DNA of 50,587 nt from a virus, in IMG/VR virus record IMGVR_UViG_3300034418_013526, positions 1 to 50,587 of that record. One strand, written 5' to 3'. The notes beneath the pieces were generated by a model that worked only from the letters and a program-made list of their open reading frames with translations, was not told the origin of the DNA and ran no database searches. Below, piece after piece: positions 1 to 50,587 of the stretch. Both the position numbers and the translations under genes were made by a program. Every line of letters begins with the position of its first letter. Positions within the stretch are counted from its first letter, which is position 1.

Positions 1-244
1 CTGCTGCTGACCCTGCTGCTAACCCTGCTGCTGACCCTGCTGCTGAATCTGCTACTGCCCATGCTGCTAACCTTGCTGCTTTTGCTGCTGCCCATGCTGC
101 TGCCTCTGCTGCTGCCTCTGCTGCTGAATATGCTGCTGCCCATGCTGCTGCCCTTGCTGCTAACCCTGCTGCTAACCCTGCTGCTGCCTCTGCTGCTTTT
201 GCTGCTGCCCCTGCTGCTTGTAATTTTTTATCGTATTTATTCAT
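1..244 (-). CDS. Alanine-rich repeat protein, partial (C-terminus cut by window edge)
   Basis: Starts at ATG 244 and runs off the left end, so 81 codons are visible. After an N-terminal MNKYDKKLQAA it is almost entirely alanine with G, S, E, W, Y, R and L inserted every third or fourth position, which suggests a helical repeat. The start overlaps the stop of the upstream gene (237..818) by 8 nt, so the two are probably translationally coupled. It is a paralogue of 821..1105, with nearly the same N-terminus and repeat order. Alanine repeats of this kind often follow an Imm-5-like domain in one polypeptide; here that domain is in the preceding gene. Function unknown. Confidence 0.7.
   Translation of the reverse strand, partial: MNKYDKKLQAAGAAAKAAEAAAGLAAGLAARAAAWAAAYSAAEAAAEAAAWAAAKAARLAAWAVADSAAGSAAGLAAGSAA
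4..93. repeat. 90-nt direct repeat, copy 1
   Basis: Identical to 868..957 (offset 864). Lies in the alanine-repeat coding region and consists of CTG-rich triplets, so it marks a recent duplication or a recombination hot spot. Confidence 0.9.
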
Positions 245-818
245 TTTTAAATTCCTCTTCTATCCAAAGTCTTTTAACCTCAATAGCTTTACGAGGTCTT
301 TTGTCATCAGGATATTTTTCTTCAAAATTTGATAAAGTTTTTTCTGCAAAATCACAAGCTAATAGGTGTAGTTTTTTATCAGATATATGTCCAGAATTAA
401 AAACAAAATTTAACATTTTTCTACTTCTGTTTTCAGAAAGCATCTTTTTAAGACCTCCAAATTTTTTAATTAGACTATCTTTACTAAATAGTTTAGAACA
501 CTCATCCACATACTCTATAAAAACTTCTGCCGTTAGCTTTCTTTTCAGATAACTAATTTTATATGTATTTTTAGGATTCAAACCTAGTCTTTTACAAAAG
601 TCATTTATACCATACTCGCAAAAGCCAAGCTCCCTAGCCCTAGCAAAATCAATATCTACATCCTGATAGGTTGATTTAAGCTTTTTATCAATTTCAGCTT
701 TTGCAAACTCTTTAGCTTTTTTTTCACCTAACTTATTGTATTTGTCTACGCTCAAGTGATACTCACCTTTGTCATTTTGAAATAGGTACACATTTTCATT
801 TAGTTTTGTTACTTTCAT
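237..818 (-). CDS. Imm-5-like domain protein
   Basis: 193 aa, ATG start preceded by GGAGG. The C-terminal third reads LLACDFAEKTLSNFEEKYPD then DKRPRKAIEVKRLW, which resembles the conserved core of the Imm-5-like putative immunity domain (CAE...FE..YP.D.RPR.AIE..R.W). That family is recalled, not searched. The N-terminal half is not recognised. In relatives the RPR-AIE motif is followed in the same chain by alanine repeats; here the alanine repeat begins in a new ORF overlapping the stop by 8 nt. Lies 2 nt downstream of 821..1105. The real role in a phage is unknown; 'immunity' refers only to the family name. Confidence 0.65.
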   Translation of the reverse strand: MKVTKLNENVYLFQNDKGEYHLSVDKYNKLGEKKAKEFAKAEIDKKLKSTYQDVDIDFARARELGFCEYGINDFCKRLGLNPKNTYKISYLKRKLTAEVFIEYVDECSKLFSKDSLIKKFGGLKKMLSENRSRKMLNFVFNSGHISDKKLHLLACDFAEKTLSNFEEKYPDDKRPRKAIEVKRLWIEEEFKNE

Positions 819-820
819 TT

Positions 821-1105
821 TTAATCCTCCAATACTTCCAATACTTTATTAATTTGCCACTCTAGCTCTGCTGACCCTGCTGCTAACCCTGCTGCTGACC
901 CTGCTGCTGAATCTGCTACTGCCCATGCTGCTAACCTTGCTGCTTTTGCTGCTGCCCCTGCTGAATCTGCTGCTGCCTCTGCTGCTGAATATGCTGCTGC
1001 CCATGCTGCTGCCCTTGCTGACTCTGCTGCTGACTCTGCTGCTAACCTTGCTGCTGCCCATGCTGCTGCCTCTGCTGCTTTTAATTCTTTATCGTATTTA
1101 TTCAT
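821..1105 (-). CDS. Alanine-rich repeat protein, complete copy
   Basis: 94 aa. Starts MNKYDKELKAAEAAAW, continues as alanine repeats, and ends with a non-repetitive tail ELEWQINKVLEVLED, similar to the W-Q...L-E-L endings seen after such repeats. The ATG overlaps the stop of 1102..1314 by 4 nt (ATGA). Paralogue of the partial gene at the left edge. The opposite strand also has a long open frame here because of the CTG repeats, but that frame is leucine-only and has no ribosome site. Function unknown. Confidence 0.75.
   Translation of the reverse strand: MNKYDKELKAAEAAAWAAARLAAESAAESARAAAWAAAYSAAEAAADSAGAAAKAARLAAWAVADSAAGSAAGLAAGSAELEWQINKVLEVLED
868..957. repeat. 90-nt direct repeat, copy 2
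   Basis: Identical to 4..93. The identity ends at 958, where copy 1 continues ATG and copy 2 CTG. Confidence 0.9.
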
Positions 1106-1314
1106 TTTTGTATTCCTCTTTCATCCAAAGCCGATTTCACAAATAGGTCAATCTTTTTAAGGCCATCTAATCCTCTTGTTTTCATCAATAATTGTGGTGA
1201 TATACCTCCAAAATTATAATTGGGACATCGAAACCACAACTTAGTTTTATCATGCTCATTAAAAAAAGTAAAGACTTTTTTGTAAACTTTTTTTAATTCA
1301 TAAAACTCCTTCAT
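1102..1314 (-). CDS. DUF2384-like (Xre/MbcA/ParS toxin-binding) protein
   Basis: 70 aa, AGGAAG upstream of ATG 1314. Residues about 26-65 (LWFRCPNYNFGGISPQLLMK, then TRGLDGLKKIDLFVKSAL) match the C-terminal toxin-binding domain of Xre/MbcA/ParS antitoxins: W...PN..fGG.sP..l....G...v...l. The N-terminal HTH usual in full antitoxins (total over 100 aa) is missing, and no RES-type toxin is adjacent. It is instead coupled (ATGA) to the alanine-repeat gene. It could act as a decoy antitoxin or simply reuse the fold; that is inference. Confidence 0.6.
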   Translation of the reverse strand: MKEFYELKKVYKKVFTFFNEHDKTKLWFRCPNYNFGGISPQLLMKTRGLDGLKKIDLFVKSALDERGIQK

Positions 1315-1326
1315 ACTATCACTTCC

Positions 1327-1545
1327 TTAATTTATGCAAATTGCATTTGGTTTTCGGTTTTCAAGCTCGGAAGTAAATTCCCTATCCTGATAATATCCTA
1401 CTATTGGAGTAAAATATACAGGCTGATATTCGTTTCCCTCATCATCTTTAGAATAGACTACTTCAAAATCATTACCTTCTTTAATCAGCTCATTAAGCCC
1501 GTCTATAACTTCATTCATTTTTTCAATATATTCTGATAATTTCAT
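1327..1545 (-). CDS. Small conserved phage protein
   Basis: 72 aa from ATG 1545, chosen over the in-frame GTG at 1551 because AAGGAG lies 8 nt before the ATG but only 2 nt before the GTG. Contains the phrase FEVVYSKDDEGNEYQPVYFT, which resembles small phage proteins of unknown function. Ends with KPNAICIN. It lies just after a terminator, so its transcription probably depends on read-through. Confidence 0.7.
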   Translation of the reverse strand: MKLSEYIEKMNEVIDGLNELIKEGNDFEVVYSKDDEGNEYQPVYFTPIVGYYQDREFTSELENRKPNAICIN

Positions 1546-1559
1546 TTCCACATCTCCTT

Positions 1560-1586
1560 AAAAATGCCCCTCCATTCAGAGGGGCG
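1560..1586 (-). terminator. Intrinsic terminator after the DUF932 gene
   Basis: Read leftward: GCCCCTC, 6-nt loop TGAATG, GAGGGGC, then ATTTTT. A perfect 7-bp stem 8 nt after the DUF932 stop codon. Confidence 0.85.
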
Positions 1587-1594
1587 ATCTCCTT

Positions 1595-2569
1595 TTATGA
1601 CACCAACTTAGTGATAATCCCCAATGCTCTTTGATTGAGATTAGCCCCATCACCAAACCATAGTTTATCTAGCCTAGAATCCTCATCGTTTCCACGTTCA
1701 TACTGTAGGTATTCATTTACGGCATTGTAAGCTGCCCAAGCGGTTCCTTTAATAGAAGCCATGTCGTTTCCTCGTCCTTTTTCAAAAAGAGGAATAATGT
1801 TTTCTAGGATACGTTGAGCTGGTTTCAATCCAAGTTTTTCCATTTCCACATATTTCTCACCAACAAACACAAGTTTAACATAACGATCAAGGTCAGCTTG
1901 GCTTACAGTCCTATTTGCTAGGAATTTGTATTGCTCGGCTGTTGCCTCAAATTGTGCGTTAGCAAGGTTCATAATTTCAGCTACTTTATCAAGGTTTTCT
2001 TGAAGGTTTTTAGTATGCTTCAATCTGATTAGTTGAGAAGCGTCATTGTTAGTCGCCATACTAAGTGTATTTTGACATACAACTCTAATTGGAGTAAATC
2101 CAGCTCTCACAGAAACAAGCCCATCATGACCATTAGAAAGTAGGATATATTTTTCTACCGTGTCACCTTTAGCAATTTCAAGAGGGTCTTTGTTAATTTT
2201 GGCTAGTACCCAAATTCTCTTACCTTCTCTAAGTGAACCTGCTGTTTCAAACATTGCCTCACCCGATTCAATGAATGGGTCAAAAAATTTGAAAGCTTCT
2301 TTATTTTGAAGCGGTTGATATTTTTGGGAAACTACCCCAAGAATAGCTTCGGTGTCATCTCTGACAACAGCATTACTAGGTGCCTGAATACCGTTTTCAA
2401 GAAATAGCGGTCGTGTACTTACGTTCCAATCCAATCCGGCGGCGACAATAGCATCTTCAGTAGTTAGAGCTTCGTTAGGTTCAATAAAACGCCCGAGATT
2501 GTGCCAAGGTGCTTTTCCACGGTAAAACATTTGAGCTTCACCATTAATTAATTCTAATCCGTGTGCCAT
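1595..2569 (-). CDS. DUF932 / TIGR03299 phage-plasmid protein
   Basis: 324 aa, close to the usual length. N-terminal GKAPWHNLGRFI, central RIWVLAKINKDP and YILLSNGHDGLVSVRAGFTP followed by IRVVCQNTL, and C-terminal KGTAWAAYNAVNEYLQYERG are the hallmarks of the DUF932 family of phage and plasmid proteins. Its molecular activity is unknown. AGGA lies before ATG 2569. It has its own promoter (2617..2645) and terminator (1560..1586), so it is a single-gene unit inside the leftward run and is probably made at high level early. Confidence 0.9.
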   Translation of the reverse strand: MAHGLELINGEAQMFYRGKAPWHNLGRFIEPNEALTTEDAIVAAGLDWNVSTRPLFLENGIQAPSNAVVRDDTEAILGVVSQKYQPLQNKEAFKFFDPFIESGEAMFETAGSLREGKRIWVLAKINKDPLEIAKGDTVEKYILLSNGHDGLVSVRAGFTPIRVVCQNTLSMATNNDASQLIRLKHTKNLQENLDKVAEIMNLANAQFEATAEQYKFLANRTVSQADLDRYVKLVFVGEKYVEMEKLGLKPAQRILENIIPLFEKGRGNDMASIKGTAWAAYNAVNEYLQYERGNDEDSRLDKLWFGDGANLNQRALGIITKLVS

Positions 2570-2616
2570 AAAGAAATCCTTTTTTGTTTTAGGCTTTATT
2601 GCCTTTTGTTGTATTT

Positions 2617-2645
2617 ATATTACTAAAATCTAATTAAGATGTCAA
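2617..2645 (-). promoter_or_regulatory. Sigma-70-type promoter for the DUF932 gene
   Basis: On the minus strand TTGACA, 17-bp spacer, TAATAT; long untranslated leader to ATG 2569. A second TTGACA lies about 30 bp upstream. Confidence 0.8.
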
Positions 2646-2752
2646 CATATTTTTTAAAAAAATAATTAAAAAAATGTCAATCCCCAAACCTATTGAAATT
2701 GCTAGGGGTGGATTGGACTTACCCCAATTTGTCATCATTAACAATGTTGCCA

Positions 2753-3163
2753 TTATGCTACCTCACTAATCACTTTGTAAACCGGATTAACCGCAAACAT
2801 AGTAGGAATGCGCTTAACCACACCATCTTTCTCAATCGCTACGGTTCTCATTAGTACCATTTCAGCACCTTTAAGCGGTCTAAAACTATCTACTGTGACA
2901 AAAGAATCATATTTTTTAGGGTTATATGTTACTTGTACCATATTAGCAGTGTCAACGTCAGAAAAAACTCCTAGTTCGCCCTTAACTCCAGCGTGTACGT
3001 TCTTAACACCTTCTATCAACACTCGCTGTCTGCCAGCCTCAGACACCTTAAAAACTGCATTTTTAACTATTACCATTTCTCTGTGGTCTCCGGCAACTAG
3101 ACCTGTCTTAACATCTTTAACTGAAAATACATTTTTGTGTAAGTTAAAGTAAATAAATTTCAT
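2753..3163 (-). CDS. Conserved phage protein of unknown function
   Basis: 136 aa. The segment NLHKNVFSVKD... with RQRVLIEGVKNVHAGVKGEL and VTYNPKKYDSFV resembles a family of small phage proteins with a conserved NP.KY..FV motif (recalled, function unknown). Predicted mostly beta. ATGA overlap with the upstream gene 3160..3612 shows coupling. AGGAT precedes the start. Confidence 0.75.
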   Translation of the reverse strand: MKFIYFNLHKNVFSVKDVKTGLVAGDHREMVIVKNAVFKVSEAGRQRVLIEGVKNVHAGVKGELGVFSDVDTANMVQVTYNPKKYDSFVTVDSFRPLKGAEMVLMRTVAIEKDGVVKRIPTMFAVNPVYKVISEVA

Positions 3164-3612
3164 AATTCAATCCTCGTAATATTAAATTGATGTTGAGTTT
3201 TTTCACCTTTTTCTATGGGGTTTGAAAACCTTCTTTTAACATAATTTACACTGCAATTTAATTTTTCAGCTAATTCTTCAAAATTATAAGCTTTTTCAAT
3301 AATTTTTCCATTCAAATCTTTAGCAAAATATTTAAATCTAATAAAACCGTCAATGCAATAGTTTTCAATATTTAAAAAATTATTTTCACCAAAATCATGC
3401 GTAGATTCATAAATTAAATTCCAATCCACATCATAAAATTTTAAATTTCTTACAAATAAGCTTGCATTAAACATATTTTTACGCTCTACAATATCACCTA
3501 TTTCCACATACTTGCCACAAGACCTACCTAAAGTAGTTTGAGGAAATATTTTGTTAAATGAATCAATGGTTCCATCACTATTATCAAATTCATTTATTTT
3601 TTGTCCAAACAT
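3160..3612 (-). CDS. Hypothetical protein with C-terminal HTH-like segment
   Basis: 150 aa, AAAGGA before ATG 3612. Not recognised overall. Residues about 108-135 (YNFEELAEKLNCSVNYVKRR) look like a helix-turn-helix of the kind found as NUMOD1 modules beside homing endonucleases. No nuclease motif is visible. Overlaps the next gene by ATGA. Confidence 0.65.
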   Translation of the reverse strand: MFGQKINEFDNSDGTIDSFNKIFPQTTLGRSCGKYVEIGDIVERKNMFNASLFVRNLKFYDVDWNLIYESTHDFGENNFLNIENYCIDGFIRFKYFAKDLNGKIIEKAYNFEELAEKLNCSVNYVKRRFSNPIEKGEKTQHQFNITRIEL

Positions 3613-3642
3613 ATTGCCATCCTTTATTTCAGTGTTATTTTA

Positions 3643-3963
3643 TTATTTATTTTTTTTATTGTCAAGTATTTTTTTGTGATAAAACTCATCCATTTCTTTA
3701 TAAACTTTTTCTAAATCCACATTTTTAGAAACTAACAAATCTGTTGTTTTAAAATTTTCTTTATTTTCTAAATATTTCCTACATCTTTCACTAATTTTTG
3801 CTATATCAATATTGGTTGTCATAGCTACATCAGCCGGAATTTGACTTCCATATTCAGCTTGCATTTTTTCTATTTCATCAAGGTGATGATGAATAAGATA
3901 GATGTCTTCTGGCTCTAATACTAATTTATTTAAAATTTTATTTAGTTGTTCATCACTTAACAT
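3643..3963 (-). CDS. Hypothetical helical protein
   Basis: 106 aa, lysine- and glutamate-rich, predicted helical, with a histidine cluster IHHHLDE near residue 25. GAGG lies upstream of ATG 3963 inside the end of the 21-codon ORF 3965..4030. Not recognised. Confidence 0.65.
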   Translation of the reverse strand: MLSDEQLNKILNKLVLEPEDIYLIHHHLDEIEKMQAEYGSQIPADVAMTTNIDIAKISERCRKYLENKENFKTTDLLVSKNVDLEKVYKEMDEFYHKKILDNKKNK

Positions 3964-3964
3964 T

Positions 3965-4030
3965 TTAAATCCTCGTAGTTATAATTATTAAAACTATTAA
4001 TAAAATAATATTTTTGAGCATTGGTGACAT
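3965..4030 (-). CDS. Putative 21-aa membrane micropeptide
   Basis: MSPMLKNIILLIVLIIITTR plus I. Almost entirely hydrophobic after residue 6, so a single membrane helix. AGGAGG lies 8 nt before its ATG, and it sits tightly between 4033..4188 and 3643..3963. Too short for certainty. Confidence 0.45.
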   Translation of the reverse strand: MSPMLKNIILLIVLIIITTRI

Positions 4031-4032
4031 TT

Positions 4033-4188
4033 TTAATCCTCCTTCATAAGCGTGGAATTTTCTTTAGATATTTCACCAAAATAAACTCTTGCTTCAATTA
4101 AAGCGGTTCTCATGTCAAAATTTTTCATCAAATGTTTCAGAATCTTTTCGGTATGCTCTAGTCTGTTTTCTAACTCTTGTTTTGTCAT
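4033..4188 (-). CDS. Small coiled-coil protein
   Basis: 51 aa (MTKQELENRLEHTEKILKHL...). AGGAGG is 5 nt before the ATG. Heptad-like leucines suggest a short coiled coil. Not recognised. Confidence 0.65.
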   Translation of the reverse strand: MTKQELENRLEHTEKILKHLMKNFDMRTALIEARVYFGEISKENSTLMKED

Positions 4189-4241
4189 CAAATCCTCCTA
4201 CACCAAAAACATTGGGTTTGTGTCGTTTTTATTTTCCAATT

Positions 4242-4412
4242 CTAAAACTCATTTTTTCGCCTCCTAAAGCGTTTTCCTGTTAGTTGTTCATATTCTTGTT
4301 TAAGTAATTTAATATCAGCAGGGTTTCCACATATAATCCTACGCAATTCTTTTTCTTCTTCCTCATAGCTTTTACACCATGAGATAAATTGTGGTTTATA
4401 ATCCTCTTTCAT
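4242..4412 (-). CDS. Small charged protein
   Basis: 56 aa (MKEDYKPQFISWCKSYEEEE ... basic tail RFRRRKNEF). ATGA overlap with the stop of 4409..4678 supports it as real and coupled. Its 3' end carries AGGAGG for a possible 7-codon ORF. Function unknown. Confidence 0.65.
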   Translation of the reverse strand: MKEDYKPQFISWCKSYEEEEKELRRIICGNPADIKLLKQEYEQLTGKRFRRRKNEF

Positions 4413-4678
4413 TCTTCTACCTCTTCAATCCCCGTAATAGATACATAATTATGGTCATATTCAGGGTCAAATCCATATTCAGCAATCATTGGAATATCAA
4501 AAACTTTTAATCCAAAGCTTTCTATTTCAAACAATACATCACTTCTTTGTTCGTGGTCAATATCATTGTCCACATCCAATTCTAAATCATCAATTACTTG
4601 TTTGTCAAGCACTTTTGTAAAATGGCATTTATAATTTGCCCCATCACGATAAAATAAATTTACTTTAACTTTTTTCAT
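4409..4678 (-). CDS. Small acidic hypothetical protein
   Basis: 89 aa from ATG 4678; the longer frame to 4699 has no ribosome site, while AGAGG precedes 4678 and the ATG overlaps the upstream stop as ATGA. Predicted alpha/beta, with acidic DLELDVDNDIDHEQ in the middle. Not recognised. Confidence 0.7.
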   Translation of the reverse strand: MKKVKVNLFYRDGANYKCHFTKVLDKQVIDDLELDVDNDIDHEQRSDVLFEIESFGLKVFDIPMIAEYGFDPEYDHNYVSITGIEEVEE

Positions 4679-4926
4679 AACACCTCTAGTCTGTTCCATC
4701 CTAATTTCATATCTGCATGGAAACGATAGGTTTCCACATCACCATTTTTTTCTATCCATCTATCAATGCCACGTTTAGCATTTTCAATAGTTTCACAGTA
4801 AAATTCCACATCGGGCGCATAGACAATAAATTCTGGTTCATTATCCACACCTAAAAGGTCTTGATATTCACCTTCCCCATACTTCCAAGGATTGCGGTCA
4901 ATATAAATCCCCTTATATTCTACCAC
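4675..4926 (-). CDS. Small hypothetical protein, probable GTG start
   Basis: 83 aa from GTG 4926. An in-frame ATG at 4950 lies inside the upstream gene without a ribosome site, whereas AAGGGG is 6 nt before the GTG. Contains VEYKGIYIDRNPWKYGEGEY and a middle EFIVYAPDVEFYCETIENAK. Overlaps both neighbours, so it is part of a coupled operon. Function unknown. Confidence 0.6.
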   Translation of the reverse strand: MVEYKGIYIDRNPWKYGEGEYQDLLGVDNEPEFIVYAPDVEFYCETIENAKRGIDRWIEKNGDVETYRFHADMKLGWNRLEVL

Positions 4927-5429
4927 GCTTCGCCCCTTGTGTCTACCCATATTTTTGCTTGAAGTTGATGTGCTAACACACCGATTTTTTGTGCCATTTC
5001 TTTAATTTTTTGAGCAACTTCTCGGTAGCGTTTTGGTGTTAGACTACCCTCAATTTTTGCCCATCGAATCATCCAAAGGTCAATGGTAACTTCTTCACTT
5101 GTATGCGGTCTATAAATATTATCGAAGAAAGCTTTAGTTTTTAAACTGCTATCTTTCTTTGCGCCAAGAATTGTCTTGACTTCTTTTACAGTAATATTAT
5201 CATTTGCATTTAATATTGCCAAAGCTTTTTTCTTTTGACTGTCAAAAGTTGTTACCTTACAATTTCCTTTGTGTTTTAGGAATTTCTCTAAACTAATACA
5301 ATTCATTCTAACTGTATTGTTTGGGGATAATGCCGACATAATACCAGCTACCTTTATAAGAGGCACATTGTAAACCTCTGATAATGTTTTGCAATAATCG
5401 TGAATGTCAAAATACCAATTGTGTGCCAT
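4920..5429 (-). CDS. HhH DNA-glycosylase-like phage protein
   Basis: 169 aa, first gene of the leftward operon, with a full AAAGGAGGTG site. Motifs IMSALSPNN, a K-S-S segment, VTIDLWMIRWAKI and a final LQAKIWVDTRGEAW match a conserved phage family (recalled as DUF7178) that looks like a helix-hairpin-helix glycosylase fold. The usual TIDRHA motif is here TIDLWM, so a catalytic role is doubtful. Lies next to the divergent promoters at 5.45-5.55 kb. Confidence 0.65.
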   Translation of the reverse strand: MAHNWYFDIHDYCKTLSEVYNVPLIKVAGIMSALSPNNTVRMNCISLEKFLKHKGNCKVTTFDSQKKKALAILNANDNITVKEVKTILGAKKDSSLKTKAFFDNIYRPHTSEEVTIDLWMIRWAKIEGSLTPKRYREVAQKIKEMAQKIGVLAHQLQAKIWVDTRGEAW

Positions 5430-5452
5430 GTCTGCACCTCCTTTCTAAAGTC

Positions 5453-5481
5453 ATATTAATTGATCTTAGCTAAAAAGTCAA
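5453..5481 (-). promoter_or_regulatory. Leftward operon promoter
   Basis: Minus strand TTGACT, 17-bp spacer, TAATAT, about 23 nt upstream of the start 5429. Divergent from 5527..5555. Confidence 0.8.
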
Positions 5482-5526
5482 CATCAAAAACAAACTAAAA
5501 AAATATTTTTTTAATTAAAATAATTG

Positions 5527-5555
5527 TTGACAGGGTAGGTAGGGTGTAGTAATAT
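5527..5555 (+). promoter_or_regulatory. Rightward promoter for the 5.6-kb genes
   Basis: TTGACA, 17-bp spacer ending GTGTAG, TAATAT. The same TGTAG-TAATAT context is found at 7941 and 8461. Confidence 0.85.
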
Positions 5556-5624
5556 TTCATTGAGCATAACTAACAAAGGAAAAATTATGCTAACAATATT
5601 ACATATTTCACAGGAGGTAAATTA

Positions 5625-5834
5625 ATGACTAGGAATGAATTGGAAAATGAAGTAGTAGAACAGTGCAACAGTATTATTAATGAAATTGAATGTCGTGATG
5701 GACAACCGTTTGATGGCGAGCTATTTGATGCGTTATGTTATCTTGACAGTGTAAAAGATGCTCTTGAAATGTTAAATAATGATGATTATGAGGATTACAC
5801 AAAGATTTTTAAAAACGAGAATGAATATGAATAA
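5625..5834 (+). CDS. Small acidic hypothetical protein
   Basis: 69 aa after CAGGAGG. Helical and acidic (ELENEVVEQCNSIINEIE... ending KNENEYE). First gene of a rightward series; overlaps the next start by 8 nt. Function unknown; small acidic phage early proteins often bind host proteins, but nothing here proves that. Confidence 0.75.
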   Translation: MTRNELENEVVEQCNSIINEIECRDGQPFDGELFDALCYLDSVKDALEMLNNDDYEDYTKIFKNENEYE

Positions 5835-6009
5835 TTTAAAAACTATTGATTTTGGTGACGGTAATGACGGTACTACAGGACTTGAAAACATATCAATAAA
5901 ACCTGTTGTCAATGGCTATGTCGTGACCTATTCAAGCGATGAAGGTGACGAGGAATTTGTTTATACAAATAAAAAAGAAATGATGCTTGACATTAGTAAA
6001 AGCTTGTAG
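5827..6009 (+). CDS. Small hypothetical protein
   Basis: 60 aa (MNNLKTIDFGDGNDGTTGLE...). ATG 5827 is chosen because GAG lies 7 nt before it; ATG 5821 is also in frame, and 5779 lies deep in the upstream gene. Predicted beta. Overlap with 5625..5834 suggests coupling. Confidence 0.6.
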   Translation: MNNLKTIDFGDGNDGTTGLENISIKPVVNGYVVTYSSDEGDEEFVYTNKKEMMLDISKSL

Positions 6010-6032
6010 TAATGTGTTTTTAGGAGGTATTT

Positions 6033-6470
6033 ATGATATTTGAATTATTTTTTGGCGGTATAACACATCATTATATTGCATCACAATTAAATTATTGTAA
6101 TGTCATAAACAAATCAGTAGGCACAATAAAACATGGCTATGGTGCAATATTGATAGGAAACGAAAAAAATAGAGGTGGTATAATTGTTGGAAAAGACTCA
6201 GCTTGCGGTAATATTTACGGTGGTTTAGGTTCATTTTCTTCTTTTAAAAAAAATTTAAACTTGATAGTGGGCGCATATAATGTCAATAGAAAAGAGTTTT
6301 ATGACAGAAAAATTACACCGTTTTCAGTTTTTGGGGTTACACCAATAGTAGGGTTAAATTATAAATTACCATTGTATAAAAAAACATACAAAAAGAGAAA
6401 TTTAAAAATATCATTTGACACCATAGTATCTTTAGGTATAATAACCCATGGGCTATCAGTCACTTTTTAA
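6033..6470 (+). CDS. Possible beta-barrel-like protein
   Basis: 145 aa after TAGGAGG. Alternating glycine and hydrophobic pattern (GYGAILIGNEKNRGGIIVGK, NIYGGLGSF, NLIVGAYNVN, FGVTPIVGLNYKL) ending GIITHGLSVTF. The spaced G-x-Y/N strands and C-terminal phenylalanine resemble small outer-membrane-type barrels carried by some phages. No signal peptide is visible, which argues against export. Not firmly recognised. Confidence 0.6.
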   Translation: MIFELFFGGITHHYIASQLNYCNVINKSVGTIKHGYGAILIGNEKNRGGIIVGKDSACGNIYGGLGSFSSFKKNLNLIVGAYNVNRKEFYDRKITPFSVFGVTPIVGLNYKLPLYKKTYKKRNLKISFDTIVSLGIITHGLSVTF

Positions 6471-6480
6471 AAGGGAAAAA

Positions 6481-6873
6481 ATGGGCAGAAATAGGTTTGA
6501 CATAAGTAAAGAAGAATTAAATAAAAAATTAAATAAAAATAATTTTAACAAAACTAGAACGGCAAAAGATGTTGGCTGTAGTTTAACCACCTTAAAATCA
6601 TTGTTAAAACACCATGATATTATTTTTATTGGTAAATCGGGAAATCCTGATATAAAATCAACTATATATTTTAATGAAAAAAAAATAAAAGAAATGTTTC
6701 AAAATGGTGAGAAAATTAAAAATATTGCAAAACATTTTGGGTGTAAAGAATATTTAGTTAGAAAAAGGTTAATTAAAGAATTTGGAAGAAAAAAATATGG
6801 TTTTTTGAAAAACATTTATAAATGGCACAAAAAAAACAAAAAAAAATTGCCATTTGAATATAAAATAATATAG
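6481..6873 (+). CDS. Tandem HTH DNA-binding protein
   Basis: 130 aa from ATG 6481, preceded by GGGA; the frame opens earlier inside 6033..6470 but without a ribosome site. Two helix-turn-helix segments: residues about 18-48 (RTAKDVGCSLTTLKSLLKHH) and 70-103 (IKNIAKHFGCKEYLVRKRLI). Very basic C-terminus rich in lysine. Probably binds DNA; candidate regulator or nuclease-associated protein. The poly-A coding bias is stronger than in its neighbours. Confidence 0.7.
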   Translation: MGRNRFDISKEELNKKLNKNNFNKTRTAKDVGCSLTTLKSLLKHHDIIFIGKSGNPDIKSTIYFNEKKIKEMFQNGEKIKNIAKHFGCKEYLVRKRLIKEFGRKKYGFLKNIYKWHKKNKKKLPFEYKII

Positions 6874-6880
6874 GTGAAAC

Positions 6881-7045
6881 ATGGAAAAAATTAAAAACAA
6901 AGAAGAATTTAAAGAAAAAGTTGAAATATACAATATTTTAATTAAAATAGAACGTGCTATCGAAAATAAAGATGATTTAAGTCTTTCAGTGCTTTTAACT
7001 ATATTAAAAAATAAAAATATTGAAATAATTCAAGAAAATAATTGA
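6881..7045 (+). CDS. Small helical protein
   Basis: 54 aa (MEKIKNKEEFKEKVEIYNIL...), GGTG before ATG 6881. Lysine- and isoleucine-rich, predicted helical. Its stop codon overlaps the TTGACA of the next promoter. Function unknown. Confidence 0.5.
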   Translation: MEKIKNKEEFKEKVEIYNILIKIERAIENKDDLSLSVLLTILKNKNIEIIQENN

Positions 7046-7070
7046 CATAACATACTATTTGGTTTAATAT
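7042..7070 (+). promoter_or_regulatory. Sigma-70-type promoter
   Basis: TTGACA, 17-bp spacer, TAATAT, upstream of 7093. Overlaps the stop of the previous ORF. Confidence 0.8.
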
Positions 7071-7092
7071 GTTTTTAACTTAGGAGGTTATC

Positions 7093-7284
7093 ATGTTAAA
7101 AATGATAAAAGTATTTATAACTAGTGGCGACATTAAATTGCTAGAAGAAACATTAAATTTATTACTTGATTACGAGGTAGAACAATTTGACGATGACGCT
7201 AGGAATACGGTCATAAGCTTGTCACGACTTATTAATGATTTTAAAGAAGAAATAAAACAAAACACAATAACATTTGACAGATAG
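7093..7284 (+). CDS. Small helical hypothetical protein
   Basis: 63 aa after TTAGGAGG. MLKMIKVFITSGDIKLLEET ... acidic middle (EQFDDDARN), predicted helical bundle. Not recognised. Confidence 0.7.
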   Translation: MLKMIKVFITSGDIKLLEETLNLLLDYEVEQFDDDARNTVISLSRLINDFKEEIKQNTITFDR

Positions 7285-7302
7285 TTAAGCTTATGTTAAC
7301 AT
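7274..7302 (+). promoter_or_regulatory. Promoter for the clamp-like gene
   Basis: TTGACA, 17-bp spacer, TAACAT. Starts inside the last codons of 7093..7284. Confidence 0.65.
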
Positions 7303-7331
7303 GGTTTCAGAGATAACGCATGGAGGTAATA

Positions 7332-7910
7332 ATGCAAAAAATTAGTAGAAAAACATTAGAATTAGTATTGAAAAGTTTTGAAGCGGTTTCCAAAGATGAG
7401 ACAAGGATTAACCTAAACGCAGTAAGATTAGGTAGTGATGACAATGGTTTAGTCGTAGAGTCATGTGACGGGCATATATTGTCACGGCACTTTGTTGACG
7501 AGGAAGAATTGACCATTGACGAGGATATTTTGATTCATAGAGATTCTAAGCCTAAATTAAAAAGCTTTATCACTACCAACAAACATGATAATTCATTCTT
7601 AATTGATACCAATGTAGAAGAAAATAGGAATTTAAGGATATTTACGTCTGATAATAGAGATGGAGTGATTTTGTCGGTAGTTTTCAGAGAATATGCCAAA
7701 ACTGACTCTATTATGCCAACAATAAAACCAGATGATTATTTAGAAATCAATTTTAACCCTGAATTATTGACAAAACTTTATAAAAGTTTAAGTGGTGAAA
7801 AAAGGAGACCTAAAGTAAAGTTATTGATTAAAAAAGATAATCCAATGTCTCCAATAGTCGTGGAAAGTGGTCGGGATAATATTGGTTTACTAATGCCATT
7901 AAAAGTTTAA
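7332..7910 (+). CDS. Sliding-clamp-like (DnaN-like) protein
   Basis: 192 aa from ATG 7332, after GGAGG; in-frame 7320 lies upstream of the ribosome site. The N-terminus ISRKTLELVLKSFEAVSKDE, middle LVVESCDGHILSRHF and the C-terminal SPIVVESGRDNIGLLMPLKV resemble the first and last strands of bacterial beta clamps (ATDGHRL and ...MPMRL). It is about half the length of DnaN (366 aa), so one of the three domains would be missing or reduced. Would act as a processivity factor or clamp mimic. Family call is from memory. Confidence 0.5.
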   Translation: MQKISRKTLELVLKSFEAVSKDETRINLNAVRLGSDDNGLVVESCDGHILSRHFVDEEELTIDEDILIHRDSKPKLKSFITTNKHDNSFLIDTNVEENRNLRIFTSDNRDGVILSVVFREYAKTDSIMPTIKPDDYLEINFNPELLTKLYKSLSGEKRRPKVKLLIKKDNPMSPIVVESGRDNIGLLMPLKV

Positions 7911-7917
7911 AAAAGCG

Positions 7918-7946
7918 TTGACAGGTTGTGCCTAGTGTAGTAATAT
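7918..7946 (+). promoter_or_regulatory. Sigma-70-type promoter
   Basis: TTGACA, 17-bp spacer, TAATAT, only 18 nt from the ATG at 7964. The preceding AAAAGCG is shared with the promoter at 8438. Confidence 0.8.
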
Positions 7947-7963
7947 TCTTGTAGGAGGTAGCG

Positions 7964-8155
7964 ATGAACTACATAAAACGATTAGAACATGAATTACAGG
8001 AAGCACAGCTTGACAAGCAAAAAGCCGATGAGATTGTAAATGAACTTTTTAAATATCTCAATAGCTCCAAATTTCAATGCGGTGACGAATTAGACAATTA
8101 TGTCAATATTAAAGATATAATGACATATCTTGACAGAATTAGGAGTGTACTATGA
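7964..8155 (+). CDS. Small coiled-coil protein
   Basis: 63 aa after TAGGAGG. N-terminal heptads (YIKRLEHELQEAQLDKQKAD) suggest a coiled coil. Stop overlaps the next start as ATGA, so the two are coupled. Function unknown. Confidence 0.7.
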   Translation: MNYIKRLEHELQEAQLDKQKADEIVNELFKYLNSSKFQCGDELDNYVNIKDIMTYLDRIRSVL

Positions 8156-8454
8156 ATATTGACCCGTTTACATTAATCCAAAAAGGTGACATTGTTCAAC
8201 TAAACGACATGGGTTTAAGTTATTTTGAACCAGAACGATATGCAAATGTTGACCTTGAAGTTATTAATACTCGAATTGACCACTATGAAAAAGGAGAGTG
8301 TACTAAAGATAATGATGGCATTGAAAGACCAAATTGCACTTGTTATAGGTTTTTTGACCTACGACAAATTGGCACCGATATTGTTCTTAAAGATGCTATG
8401 TTTAATGAGTTAACTTTAAAAGAAATTAAAAAAAGCGTTGACAGTGACAGGTAA
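8152..8454 (+). CDS. Hypothetical protein
   Basis: 100 aa, coupled to 7964..8155. The sequence DIVQLNDMGLSYFEPERYAN with three cysteines (EKGECTKDNDGIERPNCTCY) looks like a small beta-barrel with a Cys cluster. The next promoter begins inside its last codons. Not recognised. Confidence 0.7.
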   Translation: MNIDPFTLIQKGDIVQLNDMGLSYFEPERYANVDLEVINTRIDHYEKGECTKDNDGIERPNCTCYRFFDLRQIGTDIVLKDAMFNELTLKEIKKSVDSDR

Positions 8455-8466
8455 TTGTAGTAATAT
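8438..8466 (+). promoter_or_regulatory. Sigma-70-type promoter
   Basis: TTGACA, 17-bp spacer, TAATAT. Located within the end of 8152..8454. Confidence 0.75.
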
Positions 8467-8495
8467 AATTATAGAAACAAAGCACAAAAGTAACG

Positions 8496-8588
8496 ATGGA
8501 TGCTAACGAAATGGTTGTAAATATAATATTAACTATTCTTTGCCTAACGGCCTTTGGATTATTGTGGGCTTTTTGGAGTGACATATGA
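8496..8588 (+). CDS. Putative 30-aa membrane peptide
   Basis: MDANEMVVNIILTILCLTAF then GLLWAFWSDI. One predicted membrane helix. The ribosome site is weak (AAAAGTAACG), but the stop overlaps the next ATG as ATGA, and a promoter lies just upstream. Confidence 0.4.
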   Translation: MDANEMVVNIILTILCLTAFGLLWAFWSDI

Positions 8589-8821
8589 AATCCACGTACC
8601 TAATACGAAATTCACATACATATAATAGAAATCCACATAGGGGGGCTATAAATCCACATACACCTATCCTCATAAACGCTTTTAACGCTCCTATAACAGT
8701 AGGGATTGAATATCACCCAGAATGGAATGAAATACAAGAGAAGGCAAATGTGCAAGTCTCAGCGTGTATAAATGAGGTAATCTTTAACATAAGACAGGAT
8801 GATAATGCACCTGTGGAATAA
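8585..8821 (+). CDS. Hypothetical protein over a TCCACATA repeat cluster
   Basis: 78 aa. The first 25 codons are made of TCCACRTA-type repeats (8591, 8611, 8632, 8653), giving a repetitive N-H-P-H peptide. The rest (ITVGIEYHPEWNEIQEKANV...) looks like ordinary protein. ATGA overlap with the 30-aa ORF is the main support. It may be a repeat-operator array that happens to be open. Confidence 0.4.
   Translation: MKSTYLIRNSHTYNRNPHRGAINPHTPILINAFNAPITVGIEYHPEWNEIQEKANVQVSACINEVIFNIRQDDNAPVE
8591..8660. repeat. Cluster of TCCACATA-type octamers
   Basis: TCCACGTA 8591, TTCACATA 8611, TCCACATA 8632 and 8653, all on the same strand, at 20-21 bp spacing. That is about two helical turns, so a protein could bind all four on one face of the DNA. 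Same octamer recurs in later intergenic regions. Confidence 0.65.
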
Positions 8822-9092
8822 CTATAGAAACCCTATGGAATCCACACACCTGCTAAGTCATTAAAAATGTGTGTCAAAAAGGTATAACCTACCGAAATCA
8901 CATATGTCATAACAATTAACAAAGGATATTGTGTTCTAGTATTGCCGTAAAATTGTGTCAAAATATAGTTTTTTGACCCACGCACACCACGACACCGACT
9001 CAAGACAGAGCCTCCCAACCACGGTTCTAAATTTTTTTTTATCTGACGAACCCTGCCGACAATATAATATCACACACCTACCGACACACCCC

Positions 9093-9108
9093 TGCAAAAG
9101 CCGTGCCA
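9093..9108 (-). promoter_or_regulatory. Sigma-54-like -24/-12 site (a)
   Basis: TGGCACGGCTTTTGCA on the minus strand, with GG and GC exactly 10 nt apart. Confidence 0.6.
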
Positions 9109-9126
9109 GAACAGCCGTGCCGAGAA

Positions 9127-9142
9127 TGGCATAAGAATTGCA
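9127..9142 (+). promoter_or_regulatory. Sigma-54-like site (b)
   Basis: TGGCATAAGAATTGCA, GG-N10-GC. Faces site (c) with only TA between their TGCA ends, giving a 34-bp imperfect dyad centred on TTGCATATGCAA. Confidence 0.6.
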
Positions 9143-9144
9143 TA

Positions 9145-9160
9145 TGCAAAAACCGTGCCA
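9145..9160 (-). promoter_or_regulatory. Sigma-54-like site (c)
   Basis: TGGCACGGTTTTTGCA on the minus strand; the same 16-mer occurs at 10922, 15159 and 18452. Confidence 0.65.
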
Positions 9161-9167
9161 AAACACT

Positions 9168-9183
9168 TGGCATGAATCTTGCA
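9168..9183 (+). promoter_or_regulatory. Sigma-54-like site (d)
   Basis: TGGCATGAATCTTGCA; identical 16-mer on the minus strand at 10041. Its TTGGCA can pair with TGCCAA of site (c). Confidence 0.6.
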
Positions 9184-9311
9184 TAAAAATGTAAGTTATT
9201 GATTTTGCGTAAAGATATGTAACCTCCTGTTTTTATTGATGCGCCCAGAATCCTTGGCACTTTCTAAGAGTTACCACGATTTTAAATTTCAGTCAAGCCA
9301 TTTTTTTGATA

Positions 9312-9327
9312 TGCAAAAGTCGTGCCA
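9312..9327 (-). promoter_or_regulatory. Sigma-54-like site (f)
   Basis: TGGCACGACTTTTGCA on the minus strand, 12 nt upstream of the TTGACA at 9339. Confidence 0.6.
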
Positions 9328-9338
9328 AAAAATAATTA

Positions 9339-9367
9339 TTGACAAATTTATTTTTTACCTGTATACT
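9339..9367 (+). promoter_or_regulatory. TATACT-type promoter P1
   Basis: TTGACA, 17-bp spacer, TATACT followed by TCC. No gene starts within 250 nt. Confidence 0.75.
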
Positions 9368-9391
9368 TCCGAAAATAATTTGTTTTTTTTC

Positions 9392-9420
9392 TTGACAGTG
9401 TTGGTTTTGTCATATATACT
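9392..9420 (+). promoter_or_regulatory. TATACT-type promoter P2
   Basis: TTGACA, 17-bp spacer, TATACT. Followed 16 nt later by site (g). Confidence 0.75.
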
Positions 9421-9435
9421 TCGCCCGTGCGCCCA

Positions 9436-9451
9436 TGCAAGAAATGTGCCA
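9436..9451 (-). promoter_or_regulatory. Sigma-54-like site (g)
   Basis: TGGCACATTTCTTGCA on the minus strand, GG-N10-GC. Confidence 0.6.
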
Positions 9452-9568
9452 AAAATCGGCCATTTTTTTTGCCTCAACTTACAGTATACAGAAAGAAAGT
9501 GCTCTCGTCAACCCCTTTTTTTAATTAAAAATAAAATTAATTCTTTAAAATTTTTATTGAATTAATAG

Positions 9569-9597
9569 TTGACACAACTTCCCACTTGCGTTAATAT
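9569..9597 (+). promoter_or_regulatory. Promoter for 9630..10040
   Basis: TTGACA, 17-bp spacer, TAATAT, 32 nt before the ATG. Confidence 0.85.
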
Positions 9598-9629
9598 GTA
9601 GGTGGGAATAAAGAACAGGAGGATAACCC

Positions 9630-10040
9630 ATGAATATTTCACAACAAGTAGTAATTTTGAGTGCTGAAAATACTAAACTCACACCGGAACAAAACTGTCA
9701 GCGCACAAAAATTTTAAAGCATTGTCTGGAGGATTGTAACCTGCTTTTCGGAGAATCTTTAGGGATGTATAAGGGAGAACCCGAAACATCATTTGTAGTC
9801 ATTATCAATAATTCTCATGACTTGCAAGCACTGAAGGACTTTGCTTTTAAAAATTTTAATCAGGAATCAATTCTGTACCAAGATGCTAATCAAGAAGCGC
9901 ATCTTATTTTTAACAATGGTGCAGAGGAACGACTCGGACGATTAGAAGAAGTAACCGAAGAAGAAGCTCGTAAACATAATGCGTTTACATTGTTTAGTGG
10001 GCGTTATTACGTTACAAAACAAAGGCAACTAGGACATTAA
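9630..10040 (+). CDS. DUF3293-like phage protein
   Basis: 136 aa after CAGGAGG. The order 'ILSAENTKLTPEQN...R...L...L', then GEPETSFVVI, then FNQESILYQDANQEAHLIF, matches the DUF3293 pattern (A.NP....N...L..L....G..E.SF.v...FgQ.av). Function of the family unknown. A monocistronic cassette: own promoter and terminator. The stop codon is followed directly by sigma-54-like site (h). Confidence 0.6.
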   Translation: MNISQQVVILSAENTKLTPEQNCQRTKILKHCLEDCNLLFGESLGMYKGEPETSFVVIINNSHDLQALKDFAFKNFNQESILYQDANQEAHLIFNNGAEERLGRLEEVTEEEARKHNAFTLFSGRYYVTKQRQLGH

Positions 10041-10056
10041 TGCAAGATTCATGCCA
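10041..10056 (-). promoter_or_regulatory. Sigma-54-like site (h), also a hairpin arm
   Basis: TGGCATGAATCTTGCA on the minus strand, starting right after the TAA of 9630..10040. Its ATTCATGCCAAG can pair with CTTGGCTTGAAT at about 10073 (12 bp, one mismatch). Confidence 0.6.
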
Positions 10057-10096
10057 AGTTTTCTCATTTCCTTGGCTTGAATTATTCCTCCATGAG

Positions 10097-10121
10097 AGCA
10101 GGGTGAAAACCCTGCTTTTTT
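10097..10121 (+). terminator. Intrinsic terminator
   Basis: AGCAGGGT, GAAA loop, ACCCTGCT, then TTTTT. Perfect 8-bp stem. Confidence 0.9.
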
Positions 10122-10133
10122 GGTTTTTACTTT

Positions 10134-10161
10134 AGTATATCAAAAATCACAAAAAACACAA
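10134..10161 (-). promoter_or_regulatory. Leftward TATACT-type promoter M1
   Basis: Minus strand TTGTGT, 16-bp spacer, TATACT. Would transcribe antisense into the terminator and end of 9630..10040. Confidence 0.55.
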
Positions 10162-10205
10162 GCCCTTGTGTAATATTTTCATATAGGTAAATTTTACAGG
10201 GGGTA

Positions 10206-10234
10206 TTGTGCATCAGGACGACTTATGATATACT
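10206..10234 (+). promoter_or_regulatory. TATACT-type promoter P3
   Basis: TTGTGC, 17-bp spacer, TATACT followed by CCC; 24 nt before site (i). Confidence 0.65.
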
Positions 10235-10257
10235 CCCGTCTTTTCCAGTGCCAGAAT

Positions 10258-10273
10258 TGGCACGATTCTTGCA
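10258..10273 (+). promoter_or_regulatory. Sigma-54-like site (i)
   Basis: TGGCACGATTCTTGCA, an exact TGGCACG-N4-TTGCA consensus. Overlaps the perfect inverted repeat GTGCCA-GAAT-TGGCAC. Upstream of 10359..10910. Confidence 0.7.
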
Positions 10274-10305
10274 AGAAAAAAAGTGCGAAATAATCAAAAT
10301 AGTGC

Positions 10306-10334
10306 TTGCAATTGCAGGCACATTGCTTTACAAT
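10306..10334 (+). promoter_or_regulatory. Promoter for 10359..10910
   Basis: TTGCAA, 17-bp spacer, TACAAT, 25 nt before the ATG. Confidence 0.6.
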
Positions 10335-10358
10335 AAATACACTAGCAAGGAGGAAACA

Positions 10359-10910
10359 ATGCTAATTCAAGAAATTAAATTAAACAACGGTGAAAAACTA
10401 GAAATTTACCACGACGAAGGTTGTTTTGACCCTAGAAAAGAATTTGACAACGTGACTGAAATGATTTTCTTTCACAATAGAATGAACGTGGGCGACAACC
10501 ATGACATTGACCCTGACAATTATTCTAGCTTTGCAGGCATGATGAATGAAAATGTAAAAGACGGTGACTTGGCAATGCCAGTATTCTGTTACTCTAAACG
10601 ATGTTTTGAGTTGTCTTTAACTCCTTTTTCATGCCCGTGGGATAGTGGGACTCTTGGCTTTATTGTAGTCAGGAAAGCTACGATTGACTATGAATTCGAT
10701 GGAGATAGAGAAAAAGCATTGAGAAATCTAAAGGCAGAGCTAAACACTTACAACGACTATCTAAACGGACGCACTTATGGCGGCATTATGTACGATGCTG
10801 AAGGACATGAGATTGACGCTTGTTGGGGCTTCTATGGCAATGACTTTGAAGAGAATGGTATCTATGACAATTTTGGTATAAACAAAAATAATATAGTGGA
10901 GGTAGCATGA
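10359..10910 (+). CDS. Conserved phage/plasmid protein (FSCPWDSG family)
   Basis: 183 aa from ATG 10359, which follows AAGGAGG; the frame is open from 10206, but that stretch contains the promoter. Motifs MIFFHNRMNVGD, SLTPFSCPWDSGTLGFIVV and the C-terminal IDACWGFYGNDFEENG are the signature of a widely distributed phage and plasmid family of unknown function. Likely cytoplasmic, predicted alpha/beta. Single-gene cassette with sigma-54-like sites on both sides. Confidence 0.8.
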   Translation: MLIQEIKLNNGEKLEIYHDEGCFDPRKEFDNVTEMIFFHNRMNVGDNHDIDPDNYSSFAGMMNENVKDGDLAMPVFCYSKRCFELSLTPFSCPWDSGTLGFIVVRKATIDYEFDGDREKALRNLKAELNTYNDYLNGRTYGGIMYDAEGHEIDACWGFYGNDFEENGIYDNFGINKNNIVEVA

Positions 10911-10914
10911 AATA

Positions 10915-10937
10915 GGCACGGTGCAAAAACCGTGCCA
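10915..10937 (-). promoter_or_regulatory. Sigma-54-like site (j) inside a perfect hairpin
   Basis: Minus-strand TGGCACGGTTTTTGCA (10922-10937). The strand also folds as GGCACGG, 8-nt loop, CCGTGCC (10915-10936). No T-run follows, so it is not a simple terminator. Lies 5 nt after the stop of 10359..10910. Confidence 0.6.
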
Positions 10938-10939
10938 AA

Positions 10940-10989
10940 TCCACATACCTTATTCCACATAGTATACACGAATAATTCCACATACACAA
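10940..10989 (-). promoter_or_regulatory. Leftward TATACT promoter M2 with three TCCACATA boxes
   Basis: Minus-strand TTGTGT (10984-10989), 17-bp spacer, TATACT (10961-10966). TCCACATA boxes at 10940, 10954 and 10977 overlap the spacer and start region, so a binding protein would block it. The transcript would begin just before site (j). Confidence 0.65.
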
Positions 10990-11015
10990 GAGGAAAAATA
11001 AATTAAAAAAACTTG

Positions 11016-11044
11016 TTGACATATTGGGTTAATTGATTTAATAT
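11016..11044 (+). promoter_or_regulatory. Promoter for 11074..11391
   Basis: TTGACA, 17-bp spacer, TAATAT (overlapping TATAAT). Confidence 0.85.
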
Positions 11045-11073
11045 AATATTAACAAAGCATTAAGGAGGAAACA

Positions 11074-11391
11074 ATGCGAAACACACAAAACCTAGCAGAC
11101 TTCGGCTATAGAGAAAGAGAAGAAGCGGCAAAGCTATTGTCATCACTTGGAACGTCAAAGGATAAAACTAAATATTTTGGCGACAGAGGTGTAGCGGTGG
11201 AATTTAACCCATATAGCACTTACGTTTTTTTAGTTGATGAGGATTACAATGTTGCTATGCTAAATGTTGACGATGAACTAGAGGACTTTCACACTTGCCC
11301 TAATTGTGGCGGTGAGGGACTAGCCTCAGACTTTAGGGAAGACAACACGGACGAATGTTGTCATGAATATGCAGACGAATTAAATATTTAG
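11074..11391 (+). CDS. Small protein with one CxxC pair
   Basis: 105 aa after AAGGAGG. Residues about 71-98 contain CPNCGGEGLASDF, then ECCHEYADE, which may bind a metal through C-x-x-C plus C-C-H. N-terminal half YREREEAAKLLSSLG is helical. Not recognised. Followed by hairpins at its stop and at 11435. Confidence 0.75.
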   Translation: MRNTQNLADFGYREREEAAKLLSSLGTSKDKTKYFGDRGVAVEFNPYSTYVFLVDEDYNVAMLNVDDELEDFHTCPNCGGEGLASDFREDNTDECCHEYADELNI

Positions 11392-11434
11392 GGGAGTTGT
11401 TAACCCCTAAACTCCTTGGTTAGTATTGGTTGGG

Positions 11435-11467
11435 TTGGCACGGATATTGCATCTGTGCCAACTTTTT
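11435..11467 (+). terminator. Terminator containing sigma-54-like site (k)
   Basis: TTGGCACGGA, 7-nt loop TATTGCA, TCTGTGCCAA, then CTTTTTC: a 10-bp stem with one G-U. The left arm and loop together are TGGCACGGATATTGCA (11436-11451), a full GG-N10-GC match on the plus strand. Confidence 0.75.
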
Positions 11468-11532
11468 CTGGCATCTAAGAGTTACCATAAATCACACACT
11501 TTGTCAACATAAAAAATAAATTATTTTTTTAT

Positions 11533-11561
11533 TTGTGTTTTTTGTTTTTTTAATGTATACT
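11533..11561 (+). promoter_or_regulatory. TATACT-type promoter P4
   Basis: TTGTGT, 17-bp spacer, TATACT, then TCCC; 22 nt before site (l). Confidence 0.6.
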
Positions 11562-11582
11562 TCCCAAGTTTGGCATTTTTCT

Positions 11583-11598
11583 TGGCATGGTTCTTGCA
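11583..11598 (+). promoter_or_regulatory. Sigma-54-like site (l)
   Basis: TGGCATGGTTCTTGCA. A second TTTGGCA lies 12 nt upstream as a partial direct repeat. Confidence 0.6.
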
Positions 11599-11644
11599 TA
11601 AAAAACAAAATGCAAAATTGCCCTTTTTTCAAGCACTTACAATT

Positions 11645-11673
11645 TTGACAGGGTGGGTGGGATATGCTACTAT
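11645..11673 (+). promoter_or_regulatory. Promoter for 11702..11917
   Basis: TTGACA, 17-bp spacer, TACTAT with TGC just before it; initiates near ATTAAC. Confidence 0.75.
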
Positions 11674-11701
11674 TAATTAACACTTAACAAGGAGAAAAAA
11701 A

Positions 11702-11917
11702 ATGAACACAAACGAAAAATTGGAAATCTTCAGAAAACTTTACTGCCTTGGTCTTTCAGACATTGAAAAGGTGTTTGAGGGTTCAGGGTTGGAGGAACAC
11801 CTCTCTAGCACTTACATGAGAAGTCGTGACGAACATGGCTTTTATGGCAACTTTCACTTTCTCTTTCAGCTTGACTTAGAAAACGCTGAAAAACTCCTGA
11901 AGAGGATAGGGCTGTAA
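11702..11917 (+). CDS. Small hypothetical protein
   Basis: 71 aa after AAGGAG. Helical N-terminus (MNTNEKLEIFRKLYCLGLSD) with a compact C-terminal LENAEKLLKRIGL. Not recognised. Its TAA stop lies in the loop of a 7-bp hairpin (TAGGGCT-GTAA-AGCCCTA, 11907-11924). Confidence 0.7.
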   Translation: MNTNEKLEIFRKLYCLGLSDIEKVFEGSGLEEHLSSTYMRSRDEHGFYGNFHFLFQLDLENAEKLLKRIGL

Positions 11918-11929
11918 AGCCCTACCTCA

Positions 11930-11969
11930 AAAACCATGCCAAGAAATGTCTCCCTCTTGGCATGGTTTT
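11930..11969. terminator. 15-bp perfect hairpin
   Basis: Arms 11930-11944 and 11955-11969 are perfectly complementary and end in TTTT. The left arm carries ATGCCAAG and the right arm CTTGGCAT, the same half-site as the sigma-54-like family but without TTGCA. Confidence 0.8.
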
Positions 11970-11980
11970 AACAGCATATA

Positions 11981-12009
11981 AGTATACATTAAAAAACATA
12001 AAAGCACAA
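11981..12009 (-). promoter_or_regulatory. Leftward TATACT-type promoter M3
   Basis: Minus strand TTGTGC, 17-bp spacer, TATACT. Points into the 11930-11969 hairpin. Confidence 0.6.
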
Positions 12010-12034
12010 TCCCAAAAATAAATTAATTATTTTC

Positions 12035-12063
12035 TTGCGTTATTAGTTGAGATATGCAATAAT
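12035..12063 (+). promoter_or_regulatory. Promoter for 12095..12280
   Basis: TTGCGT, 17-bp spacer, AATAAT, with TATGC before the -10. Confidence 0.5.
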
Positions 12064-12094
12064 TTTATATAACCCAATCAAACGGAGGAAAAAA

Positions 12095-12280
12095 ATGCAA
12101 AGATTAAGAATAAAAATTGAAAAAGAAAACGGTGAATTTTTAGATGAAATTATGGTTTATGATGAAACTACTTTGACAGAAGATGAAGCCGAAAATTTAG
12201 ACTTTGACCCTGATGCTGTTGAAATTTCAGAAGTCGATTACTGGATTAAAAAAGCGTTTAAAATAATGGAGGAATTTTAA
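12095..12280 (+). CDS. Small acidic protein
   Basis: 61 aa from ATG 12095, preceded by CGGAGG; the in-frame 12047 start lies inside the promoter. Beta-rich N-terminus (MQRLRIKIEKENGEFLDEIM) and an acidic helix TLTEDEAENLDFDPD. Not recognised. Followed after 1 nt by 12282..12506. Confidence 0.7.
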   Translation: MQRLRIKIEKENGEFLDEIMVYDETTLTEDEAENLDFDPDAVEISEVDYWIKKAFKIMEEF

Positions 12281-12281
12281 A

Positions 12282-12506
12282 ATGCACTTAAAACTACACT
12301 ATGACGGTACTAAACTGTATTCTTATGAATGGTCTAGGGTGATACCTCTTTATAGATTGCATTATTATGTCAGAGAAGAGGGATATACCTTTGAAGTGGT
12401 AAACAAAAAAGGTAAAGACTTAACTAAAAAATATTTATGCAAACTTGCCTCGATGCAATTAGAAAATTATTCTTCAGATGATCTTTATTTTATGATAAAA
12501 AAATAA
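12282..12506 (+). CDS. PHA/PHB-accumulation-regulator-like small protein
   Basis: 74 aa. GTKLYSYEWSRVIPLYRLHY followed by YVREEGYTFEVVNKKGKDLT and KKYLCKLASMQLEN follows the order of the N-terminal DNA-binding domain of polyhydroxyalkanoate regulators (K-LY.T..S.Y..L.....lv..G..F.V.d.k.g.DlT...L). The call is from memory and the identity is modest. It could be a phage DNA-binding protein with that fold. Start overlaps the previous stop region with weak GGAGG at -14. Confidence 0.45.
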   Translation: MHLKLHYDGTKLYSYEWSRVIPLYRLHYYVREEGYTFEVVNKKGKDLTKKYLCKLASMQLENYSSDDLYFMIKK

Positions 12507-12528
12507 GGGGAATTTTTCCCTACATTTT

Positions 12529-12557
12529 AGTATATAGAAAAAAATACTAAAGCACAA
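12529..12557 (-). promoter_or_regulatory. Leftward TATACT-type promoter M4
   Basis: Minus strand TTGTGC, 17-bp spacer, TATACT. Points to the 3' end of 12282..12506. Confidence 0.55.
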
Positions 12558-12592
12558 GAAGAAAAAAAAGTTTTTTTATATGTCGATTTTTC

Positions 12593-12621
12593 TTGTGTTT
12601 TATTGCGTTATGCTTTACAAT
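12593..12621 (+). promoter_or_regulatory. Promoter for 12652..13128
   Basis: TTGTGT, 17-bp spacer, TACAAT with TATGCT before it. Confidence 0.7.
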
Positions 12622-12651
12622 ACTATTAACCAATAACCAACGGAGGAAAAA

Positions 12652-13128
12652 ATGGGTTTAGATATGTATTTAAGTAGAAAAATTTATGTAGGTGCTAATT
12701 ACGACTTTAATGGCGTTCAAGGCACTATTAAGCTAACTCGCAAGGGTTACGACAGAGAAAATGAAACGGTTATTGAGAAAGAACCGATTAAAATCAATTT
12801 CAAAAAGGTGACTGAAATCACTGAAGAGGCGATGTATTGGCGTAAAGCCAATGCTATTCACAATTGGTTTGTCGAGCAATGTCAAGAAGGGCGTGATGAA
12901 TGTCAAGAGGTTTATGTACCCAGAGAAAAGCTCGAAGAACTTATGAATTTATGCAATCAAGCGGTTAAAGAGAAGGATGGCACGATTCTTGCACCAACAG
13001 CAGGCTTTTTCTTTGGCTCAACAGACACCGATGAATATTATTTTGAAATGCTTAAAGACACAGCAAAGGAGTTAAAGAAAATTCTCAAAGACGATAGGGG
13101 AGACTTCTATTATCAATCAAGCTGGTAA
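12652..13128 (+). CDS. Conserved phage protein (MGLDMYL family)
   Basis: 158 aa after CGGAGG. Begins MGLDMYLSRKIYVG and contains EEAMYWRKANAIHNWFVEQ and APTAGFFFGSTDTDEYYFEM, the signatures of a widespread phage protein of unknown function. Length is typical. Own promoter; ends before a GGGGGC-GTAA-GCCCCC hairpin (13135-13150). A sigma-54-like 16-mer, TGGCACGATTCTTGCA (12978-12993), lies within the coding sequence. Confidence 0.8.
   Translation: MGLDMYLSRKIYVGANYDFNGVQGTIKLTRKGYDRENETVIEKEPIKINFKKVTEITEEAMYWRKANAIHNWFVEQCQEGRDECQEVYVPREKLEELMNLCNQAVKEKDGTILAPTAGFFFGSTDTDEYYFEMLKDTAKELKKILKDDRGDFYYQSSW
12978..12993 (+). promoter_or_regulatory. Sigma-54-like site (s), inside a gene
   Basis: Identical to site (i) at 10258. 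It encodes part of KDGTILAP, so it may be coincidence or a co-opted site. Confidence 0.35.
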
Positions 13129-13214
13129 CAGTGAGGGGGCGTAAGCCCCCAATATCAGGTAGGCCTAGTCGGGTCAGTAAATGGCATGGGTGTAATGTGC
13201 CAGCCTGACCTTAA

Positions 13215-13243
13215 AGTATACACGAAGAAAAACACGCCGTCAA
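13215..13243 (-). promoter_or_regulatory. Leftward TATACT-type promoter M5
   Basis: Minus strand TTGACG, 17-bp spacer, TATACT. Downstream is TGGCA-N11-TGCCA (inverted repeat, 13182-13202). Confidence 0.6.
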
Positions 13244-13269
13244 CCATTTTATTAATTTATTTTTTGTTG

Positions 13270-13299
13270 TTGACAGAATTTTATCTTTCGTATTATAAT
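13270..13299 (+). promoter_or_regulatory. Promoter for 13328..13987
   Basis: TTGACA and TATAAT with an 18-bp spacer. From TATAAT through the first ten bases of the gene (13294-13337) it is identical to 14912-14955. Confidence 0.9.
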
Positions 13300-13327
13300 A
13301 TCATTAACACTAACCATAGGAGGAAAT

Positions 13328-13987
13328 ATGGAAAAGATATTAGGTCAAGAACAATACGGTGCTATCATTATGGCAGAGATGAAAGGTAATAAAATAGAAT
13401 CTATCTCATCTGGCTATATTGAACACTCAGACAACACTTATGACGGTAACACTTACTTATCGAAAAGCTCATGGGGCGGTGCTTACACCGACTTTCAAGG
13501 GAACAAGTTTGAAAGAGGCATGGAACTCCCTGAAGACTTCACGCCTGCCTTCCAAGACGAGGGAGCAGAACAGATTATGCTCGAAGAAGACTATTATCAC
13601 GCTGAAGGTCATCACTGTGAAGAGTGCGGTACTTTTCACGACACAGAACAATATTATGACGTATCATTCGTAATTACAGAATACGGTGGTTTCTACTGTA
13701 AAACTTGTGTGCCTGCTGAAGAGCTTCTAGTTGAGGTCACTGAGGGTGAGGATATTTTTAGAAGTAAAGACATGGTGGGAACTGAAGTCCCAGAGAACTT
13801 TGAAGAGGTCGAAACACTTTTCTGTGATTCATCGGGGTTTGGCAGTACAACAGAAAGAGCATTGACCAAAGAGCAAGCAATAAGACGCACGGAAGAGCTT
13901 ATAGACGAGCATGGAACGCTTTATTCAGGACTGACAGGGATAGGTCAGTTTCAAGTATATGTGACACTTTACAGGGAAGTAGAGTAA
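13328..13987 (+). CDS. Putative zinc-binding hypothetical protein
   Basis: 219 aa after TAGGAGG. A C-x-x-C pair in HHCEECGTFHD (residues about 97-107) and another in GGFYCKTCVP (about 121-130) probably form a zinc site. The C-terminus includes TKEQAIRRTEELIDEHGTLY, helical. Not recognised. Single-gene cassette with a strong promoter and terminator, so probably abundant early. Confidence 0.75.
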   Translation: MEKILGQEQYGAIIMAEMKGNKIESISSGYIEHSDNTYDGNTYLSKSSWGGAYTDFQGNKFERGMELPEDFTPAFQDEGAEQIMLEEDYYHAEGHHCEECGTFHDTEQYYDVSFVITEYGGFYCKTCVPAEELLVEVTEGEDIFRSKDMVGTEVPENFEEVETLFCDSSGFGSTTERALTKEQAIRRTEELIDEHGTLYSGLTGIGQFQVYVTLYREVE

Positions 13988-13993
13988 AACAAT

Positions 13994-14015
13994 AGGGGCG
14001 AAAGCCCCTTTTTTT
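13994..14015 (+). terminator. Intrinsic terminator
   Basis: AGGGGC, GAAA, GCCCCT, then T-run; 7 nt after the stop. Confidence 0.95.
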
Positions 14016-14016
14016 G

Positions 14017-14045
14017 TTGACACTGTTAAAAATAGCGTGTATACT
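14017..14045 (+). promoter_or_regulatory. TATACT-type promoter P5
   Basis: TTGACA, 17-bp spacer, TATACT, immediately after the terminator. TCCACATA (14053) and site (m) follow. Confidence 0.8.
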
Positions 14046-14063
14046 CCCATAATCCACATACAT

Positions 14064-14079
14064 TGGCACGAACTTTGCA
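14064..14079 (+). promoter_or_regulatory. Sigma-54-like site (m)
   Basis: TGGCACGAACTTTGCA, an exact TGGCACG-N4-TTGCA consensus with no hairpin partner nearby; followed by TATAAAA. The cleanest candidate for a real sigma-54 promoter here. Confidence 0.7.
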
Positions 14080-14092
14080 TATAAAATAGTTG

Positions 14093-14124
14093 TTGACAAT
14101 ATAATCCACATATTATATTATAAT
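14093..14124 (+). promoter_or_regulatory. Promoter for 14143..14421 with TCCACATA in the spacer
   Basis: TTGACA (14093) and TATTAT/TATAAT (14116-14124); TCCACATA lies at 14105-14112 between them. Confidence 0.75.
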
Positions 14125-14142
14125 ATTAACAACGGAGGATAT

Positions 14143-14421
14143 ATGATTTATTTAATGCAAATTATGGGTATGTTAAACAAAGAAGAAAGGACGGACTTAA
14201 TCCACATACTAGAAGACTTATCTTTTGAACTAGAAGAAATGGGTTGGAACAGCGATCCAGAAGGATTAATTAGCGATATTTTATTTAACCATTTTGGGTT
14301 TGAAATGGAAGACCCTAAACAATTGACTTGGTTGACTGATTGGGTGTTAGAAAAACAGAACTCTCCTCAATCTTTTAAAGCATTACTCACAACAGTCAAC
14401 CTACAAAAAGGAGAGGCGTAA
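14143..14421 (+). CDS. Helical hypothetical protein
   Basis: 92 aa after CGGAGG. Helical and acidic (MLNKEERTDLIHILEDLSFE, ISDILFNHFGFEMEDP). Not recognised. The TAA stop is in the terminator loop (14412-14433). Confidence 0.75.
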   Translation: MIYLMQIMGMLNKEERTDLIHILEDLSFELEEMGWNSDPEGLISDILFNHFGFEMEDPKQLTWLTDWVLEKQNSPQSFKALLTTVNLQKGEA

Positions 14422-14433
14422 GCCTCTTTTTTT
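14412..14433 (+). terminator. Terminator with the stop codon in its loop
   Basis: AGAGGC, loop GTAA, GCCTCT, then TTTTTT. The TAA of 14143..14421 is in the loop. Confidence 0.95.
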
Positions 14434-14470
14434 ATTGTTTTTTTTAAAAAACTGTGCTATACTCATGGGC

Positions 14471-14495
14471 AAAAAGAAAGGGGCGATTGCCCCTT
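14471..14495 (-). terminator. Terminator of the leftward HTH gene
   Basis: Minus strand AAGGGGC, loop AATC, GCCCCTT, then TCTTTTT. Confidence 0.85.
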
Positions 14496-14498
14496 GGT

Positions 14499-14711
14499 TT
14501 AGCGGTATTCGGCGTTGAGTACAACTCTATCGCCTACTAGGGTGAACACAGCAGGTCGCTGATCGGTTGGTTGGGAAAACTCAGCAAGAATTTTATAGGT
14601 TTGTGACCTAGACTTGCCAATGGCTTGCACCACTTCTTTTTTGTGAAGTATCTGATGCGGTGTATTTCTAAGTAATACAATAATGTTCAAAATAGTATCA
14701 GTTTTTGTCAT
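14499..14711 (-). CDS. Small winged-HTH-like regulator
   Basis: 70 aa after TAGGAGG. Residues about 20-45 (HKKEVVQAIGKSRSQTYKIL) look like a helix-turn-helix, and the end VFTLVGDRVVLNAEY could be a wing. It is the only leftward gene among the rightward cassettes between 5.6 and 18.1 kb and has its own promoter and terminator. A TCTCA-TATTT-TGAGA dyad overlaps its promoter, suggesting autorepression. Candidate controller of the repeated operator sites, by position only. Confidence 0.65.
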   Translation of the reverse strand: MTKTDTILNIIVLLRNTPHQILHKKEVVQAIGKSRSQTYKILAEFSQPTDQRPAVFTLVGDRVVLNAEYR

Positions 14712-14727
14712 GTTACCTCCTAATGGA

Positions 14728-14756
14728 ATTATCTCATATTTTGAGAATTAAGTCAA
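14728..14756 (-). promoter_or_regulatory. Promoter and candidate operator of the HTH gene
   Basis: Minus strand TTGACT, 17-bp spacer, GATAAT. Inverted repeat TCTCA-TATTT-TGAGA lies at about 14732-14746, inside the -10 and spacer. Confidence 0.75.
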
Positions 14757-14791
14757 CAAAAATCGACACACAAAAAAACTTTTTTTTAATA

Positions 14792-14820
14792 TTGTGCTTT
14801 CTATTTTTGTATGATATACT
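14792..14820 (+). promoter_or_regulatory. TATACT-type promoter P6
   Basis: TTGTGC, 17-bp spacer, TATACT; 21 nt before site (n). Divergent from the HTH gene promoter. Confidence 0.65.
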
Positions 14821-14840
14821 CGCAAAGTGTGGTAAAAACT

Positions 14841-14856
14841 TGGCATAAAACTTGCA
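14841..14856 (+). promoter_or_regulatory. Sigma-54-like site (n)
   Basis: TGGCATAAAACTTGCA, no hairpin partner. The following TGCGAAATAAT (14876 region) is shared with the sequence after site (i). Confidence 0.65.
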
Positions 14857-14888
14857 TACAAAAAAATGCGAAATAATGAAAAAATATC

Positions 14889-14917
14889 TTGTGTTATTTT
14901 CCGAGATGCTTTATAAT
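14889..14917 (+). promoter_or_regulatory. Promoter for 14946..15158
   Basis: TTGTGT, 17-bp spacer, TATAAT. The 14912-14955 segment duplicates 13294-13337. Confidence 0.85.
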
Positions 14918-14945
14918 ATCATTAACACTAACCATAGGAGGAAAT

Positions 14946-15158
14946 ATGGAAAAGAGAACGGAAATTAAAATTGTACAAAAAAATGCAGTATTTTTTGAGG
15001 CAGTAGTTAAGCACAAAACTAAAAGCTACACAAAGACTTTAACTCAAGATAATTTACAGTCTTTGCAGATTGACCTTGATGTGTGGTTAAAGTGTGGAAA
15101 TTATGAGCTAGTATCAGCCGAGAAAGTGGAACGTGTAAGCTGTAAGCTGATAGCATAA
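14946..15158 (+). CDS. Small hypothetical protein
   Basis: 70 aa from ATG 14946 after TAGGAGG; the longer frame from 14889 covers the promoter. Beta-rich N-terminus (TEIKIVQKNAVFFEAVVKHK). Shares only its leader and first three codons with 13328..13987. Function unknown. The stop is followed at once by site (o). Confidence 0.7.
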   Translation: MEKRTEIKIVQKNAVFFEAVVKHKTKSYTKTLTQDNLQSLQIDLDVWLKCGNYELVSAEKVERVSCKLIA

Positions 15159-15193
15159 TGCAAAAACCGTGCCAAGGAAGGTGCAGGTTTTTT
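15159..15193. terminator. Imperfect terminator carrying sigma-54-like site (o)
   Basis: Minus-strand TGGCACGGTTTTTGCA at 15159-15174. On the plus strand AAACC-G-TGC pairs with GCA-GGTTT, followed by a T-run: a bulged terminator. Confidence 0.6.
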
Positions 15194-15197
15194 ATTG

Positions 15198-15226
15198 TTG
15201 ACAATATAACCCACATAAGGCATAAT
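15198..15226 (+). promoter_or_regulatory. Promoter for 15258..15434
   Basis: TTGACA, 17-bp spacer containing CCCACATA (15210), CATAAT. Confidence 0.75.
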
Positions 15227-15257
15227 AACTATAGAACCTAACAAAAGGAGAGAAAAA

Positions 15258-15434
15258 ATGGATAGATATGAAAAAAATGGTTATGATAACAGAAAACATT
15301 ATCTCAATTGTTTAGCAGAGGATTTTGGAATAGAAAAATCAGTGGTTTACGAAATGGCATCTATTCTAGGTCAAAATGAGGACTTCGATGGGCTAGTAAC
15401 GACAGTTGAGGATTATGTAGACGGTTATCTATAA
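15258..15434 (+). CDS. Small acidic protein
   Basis: 58 aa after AGGAGAG. MDRYEKNGYDNRKHYLNCLA then EDFGIEKSVVYEMASILGQN; helical, acidic at the end (EDYVDGYL). Resembles short phage proteins of unknown function. Confidence 0.7.
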   Translation: MDRYEKNGYDNRKHYLNCLAEDFGIEKSVVYEMASILGQNEDFDGLVTTVEDYVDGYL

Positions 15435-15450
15435 TCCTTGGTTAGTGTGT

Positions 15451-15488
15451 TGCAAGAACCGTGCCAACTTGGTGCGGTTCTTCTTTTT
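15451..15488. terminator. Terminator carrying sigma-54-like site (p)
   Basis: AAGAACCG (15454) pairs with CGGTTCTT (15475-15482), then CTTTTT. The minus strand of 15451-15466 is TGGCACGGTTCTTGCA. Confidence 0.75.
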
Positions 15489-15494
15489 GAGAGA

Positions 15495-15523
15495 AGTATA
15501 CACCACAAATCCATATAGCACAA
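15495..15523 (-). promoter_or_regulatory. Leftward TATACT-type promoter M6
   Basis: Minus strand TTGTGC, 17-bp spacer, TATACT. Back to back with the rightward promoter at 15550. Confidence 0.65.
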
Positions 15524-15549
15524 CCATTATATTAATTTATTTTTTGTTG

Positions 15550-15578
15550 TTGACAGCTATCGCCAAAAATGCAATAAT
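15550..15578 (+). promoter_or_regulatory. Promoter for 15607..15951
   Basis: TTGACA, 17-bp spacer, AATAAT with TGC before it. Confidence 0.8.
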
Positions 15579-15606
15579 GACTTAACACTAACATATTGGA
15601 GGAAAT

Positions 15607-15951
15607 ATGAATTTAGTAAACAGACCATCAGTAGGTGAAACAAACGGACTCTTAGACGGTCACAAATACCACAGTGAGTTCACAGCAAATATACAGCGTC
15701 AAGTACCTTGGACAGCCGAGGGACTAAAAATAACACGCCTGAGACTACTCTCAGACCACGGCTTTCCATTTTGGGAGGTTAGTTATTGTCATGGCGTATT
15801 AAATGGCGAACCTGTAGAGGTTATTTTGCCTTTTAGTGAGTTACCAAAGAAAAATAGAAATAGAGCTATCGTAAAATATGCCATTAAAGATGGCATATTT
15901 GCGAAGGGGCTAGGGATTCTCTCCCCCCTAGTCCAAAGTACCCTCTGTTAG
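15607..15951 (+). CDS. Conserved phage/plasmid small protein
   Basis: 114 aa after TGGAGG. Residues about 40-85 (ITRLRLLSDHGFPFWEVSYC, HGVLNGEPVEVILPFSELPK) match a recurring family with SD.GFP.W.VSYCHG...G.PV.V.LPF..LP, of unknown function. The last 16 residues differ from what I recall and run through a GC-rich repeat (GGGGCTAGGG...CCCCCTAG). Own promoter and terminator. Confidence 0.7.
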   Translation: MNLVNRPSVGETNGLLDGHKYHSEFTANIQRQVPWTAEGLKITRLRLLSDHGFPFWEVSYCHGVLNGEPVEVILPFSELPKKNRNRAIVKYAIKDGIFAKGLGILSPLVQSTLC

Positions 15952-15958
15952 TGTGTTC

Positions 15959-15995
15959 GAGGGGCAGTAAAAAAAATGCTGCCCCTCATTTTTTT
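15959..15995 (+). terminator. Intrinsic terminator
   Basis: GAGGGGCAG, 11-nt A-rich loop, CTGCCCCTC, then ATTTTTTT. Perfect 9-bp stem. Confidence 0.95.
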
Positions 15996-15997
15996 AT

Positions 15998-16026
15998 TTG
16001 ACACGACAGCCGACCCGTGCAATAAT
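15998..16026 (+). promoter_or_regulatory. Promoter for 16050..16202
   Basis: TTGACA, 17-bp spacer, AATAAT, starting 3 nt after the T-run. Confidence 0.8.
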
Positions 16027-16049
16027 GGTATTAACGAAACGGAGGAAAT

Positions 16050-16202
16050 ATGGAAACACTAATCGAAAAAATCAACGAACTAGAAATTAAAGCCAAGGTC
16101 TACTCTGACAACTACGGCCCTAACTCTGATGAGGTAAAGGCAATTGACCAACAAATTGCTAAAATTAACCTAGAAATACTTGACATCATGTGTCCCGAAT
16201 AA
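16050..16202 (+). CDS. 50-aa coiled-coil protein
   Basis: METLIEKINELEIKAKVYSD ... IDQQIAKINLEILDIMCPE. CGGAGG before the ATG. Heptads at both ends suggest a helical hairpin. The TAA stop is in the terminator loop. Confidence 0.7.
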   Translation: METLIEKINELEIKAKVYSDNYGPNSDEVKAIDQQIAKINLEILDIMCPE

Positions 16203-16215
16203 GGGACACTTTTTT
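16190..16215 (+). terminator. Terminator with the stop codon in its loop
   Basis: GTGTCCC, loop GAATAA, GGGACAC, TTTTTT. TAA of 16050..16202 ends the loop. Confidence 0.95.
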
Positions 16216-16216
16216 C

Positions 16217-16245
16217 TTGTGTTTTTTGCTTTTGTCGTGTATACT
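16217..16245 (+). promoter_or_regulatory. TATACT-type promoter P7
   Basis: TTGTGT, 17-bp spacer, TATACT. Followed by TTGGCACGG (16263) and a perfect 9-bp hairpin ACGGTAAAC-CAATA-GTTTACCGT (16267-16289). The TTGGCACGG lacks the -12 TTGCA. Confidence 0.6.
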
Positions 16246-16289
16246 CTCCCAATGTGGAGAGTTGGCACGGTAAACCAATAGTTTACCGT

Positions 16290-16318
16290 AGTATATCACG
16301 CAAAACGTGCAAGCACCA
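16290..16318 (-). promoter_or_regulatory. Leftward TATACT-type promoter M7
   Basis: Minus strand TGGTGC, 17-bp spacer, TATACT. Converges on P7 with the 9-bp hairpin between them. Confidence 0.45.
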
Positions 16319-16353
16319 GAAGAAAAATAAATTAATTAAAGTGCATTATTTTG

Positions 16354-16382
16354 TTGACTCAAAATTCGAGATGCTTTATAAT
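16354..16382 (+). promoter_or_regulatory. Promoter for 16410..16595
   Basis: TTGACT, 17-bp spacer, TATAAT. 16372-16398 is repeated exactly at 16612-16638. Confidence 0.8.
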
Positions 16383-16409
16383 TTCATTAACACTAACAGG
16401 GAGATTCAA

Positions 16410-16595
16410 ATGAAAAATTCAAGAAAAAAAGACGCTAAAAAAATGGAACTACTAACTAGAGTTCTGAATAGACAATTGAAAGAGGGTAAAAAAGACTCTA
16501 ATTTCAATAGACGTTTAGATGAATGGTGTAAGTTGCACGATATACTAGCCAATGAAAGACCGCTTAAAAATATTTCTTTAACAAAAAGGGCATAA
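16410..16595 (+). CDS. Small basic protein
   Basis: 61 aa from ATG 16410 after GGGAG; the frame from 16254 crosses the promoter. Basic N-terminus (MKNSRKKDAKKMELLTRVLN), helical, possibly nucleic-acid binding. The TAA stop is exactly the 3-nt loop of the terminator. Confidence 0.7.
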   Translation: MKNSRKKDAKKMELLTRVLNRQLKEGKKDSNFNRRLDEWCKLHDILANERPLKNISLTKRA

Positions 16596-16607
16596 TGCCC
16601 TTTTTTT
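16583..16607 (+). terminator. Terminator whose loop is the TAA stop codon
   Basis: AAAAAGGGCA, loop TAA, TGCCCTTTTT and more T. Perfect 10-bp stem. Confidence 0.95.
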
Positions 16608-16611
16608 GTTG

Positions 16612-16638
16612 TGCTTTATAATTTCATTAACACTAACA
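16612..16638 (+). promoter_or_regulatory. Extended -10 promoter, duplicated leader
   Basis: TGCTTTATAAT (-10 16617-16622) with no good -35, identical over 27 nt to 16372-16398. Confidence 0.65.
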
Positions 16639-16651
16639 CGGAGATAAAAAA

Positions 16652-16942
16652 ATGCTAACAGTAAACGGACACACTTTGAACATTGAGAGACATTTTTACA
16701 TGGACGAACTTGAAGAGACTTACTTCGAGGTTAAAAAACCTTGTGGCAACTATTGTCATATGGATTGGTCAGGTTGGGGCGCACAGCCGACTTCTAAGGA
16801 CTTTGCACTATGGATTGAGCTTGGATATCCAGACAGGCATCACGCTGCCTTAGAAGCTAAAAGAGAGGCTACAGGCATCAAGGTTTACTCGCCGCTTGAT
16901 AGCAAAGATTTACAAACAATTAAAGAGTACGAGGGGCGATAA
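16652..16942 (+). CDS. Hypothetical protein
   Basis: 96 aa after CGGAGA. Aromatic middle with two cysteines and a histidine (KKPCGNYCHMDWSGWGAQPT), then an amphipathic end. Not recognised. The stop TAA lies in a GGGGC-GATAA-GCCCC hairpin (16932-16948). Confidence 0.75.
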   Translation: MLTVNGHTLNIERHFYMDELEETYFEVKKPCGNYCHMDWSGWGAQPTSKDFALWIELGYPDRHHAALEAKREATGIKVYSPLDSKDLQTIKEYEGR

Positions 16943-16999
16943 GCCCCTGTATTTATAAGGTGATTTTCTTAGGGCAGTAAACTTAAAAGGAGAGGAAGA

Positions 17000-17212
17000 A
17001 TGAAATTATCACAAATTAAAAAACAAATGTCAGACTTTGAATTAAGAACTTACTACCTTCATAAAAGAGCTAGTATTTTAACGGAATGTTACGATGACGA
17101 TTGGGATGAAAACTTAAAAAATTTTTTATCAGCTTTTGTTGATCTTAAAGAAGAGATAGAAGAGGAATACGGAGGTACATTTCCACACCTACTAGGACTA
17201 AAGGAGATTTAA
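17000..17212 (+). CDS. Small acidic protein
   Basis: 70 aa after AGGAGAGGAAGA; the same 15-nt leader precedes 17225. MKLSQIKKQMSDFELRTYYL, then an acidic helix. No terminator before the next gene, so the two are co-transcribed. Unknown. Confidence 0.7.
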   Translation: MKLSQIKKQMSDFELRTYYLHKRASILTECYDDDWDENLKNFLSAFVDLKEEIEEEYGGTFPHLLGLKEI

Positions 17213-17224
17213 AGGAGAGGAAGA

Positions 17225-17509
17225 ATGAAGTCATTTTCCGAATACTCTGAAATTTGGAACAAATTGCATTGTGAGTGGATAGATAAAAGGAATAATGCAA
17301 TGGCGGATTATTGCGAGAATCTCATTTTAGAGGCTAAAAAAGCCTATTACGACACAGGAAATCCTATTATGTGCGATGCGTATTATGATAGCTTAGAATG
17401 GAAACTTAAAACACTAAGACCGGACAGTGAGGTTTTAGAAAAGGTGCGGAGCTTAGAAATCAAGAGCTTCTCAACGCTCAACAGCTTGAGGATGGCATTA
17501 AACAAATGA
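17225..17509 (+). CDS. NAD-dependent DNA ligase Ia-domain-like protein (apparently frameshifted)
   Basis: 94 aa as read in frame. Residues about 33-73 (LILEAKKAYYDTGNPIMCDA, YYDSLEWKLKTLRPDSEVLE) match the Ia domain of NAD-dependent ligase LigA: YY....P..sD..YD.L...L..L. In LigA this domain binds NMN. Ligase catalytic domains are absent, so this is a stand-alone fragment of the kind some phages carry. After an A_AAG at 17440-17443 the in-frame tail looks random, while the -1 frame gives a plausible C-terminus ending at 17574 in a hairpin loop; the shifted product would be about 116 aa. Confidence 0.65.
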   Translation: MKSFSEYSEIWNKLHCEWIDKRNNAMADYCENLILEAKKAYYDTGNPIMCDAYYDSLEWKLKTLRPDSEVLEKVRSLEIKSFSTLNSLRMALNK

Positions 17510-17574
17510 TGTTATACGGTGCCACCACCAGAGAACAGGCATTTAGATGGCTTGAGGATTCAGGGAGATACTAA
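17443..17574 (+). other. -1 frame continuation of the ligase-domain gene
   Basis: Reads GAELRNQELLNAQQLEDGIK then QMMLYGATTREQAFRWLEDS and GRY, a well-formed helical end. Its TAA (17572-17574) sits in the loop of CAGGGAG-ATACTAA-CTCCCTG (17561-17581), as for other genes here. It could also start on its own at ATG 17506 (22 aa, ATGA overlap). Confidence 0.5.
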
Positions 17575-17618
17575 CTCCCTGATATCAGGGCAAAAACGAA
17601 GATAGTTTAAAATAACTA

Positions 17619-17646
17619 TTGTAATTCACTGGCAGTATGCTATTAT
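17619..17646 (+). promoter_or_regulatory. Promoter for 17681..17857
   Basis: TTGTAA, 16-bp spacer, TATTAT with TATGC before the -10. Confidence 0.55.
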
Positions 17647-17680
17647 TAGATTATAGAAACACACAAACAAAGGGAAACAA

Positions 17681-17857
17681 ATGAACGAAAGAACAGAAAA
17701 ACTAATCACTGAAAACGTACAAATGGAAGTTGCTTTAAAAATTATCAACAACTATCTTAATGCCGATGCAAGCGATAAAATTAAACTCAAGCTCGTAACA
17801 AAGGAACTTGAGGAGATTCAAGAAAAGATAGGAAGAAAGTTTTTAGAGAGGGCTTAA
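17681..17857 (+). CDS. 58-aa helical protein
   Basis: MNERTEKLITENVQMEVALK ... ELEEIQEKIGRKFLERA, after AGGGAAAC. Likely coiled coil. The stop is in the loop of GGGCT-TAAC-AGCCCC-like bases. Confidence 0.6.
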   Translation: MNERTEKLITENVQMEVALKIINNYLNADASDKIKLKLVTKELEEIQEKIGRKFLERA

Positions 17858-17882
17858 CAGCCCCTCTAAGGAGGCTAATAAC

Positions 17883-17954
17883 ATGGTACAACTATTTTCT
17901 AAACTTTTAATCGTCTTATACATGGTATCAATGATTCAGGAGAGTTTTTTATGA
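17883..17954 (+). CDS. Putative 23-aa membrane peptide
   Basis: MVQLFSKLLIVLYMVSMIQE then SFL. AGGAGG is 8 nt before the ATG. The stop overlaps the next ATG (ATGA). Confidence 0.5.
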   Translation: MVQLFSKLLIVLYMVSMIQESFL

Positions 17955-18076
17955 GCAAGTCAACCGCTATCTTTTTATTTACGATCGGCTATTTAATTTA
18001 TATTGGTTACGTTGTCACGCAAGTATCTGAAAGGATTAATAAAATAAAAACAATAACCATAACCAATAAACAATAA
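17951..18076 (+). CDS. Putative 41-aa membrane protein
   Basis: MSKSTAIFLFTIGYLIYIGY followed by VVTQVSERINKIKTITITNK. One membrane helix with a basic tail. AGGAG at -13 lies within the previous ORF. Two coupled membrane peptides next to each other could act on the host envelope. Confidence 0.55.
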   Translation: MSKSTAIFLFTIGYLIYIGYVVTQVSERINKIKTITITNKQ

Positions 18077-18112
18077 CAATTATATATAATACTAATATAT
18101 ATAATTATATAT

Positions 18113-18233
18113 AGGCGTAGGAACTGACTCACCGCCCCACCGGACACCGCCCCACCGTTCAGCATCACTGGACATCGTAGCAAAAAAATACCGCCAACAA
18201 TTCTTGTCAGTTCCTATGCCTCATATTGTTGGC
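18113..18233 (+). ncRNA. Candidate structured RNA with mutually exclusive stems
   Basis: 18113-18128 pairs with 18206-18221 over 16 bp (one G-U). 18193-18201 (GCCAACAAT) pairs perfectly with 18225-18233 (ATTGTTGGC), enclosing the 3' arm of the first stem, so the two compete or form a pseudoknot. Between them is a 13-nt direct repeat (18130-18142, 18145-18157). Much more GC-rich than its surroundings and without an ORF. It is followed by AAAAAGT-TGGC-ACTTTTT, terminator-like. Confidence 0.5.
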
Positions 18234-18327
18234 ACTCACTCCTGCCACAAAAAGTTGGCACTTTTTCTACTGACTATTCTTTAGACAGGTGTATAATTTT
18301 TTGACAGTATTTTTTTTAATTATGTTG

Positions 18328-18356
18328 TTGACAGTGCAGAGTTCTATCTGTATACT
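18328..18356 (+). promoter_or_regulatory. TATACT-type promoter P8
   Basis: TTGACA, 17-bp spacer, TATACT. Followed by three AAAGCCAAAACC-like repeats and site (q); no gene follows. Confidence 0.75.
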
Positions 18357-18398
18357 GTAATGTAAAGCCAAAACCAAAAGCCAAAACCTAAAGCCATA

Positions 18399-18414
18399 TG
18401 GCATATATATTGCA
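18399..18414 (+). promoter_or_regulatory. Sigma-54-like site (q)
   Basis: TGGCATATATATTGCA, GG-N10-GC. Confidence 0.55.
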
Positions 18415-18451
18415 TATACAATACTGATGCCACACAGGGGGGAGGGGGTCA

Positions 18452-18467
18452 TGCAAAAACCGTGCCA
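18452..18467 (-). promoter_or_regulatory. Sigma-54-like site (r)
   Basis: TGGCACGGTTTTTGCA on the minus strand, the last member of the family in the window. Confidence 0.6.
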
Positions 18468-18577
18468 AACCGGGGTTTAGGAGTCCCTGATTTGAGATTG
18501 GATACCTATGCCCGAAATACAGCGAGGATCATTTTTAACTTTTTCAAATACCCCCCACCCCTTTTTTTAAGTAGTTA

Positions 18578-18648
18578 GGGTCCCATATATAGAGGGTGGG
18601 TCCCTTTTTTATTTTTTAGGGTCCCATATTGGGTCCCATACGGGTCCC
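18578..18648. repeat. Five GGGTCCC repeats
   Basis: GGGTCCC at 18578, 18598, 18619, 18631 and 18642, three followed by ATA. GGAGTCCC flanks at about 18480 and 18665. The region separates convergent transcription units and carries no gene. Confidence 0.75.
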
Positions 18649-18661
18649 TTTAAAAAATTTT

Positions 18662-19012
18662 TTAGGAGTCCCTACTTCTAAGGTCGGCTATTTTTAATTT
18701 TAGATTTAACTCGGAGGTCTGCATTGTCATGTATACGGCAAAGGTTTCAAAGATATACTCTTCATCTGCTAGTGAATCAAGCCCTACAGTGAACCGGTCA
18801 CTTCGGATGTCCATTTTTCTATTGTCAAATTCTACTTGACGGGAAAACCTGAAATAAGCAACGCCACTATGCCAATCTTCAGTAATTGTCAACAAGGTTC
18901 CAATAGAGTTTCTAAATATGATATAATTATTCTTGCTACTCAGGTGTTTGTAATCATATTTCTGAAAATAGTTCTCGTTCTCACGGATTGTATGGAAATC
19001 AACTTTCTTCAA
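18662..19012 (-). CDS. Hypothetical protein, TTG start
   Basis: 116 aa from TTG 19012. AAGGAGG lies 6 nt before the TTG, and no ATG is near, so the rare start is convincing. Begins with KKVDFHTIRENENYFQKY; beta-rich middle. Last gene of the leftward 18.7-20.9-kb operon. Overlaps 18999..19226 by 14 nt. Not recognised. Confidence 0.7.
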   Translation of the reverse strand: MKKVDFHTIRENENYFQKYDYKHLSSKNNYIIFRNSIGTLLTITEDWHSGVAYFRFSRQVEFDNRKMDIRSDRFTVGLDSLADEEYIFETFAVYMTMQTSELNLKLKIADLRSRDS

Positions 19013-19226
19013 CGTAAACCTCCTTAATAGAGAATACGTGATGTATAATCTCTTCTACGGTCTGATTAATGCTTGGGTCCCAAAAATGCCGTTTTGTGTG
19101 CGTGTTAAGACCTTCAATGTGCTTTTCGGCTTCTTCCCTAGTATCGAACTGCTTGACACCCATATTGACAGAATTAAACCGCATAATATCTGTTTCGTTA
19201 GTAACCCAATATTTTTTAACTTTCAT
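18999..19226 (-). CDS. Hypothetical protein
   Basis: 75 aa from ATG 19226 (GGGGGCG upstream; in-frame TTG 19229 less likely). MKVKKYWVTNETDIMRFNSV and KQFDTREEAEKHIEGLNTHT, a common small alpha/beta pattern in phage proteins. Not recognised. Confidence 0.65.
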   Translation of the reverse strand: MKVKKYWVTNETDIMRFNSVNMGVKQFDTREEAEKHIEGLNTHTKRHFWDPSINQTVEEIIHHVFSIKEVYVEES

Positions 19227-19386
19227 CAAACGCCCCCAATTCTATGAGACTCTTCACTGTCATACGTTTTGCCTGTACAAGCTCCAAAATCTCTTTAGAT
19301 TGTTTTTTGTCTGACATAGTGTCTAATTTCCAATTTATTGTACCCAAATCTTTTTCAAGTGTTTGAATTAACTCATCTTTATCCAT
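19216..19386 (-). CDS. Small coiled-coil protein
   Basis: 56 aa from ATG 19386 after GGAGG. MDKDELIQTLEKDLGTINWK..., helical. Overlaps both neighbours. Confidence 0.65.
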   Translation of the reverse strand: MDKDELIQTLEKDLGTINWKLDTMSDKKQSKEILELVQAKRMTVKSLIELGAFDES

Positions 19387-19447
19387 TACAACCTCCAAAT
19401 ATCAACAGCCATGAGAGTATCACACACAGCCCAATTAGTAAATCCAT
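19379..19447 (-). CDS. Putative 22-aa membrane peptide
   Basis: MDLLIGLCVILSWLLIFGGC then NG. Hydrophobic throughout. It fills the gap between its neighbours, and its end encodes the GGAGG of the next gene. The ribosome site is weak. Confidence 0.35.
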   Translation of the reverse strand: MDLLIGLCVILSWLLIFGGCNG

Positions 19448-19461
19448 TGTCTCATCACTTC

Positions 19462-19920
19462 TCACACTTCACCCCTGTCTTTTTTAAGCCGTTCTACATA
19501 GCTTCTAGCTTTCTCTGGATAAATCCATTCCTCACCGTCAGGTGTAACCATGCGAATTGTGATTGGCTTCTTTGGATTTAGTGCTTCGTGCATAAGCCTG
19601 TCATATTCGTCTTTAAAAGGTGTGCCGGGGCCAGAGCGTGACAAACAAGTTATGCCTTTCATATGGTGTGTCGGAAAGTCGTTGGCTGTCAGCATACGAC
19701 TGTTTTTCACCCTGTCCCATAACTTGTCATATTCTGTGTCGGAAATTATTTTATACATCGCTGCCTCCTTTATGTCGATAACCCAATGATACAAGCTGTC
19801 ATAATCACATTCAAAGTCACATTCATGAACTGTGCCGCAGTTTTTACACGTTTCATCATCACCAAAGCCTTCAGTGTACTCATTTTCTACTCCGCAGTGA
19901 AAACAATCGTATTTATCCAT
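19462..19920 (-). CDS. Zinc-ribbon protein
   Basis: 152 aa. N-terminal CFHCGVENEYTEGFG then DDETCKNCGTVHECD gives two C-x-x-C knuckles 17 residues apart, a zinc ribbon. The rest has HHMKGITCLSRSGPGTPFKD and TIRMVTPDGEEWIYPEKARS. Start overlaps the upstream stop (TAATG). Probably nucleic-acid or protein binding; not recognised further. Confidence 0.7.
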   Translation of the reverse strand: MDKYDCFHCGVENEYTEGFGDDETCKNCGTVHECDFECDYDSLYHWVIDIKEAAMYKIISDTEYDKLWDRVKNSRMLTANDFPTHHMKGITCLSRSGPGTPFKDEYDRLMHEALNPKKPITIRMVTPDGEEWIYPEKARSYVERLKKDRGEV

Positions 19921-20231
19921 TATCCATCCAGTTCTTCGTCATAGTCAAACATATTATTTTCAACAGCCTTCATCATATCTTTTTTACTGTTATAACTGCC
20001 CATCCATTTAGCCAATGCATGATATAACCTCTCAGCATCCTCTGGACCCATGTTAATTTTTGTCAAAAAATCATCTTTTTTTATGCTTAAGTAGCTGTTA
20101 TCATGTGTTGCTTGCTCATAATAGCTAAAAATATCAGCAGTTGTTTGATATTCCCACCAACATTCAACATCTACCATATCAAGATAGTAATCTTGCTTTG
20201 CTTTTCTTCTATAGCTTTTCCAAGTAGCCAC
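19920..20231 (-). CDS. Hypothetical protein, GTG start
   Basis: 103 aa from GTG 20231, AGGAG 6 nt upstream. Aromatic-rich, helical (VDVECWWEYQTTADIFSYYE). Coupled to 19462..19920. A leader of about 28 nt upstream (20266-20293) resembles one at 20595-20622. Confidence 0.65.
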   Translation of the reverse strand: MATWKSYRRKAKQDYYLDMVDVECWWEYQTTADIFSYYEQATHDNSYLSIKKDDFLTKINMGPEDAERLYHALAKWMGSYNSKKDMMKAVENNMFDYDEELDG

Positions 20232-20300
20232 CCTGTCTCCTTTTTTTAGACATTTAGCGTATTTTTGTCAAAAAATTCACCCCAAAAAGTCTTGTTTCTT

Positions 20301-20576
20301 TTATATATCCAATTCTTCATTGTATTTTTTCTTATACAGATATTTGTACAGTTTTTTGCTTTCAAATACAATCTCAAGATGTCCCATTCTTAAGAAAATT
20401 AGTGGAATTTCGCCATCTGGACGATATGGATTGGTTTCGCAAAAATCTAGATACATTTCTCTTATCTTATACAAGGAAAAATGTACGTTAAAGATAGAGA
20501 TATCAAAAAAAGGTATTGCAAAATCCATATTTTCCATTTTTTTTATAGATTCTTTTATTTTTTTGTCTAAATTCAT
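20301..20576 (-). CDS. Hypothetical protein
   Basis: 91 aa, AAGG before ATG 20576. MNLDKKIKESIKKMENMDFA, then FFDISIFNVHFSLYKIREMY. Not recognised. Confidence 0.65.
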   Translation of the reverse strand: MNLDKKIKESIKKMENMDFAIPFFDISIFNVHFSLYKIREMYLDFCETNPYRPDGEIPLIFLRMGHLEIVFESKKLYKYLYKKKYNEELDI

Positions 20577-20630
20577 GTATTTACCTTGTTTTTAACGAAA
20601 AATTCGCCTCAAAAAGTCTTTTAGATAATA

Positions 20631-20879
20631 TTATTCTTTTATTTTACCATTTTTAACAGCTTTAACGTAGTCATTTAGAGTCAAACCATGATTTCCTGCT
20701 CTAATTTCAAGAATTCCTTGATGAGTTTTTGGGGAATATGTTGCTTTTAAACTTTTGTGCTCTTTAAAATTCAAGAATCCAGCCTTTTCTAGCTCTTCAC
20801 AAATAGCATTAGCTGGCCAATTTTGGTGTTTTTCTAGAACATTTGTAATAATTTCAATTGCTTTTTGTTTAATTTTCAT
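20631..20879 (-). CDS. Small DNA-binding-like protein
   Basis: 82 aa, first gene of the leftward operon, AAAGGAG upstream. A possible helix-turn-helix at residues 5-35 (QKAIEIITNVLEKHQNWPAN). Lies just downstream of a strong promoter. Not recognised. Confidence 0.65.
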   Translation of the reverse strand: MKIKQKAIEIITNVLEKHQNWPANAICEELEKAGFLNFKEHKSLKATYSPKTHQGILEIRAGNHGLTLNDYVKAVKNGKIKE

Positions 20880-20901
20880 AAAAAAATCTCCTTTTCAATA
20901 A

Positions 20902-20930
20902 ATATTATCAATTTTTTTGTGTTATGTCAA
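20902..20930 (-). promoter_or_regulatory. Leftward operon promoter
   Basis: Minus strand TTGACA, 17-bp spacer, TAATAT, 23 nt before ATG 20879. Confidence 0.85.
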
Positions 20931-20958
20931 CGAAAAGTCTAATATTGTCTTTACCCGT

Positions 20959-20994
20959 AATCTTTAATATGTGTCCGTTTTTTATGATATTATG
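20959..20994 (+). promoter_or_regulatory. Late promoter motif 1
   Basis: AATCTTTAAT (20959) and TATGATATTATG (20983-20994), before the tape measure gene. TGATATTAT fits an extended -10. Confidence 0.65.
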
Positions 20995-21021
20995 GATGTG
21001 AGATAATAAAAAAGGAAAAAA

Positions 21022-23538
21022 ATGCCAATAAATGATAATTCAATTATAGTAGGTATTAAAGGCGATACTTCAGATATTGAACGAAAAATCTCTGAATTAC
21101 AAAGAAAACTTCGGTCTCTGCGTGAAGGCGGTGCGCTAGGTCAGCTTGCGCAACAATATCGGTCAAGAGGTATGGAAGACCGTGCTAATCAGCTTGATCA
21201 ATTTAGACAAAGAGAGCAGGTAAGGAATAGAAGAGAATTAGAGCAAAGCTTCAGAAATCAAGAAAAGAGTTTAGATAGCTTAAAAAGACATTATGATAAT
21301 ATTCAAAAAGGCCTAGATTCTATGGTCAAGGGCACTGATGCTTGGAAGCAAAAAAGTACTGAGGCAGCAGAGGTTTGGGATAAAATTGTAGGAAAAGCTG
21401 CTCAAGTAAAAGCTACATATCAGGAATTATTTCAAGGAAATGGTGCCGGTCTTCCGGGTCTGCCAATGCAATTTCAACAAGGTTTCGGTCCATTTAGTGC
21501 CAGAGATTTAACTCATATTGCTAGAAGTGGGCAAATGGGTGGTTTTGGTGGAGCCATGAAGGGTGTTGGTCGTGTTATGACCCCTGCTATGATGGCTCAA
21601 CTTGGGGCTGGCACTCTTGGAGCAGTTGGTGCTGGTATGGGTTTGTATGGGCAAGCCCAACTTCAAATTGGTACATTTGGAGAAAGAGTAACTACAGCAA
21701 GAGCTAGAAGTGCTCAAAATCTATTAGGTGAAGCCGCACAACTTAGAGAGCAAGGTAGAAGTTATGAACTAGAGCTTTTTGGTCAAGAAAGACTAAAAGC
21801 TTTAAATGCTGCTCAAAATAGAATGGCTAGAGAAAGAACGGCTGATAAAACGGGTCTTGGTGCTACTGTGTTGGGTGGCATTAGTGCTGGTGCTTTAACT
21901 GGCAGTACTGCTGGAGCTATTTATGGCTCTCCACTTGGGCCAGCAGGTATAGGTGCTGGTGCTTTAATTGGTTCTGCTGGCGGTGCCTTAGTAGGAGGTG
22001 TTTCAGCTTTTGGTGTCAGCATGATGAGTGACCGTAAGAGAAGTATGCTTTTTGATGAAGAAGGATATAATGAGCTTATTGGTAGTATTGGCTCAGATAC
22101 ATATCAACAACAAAGAAAGGCTCTTGAGGCTAGAAATTTTGAACTTTTAAATGCCAATAAATTCTTTGAAAAAAGACGGGGTAGAATGTTACAAACTCAA
22201 AGAGCTTTAGGTCTTTCTGACGAAGAACTTTTTGGTGGTGAAGAATCACTTTATAAAAGAGCTTCAAGAGCTGGTTTTACTGGTGATATTATAGAAGGCC
22301 AAGCACAGCAAATACTTCAAGCTGGTGGCACTACAGGTGTTGCCGGTGGTCAGGGTGGTATTTATGCTGCTCAGATGGCTAGAGGGTTAGACCTTACAAA
22401 TGCTGGTAGTATAATGGGCATGGTTTCTGCTACTAAAAATATGGGTGCTGAACAATCTAAAGATGAGGTCGTTAGAATGTTTGCAGAATCAGTTGCTCTT
22501 GGTCTTGATACTTCTGAAACTAGAATGTTTTTAGAAACAACTGCTCAAATGGCAGTTGAATCAGGTGGTAACTTTCAAGAAATTACCAGAATGTTAGGTG
22601 AAGGTGTAGAAGCACTTCCAACATCAAGGGGGATTACTGCTGCCGCAAATGCCATGAATAAAATACGTGGTAAAAGTGGTGAGATGGGTGGTCTTTCTGG
22701 TCAATATGGTATGGCTGAACTTCAAACAGAAGAACTTACAAAAATGTTAGGTGGTGAAGCACTTGATATGGGTGAAATGTCCTATATTTTAGGTACTGAT
22801 GTAACCAAAATTACCAAAGACAATAAAGCAATCAGGTCATTTTTAAGAAAAAGAGGAATTGACCCTGATAGTGATGAAGCCCAAAAAATTATAGAGCAAT
22901 TTAAAAAGGGTCAAATTAGAAAGACATATAGAACAGACGAAAGAGCACAAGCGGCTGAAGCATTTGATGAAACAAAAGAAGATTATGCTGAAGCTATGAA
23001 GTCTGGTGTATTATCCCCAGAAGCAAAGAAAAAAGCTACCGAACAATATGAAGCAGCAGTTGGAGAGTATTCAAAATATGGTGCATTAGAAGAGGCTGAA
23101 GGATTTACCGGAATGGGCTTGCCAGAACAGGAAGCTCAAGCTGGAATTGAAGGTGGCATACTAACTGGAGATAAAGGTCCAGCTCTAACAACTGGTATTG
23201 AAAAGAAACTAGAAGAAGCTACTAGGGCGGCTGATAAAAGGATTGCTAAATCAGCAGGAGACTTTGGTAGAAGCGTAGATAATTTGAATAAAAACATGAC
23301 AAAACTTATGACAAGTTTTCAAAGTGCTGCCGATTCAAAAGCTATTGCTGACCTTTTACAAAAAATGGAAAATATTGCCACGGAAACCGGTAATACTACT
23401 GAAGCTTTTAAAATTTATAAAGATACACTGAAACAAATTTTACAATCTGGAGGTGGAGGTGGTACTACTCCTAAGCAATCAGATGTTGATATTAATAAAT
23501 ATATGTTTGACGGAATCTTGCCAGCAGAAGGTGACTAA
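21022..23538 (+). CDS. Tail tape measure protein
   Basis: 838 aa after AAAGG. Residues 1-145 are charged coiled coil (IERKISELQRKLRSLREGGA...). Residues about 165-215 and 285-340 are glycine/alanine-rich hydrophobic segments (LGATVLGGISAGALTGSTAG..., IGAGALIGSAGGALVGGVSA), typical of tape measure proteins that span the tail tube and reach the membrane. The C-terminal half is helical and acidic. First gene of the late block, directly followed by baseplate genes, with no gap to 23539. Confidence 0.75.
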   Translation: MPINDNSIIVGIKGDTSDIERKISELQRKLRSLREGGALGQLAQQYRSRGMEDRANQLDQFRQREQVRNRRELEQSFRNQEKSLDSLKRHYDNIQKGLDSMVKGTDAWKQKSTEAAEVWDKIVGKAAQVKATYQELFQGNGAGLPGLPMQFQQGFGPFSARDLTHIARSGQMGGFGGAMKGVGRVMTPAMMAQLGAGTLGAVGAGMGLYGQAQLQIGTFGERVTTARARSAQNLLGEAAQLREQGRSYELELFGQERLKALNAAQNRMARERTADKTGLGATVLGGISAGALTGSTAGAIYGSPLGPAGIGAGALIGSAGGALVGGVSAFGVSMMSDRKRSMLFDEEGYNELIGSIGSDTYQQQRKALEARNFELLNANKFFEKRRGRMLQTQRALGLSDEELFGGEESLYKRASRAGFTGDIIEGQAQQILQAGGTTGVAGGQGGIYAAQMARGLDLTNAGSIMGMVSATKNMGAEQSKDEVVRMFAESVALGLDTSETRMFLETTAQMAVESGGNFQEITRMLGEGVEALPTSRGITAAANAMNKIRGKSGEMGGLSGQYGMAELQTEELTKMLGGEALDMGEMSYILGTDVTKITKDNKAIRSFLRKRGIDPDSDEAQKIIEQFKKGQIRKTYRTDERAQAAEAFDETKEDYAEAMKSGVLSPEAKKKATEQYEAAVGEYSKYGALEEAEGFTGMGLPEQEAQAGIEGGILTGDKGPALTTGIEKKLEEATRAADKRIAKSAGDFGRSVDNLNKNMTKLMTSFQSAADSKAIADLLQKMENIATETGNTTEAFKIYKDTLKQILQSGGGGGTTPKQSDVDINKYMFDGILPAEGD

Positions 23539-25368
23539 ATGGCTTATACTAAACTAATTGGTAAAAATTCAGAAGATTCGCACCAGATAAGCCCAGCTTA
23601 TCTTTTGACTTTTATTCGCTGGTCAAATAGAGATGTACTTAACCAAACTGGTGAAGATTTTTTAGCTGTAAGAAAACCACTTGTTGTAATTAACGATGCC
23701 ATATCTATTCAGATTCAATATTCTAAACAAAATCCCTTACAAGCGTTTTCATGTACTTTAAAACAAGGTGATTTAAACTATATGACAGCCGTTCACCCCG
23801 GCGATTATGTTTTAGTAAATATGGTAAATGACGAACCTAAAGCATTGGAATTAAGACAAAGAGCATTAGATTCAAAAGCTATAAATAGATATGATGATGG
23901 ATTTAAAGGTGTTTTTAAAATTTCTGATGTTAGAATGACTTTATCAACCAATCCATCAAATGGTCAGAAAGAATATGTTGTAAGTGTTACGGGTAGAGCT
24001 TTTGATGAGTTTAATAATACTCTTTACTTTAACCCTGCTTTAACTAATGAAACTGCGTTACAAAAACTTTTCCTTAATAACTTTAAAAACTTTCTGGATT
24101 TAATTATTCAGAAAGATAAAAATAACGTACAACCTCTTGTAAAAACAATTATTAAAAGAACTATTGGTGTAGGGATGGCCAAGGTAGCTAAACAAGACAC
24201 TGTGCTTAACCAGATACCGGCCTACAAACTCCCTTTGCAATTAGGTCAGCTTTTAAACATAGCAGAGGGCACCGTAGCTAATCCAGTTACTGGAAAAATG
24301 ACCAATATTTTTGCTTCAGATTTGAATAGATATTATTTAGGCATATGGAATCCTAGTCCAAAAAAAGGAGTTGGAAAAATAACCTCAAAACCTCCAAAAG
24401 AAGGTTTTACTTCATTTTTTACTAAAGACTCAGGTGAAGCAAACTTCTATAGTACAGCACTTGAGTTACCGGGTGCCAGACAGCTTGCATTGCAGGATTT
24501 TTCAAACATTAAAGTTTGGAGTATGTTGCAAGATTATGCAAATCCTGTACTTAATGAGTGTTATACTTGTTTTAGAACTGATAAAAATGGATTTGTTTAT
24601 CCTAGTTTAATTGTTAGGCAAAAGCCTTATAATACACCAAAATATCTGAAGGCCAAGAAAAAACAAGATCATACGCAATTTTTAGATATTCCAAGATGGA
24701 AGATATCTCCAGATTTAATTACAGATTTTAATATTGGCAGAAGTGATGCTGCTAGGGTTAATTTTGTACAGGTTTTTACTAGAAGTTTATCTGTTAACGA
24801 TGCTTTAAATCAAGCCCAGCAGATTCAAAAAGGTAATTATGTTGTAGATGAAGATGATATAATTAGAAATGGCAGGAAAACATTTATTCAAAATTGTAAT
24901 TACGATTATCCTAATGCTCCAGACCAATATAAAGGAGATGCTTGGGCTGAACTTGTAGCTGATTGGGTTATGAATAACCATTTGAAGCTAAACGGAAGTA
25001 TTTCATGTATAGGTATTGAGGACCCAATTTGCATTGGTGATAATTTAGAGTTTGATAGGGTTGTTTATCAAATTGAAAGCATTGCTCACAATATGGTTAT
25101 ATCTCCAGATGGTGCCAAATCATTTAGAACAAATATTTCATTATCTATGGGTATTGATGAAAGAAGTGATTCAAGCCTTACTGTTTATGGTGAAATGGAT
25201 CATACCGATTCTCTTACTAAAAGAATTGAAGACTTTAAAAGAGAAAAGGTTTTACCGGGCTTTTCTGATACTCAGGATATTCCGGGTAGAGCAAATGGTG
25301 AAGAAGTTACAGAAACTAGACAGAAGAGTTTTACAAATCCAAACTCTTTAAATAAAGGAAAGAAATAA
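23539..25368 (+). CDS. Baseplate hub-like protein
   Basis: 609 aa, starting right after the tape measure stop. N-terminal VINDAISIQIQYSKQNPLQA followed by FSCTLKQGDLNYMTAVHPGD and YVLVNMVN resembles hub proteins (gp27/gpD-like), where such strands form the tube-fold barrels. Middle RWKISPDLITDFNIGRSDAA, then a beta-rich C-terminal barrel. Sits between tape measure and spike, the usual hub position. Its stop shares an A with the next start (TAATG), giving coupling. Confidence 0.55.
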   Translation: MAYTKLIGKNSEDSHQISPAYLLTFIRWSNRDVLNQTGEDFLAVRKPLVVINDAISIQIQYSKQNPLQAFSCTLKQGDLNYMTAVHPGDYVLVNMVNDEPKALELRQRALDSKAINRYDDGFKGVFKISDVRMTLSTNPSNGQKEYVVSVTGRAFDEFNNTLYFNPALTNETALQKLFLNNFKNFLDLIIQKDKNNVQPLVKTIIKRTIGVGMAKVAKQDTVLNQIPAYKLPLQLGQLLNIAEGTVANPVTGKMTNIFASDLNRYYLGIWNPSPKKGVGKITSKPPKEGFTSFFTKDSGEANFYSTALELPGARQLALQDFSNIKVWSMLQDYANPVLNECYTCFRTDKNGFVYPSLIVRQKPYNTPKYLKAKKKQDHTQFLDIPRWKISPDLITDFNIGRSDAARVNFVQVFTRSLSVNDALNQAQQIQKGNYVVDEDDIIRNGRKTFIQNCNYDYPNAPDQYKGDAWAELVADWVMNNHLKLNGSISCIGIEDPICIGDNLEFDRVVYQIESIAHNMVISPDGAKSFRTNISLSMGIDERSDSSLTVYGEMDHTDSLTKRIEDFKREKVLPGFSDTQDIPGRANGEEVTETRQKSFTNPNSLNKGKK

Positions 25369-26423
25369 TGTATAAAAAAGGAGTTGTCTTACCTTCAGGC
25401 TTAATGGACAGGCCAAAAGAAGAAAGAATAAGTTATTTCAATAGAAAATATCAGAATACACCTCTGAGAATGGGGTGTATTGTAAAAATACATGAGGTTG
25501 ATGATGACACAAATGTTTCTAAGCTTTTTGTAGAGTATGATGTTGTAACTGATGAGCAAAAAGTAACTCTAGGACAATCCTTTACAACTTACCCAAATTG
25601 CATTGCTCTTGATAGTCTTGGTGGTCTTGCTGATTTTTTTGAAGCTAAACTAAGAGTTTCAAAAGATGAAAAATTTGAAAAATCATATGATTTTAAAAAG
25701 CAAGATGGTACAATGGTTTTAATTCTGTGTATTGATGGGTTTTCAGATAAGCCAATTATTATAGGTGGAGTCGGGCATCAGGCTAGAAAAACAAATTTAA
25801 CCAAAAATAATGAGCTTCACCTTGAGGGTGAATATAATGGTATGAACTGGCGTGTCAACAAGGATGGTGAGCTTAAAATTACTTTTAAGTCTAAAACTGA
25901 TAACAAAGGTAAACCACAAGATGAAAAAGCTGGTGGTACTTTTTTTGAAATTAACAAAAAAGGTTCTGTTGATATAAATACCAATCTCGAAGGTGATGAT
26001 GAAACCTATATGAGAATGGATAAAGAAAATAAAGATGTAGGATTAAAAGCTGGTGCCAATATTGGGCTCACAGCAAAAAAGAATATAGGCTTCAATGCTG
26101 AAGCTGATATTAAAGGTGCCGCTAAAGCCAATGTTGAATTTGCGGCTGAAGGGTCTGCAAAATATAGCTCTAAATCTGCTTTTGATATTATGAGTGATGC
26201 CAGTTTAACAGTAAAAGCCGCAAGTGTTATAGTTCAATCTGACGGCGATTTTTTAGTCGAATCATCAACTGCATTAATAGACGCTCCTAAAGTTCAATTA
26301 GGAGCAAGCGGCACTCCAGCACTTGTTCAGACTACTCAATTCATAGGGACGGGAAATTTAGGGGCACCAGTATTGTCAACGGCAATTGGACCGTTTAGTT
26401 CTGTTGTTTTTATTTCACCATAA
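25368..26423 (+). CDS. Baseplate spike protein (gpV/gp5-like)
   Basis: 351 aa. Residues about 20-145 resemble an OB-fold domain (LRMGCIVKIHEVDDDTNVSK... VLILCIDGFSDKPIIIGGVG). From about 220 there is a repetitive region (GANIGLTAKKNIGFNAEADI, KGAAKANVEFAAEGSAKYSS, ASLTVKAASVIVQSDGDFLV) of 8-10-residue strands, as in spike beta-helices of gp5, gpV and VgrG. Ends APKVQLGASG... with a histidine-poor tip. Would pierce the outer membrane. Coupled to the hub gene. Confidence 0.8.
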   Translation: MYKKGVVLPSGLMDRPKEERISYFNRKYQNTPLRMGCIVKIHEVDDDTNVSKLFVEYDVVTDEQKVTLGQSFTTYPNCIALDSLGGLADFFEAKLRVSKDEKFEKSYDFKKQDGTMVLILCIDGFSDKPIIIGGVGHQARKTNLTKNNELHLEGEYNGMNWRVNKDGELKITFKSKTDNKGKPQDEKAGGTFFEINKKGSVDINTNLEGDDETYMRMDKENKDVGLKAGANIGLTAKKNIGFNAEADIKGAAKANVEFAAEGSAKYSSKSAFDIMSDASLTVKAASVIVQSDGDFLVESSTALIDAPKVQLGASGTPALVQTTQFIGTGNLGAPVLSTAIGPFSSVVFISP

Positions 26424-26428
26424 TAAAC

Positions 26429-26656
26429 ATGAGCAAAAGACAACTTTTATTTGCAATAAAATGCAAAATATGTAATAATGAATTTGTATATTGTTTAAAA
26501 TCTGGAAAAGATTTTAGATGTTATGATTGCAAAAAAAATTCAATGACAGTTGAAGAGGTTGAAAAAGAACTTGAGGAAATGTCAGATGAAGAATATCAAT
26601 CATTTATGGATGATATAAAAGAGTACGAAGAAGAAGTTAATAAAAAAAAGTTATGA
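26429..26656 (+). CDS. Small zinc-finger protein with acidic tail
   Basis: 75 aa. CKICNNEFVYCLKSGKDFRC followed by YDC gives C-x-x-C and C-x-x-C. The C-terminus is strongly acidic (EEVEKELEEMSDEEYQSFMD). Cytoplasmic. The ribosome site is weak. Not recognised. Confidence 0.65.
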   Translation: MSKRQLLFAIKCKICNNEFVYCLKSGKDFRCYDCKKNSMTVEEVEKELEEMSDEEYQSFMDDIKEYEEEVNKKKL

Positions 26657-26742
26657 TATTATATATGTGAGGTTAGTTTTTTCACTTTATAATTGGGCGC
26701 AACCTCTCATGCGCCCGAAAAACCCTCTTCGGAGGGTTTTTT
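26652..26742 (+). ncRNA. Late promoter plus terminator with no ORF: candidate small RNA
   Basis: TATGATATTATATA (26652-26665) is followed by GGGCGC-AACCTCTCAT-GCGCCC (26695-26716) and by AAAAACCCTC-TTCG-GAGGGTTTTTT (26718-26742). A transcript of about 70 nt without a start codon would be made. GAGGTT (26669 region) can also pair with AACCTC (26701-26706), so it may act as an attenuator for the genes after it. Confidence 0.55.
26718..26742 (+). terminator. UUCG-loop terminator
   Basis: 10-bp perfect stem, TTCG tetraloop, T6. The right arm contains GGAGGG, which is also the nearest ribosome-like site for 26754. Confidence 0.95.
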
Positions 26743-26753
26743 AGAGAAATTTT

Positions 26754-27029
26754 ATGTACGAAAAATTTTTAAAATTAAAAAAAGAAAAAGCTTGGTTATT
26801 TTACCTTCTTATTATTCCATTTTTAATTGTGGCAATATTAGAATTTTACAATAAATATTTGGTAAATAGTGGGAAAGAAATTGTAAAAAAAGCCGAAGAG
26901 CAAAATGGTAGTTTGGAAAAAAACCAAATGAAAGCCGAAGCCGGGGCAGATTATCACGAAGAAAAATCTAATAAGATAGAAGAAGATATTAACAAAAAAA
27001 AGGTTGATAAAAATTGGCATCTGAAATAA
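26754..27029 (+). CDS. Single-pass membrane protein, possible inner-membrane spanin
   Basis: 91 aa. Basic start, one membrane helix at residues 15-32 (WLFYLLIIPFLIVAILEFYN), then a charged helical tail (IVKKAEEQNGSLEKNQMKAE...). This topology fits an i-spanin or similar lysis protein. The lipoprotein 28991..29233 could be a partner. No endolysin is visible, so lysis is a guess. TAATG overlap with the next gene. Confidence 0.5.
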   Translation: MYEKFLKLKKEKAWLFYLLIIPFLIVAILEFYNKYLVNSGKEIVKKAEEQNGSLEKNQMKAEAGADYHEEKSNKIEEDINKKKVDKNWHLK

Positions 27030-27571
27030 TGGAATATTTAGAGTATGTATATAGATTAATAGTTGGAAACTTTCAGCTTATTGCTGGGATTACACTTGTT
27101 TTTATGCTTTTTAAAGATAGGGAACAGTTAAAAATTAAATGGGATAAAATGTCCGTTTTTGTTGGTTTAATGGTTTTTGTTTCTTTAGTCAGGCTTTGTT
27201 TAATAGATTTTCAAGTGTATGAGGATGGAATTAGCAAAATCCCTCAAGGATTCAACAGGTTAAGATTGCACAAATTTCTTTGGGTGGGACTTGAAGATGT
27301 ATTTTTTGTAATGATCCCAATATATATTACAAAATTTTGCAAAACTAAAATATTAAGATTTGCAATATGGTCTTTGTTTACTGCCATGTTTGCTCTTGGA
27401 CATAGTTACCAAGGAGTCAGTGCAATTTTTATTACTGGATTATACCCTTATTTTATTTCAAGATATTTTACTTTAAAAACAAGTTTGGCAACTGTAATGG
27501 CTTGCCATTTTATATATGATTGCTTTACCTTTCTTACGGTAAAAATTAGTCGAATACTTCCGTACCTGTAA
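27029..27571 (+). CDS. CPBP/Abi-like intramembrane protease family protein
   Basis: 180 aa from ATG 27029, with about five membrane helices. Motifs in order: LEDVFFV (motif 1, E-E/D-x-x-x-R type but without the arginine), FALGHSYQG (F-x-x-x-H) and CHFIYDCFT (H-x-x-x-D). These are the catalytic motifs of CPBP glutamic intramembrane proteases (Rce1/Abi family). In bacteria these mature or degrade peptides and give bacteriocin immunity. Why a phage late block carries one is unclear. Confidence 0.6.
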   Translation: MEYLEYVYRLIVGNFQLIAGITLVFMLFKDREQLKIKWDKMSVFVGLMVFVSLVRLCLIDFQVYEDGISKIPQGFNRLRLHKFLWVGLEDVFFVMIPIYITKFCKTKILRFAIWSLFTAMFALGHSYQGVSAIFITGLYPYFISRYFTLKTSLATVMACHFIYDCFTFLTVKISRILPYL

Positions 27572-27598
27572 AACGGTATTAATTTTACGCTAACAGAT

Positions 27599-27611
27599 TT
27601 GTGATATTATG
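27599..27611 (+). promoter_or_regulatory. Late promoter motif 2
   Basis: TTGTGATATTATG, 28 nt before the ATG at 27639. Confidence 0.5.
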
Positions 27612-27638
27612 TTGGCGTACTGCGTTAAAGGGATTTTT

Positions 27639-27869
27639 ATGGCCGAATCTGTAAATCAAAGATGGTATAGATGGGATAAGTTGGCAAACGATAATAAACA
27701 TGATGAAATAGTTAAAGAATTTGACGACATGCTTAGAAAAAATATTAAGGTAACAGTTGGAGATTTGACAAGAAGAGACATGGCTTTAGAAGAAATGGGG
27801 GTCATGTCTTTAAGTAAAAACGCTTTAAAAAAGAGGGGATATGGAAAAGGAAGAAAAAACAATTTATAA
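27639..27869 (+). CDS. Small hypothetical protein
   Basis: 76 aa from ATG 27639 after AAGGG; in-frame 27609 overlaps the promoter. MAESVNQRWYRWDKLANDNK ... ends with basic KKRGYGKGRKNNL. Overlaps the next gene by 29 nt. Unknown. Confidence 0.65.
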   Translation: MAESVNQRWYRWDKLANDNKHDEIVKEFDDMLRKNIKVTVGDLTRRDMALEEMGVMSLSKNALKKRGYGKGRKNNL

Positions 27870-28023
27870 TCTAAAAATGGAATTGGCAACAATTATAATG
27901 GGTTATGAAAAAGAATTGTTAAAATGTGATCGTGATGAAATATCTGATTTTTCTCAAGGTTGTATGGAAAGATATTTTCAAATTATGAAAGAGCTTAAGT
28001 GTGAAGGTGATTTAAATGGGTAA
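27841..28023 (+). CDS. Small helical protein
   Basis: 60 aa, GAGGGG before the ATG. MEKEEKTIYNLKMELATIIM ..., acidic helices. Overlaps both neighbours. Unknown. Confidence 0.6.
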   Translation: MEKEEKTIYNLKMELATIIMGYEKELLKCDRDEISDFSQGCMERYFQIMKELKCEGDLNG

Positions 28024-28216
28024 AATATTTGAGTTAGAAAAAATTAAGTATGATAAAAAAACTAAAGAAGAAAGTTTGGCCCCATTTTCAATTTACAAAA
28101 ATGATATTATATGTTTTTATAAAGACAAAAAAGGCGTTTTTATTATTACAAAACAAGGTTTTATGCATAAAATGCCCTACAGTATTGGTGAAATAAAAAA
28201 ATACTTGGAGATGTGA
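28016..28216 (+). CDS. Small basic protein
   Basis: 66 aa, starting 8 nt before the previous stop. KIFELEKIKYDKKTKEESLA, beta-rich middle IICFYKDKKGVFIITKQGFM. Coupled. Unknown. Confidence 0.6.
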   Translation: MGKIFELEKIKYDKKTKEESLAPFSIYKNDIICFYKDKKGVFIITKQGFMHKMPYSIGEIKKYLEM

Positions 28217-28671
28217 TGGGGTCAAAATTTAAATATGGCGACGAAGTAATTGTATCAGGTCATCATGGTAAAATAAAATCAATAAGAAAAGATGGGCAAA
28301 AATACTATTGCACTGTAAAATTTGAAAACAATTATTTAATACCGCCAGAAATGGAATATGATCAAGACTATATAAAGCTTAAAGATTCAAATAAAAATCT
28401 TTGCCCTTTTTGTAAAACAAGATGGAATGTAACTAAATTTAACATGAATGTGTGGAAAGATTGTTTAAAATGTAACAAAACCCAAGAAGAGTTGTTGAAA
28501 ATTAAACAAAATGAAAAAGAAAAAGGTTATTTCTCTTTAAATTCTTCAAAAGAAAAAGAAGAAAAAATGCTTAGAGATTTTGAAAAAATGTTAGATAATA
28601 AAATTGATGATGACGATGATGATGATGATGATGATGATTTGGATTTTTTTGACTATATAGTTCCTTCTTAA
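28216..28671 (+). CDS. Zinc-ribbon protein with poly-aspartate tract
   Basis: 151 aa from ATG 28216 (GGAG upstream). N-terminal KOW/SH3-like strand set (YGDEVIVSGHHGKIKSIRKD). Zinc ribbon CPFCKTRWN ... DCLKCNK at about residues 61-86. Then an acidic run of 11 aspartates from a GAT repeat (28603-28640), ending LDFFDYIVPS. The GAT tract could slip in copy number. Unknown function, possibly binds a nucleic-acid machine. Confidence 0.65.
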   Translation: MGSKFKYGDEVIVSGHHGKIKSIRKDGQKYYCTVKFENNYLIPPEMEYDQDYIKLKDSNKNLCPFCKTRWNVTKFNMNVWKDCLKCNKTQEELLKIKQNEKEKGYFSLNSSKEKEEKMLRDFEKMLDNKIDDDDDDDDDDDLDFFDYIVPS

Positions 28672-28673
28672 AA

Positions 28674-28994
28674 GTGGGTTTAATAGTGACTATTGCTGAT
28701 TACAATAAAGATTGGGAAAAATTTAGGGTTTATGTTGAAAAAAAAATAAAAGGAAAATGTGAATTAAACAATAAAAATTGGTTAAAGTTAAGAGATTTTC
28801 ATTTTGAAGAATTTATAAAGAAAATACCTCATCCATACGGGTTTTTATTTAAAATGATTTATATGAGCACTGTACACAAGGAAATACCCTGTATTTATAA
28901 GATATATACAAAATACAGAAAGGAAAAACAAGAGCAGTTAATATCAACATTTAGGTTAAAAAGCAAGGCATCAGCCTACAGGAAATATAGATGA
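28674..28994 (+). CDS. Hypothetical protein, GTG start
   Basis: 106 aa from GTG 28674, or 102 aa from GTG 28686. Neither has a clear ribosome site; there is no ATG. Basic, helical, C-terminus KSKASAYRKYR. ATGA overlap with the lipoprotein gene. Unknown. Confidence 0.55.
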   Translation: MGLIVTIADYNKDWEKFRVYVEKKIKGKCELNNKNWLKLRDFHFEEFIKKIPHPYGFLFKMIYMSTVHKEIPCIYKIYTKYRKEKQEQLISTFRLKSKASAYRKYR

Positions 28995-29233
28995 AAAAAA
29001 AATACAGATCATTTTTAGGATATATTAGTTTTATTTGGATGGTTTCTGTAATTATTTTTATATTAACATCCCTTTCCTCTTGCTCTAATTTGGAGTGTTG
29101 TAATATTCAAGGGGTTAATACGCAACCTTGCGCCGCTATTCAAAACAAAAATGAAAAACAAAAATGCAACAAAAAAGAAATGGAGTACTATCACCATGTT
29201 GGCTGGAGATATGAAAAATATAAACAAAGATAG
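28991..29233 (+). CDS. Small lipoprotein, possible outer-membrane spanin
   Basis: 80 aa. Basic start MKKKYRSF, hydrophobic helix, then LTSLSSCSNLECC with a canonical L-S-S-C lipobox around residue 31-34. The mature part is about 47 residues with several cysteines. Could be an o-spanin paired with 26754..27029, or an envelope protein that modifies the host. Coupled to 28674..28994. Confidence 0.55.
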   Translation: MKKKYRSFLGYISFIWMVSVIIFILTSLSSCSNLECCNIQGVNTQPCAAIQNKNEKQKCNKKEMEYYHHVGWRYEKYKQR

Positions 29234-29238
29234 GAATT

Positions 29239-29883
29239 ATGAAAACTATGCAAAAACACACAGAATTTGAGACAAAATATCGTATTGAAGGCGATAAAGT
29301 ATTTGAATTTAAACAACTTGTTGAATCTATTGGAGAACCGTATGAATTTGTATATGTGCAAGGACCCGATTGGTATTACACAAAACCAGATGGTTCATTC
29401 TTAAGATATAGAAAAGCTGAAAATGACAAAAGCAACAGGGCTGAACTTACAATGAAGTCAAAGCCTAAAGGTGCTGAACATAATGTAATTAGAAAAGAAG
29501 TCAATCTTAGAGTTGATAAAAATAAATTTCATACAGTAGAAGCATTTGCAACGATGCTTGGCTATCAATTTAATTTTAAAATATGGAAAATGTGCCATAT
29601 ATATAATTTTAATGATGCAACCCTTGTTTTTTATACTGTCAGAGATGAAAAAGGTACAATGACGCATTTTGTTGAAATTGAACTTGATGAAGATAACATA
29701 CACAAGCTTACAGAAGAAGAGGCATGGAATATTGTAAGAAAATACGAAAGAGTACTTGCTCCAATTGGAATTACTCATAGACATAGGCTTAACAAAAGTT
29801 TATTTGAAATGTACGCAAACGATATTGCCAAAGAAAACGCAATATCTTTTGATAAAAAAGATATGGAGTTAGTTAATGGATAA
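29239..29883 (+). CDS. CYTH-domain triphosphate tunnel metalloenzyme
   Basis: 214 aa, AGGAA before the ATG. The N-terminal EFETKYRI is the E-x-E-x-K signature; FLRYRKAE, ELTMKSKP and TMTHFVEIELDED follow as the inward-facing basic and acidic strands of the tunnel, in the CYTH order. Such enzymes hydrolyse or convert triphosphates (thiamine triphosphate, inorganic triphosphate, RNA 5' ends, or ATP to cAMP) with Mg2+. Which substrate is used here cannot be told. Overlaps the dNMP kinase gene by 8 nt, suggesting joint nucleotide metabolism. Confidence 0.75.
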   Translation: MKTMQKHTEFETKYRIEGDKVFEFKQLVESIGEPYEFVYVQGPDWYYTKPDGSFLRYRKAENDKSNRAELTMKSKPKGAEHNVIRKEVNLRVDKNKFHTVEAFATMLGYQFNFKIWKMCHIYNFNDATLVFYTVRDEKGTMTHFVEIELDEDNIHKLTEEEAWNIVRKYERVLAPIGITHRHRLNKSLFEMYANDIAKENAISFDKKDMELVNG

Positions 29884-30592
29884 TTTGTTTTGGGAAAAAG
29901 ATAAAAAAATAAAAACAGTAATTGGAATTGCTGGTGTAAAAACTGCTGGAAAATCAACAGTAGCTAATATTGTCAAAGAATTATTGGGTAATGACGCTGA
30001 AGAGTGTGCATTAGCAGATAAGTTAAAAAATACTTGTGCTAAAGTATTCAATCTTAACAGAAAATATTTTGACCTTCAAGAGTTAAAGGAAGTTCCATTT
30101 GAAAATCCCAAGCTTTTAGATCACGAAAGAATTGAGGAAATTCTAAGGGCTTTCAATATTGAACCCTCAGAAATGTTGATGAATTATTATTATGAGTATA
30201 ATGTTGAGGGAATGCTTCTTGAAAGTCCACGCCATATTGCTCAAATTGTGGGTACAGAGGTTTTAAGAGCTGCTGGCGATGAAGATATTCATTGTAAAAA
30301 TATGGAAATAAAAGAAGGTAAAATTACGATTGTTTCTGATTTAAGATTTCCAAATGAATTTGAGTATTTTGTCAATGCTAAAGACATTGTGTTTTTGCCA
30401 ATTTATGTTCAACGTAATAATGCCGAAAAATTAGTGACGAAAGATTCTCATCTTTCTGAGGCCTCTGTTTTTCTGTTTTCAGAAAGGTGTTTTGAAGTCA
30501 ATAATAATGGTAGTTTAGAAGATTTGAAAAAACAAATTGCCGCACTTCTAGTACAAACAAGTTTTTTAGAAGATATGCCTAAGCAAGCGTAA
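29876..30592 (+). CDS. Deoxynucleoside monophosphate kinase-like protein
   Basis: 238 aa. P-loop GIAGVKTAGKSTVANIV at residues about 18-34, ALADKLKNTCAKVFNL (the ADP...K lid-type helix), HIAQIVGTEVLRAAGDEDIH and the Walker B-like ITIVSDLRFPNEFEYF follow the pattern of phage T4 gp1-type dNMP kinases. Would phosphorylate dNMPs for phage DNA synthesis. Located among late genes rather than with replication genes, and coupled to the CYTH gene. Confidence 0.75.
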   Translation: MDNLFWEKDKKIKTVIGIAGVKTAGKSTVANIVKELLGNDAEECALADKLKNTCAKVFNLNRKYFDLQELKEVPFENPKLLDHERIEEILRAFNIEPSEMLMNYYYEYNVEGMLLESPRHIAQIVGTEVLRAAGDEDIHCKNMEIKEGKITIVSDLRFPNEFEYFVNAKDIVFLPIYVQRNNAEKLVTKDSHLSEASVFLFSERCFEVNNNGSLEDLKKQIAALLVQTSFLEDMPKQA

Positions 30593-30613
30593 TCTTTATA
30601 AAAAAGGAAAAAA

Positions 30614-31954
30614 ATGGCTATTTTTACAAAAGAAGACAGGATTGAAATATCTAAAAAATTAACAGGTGTTGATAAAGAAATTCAAGCTGCTGACGATCAA
30701 GCTGCTAGAATTGTTGATAGTATAGAAAAAGCCGATAAAGAAGATGCTCCAAACAAAAAATTAATGGACGATAGAACTTTGTTTATTAATCCATATCAAA
30801 ATGAATTAAAATTTCTTGACGGTAATGTTAGAACAGAACTTACCGAGCAGGTTGTGATAGATTCTGCAAAAAGAACTCTTAATAATTCTTTTTTTCCCAA
30901 CGACCCAGCTACATCATTACCTTCTGTTTCAGATGGTGTCTGGAAAAACTTAGTTCCTTTTGCTGGAAATCACGGTGTTGGCAAAACAAGTTTTGAAACA
31001 TATGACGGCCCTGTTCAGCGTACAGAGCAGGATATTATTGATGAAATAAATGCCGCAATAGTACTGGTTGAAGCTGAATCAATTCCAGAAAGGGCCACAG
31101 GTCAACAATGTGAAGCTGGAACACCTCCAGCTTTAGATGCTTATTCACCATATGATGTAATTCAAGATTTGTTGACAGAAATTAAAACATTAGTTCAAGA
31201 ATGGGAGGACATGCTAAATGATGAGCTAATTACAATCCCATTTGGACCAAATTCTGACCCAAATACCACCAGACAATCAGGTAATGACACTTCTGTATCT
31301 GATATCAACAATGCTGTGTTTGTAATTGACACATGGCAAGCTGTTCAGGATTTTGACATAACAACCTCTCTACCTTCTGATTGTGATGATTATTACATGA
31401 TGGTTGAAGGTGATTTTGAACAAGCCAAATTGCAACCAACAACCCTTCAGCTTTTAAAAGATGAATTGTTTGCTAGAGCTTCATATATAGCCATTAGAGA
31501 GTCTGAGCTTGCTGGTAACGACTATCTTGGTGGTGTCACTCAAGATGTGAATAGCGGCGAAATTTCAGCGTTTAATGGCCTGTATGGTGAAAGAATGAGG
31601 TTTATTGACTTAAGGCTAAATGCATCAGGTGGAACCCTGTCTAAAAAAATTGGTTTGGAAACAGCATCTAATTTTACTGGCGGTCAAAAAGCAAACGCAG
31701 AGAATGCTAGAGCAGCACTGTCACTGGTAATGGCAGCAACACTGGCAATAGCACCGGGTATAGATACAAAATATTTGAATGTTAAAGATGCATCTCAGTT
31801 TAGTGCCGGAGATAGGGTTTATGTTGTGGCAAATGATCAGGAAGAGTTGTCTGGATCAATTGTTTCTGTAAATAACAATAGAATAGAGCTTACTTTTAAT
31901 GTTCCTAAAAAATATACTACAGTTAACCAAACAAGACTTTATAAAATTCTTTAG
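30614..31954 (+). CDS. Putative virion protein
   Basis: 446 aa after AAAAGG. Helical N-terminal 70 residues (EISKKLTGVDKEIQAADDQA), an acidic middle (VSDINNAVFVIDTWQAVQDF) and a C-terminal beta domain (LNVKDASQFSAGDRVYVVAN, DQEELSGSIVSVNNNRIELT). That end domain resembles the G-D-x-V...V.N...I.L modules in the baseplate genes 35758 and 42624. Likely a baseplate or fibre component. Its stop overlaps the stop of the leftward metalloprotease gene by 3 nt. Confidence 0.55.
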   Translation: MAIFTKEDRIEISKKLTGVDKEIQAADDQAARIVDSIEKADKEDAPNKKLMDDRTLFINPYQNELKFLDGNVRTELTEQVVIDSAKRTLNNSFFPNDPATSLPSVSDGVWKNLVPFAGNHGVGKTSFETYDGPVQRTEQDIIDEINAAIVLVEAESIPERATGQQCEAGTPPALDAYSPYDVIQDLLTEIKTLVQEWEDMLNDELITIPFGPNSDPNTTRQSGNDTSVSDINNAVFVIDTWQAVQDFDITTSLPSDCDDYYMMVEGDFEQAKLQPTTLQLLKDELFARASYIAIRESELAGNDYLGGVTQDVNSGEISAFNGLYGERMRFIDLRLNASGGTLSKKIGLETASNFTGGQKANAENARAALSLVMAATLAIAPGIDTKYLNVKDASQFSAGDRVYVVANDQEELSGSIVSVNNNRIELTFNVPKKYTTVNQTRLYKIL

Positions 31955-32496
31955 CGTTTCCAGTTTCTCATTTCATTAAAATAATAATACCTATGTTTTA
32001 TTCGACAATTATCGCTAAAAGCGTGTGAGTGCATAATGCTTGCTGGACATCCATCTTTTAAATAACCAAGCCTTTTGATAATGCCTAGCTGAAAACCTAT
32101 TTCTTCAAAAAAATCTTCAATACTTTCTATTTTAAATTGTTTGTTGGTGTGCATTCTGCTTCTTATGCAATGCTCAAGTTCGTGATAAATTAAAAATTCT
32201 TTAGCTAAAAAATTATGCTCGTTCCATTTCCAATAATTTATATCTATCTCAACTTCATATTCGCCATTTAACAACCACCAACATCTACCTATTATAGAAC
32301 CTTCTAAATCAGCAAAATTCATATGTAAATATTTGAATTTATTAGAGTGTTTATTTTCTCCTACAATATATTTGTAGTTTTGTATGTAAGGCTTAAACTC
32401 CTCATTGATACCAGTTTGTTTAGCCGATATTCTGGGGGTGGCAGCGCAAGAATTTGCAGAAAAAGCTAGTAAAATCAACAATATAATTTTTTTCAT
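31951..32496 (-). CDS. Secreted HExxH putative metalloprotease
   Basis: 181 aa. Signal peptide MKKIILLILLAFSANSCAAT, ending in a cysteine but with a non-canonical lipobox (A-N-S-C), so either lipoprotein or signal peptidase I. Residues about 92-104 YHELEHCIRSRMH give H-E-x-x-H plus a later histidine, and CPASIMHSHAF resembles the Met-turn of metzincin-like peptidases. It would act in the periplasm or outside. Last of four coupled leftward genes set inside the rightward late block, a typical place for a moron. Not needed for tail structure. Confidence 0.65.
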   Translation of the reverse strand: MKKIILLILLAFSANSCAATPRISAKQTGINEEFKPYIQNYKYIVGENKHSNKFKYLHMNFADLEGSIIGRCWWLLNGEYEVEIDINYWKWNEHNFLAKEFLIYHELEHCIRSRMHTNKQFKIESIEDFFEEIGFQLGIIKRLGYLKDGCPASIMHSHAFSDNCRIKHRYYYFNEMRNWKR

Positions 32497-32612
32497 CTTT
32501 TCACCGGGATATATTGTCTAAGTAATCCACATCTTTGACATGATGAATTTCTGCTGAAAATGTGCCCTCCATAAAAATATTCGCAAATATAAAATCTAAT
32601 TTTTTGAATCAT
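32493..32612 (-). CDS. 39-aa cysteine-containing peptide
   Basis: MIQKIRFYICEYFYGGHIFS then RNSSCQRCGLLRQYIPVKR. One C-x-x-C plus an earlier cysteine. ATGA overlap with the metalloprotease start and a 17-nt overlap with 32596..32775 support it as part of the operon. Confidence 0.5.
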   Translation of the reverse strand: MIQKIRFYICEYFYGGHIFSRNSSCQRCGLLRQYIPVKR

Positions 32613-32775
32613 ATTTGTTCCCTTTAACTAATTTTAATTTTTTTTTCATTGCTTTTTTATGTTGAATATTGTTAAATTTATTTTTAATTCTTTTACATCC
32701 AATATAAAAACATAAAAACGCAAAAAATATGTAAAAAATAACAAAAAATATTAAAAGTGTGTCGCTAATTGTCAT
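32596..32775 (-). CDS. 59-aa single-pass membrane protein
   Basis: MTISDTLLIFFVIFYIFFAF then LCFYIGCKRIKNKFNNIQHK. One strongly hydrophobic helix at 7-26 followed by a basic cytoplasmic tail. Overlaps 32765..32932 by 11 nt. Could be holin-like or an accessory to the secreted protease. Confidence 0.6.
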   Translation of the reverse strand: MTISDTLLIFFVIFYIFFAFLCFYIGCKRIKNKFNNIQHKKAMKKKLKLVKGNKYDSKN

Positions 32776-32932
32776 CTGCTATCTTCTTTGTTTCTTGTTT
32801 GCTTTTTTGACGGTTATAATCTTTTTTAGATTTCATTGGAAAACCAGAAGGAGCCACTGGAATACGAGGCTTAATAACTTGTTTAAGCTTTTTCCTTCTT
32901 AACCTATTGATTTTACGTTTAGCTTTTCCCAT
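32765..32932 (-). CDS. 55-aa basic peptide
   Basis: MGKAKRKINRLRRKKLKQVI then KPRIPVAPSGFPMKSKKDYN. Very basic, perhaps RNA or DNA binding. First gene of the leftward operon, right after the late-type promoter at 32945. Confidence 0.55.
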   Translation of the reverse strand: MGKAKRKINRLRRKKLKQVIKPRIPVAPSGFPMKSKKDYNRQKSKQETKKIADDN

Positions 32933-32944
32933 ATTAATCTCGTA

Positions 32945-32958
32945 TATATAATATCATA
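32945..32958 (-). promoter_or_regulatory. Late promoter motif on the minus strand
   Basis: TATGATATTATATA read leftward, 13 nt before the ATG 32932. Divergent from the rightward motif at 32967-32992. Confidence 0.65.
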
Positions 32959-32966
32959 CAAAACAC

Positions 32967-32992
32967 AATCTTTAATATGTATGATACTATAC
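32967..32992 (+). promoter_or_regulatory. Late promoter motif 3
   Basis: AATCTTTAA, 4 nt, TATGATACTATAC; same spacing as at 35715 and 45626. Confidence 0.7.
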
Positions 32993-33017
32993 ATTATAGA
33001 TTATTGCAAGGAAAAAT

Positions 33018-35639
33018 ATGGCATTAAAAAATTTTTTACAAGAATTAGGTGGTAAATTAGTAAGTGGTATTGCCCCAAATTCTTCAACCACAAGTGGTTT
33101 TGATTCTTTTGAGTCATCTGAACTGCCTTGGAGTAATCAGTTTGAAAAAGATTCGTTTTTTTCACCTATTGATTTAGAAGTAGATAGAGCCAATGGCATT
33201 TTTCCTTACAGACTTTTGGTAATAGATGTAACCGATGGAAATTCTGTAGTAGGATCAGAAGGAAACAAATCTTTTTTTACAGAAATTGTTAAGTACGAAT
33301 CTGATACCGGAGGTGTTAGGTATGAAATTGGAAAAACAAAAAATAGATGGGAATTTGTACTCCCTATAACCCCCCAACAACTTCAAGTTACAGATCAATT
33401 TGCAATCAACACTACAGCTACTATGCGTGGTATCGTAGAAGAACATAATGGCGTTAAATTCAAAATGATCTCTGCCTCTGGTACTACGGGTATTTGGCCA
33501 ACCAGAACAACCTATGAAGACCCAAATTCAGGCAGTGGTACGGCATTGTTTGGTGGAACTGTCGAAGCTTTAGGCGGTGTTGTTGATTCTTTCAATCAAT
33601 TAAAAAATGGCGGTAAATCACCACCAACTTCTTTAGATATTGAAAGTGATGGTGGAGGTAGAAACACCGGGTATTTTCAGGCGTTATTATTGCAACAATT
33701 TTTAGAGCAATATGCTATGGCTAAAAAAGACCCTGCAAATAAAGGGTGGAGATTAATTTTTGATTGCCCAAAAACAAATGAATCATTTGTTGTAACTCCC
33801 ATCCAATATTCTGTCACAAAAAGCCAAAGAAGTCCCGGCGAACATCTTTACAATATGCAATTTAAAGCATGGAAAAGAATTGACATTAGTTCTTCTAAAG
33901 GTTTTGTTGGCTTAGAGATTCAAAAACTTAACCCAAATTTTTTTCAAAAAATAAATAACACTCTTGATAACGCCAGAAGTTTAATGAGTGCTTCTCTGAA
34001 CACTATTAAAGCTGTTAGAGCTGATTTTAGAAAGCCTTTTGATACGTTAAGAAAAATTACTTTGTTAACCAAAGATTTTTCAGGATTAGCATTGTCTATT
34101 TCAGATTTGCCAAATCAAATTGGCAAAGATATTACTGCTGCAACAAAGAAAAGATCAAAAGACTTAGCTCAATCTGAAGCTAATTTTGAAGCAGCTTTTA
34201 GTTCTGGGCAAGCCAGAAACAATAAAGCACAAGCTAAAGCAAGGGCAATTGTATCCGCTATTGCAACTGAAGACTCAAAAAACGAAGGCGTATCTGCTGA
34301 CCAAATAGAGGCTGGTGTTTTAGGTGTAGAAGCTAGAGATGCCGCCAGAGTTAGTCCAGTAAATAATGTTTTCAATGAACCCGAAAGTGCATTTGATTTT
34401 TTTAACTCAATTAACATTGATGAGCTAGAACTTACCCCTCAACAACGGGCGGCAATTGATGATGAAGTTGAGCTTAACTCTCTTATTTCCATAGAAGAAA
34501 TTAGAGAGTTTAACCAAGAAATACAAGAACTTATACTTGATTTAAGTAATAACTTTGGTGCTGGCGATGAATTTTTTTCAGAAATTTACGGTAGACCAAC
34601 ACCAAAAGAAAGAGCTACGCCAATGTCTATTGAAGAATTCGAGTTAATTGCAGCTCTTGAAGAAGCTGTTTTGGATATAAATCAGTTGATTGCAACTAGA
34701 CAGTTTGATGATGTAAGGTCTCAAAGCTCACTGGAATACGTTGGGGGGCTTGCTGATGATTCTGGAATTGCCTTTGATTCATCTTCCACGGCCAAACAGC
34801 TTGTTCCAGTTCCTTTTAATTTAACAATCGAACAAATTTCTGCTAGGTATCTTGGCGATCCTGATCGTTACAATGAAATTATTACGTTAAACAATCTTCG
34901 ATCACCTTATATTGATGAGGATGGTTTTTTCTATTCATTTCTTTCAAATGGAGATGGAAGGCAATTCAATATTGAAAGCAATGAAAATTTGTATGTAGGG
35001 CAAAAAGTGCAAATATCGAGCAATACTGTGCCGGTTTTTATTAGAAAAATTACAGCAATTGAAAAAATTACTGATACTAACTATTTAATTACAGTTGATG
35101 GGATTTCTGACTTAAATCTTTTGACAACTAATGATCAAGCTAAAGTAAAAACATTTTTACCGGGAACTGTCAATAGTCAAAACCAAATATACATCCCATC
35201 CGATCAGGCTGTAGATGAAGAGCCTAGAACTTATGAGATTCCATTTCTTAAAGACGATACGCTTCAGGGGGTCTCCAAAGTAGATTGGCTTCTTGACGAC
35301 AATAATGATATCGTACTCAACTCTTTTGGTGAAATAGGGCTTGCAAATGGAACGACAAACCTTATTCAAGCTCTTAAAATGAAAGTGCAAACTCAAAAAG
35401 GAAGTTTGCTATCAGACACATCGTTTGGCTTAGGGTTAACTCCGGGGGTTAATGTAACAGATGTTGCGGTTGAGGGTGTGCTTAAAGATTTAAGAGATAT
35501 GGTTCTTCAAGACTCTAGATTTGAAGCCGTTGAAAAAATTGAAATTAGTCTTTTGCCACCTGATTTGGCAATCACAATTAGTGCTAGGCTTGTAAATGGA
35601 AGAGGTATATTTCCAATTAATTTTAATGTAGCTGTGTAA
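33018..35639 (+). CDS. Baseplate protein with LysM and gp25-like domains
   Basis: 873 aa after AAGG. N-terminal 100-180 (FVLPITPQQLQVTDQFAINT, then GVKFKMISASGTTGIWPTRT) is typical of phage baseplate LysM proteins. Residues about 600-640 (VPFNLTIEQISARYLGDPDR, YNEIITLNNL) form a LysM-like module. The last 110 (GTTNLIQALKMKVQTQKGSL, LRDMVLQDSRFEAVEKIEIS) resemble gp25/gpW-type wedge proteins. So it appears to fuse a hub-side LysM protein with a gp25-like wedge domain, usually separate genes. Confidence 0.65.
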   Translation: MALKNFLQELGGKLVSGIAPNSSTTSGFDSFESSELPWSNQFEKDSFFSPIDLEVDRANGIFPYRLLVIDVTDGNSVVGSEGNKSFFTEIVKYESDTGGVRYEIGKTKNRWEFVLPITPQQLQVTDQFAINTTATMRGIVEEHNGVKFKMISASGTTGIWPTRTTYEDPNSGSGTALFGGTVEALGGVVDSFNQLKNGGKSPPTSLDIESDGGGRNTGYFQALLLQQFLEQYAMAKKDPANKGWRLIFDCPKTNESFVVTPIQYSVTKSQRSPGEHLYNMQFKAWKRIDISSSKGFVGLEIQKLNPNFFQKINNTLDNARSLMSASLNTIKAVRADFRKPFDTLRKITLLTKDFSGLALSISDLPNQIGKDITAATKKRSKDLAQSEANFEAAFSSGQARNNKAQAKARAIVSAIATEDSKNEGVSADQIEAGVLGVEARDAARVSPVNNVFNEPESAFDFFNSINIDELELTPQQRAAIDDEVELNSLISIEEIREFNQEIQELILDLSNNFGAGDEFFSEIYGRPTPKERATPMSIEEFELIAALEEAVLDINQLIATRQFDDVRSQSSLEYVGGLADDSGIAFDSSSTAKQLVPVPFNLTIEQISARYLGDPDRYNEIITLNNLRSPYIDEDGFFYSFLSNGDGRQFNIESNENLYVGQKVQISSNTVPVFIRKITAIEKITDTNYLITVDGISDLNLLTTNDQAKVKTFLPGTVNSQNQIYIPSDQAVDEEPRTYEIPFLKDDTLQGVSKVDWLLDDNNDIVLNSFGEIGLANGTTNLIQALKMKVQTQKGSLLSDTSFGLGLTPGVNVTDVAVEGVLKDLRDMVLQDSRFEAVEKIEISLLPPDLAITISARLVNGRGIFPINFNVAV

Positions 35640-35708
35640 TTTTAATAACTTGGAACTTTTATAGCTTTTTTTAATTAAGAAAAAAAGTCATGTTTTCTTT
35701 TTGGCTTC

Positions 35709-35744
35709 GCACTGAATCTTTAAATTATATGATATTATATAGTT
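35709..35744 (+). promoter_or_regulatory. Late promoter motif 4 (36-nt repeat, copy 1)
   Basis: Contains AATCTTTAA and TATGATATTATATA. Identical over 36 nt to 45620-45655. Lies 14 nt before ATG 35758. Confidence 0.85.
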
Positions 35745-35757
35745 AAAAAGGAATTGT

Positions 35758-38700
35758 ATGGCTGTCGGTTTACCCACCCCAAAATCAAGAGAGCAAATTT
35801 TATCTGAAATGCTTACAGAATATGTAGGGCTTACAGGTATTAACGATTTAAATACAGGGTCGGCTGTAACTCAATTTTTTGACGTAGTAGCTAGGTCTGT
35901 AGCACGTACTTCTGGTGATATATTTCAAATACTTAGAGATTTTTCTGTGGAAAGAGCAACTGGAGAAGCTCTAAATAGAATTGGTAGAGAAGAAAGGGTT
36001 TATAGAAATACAGCTCAAGTAGCTAGTGGTAAAATTAAAGTAACTGATACTTCTTTTGAAAAAATATCAACCAAAATATATTCTGGTGCTCCCTCTCCTA
36101 ATATTGGGGCTATTGAAATCAATGTATCAGATGCTTCTAAATTTCCAAATTCAGGTAGGCTATACATAGGTCGTGGAACTCCAAATGTTGAAGGTCCAAT
36201 TAATTATAGCTCCGTAGTTCCAGACGGGTCTTTTTGGAAAATTACTCTTGATTCTCCAACACAAAAATTTCATAACATTTCTGAATCTATAATTTTAGGT
36301 CAAGGTGGAACTAGAAATGTACCGGCTGGTACAACTGTAATTTCACCGGGAACTGGTGCTACTGCTGACATAAATTATTCAGTTTCTTCAGCCGCCCTTC
36401 TTCTTGATGGTGAAAATGAAAATAAAAATGTTCAAGTTGTAGCACAAGAACCCGGCACTAACGGCAACGCTCCGGCTGGTGCTATTCGTGAATTTGTAAC
36501 TGCGCCATTTTCTGGTGCGGCTGTAATTAATGAAGTGCCTTTTTCAAATGGTGCTGACAATGAGTCTGACGATAATTATCGTGACAGAATTAAAAAAGAA
36601 AGACTTTCAAGAGGTCTAGGCACAGCTCTTGCTGTAAAAAATGCAGTGTTAGGCGCACAGGCCCCTGATGAAAATGCTAGAGTAACATCTAACGAAATTG
36701 ACACTTCAAATCCTGAGCAAACAATTCTTTATATTGACAATGGTGAAGGGTACGAAGAAACTTCAGAAGGTGTTGGGCTTGAATCTGTCATTGAATCTGC
36801 CATTGGTGGTGAGCAAACATTTCAACTTGCTACTGGAGGGCAGCAAACTTCTGTAAGAAAAGCCTTTATTCAATCTTCAAACAGCACACCTTTTGCGATT
36901 AGTTCATTTGATAAGCTTGCAATTCTTGTAGGCGGCGTAGTTTTTGAACATACTTTTTTAGAAGGCGATTTTCAAGCCGAAGGTGCTGCTACAGCGTATG
37001 AAATTGTTGCAAGTATTAACAATAATCCTGACTCAACATTTGAGGCAACTACAGCCGAGGCTGGAACTAAAGTTGTAATACAGGCTAAATCTGAAGATAA
37101 TGAATTTTTGCAATTAACGACTCCCAGCTCTGGAGTTGATGCTGGGCCAATACTTGCATTCCCCACAAACGAAGTGGCAACAGTTCTTCTCTATAAAAAC
37201 AAAGAGCTTTTAAATAAAAATGGTCGTTCTGCTTTTGTTATTACTAAAAACCAATTCGATTGGTCAAACACCATAACAGATGGTGATACGTTAATTATTT
37301 CAGTTGATGGAACGGATTTTATTACATACAACTTTATTAACGAAGATTTTATTGCAGATGGACAGCACTCAACTGTAAACAATCAAAACTCTCTTTCCTC
37401 TTGGGTGAATGTTATTAATGCCAAAATTACTGGTGTTACTGCTGAAATAAATGGTGAAAGAATTAAACTTACATCTAACCTTGGACCATCAAACAGAGCA
37501 TCAATTCAAATTGATAACTCTTCAGACCTTGTTTTAAAAGGAATGTTTTCAGAAGAACTTGGTCTTACTGCACAAGGTAATGAGGCAGATTTTGAACTGT
37601 CAAGAAATACTGGACAGATCAAGTTAAATAAATTACTTAAAGAGGGTGATTCAGTCAATGTTGGCTCTGAATTTACCAGAGCTGAAATTCAAAGCTCACC
37701 AATTCTTGGGGGGCAAACTACCATATCTAGTACAGCTTATGTCTGGCTTGTTGTTGATGATACAGTGGTAGAACCAGTAGAAATTGGTGTAACAGCCGAT
37801 ACATTTTTAACCGTATCGAAACCCGGCAATGGAATCGTAAGATATGAAAGCACATCTTTAAGCGCATTTGGGAATGTAGAGATTGGTGATTACGTTATAA
37901 TTTGGTCTGAAGAGCTTTCTGTTAAAAATAGATTAGAAGGTCGTGTTTACGCCAAAACAGATACGACCCTTGATATTAGGGTTACTGGTTCTGAAGAATC
38001 TTCGGCTATACTTGAGGGACCAATTTTATATCAAGAAGGTTTTTCTGTAATTAGAACAGAATATGCGCCACAAAAAATTAAAGTTAGTGCTGGCATTTAT
38101 ACTGTAAATGATATTGCGGCTATTTTTAATAACCAACTAAAAAATGCAGTGGTTTCAGTTGAGGATGATGAGATTTTTATTTTCAGAACAAATACTGAAG
38201 ATATTCATGGGGCAATGTTTTTGGCTGATTTTAATGATGGTGCTAAAGCTTTAAATTTAATTAAAAATAGTTTTTCAAAAAGTATTAACTCGCAGTTGGC
38301 TTTTTATGAAAGTGGTTTTAAAGACAGGCAATGGCCATCTTTTGTTCATGGCAAAATAACTACAGATCAATTTTCAGACCCACCCAATGGATATATAAAT
38401 ACAGTGGATTCAAGTGAGGATTTAAATGCGCTAGGGTTTGATCCTTCAGGATTTTTATGTTTTGCACAGCCTTTTAATGATTCTAATGATATTTCTTCAA
38501 AAGAATGTGTAGAAATTAAAAATTATACAGGGACAACTGTTAATGTAGAGGACAGTGTTTTTTATAAAAGAAGTAGGATCAATGATAGGTTTTATTTTGT
38601 AAACGGTTATGATTTTGGACATAATGATTCTATTGTAACTGTACTTGATAACGACCCAACTGGAAAAACATTTAATATGCCATTGTTTAGAACGGCTGTT

Positions 38701-41700
38701 ACAAAAATTACACATCCTGCAAACGCTAATCATTTTAGGGCTTGGGATAAAGAAGGTGGAGGAGGTTGTGACATAGACCCTTCTAATAATACAACACAAT
38801 CATCTTGTTTGTTAGCAGGAGGTACATGGACTACCCCTACTGAATTCACCAAATTTTTTGGTAATAATTTTGCTTTTGACAATTATAAAGCTTTAATGCA
38901 AGCTAAAAATGTTGTTGACCCACTTTCACTTACAAATCAAGATGCAATTCTTTACAGGTCTGTCGAGTGGGGTAATTCAGGTGAAAAAGTTGGTATTGGT
39001 TACTTTTATCCAACAACTCCAAATGAAGACATTTCCCATATTGTATCTGTTAATAATGAAATAGAAGTTAAATTATTTTTAAAATCTGGCCCAGCTAAAA
39101 CTACAACAATTAACGGAACTACAGAGTGGGATGTTACAATTATACCAAATCCAAACTATGATTTAGTAACATACACACATTCTGGAACGGGAACTGCTCC
39201 GGGTTTAACACCAATTCTTTCTGGAGATTATGTTTCAATTATTTCAACCGGAGAATTTTTAACTGAAAACCAAGGTAGTTACAGGGTAGATTCTGCAACA
39301 GCCACTAGTTTTACAATAAAAAGACCTCTTGGGGTTGCAATTGAGCAATCAGATGTTGCAACACTTGAAACTGGAACAATTAATTTTTTTGAAAAATCTG
39401 ATACAACAGCCGAACAAATTGTTGATTATGTGACAGATAATTTGTCTGATTATATTACGGCAGAAATAGTAGACGACAACGGCTCAACCGGATCAGGTAT
39501 TATAAACCTTTCAACTGCTGAAGATTCTGATTTTGCTTATGACTCTGTAAAACTTCTTGATGGAAAAAACTATATTTTATCAAGTGATATTGATGCTATA
39601 GGGGGATTGCCTCAATTTGTTTTCAAAACCCCATTAGATTTACCTACCTTTTCCACCAACACTACTGATGCTTATAGTTTTAATAATGGTGAAAAAATTA
39701 AGCTTGTACCAACAACATCTTTACAGCTAACTAAATTTCTAAACATACTTGCTGTAACTGGATATACTACGCTTGGAGACATTAAGTCTGTCGATAGGAA
39801 CACAAATGTACAGTTATCAACTAATGTAATTGGAAATAATGGTGCTGTTCAAATTGCTGGCGGTGTGGGCAATTTTGTTGCGGCAGCAGTTGAAGGTTCT
39901 GCAATTATTATTGGTGATCAAGCTAATGCTAAATCTTTAGTTAGTATAAACACAGCTACTTCTGATGGATTTCACTCTGATCAATGGGTAAAAGTTTTTG
40001 CGTCAGAAATACAGAAAAAAGTTACGGGAATTAACGCACTTAATTCAATCAAAATTAGCTCTGCTAATCCAAGTGTTGGGTTTACAAAAATTGAGCTTTT
40101 TGATAAGGGAGTTTCTCAAAGATTATTTGGCAGAAATAGGTATCACACACGAACCCGTGGAAAAACTTTTAAAGTAGAAAAACAGGGTGATCTTACTGCA
40201 ATTATCTGGAATGAAAATGGAACTCAGCCAAATTTTTTAACTTCAAATATAGACATTAAAGATTCTTCCCCAAGTACATTGACTATTTTTAGAGATGGAA
40301 TTAGCAGTATTGTAGACCTTAGAGTTGACACTGGAGATATGAGGTTTGATGAGGTTGCTGTTGGAGATATTCTTACTATAACAAACAGGTTAAGCGAAAA
40401 AAACAATGGAAATTTTCTTGTTGTTGGGCGTTCTGATGATGCAAGAACTGTTAGAATTATTAACTCTAGCGGTGTATCAGAATTAGTTACTGGAAATTTT
40501 ACAATTACTGATAACGTAGCTGTTTTAGGCACTCAATTTACTGTTGGAACAACAATCCTTACAGAAGGTGTTGATTTTGTAGCTGGAGCAAGTGTAAATG
40601 ATACAGCTTCAAACCTTTCTGCTGCCATAGCTCTTATACCAAGTATTAACTCAAATTCAGATGGGGCTATAGTAAATATTGAGTCTGAAGTTGCTGCTGT
40701 AACAATACCAATTTTTGTAACCGGTGGTGGTGCCACTGCTTCTGGAAGTGAACTTGAAGCTCCTGTAGCTAACACTGGAGATTTAGTTTTCAAAACAGAA
40801 GTTCAAGAAGGTGACTCCGTAATTATAAATAGTGATTTTAGCATTCTTAATCAAGGAACATTTAGAGTTGTTAGAAGATTTAAAGATTCTATCTATATTG
40901 ACAACCCAAATTCTGTTGAGGAAGAAGTTACAATAGGAAATAATAATGTAGAACTATATAGTAACAATCCTATTCCTTTAAATTTGATTTTTACAAATGC
41001 AAGTACCACCGTTGTCTCTGTTGGTAACGTAGATTGGACAAGTATTGTAGAAGCTGGTGATTTTATCAAAGACGCTTCTAAAGGCGATAATTATTATTAT
41101 AAAATTGATTCTGTTGATTCTACATTTCAAATAACCTTAGCAACTCCGTTTCAAGAATCTTCTTCAAGTGTAGATGGAATTGAAGCTGTATATACAGATT
41201 TAGATATTGACTTAACGGATTTTGATGTTGAAAAACTTGATGGAAAAGTTAGGCTTAAATGGGCCGGTGCTGGTGCAGAACCTAGCTTTGAAAACTTAAG
41301 GCCGGGCAACATAGCTACTCTTGGAGAAGATTTTGATGCTGCAAATGAAGGTGATTTTCATGTCGTTGACTCCGGCGAAAAACTTCAAGAAGTTACTCAA
41401 TTTAAAATGTCTAGAGAAGTTGATATTAACAATAGTGAATATGGAATTATGTATTCTTCTGAAAATGTTAACGAGTATCACTTTTATTTTAAAGGGCCAG
41501 ACCCCGGAGCAACTGCCAACCCAATTTCGGTAGGGCTTGTCGGAAGTGAAAGTGCCGAACAAGTTGCTGTTAAATTTGCAGATGCTATTAACACACAAGC
41601 TAGTGCCGATTTTACTGCTGTAGCTGAGGGCGATACCGTCACTGTTACTACAACAGGAGTTGGTGAAACTACTGATGCTTTTAATTTTAATATTAGCGGT

Positions 41701-42621
41701 GAGTTTGCTGTAGAAGTTAAACAACAGGGTAGAAGAAATTTTGTTGATTTTATTAATGTAAATGGTGTTTCTGAAGCTGGCATTTTGGTTACAGATGTTT
41801 TGGAATTCCATAAAGAAGCAATGGAATTTAAACAATATGAAGGAACAGTTCCCGGCGATAAATTTGTAATTTCTGATAGTTTTATTGGAGAAAATAATGT
41901 TGGAACTTATACAGTGGTTGATGTTTTAAGTGAAAGCGAAATTATTGTATCTGGCAATACTGTAGATGTAGAAAAAACCTTACTTGACTCTAACTTTAAC
42001 AAAGTTTATGTGGAAGAATCTACCCCTTATGTTGGGTACAAACAAATTGAGTTTATTACTACAAACCCTGCAAATTTAAACTCTAAAAATGTTATGTTTA
42101 CAACAGATAATCAATTTGAAAAAATTAGTGAGCTTGGCGGTGTTTCAATAAGTGCAATTGGAAAACTTCAATACCCAACCAATATAATAAAAGGTGTTGA
42201 TGCTTACAAATTTAATACAGGGCTAATTGGAGAAGCCAATAGAATTGTATATGGTGAGCCTAGAGACAATACAACCTATCCGGGTGTAGCTGCGGCTGGT
42301 GCTGAAATTTTTATTAAAGCACCTCTTACAAGAAGAATTCAAGTTTCTATTGATGTTAGAGTTAAGACAGGCGTACCTTTTAGTACAATTGTTGAAGAGG
42401 TTAGAAATTCTGTTGCTTCATTAATTAGAGGGAATGATGTTGGAAAACCAATTCCAATATCAAATATTGTAAGTAATGTTGATGGAATTGTGGGGGTGCA
42501 AGCTGTTGCAATTAGCTCACCTCAATATGACAGCCAAAATGATGTTATAAAAATAAATGCTGGAGAAAAAGCTTTGATTCTTGATATTATCTCTGATATT
42601 ATTGTTTCAAAAATTGATTAA
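35758..42621 (+). CDS. Giant baseplate J-like protein with inserted beta modules
   Basis: 2287 aa after AAAGGAA. Residues 1-330 are baseplate J-like: LPTPKSREQILSEMLTEYVG, ...DNESDDNYRDRIKKERLSRG with LGTALAVKNAVLGA. The last 110 (IFIKAPLTRRIQVSIDVRVK, ...PISNIVSNVDGIVGVQAVAI) are the J C-terminus. About 1800 residues are inserted between, roughly five times the length of usual J proteins (300-500 aa). The insert repeats a module with G-D-x-v-x-I...f...N.G.F.V (about residues 710, 1156, 1535, 1684, 1849, 2031) and has one Cys loop at about 1000-1025. Forms the baseplate wedge; the insert may project as a fibre. Confidence 0.8.
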   Translation: MAVGLPTPKSREQILSEMLTEYVGLTGINDLNTGSAVTQFFDVVARSVARTSGDIFQILRDFSVERATGEALNRIGREERVYRNTAQVASGKIKVTDTSFEKISTKIYSGAPSPNIGAIEINVSDASKFPNSGRLYIGRGTPNVEGPINYSSVVPDGSFWKITLDSPTQKFHNISESIILGQGGTRNVPAGTTVISPGTGATADINYSVSSAALLLDGENENKNVQVVAQEPGTNGNAPAGAIREFVTAPFSGAAVINEVPFSNGADNESDDNYRDRIKKERLSRGLGTALAVKNAVLGAQAPDENARVTSNEIDTSNPEQTILYIDNGEGYEETSEGVGLESVIESAIGGEQTFQLATGGQQTSVRKAFIQSSNSTPFAISSFDKLAILVGGVVFEHTFLEGDFQAEGAATAYEIVASINNNPDSTFEATTAEAGTKVVIQAKSEDNEFLQLTTPSSGVDAGPILAFPTNEVATVLLYKNKELLNKNGRSAFVITKNQFDWSNTITDGDTLIISVDGTDFITYNFINEDFIADGQHSTVNNQNSLSSWVNVINAKITGVTAEINGERIKLTSNLGPSNRASIQIDNSSDLVLKGMFSEELGLTAQGNEADFELSRNTGQIKLNKLLKEGDSVNVGSEFTRAEIQSSPILGGQTTISSTAYVWLVVDDTVVEPVEIGVTADTFLTVSKPGNGIVRYESTSLSAFGNVEIGDYVIIWSEELSVKNRLEGRVYAKTDTTLDIRVTGSEESSAILEGPILYQEGFSVIRTEYAPQKIKVSAGIYTVNDIAAIFNNQLKNAVVSVEDDEIFIFRTNTEDIHGAMFLADFNDGAKALNLIKNSFSKSINSQLAFYESGFKDRQWPSFVHGKITTDQFSDPPNGYINTVDSSEDLNALGFDPSGFLCFAQPFNDSNDISSKECVEIKNYTGTTVNVEDSVFYKRSRINDRFYFVNGYDFGHNDSIVTVLDNDPTGKTFNMPLFRTAVTKITHPANANHFRAWDKEGGGGCDIDPSNNTTQSSCLLAGGTWTTPTEFTKFFGNNFAFDNYKALMQAKNVVDPLSLTNQDAILYRSVEWGNSGEKVGIGYFYPTTPNEDISHIVSVNNEIEVKLFLKSGPAKTTTINGTTEWDVTIIPNPNYDLVTYTHSGTGTAPGLTPILSGDYVSIISTGEFLTENQGSYRVDSATATSFTIKRPLGVAIEQSDVATLETGTINFFEKSDTTAEQIVDYVTDNLSDYITAEIVDDNGSTGSGIINLSTAEDSDFAYDSVKLLDGKNYILSSDIDAIGGLPQFVFKTPLDLPTFSTNTTDAYSFNNGEKIKLVPTTSLQLTKFLNILAVTGYTTLGDIKSVDRNTNVQLSTNVIGNNGAVQIAGGVGNFVAAAVEGSAIIIGDQANAKSLVSINTATSDGFHSDQWVKVFASEIQKKVTGINALNSIKISSANPSVGFTKIELFDKGVSQRLFGRNRYHTRTRGKTFKVEKQGDLTAIIWNENGTQPNFLTSNIDIKDSSPSTLTIFRDGISSIVDLRVDTGDMRFDEVAVGDILTITNRLSEKNNGNFLVVGRSDDARTVRIINSSGVSELVTGNFTITDNVAVLGTQFTVGTTILTEGVDFVAGASVNDTASNLSAAIALIPSINSNSDGAIVNIESEVAAVTIPIFVTGGGATASGSELEAPVANTGDLVFKTEVQEGDSVIINSDFSILNQGTFRVVRRFKDSIYIDNPNSVEEEVTIGNNNVELYSNNPIPLNLIFTNASTTVVSVGNVDWTSIVEAGDFIKDASKGDNYYYKIDSVDSTFQITLATPFQESSSSVDGIEAVYTDLDIDLTDFDVEKLDGKVRLKWAGAGAEPSFENLRPGNIATLGEDFDAANEGDFHVVDSGEKLQEVTQFKMSREVDINNSEYGIMYSSENVNEYHFYFKGPDPGATANPISVGLVGSESAEQVAVKFADAINTQASADFTAVAEGDTVTVTTTGVGETTDAFNFNISGEFAVEVKQQGRRNFVDFINVNGVSEAGILVTDVLEFHKEAMEFKQYEGTVPGDKFVISDSFIGENNVGTYTVVDVLSESEIIVSGNTVDVEKTLLDSNFNKVYVEESTPYVGYKQIEFITTNPANLNSKNVMFTTDNQFEKISELGGVSISAIGKLQYPTNIIKGVDAYKFNTGLIGEANRIVYGEPRDNTTYPGVAAAGAEIFIKAPLTRRIQVSIDVRVKTGVPFSTIVEEVRNSVASLIRGNDVGKPIPISNIVSNVDGIVGVQAVAISSPQYDSQNDVIKINAGEKALILDIISDIIVSKID

Positions 42622-42623
42622 TT

Positions 42624-44681
42624 ATGGCAGATAGAGAAAGCGAATACAAAAGATTAAGAAAATACTTAAATAAAGTTATCCGTGGCAAAAACACAGATGC
42701 AATTTTGCGATCTGTTGCCAGTGGACCTGCGCATCTTGTAAATAATATCGAGGCTGTAAACGACTCTCTTTACATTGTCACAGCCAGCCAAAAATATTTA
42801 GATTCAAGGCTTGGCGATAAAGGTGTTGTAAGACCGCCTGAAGTTGGTCTTTCTGACGAAGTTTTTCGTGAAATTGGTATTGAAATTACTAACAGAAAAC
42901 AAGTTAGAGATTTGGTTCATCAACTTCTTAGAATTTTATATGGAGAAGTATTTACACGGGCTACTTCGGCATCTGAGGAAGTTGAAAATTTTTCACTTGA
43001 AGATGGTGATAATTTAATAATGTCTTTTGACGATGCAGAACCCGTTGAAATTGCTTTTAGTTCTAGCCAATTTCAAAATATTAACGATGCAACAGCGCAA
43101 GAGGTTGCTGATGCAATTACTAAAAGCATTAAAAAAGTTGGTGGGAATGGTGCTGCTTTTGCAAGGCAAGATGATGGGGTTACAAGAGTTGTGTTAATTT
43201 CTTTTACCGATGGCCCTTCATCTAGTGTAAAAGTTTTAGGTGGCAAAGCTCAGAACGCTCTTAAATTTGATAAAATTAGACCTACTGCGGCTGATGCAAC
43301 AACACAATGGACGCTTACACAAGAAGCTGGTGGGGCTATTAGGGCCACTTGGAGTGGTGGTGCTAACCCTTCAATTGGAAAAGTAAAAGCTGGTGATTAT
43401 GTTAATATATATGGAAATAATTTTTCATCTGAAAACCGAGGTACTTTTAATGTTACAGAAGTCAAAAGTGGTCCGGTTAACGAAGCTTACGTGGAATATG
43501 AAAACCCAGAAGGTATTGCTGAAGGAGGGTGTAGTATAAATCCTAGTATAAATGTAACGCCAGCTCTTTGTTCGGCAGATGGAGGGGTGTGGTCTCCTCC
43601 TGTAGTTCAAGGTAGTGATGATGCCATTTTGTTTTATAATCCAATAACTAGAACTGTAATTTCTAACTTAACTTACGCTGCTGCTTTTCAAACATCACCA
43701 AGAACCCTTGAAGTGTTTATTCCAGCAACAACTAAAGTTGTTAGAAGGAACAGGGCTGGAGCTGCTCATATATATACTCACGTTCCAGAAAAAACACAAA
43801 TAACCTTTCCTTCGCTTGCAGAGTTACAGTCTGGAGATAGTTTTTTGTTAAATTCTTTTTTGAATTCAACAAAATATAGAGTTATATATAATATAGATAA
43901 TTCAATTATTGATAAAAATTTTTCAGAAAAAGTATTAGAAATAAATATAAATAGTTCGGAAGATATTACGGCTTCAGATATTGCTGCAAAAACATATAAT
44001 AGGATAAATGATATTTATAATTTTTCTTGTAATAATAATCAAGACGGTTCTATTGAAATTACAAATACAACTGGTGGAAATTCTTTTGATGTAGAATCTA
44101 TAAATATGCCCCCTTCATTTTTGGTAGATGTTATTATACAAGGAACTAATGTGGTTTCAAATGAAGGACAAGTCGGCCCTTATTCATATGACACAACTGT
44201 TGGATATACAATTGGAGAACAAGCAGCTCTTACAACAGAAAAGCTTGATGCTAGTAGTGATAAAATTCTTTTTGTTGACAATTCAACGCAATTTCCTGAT
44301 GAACAAGGTGATTTAATAATTGGATTTGGAACATCACATCAAGAAGGTCCTGTTCCCTATATTTCAAGACCTTCTAACCAAACATTAAGAATTAATCCTT
44401 CATATGAATTTAAACAAAAACACCCGAAAGGAACTGATGTTACTTTAATTGCAGAAAAAAAACCAGCTAACCCAAACAAAGATGGTTCAGATTATCCTTT
44501 TTATTTAACCGATTCTGTTGCTGGTAGAATATATGCTCAAGATTTAATTCAAGAAATTACCGCAACTGGTATTGTCGTTGTTTTTTACGTTTTATATCCA
44601 AACGATATTGGCTTAGGAAATTGGGGTGACGAAGAAAACTCAGAAAAATATTATATTTGGGGTACTGAAGAGGATTTGTAA
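42624..44681 (+). CDS. Baseplate/tail protein sharing modules with the J-like protein
   Basis: 685 aa, 2 nt after the J-like gene. N-terminal 130 residues are helical (SEYKRLRKYLNKVIRGKNTD, YLDSRLGDKGVVRPPEVGLS). Residue about 256 has AGDYVNIYGNNFSSENRGTF, the same module as in 35758..42621. Residues about 300-325 have GGCSINPSINVTPALCSADG then GVWSPP, which mirrors the Cys loop of that gene. Position fits a gpI or wedge partner. Overlaps the next start (TAATG). Confidence 0.6.
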   Translation: MADRESEYKRLRKYLNKVIRGKNTDAILRSVASGPAHLVNNIEAVNDSLYIVTASQKYLDSRLGDKGVVRPPEVGLSDEVFREIGIEITNRKQVRDLVHQLLRILYGEVFTRATSASEEVENFSLEDGDNLIMSFDDAEPVEIAFSSSQFQNINDATAQEVADAITKSIKKVGGNGAAFARQDDGVTRVVLISFTDGPSSSVKVLGGKAQNALKFDKIRPTAADATTQWTLTQEAGGAIRATWSGGANPSIGKVKAGDYVNIYGNNFSSENRGTFNVTEVKSGPVNEAYVEYENPEGIAEGGCSINPSINVTPALCSADGGVWSPPVVQGSDDAILFYNPITRTVISNLTYAAAFQTSPRTLEVFIPATTKVVRRNRAGAAHIYTHVPEKTQITFPSLAELQSGDSFLLNSFLNSTKYRVIYNIDNSIIDKNFSEKVLEININSSEDITASDIAAKTYNRINDIYNFSCNNNQDGSIEITNTTGGNSFDVESINMPPSFLVDVIIQGTNVVSNEGQVGPYSYDTTVGYTIGEQAALTTEKLDASSDKILFVDNSTQFPDEQGDLIIGFGTSHQEGPVPYISRPSNQTLRINPSYEFKQKHPKGTDVTLIAEKKPANPNKDGSDYPFYLTDSVAGRIYAQDLIQEITATGIVVVFYVLYPNDIGLGNWGDEENSEKYYIWGTEEDL

Positions 44682-45103
44682 TGGCACAAAGAACAATCGC
44701 TGGCGCACATGTTAAATTGTATATAAACGGAAAAGTTTATAACGAGGTTCAGCAATTACAATACACAATAGATTATGGGGAAGAACCAATTTACGGTATT
44801 GACTCGGTATTTCCACAAGAAATTAAAATTACCAGAGTTTCTATCCAAGGAAGTGTTTCTGGAGTCAGAACTGCTCAGTCAAATGGCCTTCAAGGGTATG
44901 ATATAAGGCCTAAAATATTTGACTCAATATTTGCGCCATATATTTCTATTAGAATTAGCGATAGAAGAACTGGTGAAGATATTCTTTTCGTCCCTTATGC
45001 AAGAGTAACAAATGAGCGTACAAATATAAACGCCAAAGGTGTTGTTCAAACATCTTTTAGCTTTTCAGGTCTGCAAGGGCAGCAACCTCTTGACAGAGTT
45101 TAA
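44681..45103 (+). CDS. Tail-tube-like protein
   Basis: 140 aa, coupled to the previous gene. VKLYINGKVYNEVQQLQYTI then DYGEEPIYGIDSVFPQEIKI, ISGSVSGVR-type turns and a final VVQTSFSFSGLQGQQPLDRV are typical of phage tube-fold proteins that ring the inner tail or cap the baseplate. Single tube domain length. Could be a tail-terminator or baseplate tube adapter instead of the main tube protein. Confidence 0.6.
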   Translation: MAQRTIAGAHVKLYINGKVYNEVQQLQYTIDYGEEPIYGIDSVFPQEIKITRVSIQGSVSGVRTAQSNGLQGYDIRPKIFDSIFAPYISIRISDRRTGEDILFVPYARVTNERTNINAKGVVQTSFSFSGLQGQQPLDRV

Positions 45104-45107
45104 ATAT

Positions 45108-45557
45108 TTAACAGTCGCCCAAATCAGCCCCACAGTTTTTGCATGAGTAAAACTGCAAGTTTTTACTAATTACATTTTTGTACTTTTGAGGGTTTGAGCA
45201 GCATCCTGATTTATCAAAATCTTTTAAAATTGCAACTTTACTTTTGCCAAAATTTTTTCCTTCAGGATTTAAAAGTCTTTTTCTCATCATTTCAAAATAT
45301 GTCTCTTCATCTTTTTCCAAATGTAACGTGTGAAGAGCATGAGCTACTTCCACTGTCTTTTTAGCTAAAGAAGACTCGTCTACATCACCAATAAAATCAA
45401 CAGTGGGTAATTCGTCACGCTCTGGCCAGCCACCATTATCGTAAGTAGCTGAATATACTGGTTCATTAAATCTTGATTTTGTTTTTTCCGACATGTTTTT
45501 CTCCAATTCTTGCGCTGTCATTTTTATTTTTTTACCATTAATTTTTATATTCCACAT
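45108..45557 (-). CDS. Leftward zinc-ribbon protein
   Basis: 149 aa from ATG 45557, chosen because AAGGAG lies 9 nt upstream and the TATGATACTAT motif (45581-45591) sits before it; the longer frame to 45623 runs through that promoter. C-terminal CCSNPQKYK ... LQFYSCKNCGADLGDC forms a zinc ribbon. An isolated moron-like gene between rightward virion genes, with its own late promoter. Function unknown. Confidence 0.65.
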   Translation of the reverse strand: MWNIKINGKKIKMTAQELEKNMSEKTKSRFNEPVYSATYDNGGWPERDELPTVDFIGDVDESSLAKKTVEVAHALHTLHLEKDEETYFEMMRKRLLNPEGKNFGKSKVAILKDFDKSGCCSNPQKYKNVISKNLQFYSCKNCGADLGDC

Positions 45558-45580
45558 AATTTTAAAACTCCTTCTTAACA

Positions 45581-45591
45581 ATAGTATCATA
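45581..45591 (-). promoter_or_regulatory. Late promoter motif on the minus strand
   Basis: TATGATACTAT read leftward, followed by AAGGAG and the ATG 45557. Confidence 0.6.
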
Positions 45592-45619
45592 TGCACAAAA
45601 AAAGTCAATAAAAAGCTCG

Positions 45620-45655
45620 GCACTGAATCTTTAAATTATATGATATTATATAGTT
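45620..45655 (+). promoter_or_regulatory. Late promoter motif 5 (36-nt repeat, copy 2)
   Basis: Same 36 nt as 35709-35744; precedes the fibre gene at 45709. Confidence 0.85.
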
Positions 45656-45708
45656 GTAAATGATTTTTTTAATAACAACATGATTTCAATTAGTTATAAG
45701 GGTATTAA

Positions 45709-48700
45709 ATGAGCGTAAGAAGGCGGCAAAATTTTCTAGGTGGACAAAGGATTGACGTACCATATTTGAAATCGGTTGAATCAGCAGTTTCTAATGATTT
45801 CGATGAGTTAATTAGCGGTTTAGTTATTGGTGAAAATAAAAGCTATGTAGTTCGTGGGTTTGAAATTAATATGCCCGGTGCTATTGGGTCTTCTGCCAAT
45901 GGGTTACAGCTTATCGTATCTGACACCTCTATTCTTCACGGGGCCTCTGACGAATCTGGTACGTTTTACAATATTCCTAGCGGAACTCCTGCCGAAATTT
46001 TGTCGAGTACAACAAATGATCGTGTAGACGGTGCTTTTACGCCGTCTACAGATAATTATGTTGGCGTTGAGCTTGTAAGAGAAGTTGATGACTCTACAAT
46101 TGATCAGTCTTACTTTTGGAACCCTACCACAAACATAGAAGTTACAAAAACAGTACCATTGGCAATCATTTTGGATTACAAAATTGTAATTTCTACTTCA
46201 TCTTTTGCGTCAAACGTATTGCCTATTGCAATTGTCCAAACTGACGCTTCAAATAACGTAATTTCAATTACAGACCGTAGGCCAATGCTTTTAAGGCTCG
46301 GTACGGCTGGTAATTTTGACCCCAACCCATTTTACATCTATCCTTGGGCTGATGGTCGTTCTGAAAATTTTTACACCTCAACCTCATCTGCTACCTCACC
46401 ATTTCAGGGTGGCGATAAACAAATCAAAAATTTAAAAGAATTTTTTGATGCGTTAATGACAGAGGTAAAACTTTTAAAGGGTACACCATATTGGTATTCT
46501 GAAAATCCCGGCTCAATCAGTAATTTAAGAGCTGACCTTGCTAATACAGCATTTACCGGAAAAGGTAATGTAGTTCATGGTAGAATTGATTTTCAAGGTC
46601 AAGTAGCTGGAATGACAGCGGATGTCCTTATTAGAACAGTTAATACTGGTGAGATTAATAACATTACACTTACCGCAAATGATTCTAATATAAACACTCT
46701 TGTTGCTGATTACAACGCTGCAAATCCTGAAAATCAAATTGAGTTGGTAAGCTCAGGTGGTTCTCAAATTCCTATGGCAGATATTGTTCTCACATCTAAA
46801 CCGGGCCAAGTAAACTGGTCTCAAGATATTTATTTAAGATTTATTGGTGGCAGACTAAATTATAAGATTCTTTCAAATGATACAAGTACCGAAGTATCTT
46901 TGGCTGACAACCAAGTTGCTTATATAAATCTGGTTAGAGATAAAAACATTATACCGCCACTTATTTTTACTAACGGTGGAACTGTTGTTACTTCTGTAGG
47001 TAATGCAAGCTGGACAAACGATGTTGAGCCGGGTGACTTTATTAAAGATGCTTCTAAAGGCAGTGAATTCTACTATGAAATTGATACTGTTGATTCATTA
47101 TCTCAGGTAACGCTGACCGTTCCTTATGAGGAAGCCTCATCTGGCCCTGCTGGTTTTGATGCTCAATATGCTTGGGGAACTTACGAAACAAATCCTTCTC
47201 CATTAACTTCAAGACATGTTTTTATTGCAGATAGAGAAGACGTACCTTTTGATGAAGATGTTTTTTGGTTATTTTTTAGATCAGATGATGGCGGCGGTAT
47301 CCCAAGAGTTTACGCTAGAATTTTAGGTGGTACTGAGCTTGAGCAGGGTGAGGCTAGAACAATTGCTGACAATACAGCTCAAGCTGTTCTTGATTATATT
47401 GGTTCAAATTCTGAATCTGACACTACACCTACTTATAATGAAAGCGCAACCGATTCTAAAAATAATCAAACACATTATAATTCTGTAGCTGAAGAAAATC
47501 TTACCGATAGAATTTCCAGACTTACTACAATGATGGCTGACAAGGCACAAGATAAAACTGTTAAACTTGTTTCAGATCATACAGTTGTTACAAATACAAC
47601 GAACACAACTTTTCAAGACATAACTTTTTCAGGTGGAAGTGGAGTAGCTAATGTCATTGTTCCAAGCTCTGCTGATAATGGGACAATAGGACTATCCGGT
47701 ACACTTTCTCTTGAGGAAAACCAAGTCGCTTTCTATCAAATTGATAGGAATGCGGCTTTTACAATAGCCGATCTTTCTGTACTTACCGTTGCAGATATTG
47801 ATTCAGTTCCTTTAAATGAAAAAACATTTATATTTGCATACAGATTAACTGGCGATACAGTTTATCTATGGGATAACTCTTCTTTAGGAGAAGGTGATCT
47901 TTTAGACATATCTGTATTAAGAGAATATGTACAACAAAACAATACGTTAAAAATGGTCAAGGGAGGTACTTGGTCATGGGATTTGGCTACAAATACATTG
48001 TCAAACTCACTGTCGGCATATGTTCAGATTGCTGGCCTTTCTGATAGTGCAAATGAAATTATAGCTCAAAACATTGTATTAGATGCTGATCAAAAAGTAG
48101 CCTATGTAGAAATTAACAGAGGAATAACCCCTTCTGTTTTAACTGTTAATGTTGCGGATATTTCGACGGTTGATCTGTCTAGCGATGATGTTTTTGTCAT
48201 TGCCAGAAGAACTGGCGGTGACGTATTAGTTGGAACTAATTCTTTTGCTCTTAAAAACAGAGAATTTTTAGAGCTTGATGGAGCGTTAGCAGAAATCAAT
48301 AGACATCACGGGCAATTGCTTGTTAGGCCTGAAGCTACTTTGAGTAAAAGAGTTGAAATATCCGGTGCTGATATTGCCAAATTAAGCGGCTCTCAAATTA
48401 GTCTTGAACAAAAATCATTGTTGCTTGATTTTAATGGTGCTGTAATTGATTTTTCTACAGGCGAAGTTTTTGAATCGGATGGAGGAACGCCTTTAAACGA
48501 TAAAGCAAATGATTTTACTCCTGCAACAATCGGTGCTAATGAATATTTTTTCTACAGTGTAACATTGCTTCCAAATACCGTTAATGAAAACAATACAATA
48601 ACAGGTCAAATATTAGTTTTACCATCTAGTGCTTCTAACGCTGTTTTAGCAGATGCTCCAAGAGCACCATTTCCAAGTTCAGGAATTAAACTAGGAAATG

Positions 48701-50133
48701 TTTACGTTCAAGAAGACGGTGGCGGTAGCATATTAAATATTGACTATGAAAACATCATATCTCTTGGAGTTGGTGGTTCTGGTTCTGGTGGAACTGGTGA
48801 CGCTAATGAACTTCTTGAGAGGCTTAAAAATAGACTAGCAAACTATGGAGCATATGAATATATGACTCCAGTTATTTTTTCTACAGTGGAAGAAGATTTA
48901 ACATTTGAAACAAATACAACAGCTAATTTTAGTGTTGTTAATTCAAACTATGAGTTTGAAACAATAGGAACAGTATTTGAGTCTGTTCAACTTTTAGATG
49001 CTGAATTTTTAGCTGAAGAAATTGAACTTGATGAAATTGAATTAATCCATTATTGGAATTTAGACAGCCTAGACTCAGCAGCTATTTACGAAGTATCTAG
49101 AGATGGCGGCAATGAATGGCAATCTGTTTCAATGTCAAGAATAGGAAGTTCTGACACTTATAGAGGAACGCATACTTTTGCAGAAGAGGCGGCAAATAGC
49201 TTTAGTCAAACCGAAGGTACGTTTAACGGAACTTACACTAATTTAACTGATCTAAATGAATTATCTAGAGATTTTATTCTAGCCAATACCACAACAGTCA
49301 AAAAAGTAACTGCTGGAGTTAACAAAACAGCAGCAGCTACAGGATATGTGTTTGCAGTAGCGGTTAAGGATGACGGTGGTGGATTGCCTTCAACAGACCC
49401 ACTTGATGAAATTGGAAGAAGTAAATTTGTATCAATTGATGGTTTAGTAGCTGGTGCTCAAAGTGTAGATTTTGAAATTAGATTTACTGCTCCTGCTGAA
49501 ACTTACCATATAGTTTTTAAAACAGATGTCATATATAAAACAGAATACACTAATAGTGCTGGTGCTAATAAAATAGCTATTGAAGATGACGGTGCTGATG
49601 TTGCATATACTTTAGAAGGACTAGAGCTTGATCTAAGAGTTAGAATTACAAGTGGAACTGATGAAGTAGCTTCTGAAGGTTTTGGCCTATTTTATAAAGA
49701 TGATAATAAAGTTAGTCCAGTTGATGGAAATGTGTTTAGAAACGTGTCAACATTTGTTGGTGACGTAGATAACTTGGATACGTTTACATTAACTTTCCTA
49801 CCTGACCCACGATTACTTCATGTGTACGAATGGGGAACGGGGCAAGTTTATAGATATGGAGCATTTGTAATACAAGGCTATGATGTTATATTTGAACCTA
49901 ACACTTTTAATAAGCCTGAGACTGTATCGTTAGAATTTTTACAGATTCAAGGTGGAAGTTTTGATAATAGCGATAAAAACGCTTCATTATTAGCCGCCAA
50001 TCATTTAGGTAGTACAGATGCAAACATTGATTTAAGTGTGGCTGGAAGAGGTTTGTTTTTAAGACGACCCGATGGAACTTTAAGAGAAATAACAATAGAC
50101 GATGGTGATAATATCGTAATTTATTCGGTATAG
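45709..50133 (+). CDS. Large tail fibre/baseplate protein
   Basis: 1474 aa after AAGGG. The N-terminal 200 residues (MSVRRRQNFLGGQRIDVPYL, KSVESAVSNDFDELISGLVI, ...ITDRRPMLLRLGTAG) resemble attachment domains of long phage fibres. Residues about 440-490 (VEPGDFIKDASKGSEFYYEI, DTVDSLSQVTLTVPYEEASS) closely match a segment in the J-like protein at about 1765-1800. Ends GLFLRRPDGTLREITIDDGD, as many fibre proteins do. Beta-rich throughout. Probably host recognition, with 50145 as tip. Confidence 0.7.
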   Translation: MSVRRRQNFLGGQRIDVPYLKSVESAVSNDFDELISGLVIGENKSYVVRGFEINMPGAIGSSANGLQLIVSDTSILHGASDESGTFYNIPSGTPAEILSSTTNDRVDGAFTPSTDNYVGVELVREVDDSTIDQSYFWNPTTNIEVTKTVPLAIILDYKIVISTSSFASNVLPIAIVQTDASNNVISITDRRPMLLRLGTAGNFDPNPFYIYPWADGRSENFYTSTSSATSPFQGGDKQIKNLKEFFDALMTEVKLLKGTPYWYSENPGSISNLRADLANTAFTGKGNVVHGRIDFQGQVAGMTADVLIRTVNTGEINNITLTANDSNINTLVADYNAANPENQIELVSSGGSQIPMADIVLTSKPGQVNWSQDIYLRFIGGRLNYKILSNDTSTEVSLADNQVAYINLVRDKNIIPPLIFTNGGTVVTSVGNASWTNDVEPGDFIKDASKGSEFYYEIDTVDSLSQVTLTVPYEEASSGPAGFDAQYAWGTYETNPSPLTSRHVFIADREDVPFDEDVFWLFFRSDDGGGIPRVYARILGGTELEQGEARTIADNTAQAVLDYIGSNSESDTTPTYNESATDSKNNQTHYNSVAEENLTDRISRLTTMMADKAQDKTVKLVSDHTVVTNTTNTTFQDITFSGGSGVANVIVPSSADNGTIGLSGTLSLEENQVAFYQIDRNAAFTIADLSVLTVADIDSVPLNEKTFIFAYRLTGDTVYLWDNSSLGEGDLLDISVLREYVQQNNTLKMVKGGTWSWDLATNTLSNSLSAYVQIAGLSDSANEIIAQNIVLDADQKVAYVEINRGITPSVLTVNVADISTVDLSSDDVFVIARRTGGDVLVGTNSFALKNREFLELDGALAEINRHHGQLLVRPEATLSKRVEISGADIAKLSGSQISLEQKSLLLDFNGAVIDFSTGEVFESDGGTPLNDKANDFTPATIGANEYFFYSVTLLPNTVNENNTITGQILVLPSSASNAVLADAPRAPFPSSGIKLGNVYVQEDGGGSILNIDYENIISLGVGGSGSGGTGDANELLERLKNRLANYGAYEYMTPVIFSTVEEDLTFETNTTANFSVVNSNYEFETIGTVFESVQLLDAEFLAEEIELDEIELIHYWNLDSLDSAAIYEVSRDGGNEWQSVSMSRIGSSDTYRGTHTFAEEAANSFSQTEGTFNGTYTNLTDLNELSRDFILANTTTVKKVTAGVNKTAAATGYVFAVAVKDDGGGLPSTDPLDEIGRSKFVSIDGLVAGAQSVDFEIRFTAPAETYHIVFKTDVIYKTEYTNSAGANKIAIEDDGADVAYTLEGLELDLRVRITSGTDEVASEGFGLFYKDDNKVSPVDGNVFRNVSTFVGDVDNLDTFTLTFLPDPRLLHVYEWGTGQVYRYGAFVIQGYDVIFEPNTFNKPETVSLEFLQIQGGSFDNSDKNASLLAANHLGSTDANIDLSVAGRGLFLRRPDGTLREITIDDGDNIVIYSV

Positions 50134-50144
50134 GTGGTGTTGTA

Positions 50145-50587
50145 ATGGCAAGAAATATAGTAAATAAAATAAATTCTTTTAATATCGGCGACACGGTAGA
50201 GTCTTTTTTAAGTGAAGAAGATTTTAAAAGCTTTAAAGGCGATAATTGGGTTCCTATGGATGGTAGAAGCATATCTGGTACAGATTTATATAATATTTTT
50301 GGCTTAAATTTTAATTTTTTAAACCAATTAAATTCTCCGAATGAGAATGATGGCGATGAATTTGGTTATTCTGTAGCAATTAATGGTGATTATATTGTTG
50401 TTGGTGCTCGATATGACTATGGTTCAACAGATACAATATTTGGTGCTGGAGAAGCTTATGTTTTTAAAAAAGATCAAGGCGGTGTTGATAATTGGGGTTT
50501 AATTAAAATATTAAATTCTCCGAATGAGAATAATGGCGATCAATTTGGTTATTCTGTAGCAATTGATGGTGATTATATTGTTGTTGG
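50145..50587 (+). CDS. Fibre tip/adhesin with collar-like and FG-GAP repeats, partial
   Basis: 147 codons visible, cut by the right edge. Residues about 18-48 (VESFLSEEDFKSFKGDNWVP then MDGRSISGTDLYNIF) resemble the phage tail-collar motif (W.l.DGRs..GS.y). From about residue 62 comes a 61-residue repeat (LNSPNENDGDEFGYSVAING, DYIVVGARYDYGSTDTIFGA) that matches FG-GAP/beta-propeller units. The 77 nt at 50328-50404 and 50511-50587 differ at only about three positions. Probable receptor-binding tip. Confidence 0.7.
   Translation, partial: MARNIVNKINSFNIGDTVESFLSEEDFKSFKGDNWVPMDGRSISGTDLYNIFGLNFNFLNQLNSPNENDGDEFGYSVAINGDYIVVGARYDYGSTDTIFGAGEAYVFKKDQGGVDNWGLIKILNSPNENNGDQFGYSVAIDGDYIVV
50328..50587 (+). 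repeat. 183-nt (61-codon) tandem repeat
   Basis: First unit begins at 50328, second at 50511 and runs off the window. Near-identity at DNA level points to recent expansion. Confidence 0.85.

Follow-up and report, generated by a model that had tools for sequence, protein, structure and literature searches.

Sigma-54-type DNA sites accompany promoters in a phage early region and recur as arrays across diverse environmental phages

A 9-kb stretch of phage DNA holds a dense set of sites resembling sigma-54 promoter elements. We analysed 50,587 nt (50.6 kb) of viral DNA, positions 1 to 50,587 of IMGVR_UViG_3300034418_013526, hereafter the window. A pattern scan for TGGCAYN5TTGCA found 18 exact matches, nine on each strand, every one where a first-pass annotation had placed it, and no further exact match in the rest of the window (Table 1). 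GG and GC lie 10 nt apart in these TGGCAYR-N4-TTGCW sites, which agree with the sigma-54 consensus TGGCAC-N5-TTGCW. The reversed pattern had no match in the window. Allowing one mismatch raised the count to 20, whereas shuffled sequences averaged 2.4 and never exceeded 7. Of the two additions, 41778+ is likely a chance match and 18417- (TTGTA) supplies the partner of 18399+. We reject chance as the source of the sites. The sites are asymmetric and largely intergenic; 12978+ is the sole site inside a plausible gene, again as first annotated. Two pairs, 9127+/9145- and 18399+/18417-, stand tail to tail with TA between them, and terminator-type hairpins contain 11436+, 15159- and 15451-. The first gene after cluster 1 encodes an S-adenosylmethionine lyase, an early gene of anti-restriction type.

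Table 1. Promoters, sigma-54-type sites and selected genes of the window
Feature	Position	Strand	Remarks
Cluster 1: sites 9093-, 9127+, 9145-, 9168+	9093..9183	both	
Site TGGCACGACTTTTGCA, sigma-54-type	9312..9327	-	
Promoter TTGACA-N17-TATACT, sigma-70-type	9339..9367	+	
Promoter TTGACA-N17-TATACT	9392..9420	+	
Site TGGCACATTTCTTGCA	9436..9451	-	flanked by convergent TATACT promoters 9415+ and 9488-
Promoter TTGACG-N17-TATACT	9483..9511	-	
S-adenosylmethionine (SAM) lyase	9630..10040	+	PF23780, E 1.9e-22
Site TGGCATGAATCTTGCA	10041..10056	-	starts right after the SAM lyase stop codon
Promoter TTGTGC-N17-TATACT	10206..10234	+	
Site TGGCACGATTCTTGCA	10258..10273	+	29 nt past start of TATACT 10229+
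Site TGGCACGGTTTTTGCA	10922..10937	-	29 nt past TATACT 10966-
Promoter TTGTGT-N17-TATACT	10961..10989	-	
Site TGGCACGGATATTGCA	11436..11451	+	5' arm of 11-bp hairpin, then CTTTTT
Promoter TTGTGT-N17-TATACT	11533..11561	+	
Site TGGCATGGTTCTTGCA	11583..11598	+	27 nt past TATACT 11556+
Site TGGCACGATTCTTGCA, second copy	12978..12993	+	within ORF 12652-13128
Promoter TTGACA-N17-TATACT	14017..14045	+	
Site TGGCACGAACTTTGCA	14064..14079	+	24 nt past TATACT 14040+
70-aa HTH-like protein (first-pass reading)	14499..14711	-	
Promoter TTGTGC-N17-TATACT	14792..14820	+	
Site TGGCATAAAACTTGCA	14841..14856	+	26 nt past TATACT 14815+
Site TGGCACGGTTTTTGCA, second copy	15159..15174	-	inside terminator-type hairpin
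Site TGGCACGGTTCTTGCA	15451..15466	-	inside terminator-type hairpin; 34 nt past TATACT 15500-
Promoter TTGTGC-N17-TATACT	15495..15523	-	
Promoter TTGACA-N17-TATACT	18328..18356	+	
Cluster 2: sites 18399+, 18417- (one mismatch), 18452-	18399..18467	both	
GGGGGGAGGGGG tract	18437..18448	+	sole G4+AG4+ in window; adjoins cluster 2

The orientation of the sites is correlated with transcription from nearby promoters. Sigma-70-type promoters of the form TTGNNN-N17-TATACT share the region with the sites: TTG-N20-TATACT occurs 15 times, on both strands, always within 9.36-18.35 kb. Both this phage and its relatives have the sites scattered through the early region. Typically, a site lies on the promoter's strand, 24-37 nt 3' of the -10. 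Where a site lies 6-60 nt downstream of a TATACT promoter in the window or in genome G015, the strands agree in 13 cases and disagree in 3 (one-sided P 0.011); the corresponding counts in relative G061 are 7 and 2.

Core bases are conserved while spacers drift. At almost every shared site the core bases are retained in a close relative (97% identity), with drift in the spacers; a 60-80%-identical relative has the motif too. Cores are preserved over drifting spacers in G061, where 9093, 9145 and 9168 of cluster 1 are retained, 9127 is degraded and a minus-strand site replaces 11583+ in the corresponding intergenic region. The G4+AG4+ tract is unique in G061 as well. In Myxococcus phage Mx1, the nearest cultured relative that we found, exact sites are absent and one-mismatch matches do not exceed the control. 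An RNA hairpin as the common element is rejected because the spacers of paired sites are mostly not complementary and because G061 has lost the hairpin near 10258 and retained the site.

An independent matrix recognises the same sites. We built it from 50 E. coli sigma-54 ChIP-seq sites (PMC4591121). The 18 sites rank exactly 1-18 in the 50.6 kb. They score 16.4-22.5, where the median of E. coli's own sites is 17.0. This result upholds the sigma-54 resemblance claimed from the sequence alone. Density is far from equal elsewhere: at a score of 14 or more, 18 matches fall in 9.5 kb and 2 in the other 41 kb. Positions that the pattern leaves unforced also obey the sigma-54 rule, position 7 being a purine in 96% and position 16 A/T in 92% of cases across 96 phage groups. 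One-mismatch variants occur at positions 1, 4 (C to T), 7 and 12 and spare GG and TGC, which are named as important positions of sigma-54 sites (PMC4591121). This tolerance resembles that of known sites and is somewhat stricter at positions 5, 7 and 12. Variants are distributed over many loci, as expected if there is one conserved recogniser. Judged by its bases, the site's DNA specificity is sigma-54-like, and sigma-54 itself is a candidate binder.

The same motif forms arrays in many other phages. TGGCAYR-N4-TTGC occurs in inverted pairs and helically phased arrays across diverse environmental phages, at no fewer than 120 loci among the matches listed, against 1 with the reversed motif. Only 3-7 bp separate the two GC dinucleotides of tail-to-tail pairs, and head-to-head gaps are phased at 6-10, 16-21 and 26-27 bp. 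Contigs with the motif span 34-66% GC, which rejects low GC or poly-T as its cause. In 257 Gb of bacterial genomes the exact palindrome had no match and a relaxed form 12, few of them convincing: at least 4 are near-perfect hairpins, either of REP type or due to chance, whereas one match, on a Verrucomicrobiia contig, is a convincing array. We reject arrays as bacterial features on these counts. Cultured phages related by terminase carry no arrays, BLAST of one array region against cultured phages gave no match, and we found no description of such arrays in the open-access literature. Because the clusters occur in many unrelated phages and bacterial genomes almost lack the paired form, the motif points to an undescribed virus-specific control element.

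No protein encoded by these phages stands out as the binder. Neither the sigma-54 DNA-binding domain (PF04552) nor its activator domain (PF00158) was found in any of 50 array-phage contigs, and the window too lacks the activator domain; phage-encoded versions of either are rejected on this ground. No protein family is common to more than 14 of 31 genomes, the widest being family A DNA polymerase (14/31), which makes a host factor the simpler choice of shared recogniser. At the sensitivity used no shared regulator family emerged. The HTH-like protein at 14499, put forward in the first-pass annotation as a possible binder, has no PHROGs or Pfam match and is confined to the window phage's own clade. 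The motif itself is present in the 60-80%-identical relative and in numerous unrelated phages for which the search gave no such protein; this makes the protein unlikely as a general binder. The two readings offered with it, host sigma-54 or operators of a phage protein, remain the main ones.

We tentatively prefer bound host sigma-54 holoenzyme, acting as roadblock or decoy, over a phage DNA-binding protein. On this view the sites make up a cis-regulatory element of the phage that shares its DNA specificity with bacterial sigma-54 (RpoN). Typically lying 24-37 nt past the -10 in the promoter's orientation, they would occupy the transcribed DNA from roughly +12 to +45. Host RNA polymerase-sigma-54 would most likely bind them as a stable closed complex that stays inactive without an activator and may hinder or meter sigma-70 transcription of early genes and their antisense partners. 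The numerous near-consensus copies could also absorb host sigma-54. Other phages bear these sites in inverted arrays, frequently upstream of packaging genes. Several observations count against host sigma-54: the phage sites are tighter than real ones, Mx1 lacks them, and no phage activator domain was found, although host activators could serve. The footprint of a closed complex leaves little room for two holoenzymes at paired GCs 3-7 bp apart. Intragenic sigma-54 sites in E. coli had no roadblock effect (PMC4591121), which counts against a roadblock.

Three other explanations compete with this one. In L5-type phages a two-domain monomer binds asymmetric 13-mers, of which there are more than 20; they follow the direction of transcription and lie in promoters and in the short spaces between genes (PMC9283540; PMC6550527). 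The sites could similarly be operators at which a putative two-domain phage protein, recognising an asymmetric word of two parts close to promoters and in small gaps between genes, shuts off early genes; the sigma-54 resemblance would then have arisen by convergence. We consider this possible but on balance unlikely. The 18 asymmetric, nearly all intergenic, promoter-oriented sites fit it, as do their strong phage restriction and their tighter-than-sigma-54 specificity, and inverted pairs and phased gaps suit a compact cooperative protein. It lacks a candidate protein common to the array phages at the sensitivity used, the 14499 protein being clade-limited, and exact agreement with the preferences of sigma-54 at about 12 positions would have to be accidental, which is improbable. 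L5 stoperator motifs also drift between related phages (PMC6550527), whereas one motif here spans very different phages, though our searches selected for that motif.

Array context invites a reading in DNA metabolism, with clusters as parts of iteron-like origins or as packaging-start sites of the small terminase. Arrays lie upstream of the large-terminase gene (terL) in all 41 nonredundant contigs with a recognised terL, often between divergent gene blocks. Near arrays, G runs are enriched 4.4-fold, G4AG4 tracts 7.9-fold (the window's one tract adjoins cluster 2) and DnaA boxes about 4-fold (5 loci); sites sit at the GC-skew minimum in one phage (G017) and near it in another (G022), and the widest shared family is a DNA polymerase. 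We nevertheless think this reading improbable. Sites of the window family are dispersed over 9 kb, tied to promoters and away from terminase genes; terL of G061, split by a homing endonuclease gene, is tens of kb off. Small terminase subunits generally vary too much for a single 15-bp word to serve them all. Least probable is that the sites are productive sigma-54 promoters in tandem with sigma-70 promoters, supplying further transcripts either late or in a manner controlled by nitrogen or stress. Consensus match and shared orientation with the upstream promoter agree with this, and in about 1.67 Mb the NtrC-type site TGCACC-N5-GGTGCA was found solely next to arrays, in 2 other phages. However, that site is absent from the window, G061 and G015 (enhancers of other types share no consensus; PMC3844500), half of the window's sites point against genes, paired sites face each other and overlap, and no phage activator was found.

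Either main reading would matter beyond this phage. In a broader version that we regard as doubtful, many phage lineages would share a virus-specific sigma-54 trap, docking or titrating host regulators with near-perfect site arrays, some alongside operators resembling NtrC, Fur or LacI type; the host sigma-54 programme would be silenced and phage early transcription timed. Sigma-54 is an alternative sigma factor controlling nitrogen and stress responses. Were host sigma-54 the binder, many kinds of phage would have in common a means, so far undescribed, of exploiting or disarming it; were a phage protein the binder, a conserved regulator of uncultured phages would await discovery, and its binding site would already be known. 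In both cases the motif is a simple DNA word marking a regulatory hub in otherwise unannotated phage genomes.

The element shares traits with four known systems. Like cohesive-end and packaging repeats, of which the lambda cosB R sites bound by the small terminase subunit are an example, it places short repeats of either orientation upstream of the terminase genes; unlike them, it is shared across unrelated phages and, in the window family, dispersed over promoters. Iteron-type origins also have repeat arrays, some with DnaA boxes and G tracts nearby, whereas repeats here are inverted rather than direct, the window form is dispersed and no initiator gene was recognised. Cluster A mycobacteriophage stoperators, bound by the L5 repressor, match it in having about 20 asymmetric, mostly intergenic sites oriented with transcription. 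They differ in that the word here is another one, of 15-16 bp, common to very different phages, with no repressor found and, because the exact palindrome is absent from the bacterial genomes searched, no sign of prophages. From sigma-54 -24/-12 elements the phage copies differ in their dispersal or inverted, helically phased arrangement, in their tighter consensus, in the lack of a recognised activator gene and in half of them pointing away from genes; with those elements they share TGGCAYR-N4-TTGCW, the 10-nt spacing of GG and GC, and the very bases that are intolerant of change.

A concentrated set of sigma-54-type sites occupies one part of the window. The first-pass annotation had claimed 18 exact copies of the word TGGCAYN5TTGCA, and a pattern scan of the 50.6 kb window recovered each of them in place and strand, all within 9093-18467; a control scan with the reversed pattern gave no match in the window. 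Allowing one mismatch raised the count to 20, where shuffled sequence gave 2.4 on average; one of the two additions, 18417-, forms an inverted pair with 18399+. We then scored the whole window with a sigma-54 matrix built from the 50 intergenic ChIP-seq sites given in PMC4591121. The 18 sites took ranks 1-18, scoring 16.4-22.5 against a median of 17.0 for E. coli's own sigma-54 sites. The claimed concentration also held, with 18 matches scoring at least 14 in 9.5 kb versus 2 in the remaining 41 kb.

The sites lie among short genes and sigma-70-type promoters. About 20 tiny genes, called by simple ORF finding and nearly all on the plus strand, lie in 9.0-18.5 kb, which is about 60% coding; tail and baseplate genes run from 21 kb onward. 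We infer that 9.0-18.5 kb is the early region because the first gene after the site cluster at its left end encodes S-adenosylmethionine lyase, a known type of early anti-restriction gene. This lyase family is diverse among phages, and in several others it also lies no more than a few hundred bases from such sites. Inverted site clusters stand at each end of the region, and all 15 window matches to the promoter pattern TTG-N20-TATACT fall within 9.36-18.35 kb, on both strands. Sites are placed regularly after these promoters: in the window eight lie 24-48 nt past a TATACT start on the same strand and one on the opposite strand, and the counts are 5 versus 2 and 7 versus 2 in the related phage contigs G015 and G061. 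With the window and G015 pooled, site orientation relative to promoters is the same in 13 cases and opposite in 3 (one-sided P 0.011, on small numbers). The TATACT promoters thus occupy both strands despite the almost uniformly plus-strand early genes; several are aimed at gene 3' ends and could produce antisense RNA.

Features of the window and of other phage contigs (window unless stated)
Feature	Coordinates	Strand	Remarks
Imm5-like putative immunity protein PF21805	237-818	-	C-terminal match
Cluster 1	9093-9183		
S-adenosylmethionine lyase PF23780	9630-10040	+	E 1.9e-22
Site in terminator-type hairpin	11436	+	
Site in terminator-type hairpin	15159	-	
Site in terminator-type hairpin	15451	-	
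Cluster 2	18399-18467		18399+, 18417-, 18452-
G tract	18437		
GGGTCCC repeats, several	about 18585-18655		gggtcccatat...gggtccc; directly past cluster 2; also in G061
Putative lipoprotein	31951-32496	-	HExxH (HELEHC), zinc-peptidase-like; related proteins in 6 further phage contigs with arrays; no PHROGs match
G061 (L462), large terminase seemingly split	99.5-109.7 kb		nuclease part 100466-101941, ATPase part 107687-109678
G061, between terminase parts	101923-104172		homing endonuclease gene; also a groEL gene
L259, NtrC-type sites	about 800-1100		five (TGCACCACATTGGTGCA and variants), with Fur-like box; adjoining sigma-54-type array upstream of terL
L390 (G037), dispersed motif form	16300-19800		56% GC phage; 13 one-strand sites over 3 kb; long G-rich tract, CRP-like TGTGA-N6-TCACA sites

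Relatives retain the arrangement. The close relative G061 (IMGVR_UViG_3300005747_000012, 129 kb) is about 97% identical in matched blocks and 93% across the aligned early region, and carries 15 sites in the corresponding 8.0-17.2 kb with just two scattered matches elsewhere. Differences at shared sites fall in the spacer or preserve purine/pyrimidine class, 9127+ being the sole degraded site. At the position of 11583+ the intergenic segment is replaced and a minus-strand site stands there instead, so site presence is retained even where orientation changes. The more distant G015, of the same family with many proteins 60-80% identical, keeps the promoter-site arrangement.

Other phages carry the same word in arrays of closely spaced, alternately oriented sites. 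The preferred tail-to-tail GC-to-GC gaps are 3-7 bp and the preferred head-to-head gaps 6-10, 16-21 or 26-27 bp, in steps of about one helical turn. The tail-to-tail palindrome TGGCAN6TTGCATATGCAAN6TGCCA occurs at 14 IMG/VR loci and nowhere in bacterial and archaeal genomes totalling 257 Gb. A looser inverted pair gave at least 120 matches in viral contigs versus 1 for a reversed control. Bacterial genomes yielded 12 matches to a comparable form, of which four or more are near-perfect hairpins and one is a convincing array, on a short MAG contig. Loci beyond the window's own relatives were all retrieved by the motif itself, so uniformity across phages is partly by construction. Position 7 is a purine in 96% and position 16 A/T in 92% of array sites, neither having been required; changes are tolerated at positions 1, 4, 7 and 12 and not at GG and TGC, which seldom deviate in sigma-54 sites (PMC4591121). 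These preferences are those of sigma-54, at a stringency above that of true E. coli sites.

The nonredundant array groups number 96. A large-terminase family could be recognised in 41 of the contigs listed for them (GC 34 to 66%), and by simple ORF finding the array lies upstream of the terminase start in all 41, typically by 1-3 kb. Arrays often sit between divergent gene blocks. Their surroundings are enriched in G runs (at 56 of the 96 loci), in G4AG4 tracts and in sigma-70 promoters, and the window shares the G tract; NtrC-, Fur- and LacI-type operator-like palindromes, enriched at some loci, do not occur in the window.

A host factor is the simplest common recogniser, with sigma-54 the obvious candidate. 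This follows because a search of 50 array-phage contigs found no phage sigma-54 DNA-binding or activator domain, no protein family common to the array phages was found (the widest, a DNA polymerase, reaches 14 of 31 genomes), and the window's 14499 HTH protein, earlier suggested for binding tests, is a 70-aa protein confined to its clade. Against host sigma-54, inverted pairs leave scant space for two holoenzymes, and no exact site occurs in Myxococcus phage Mx1, the closest relative found among cultured phages, with three proteins at 33-42% identity.

RNA polymerase-sigma-54 is transcriptionally inactive at promoters until an enhancer-binding protein acts (PMC3844500, PMC4591121), and sigma-54 is reported to repress where its site overlaps another promoter (PMC4591121). 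On these grounds we tentatively favor a roadblock or docking role, in which holoenzyme would be held at the window sites and host sigma-54 might be titrated as a by-product. Productive sigma-54 promoters fit worst of the readings and seem very unlikely. A replication origin or packaging role, consistent with arrays upstream of terL and at odds with the dispersed form, is improbable too. The main rival to roadblock or docking, somewhat doubtful itself, is a phage protein acting like stoperator-binding repressors. Those repressors are two-domain monomers that read more than twenty asymmetric 13-mers, and stoperator orientation follows transcription (PMC9283540).
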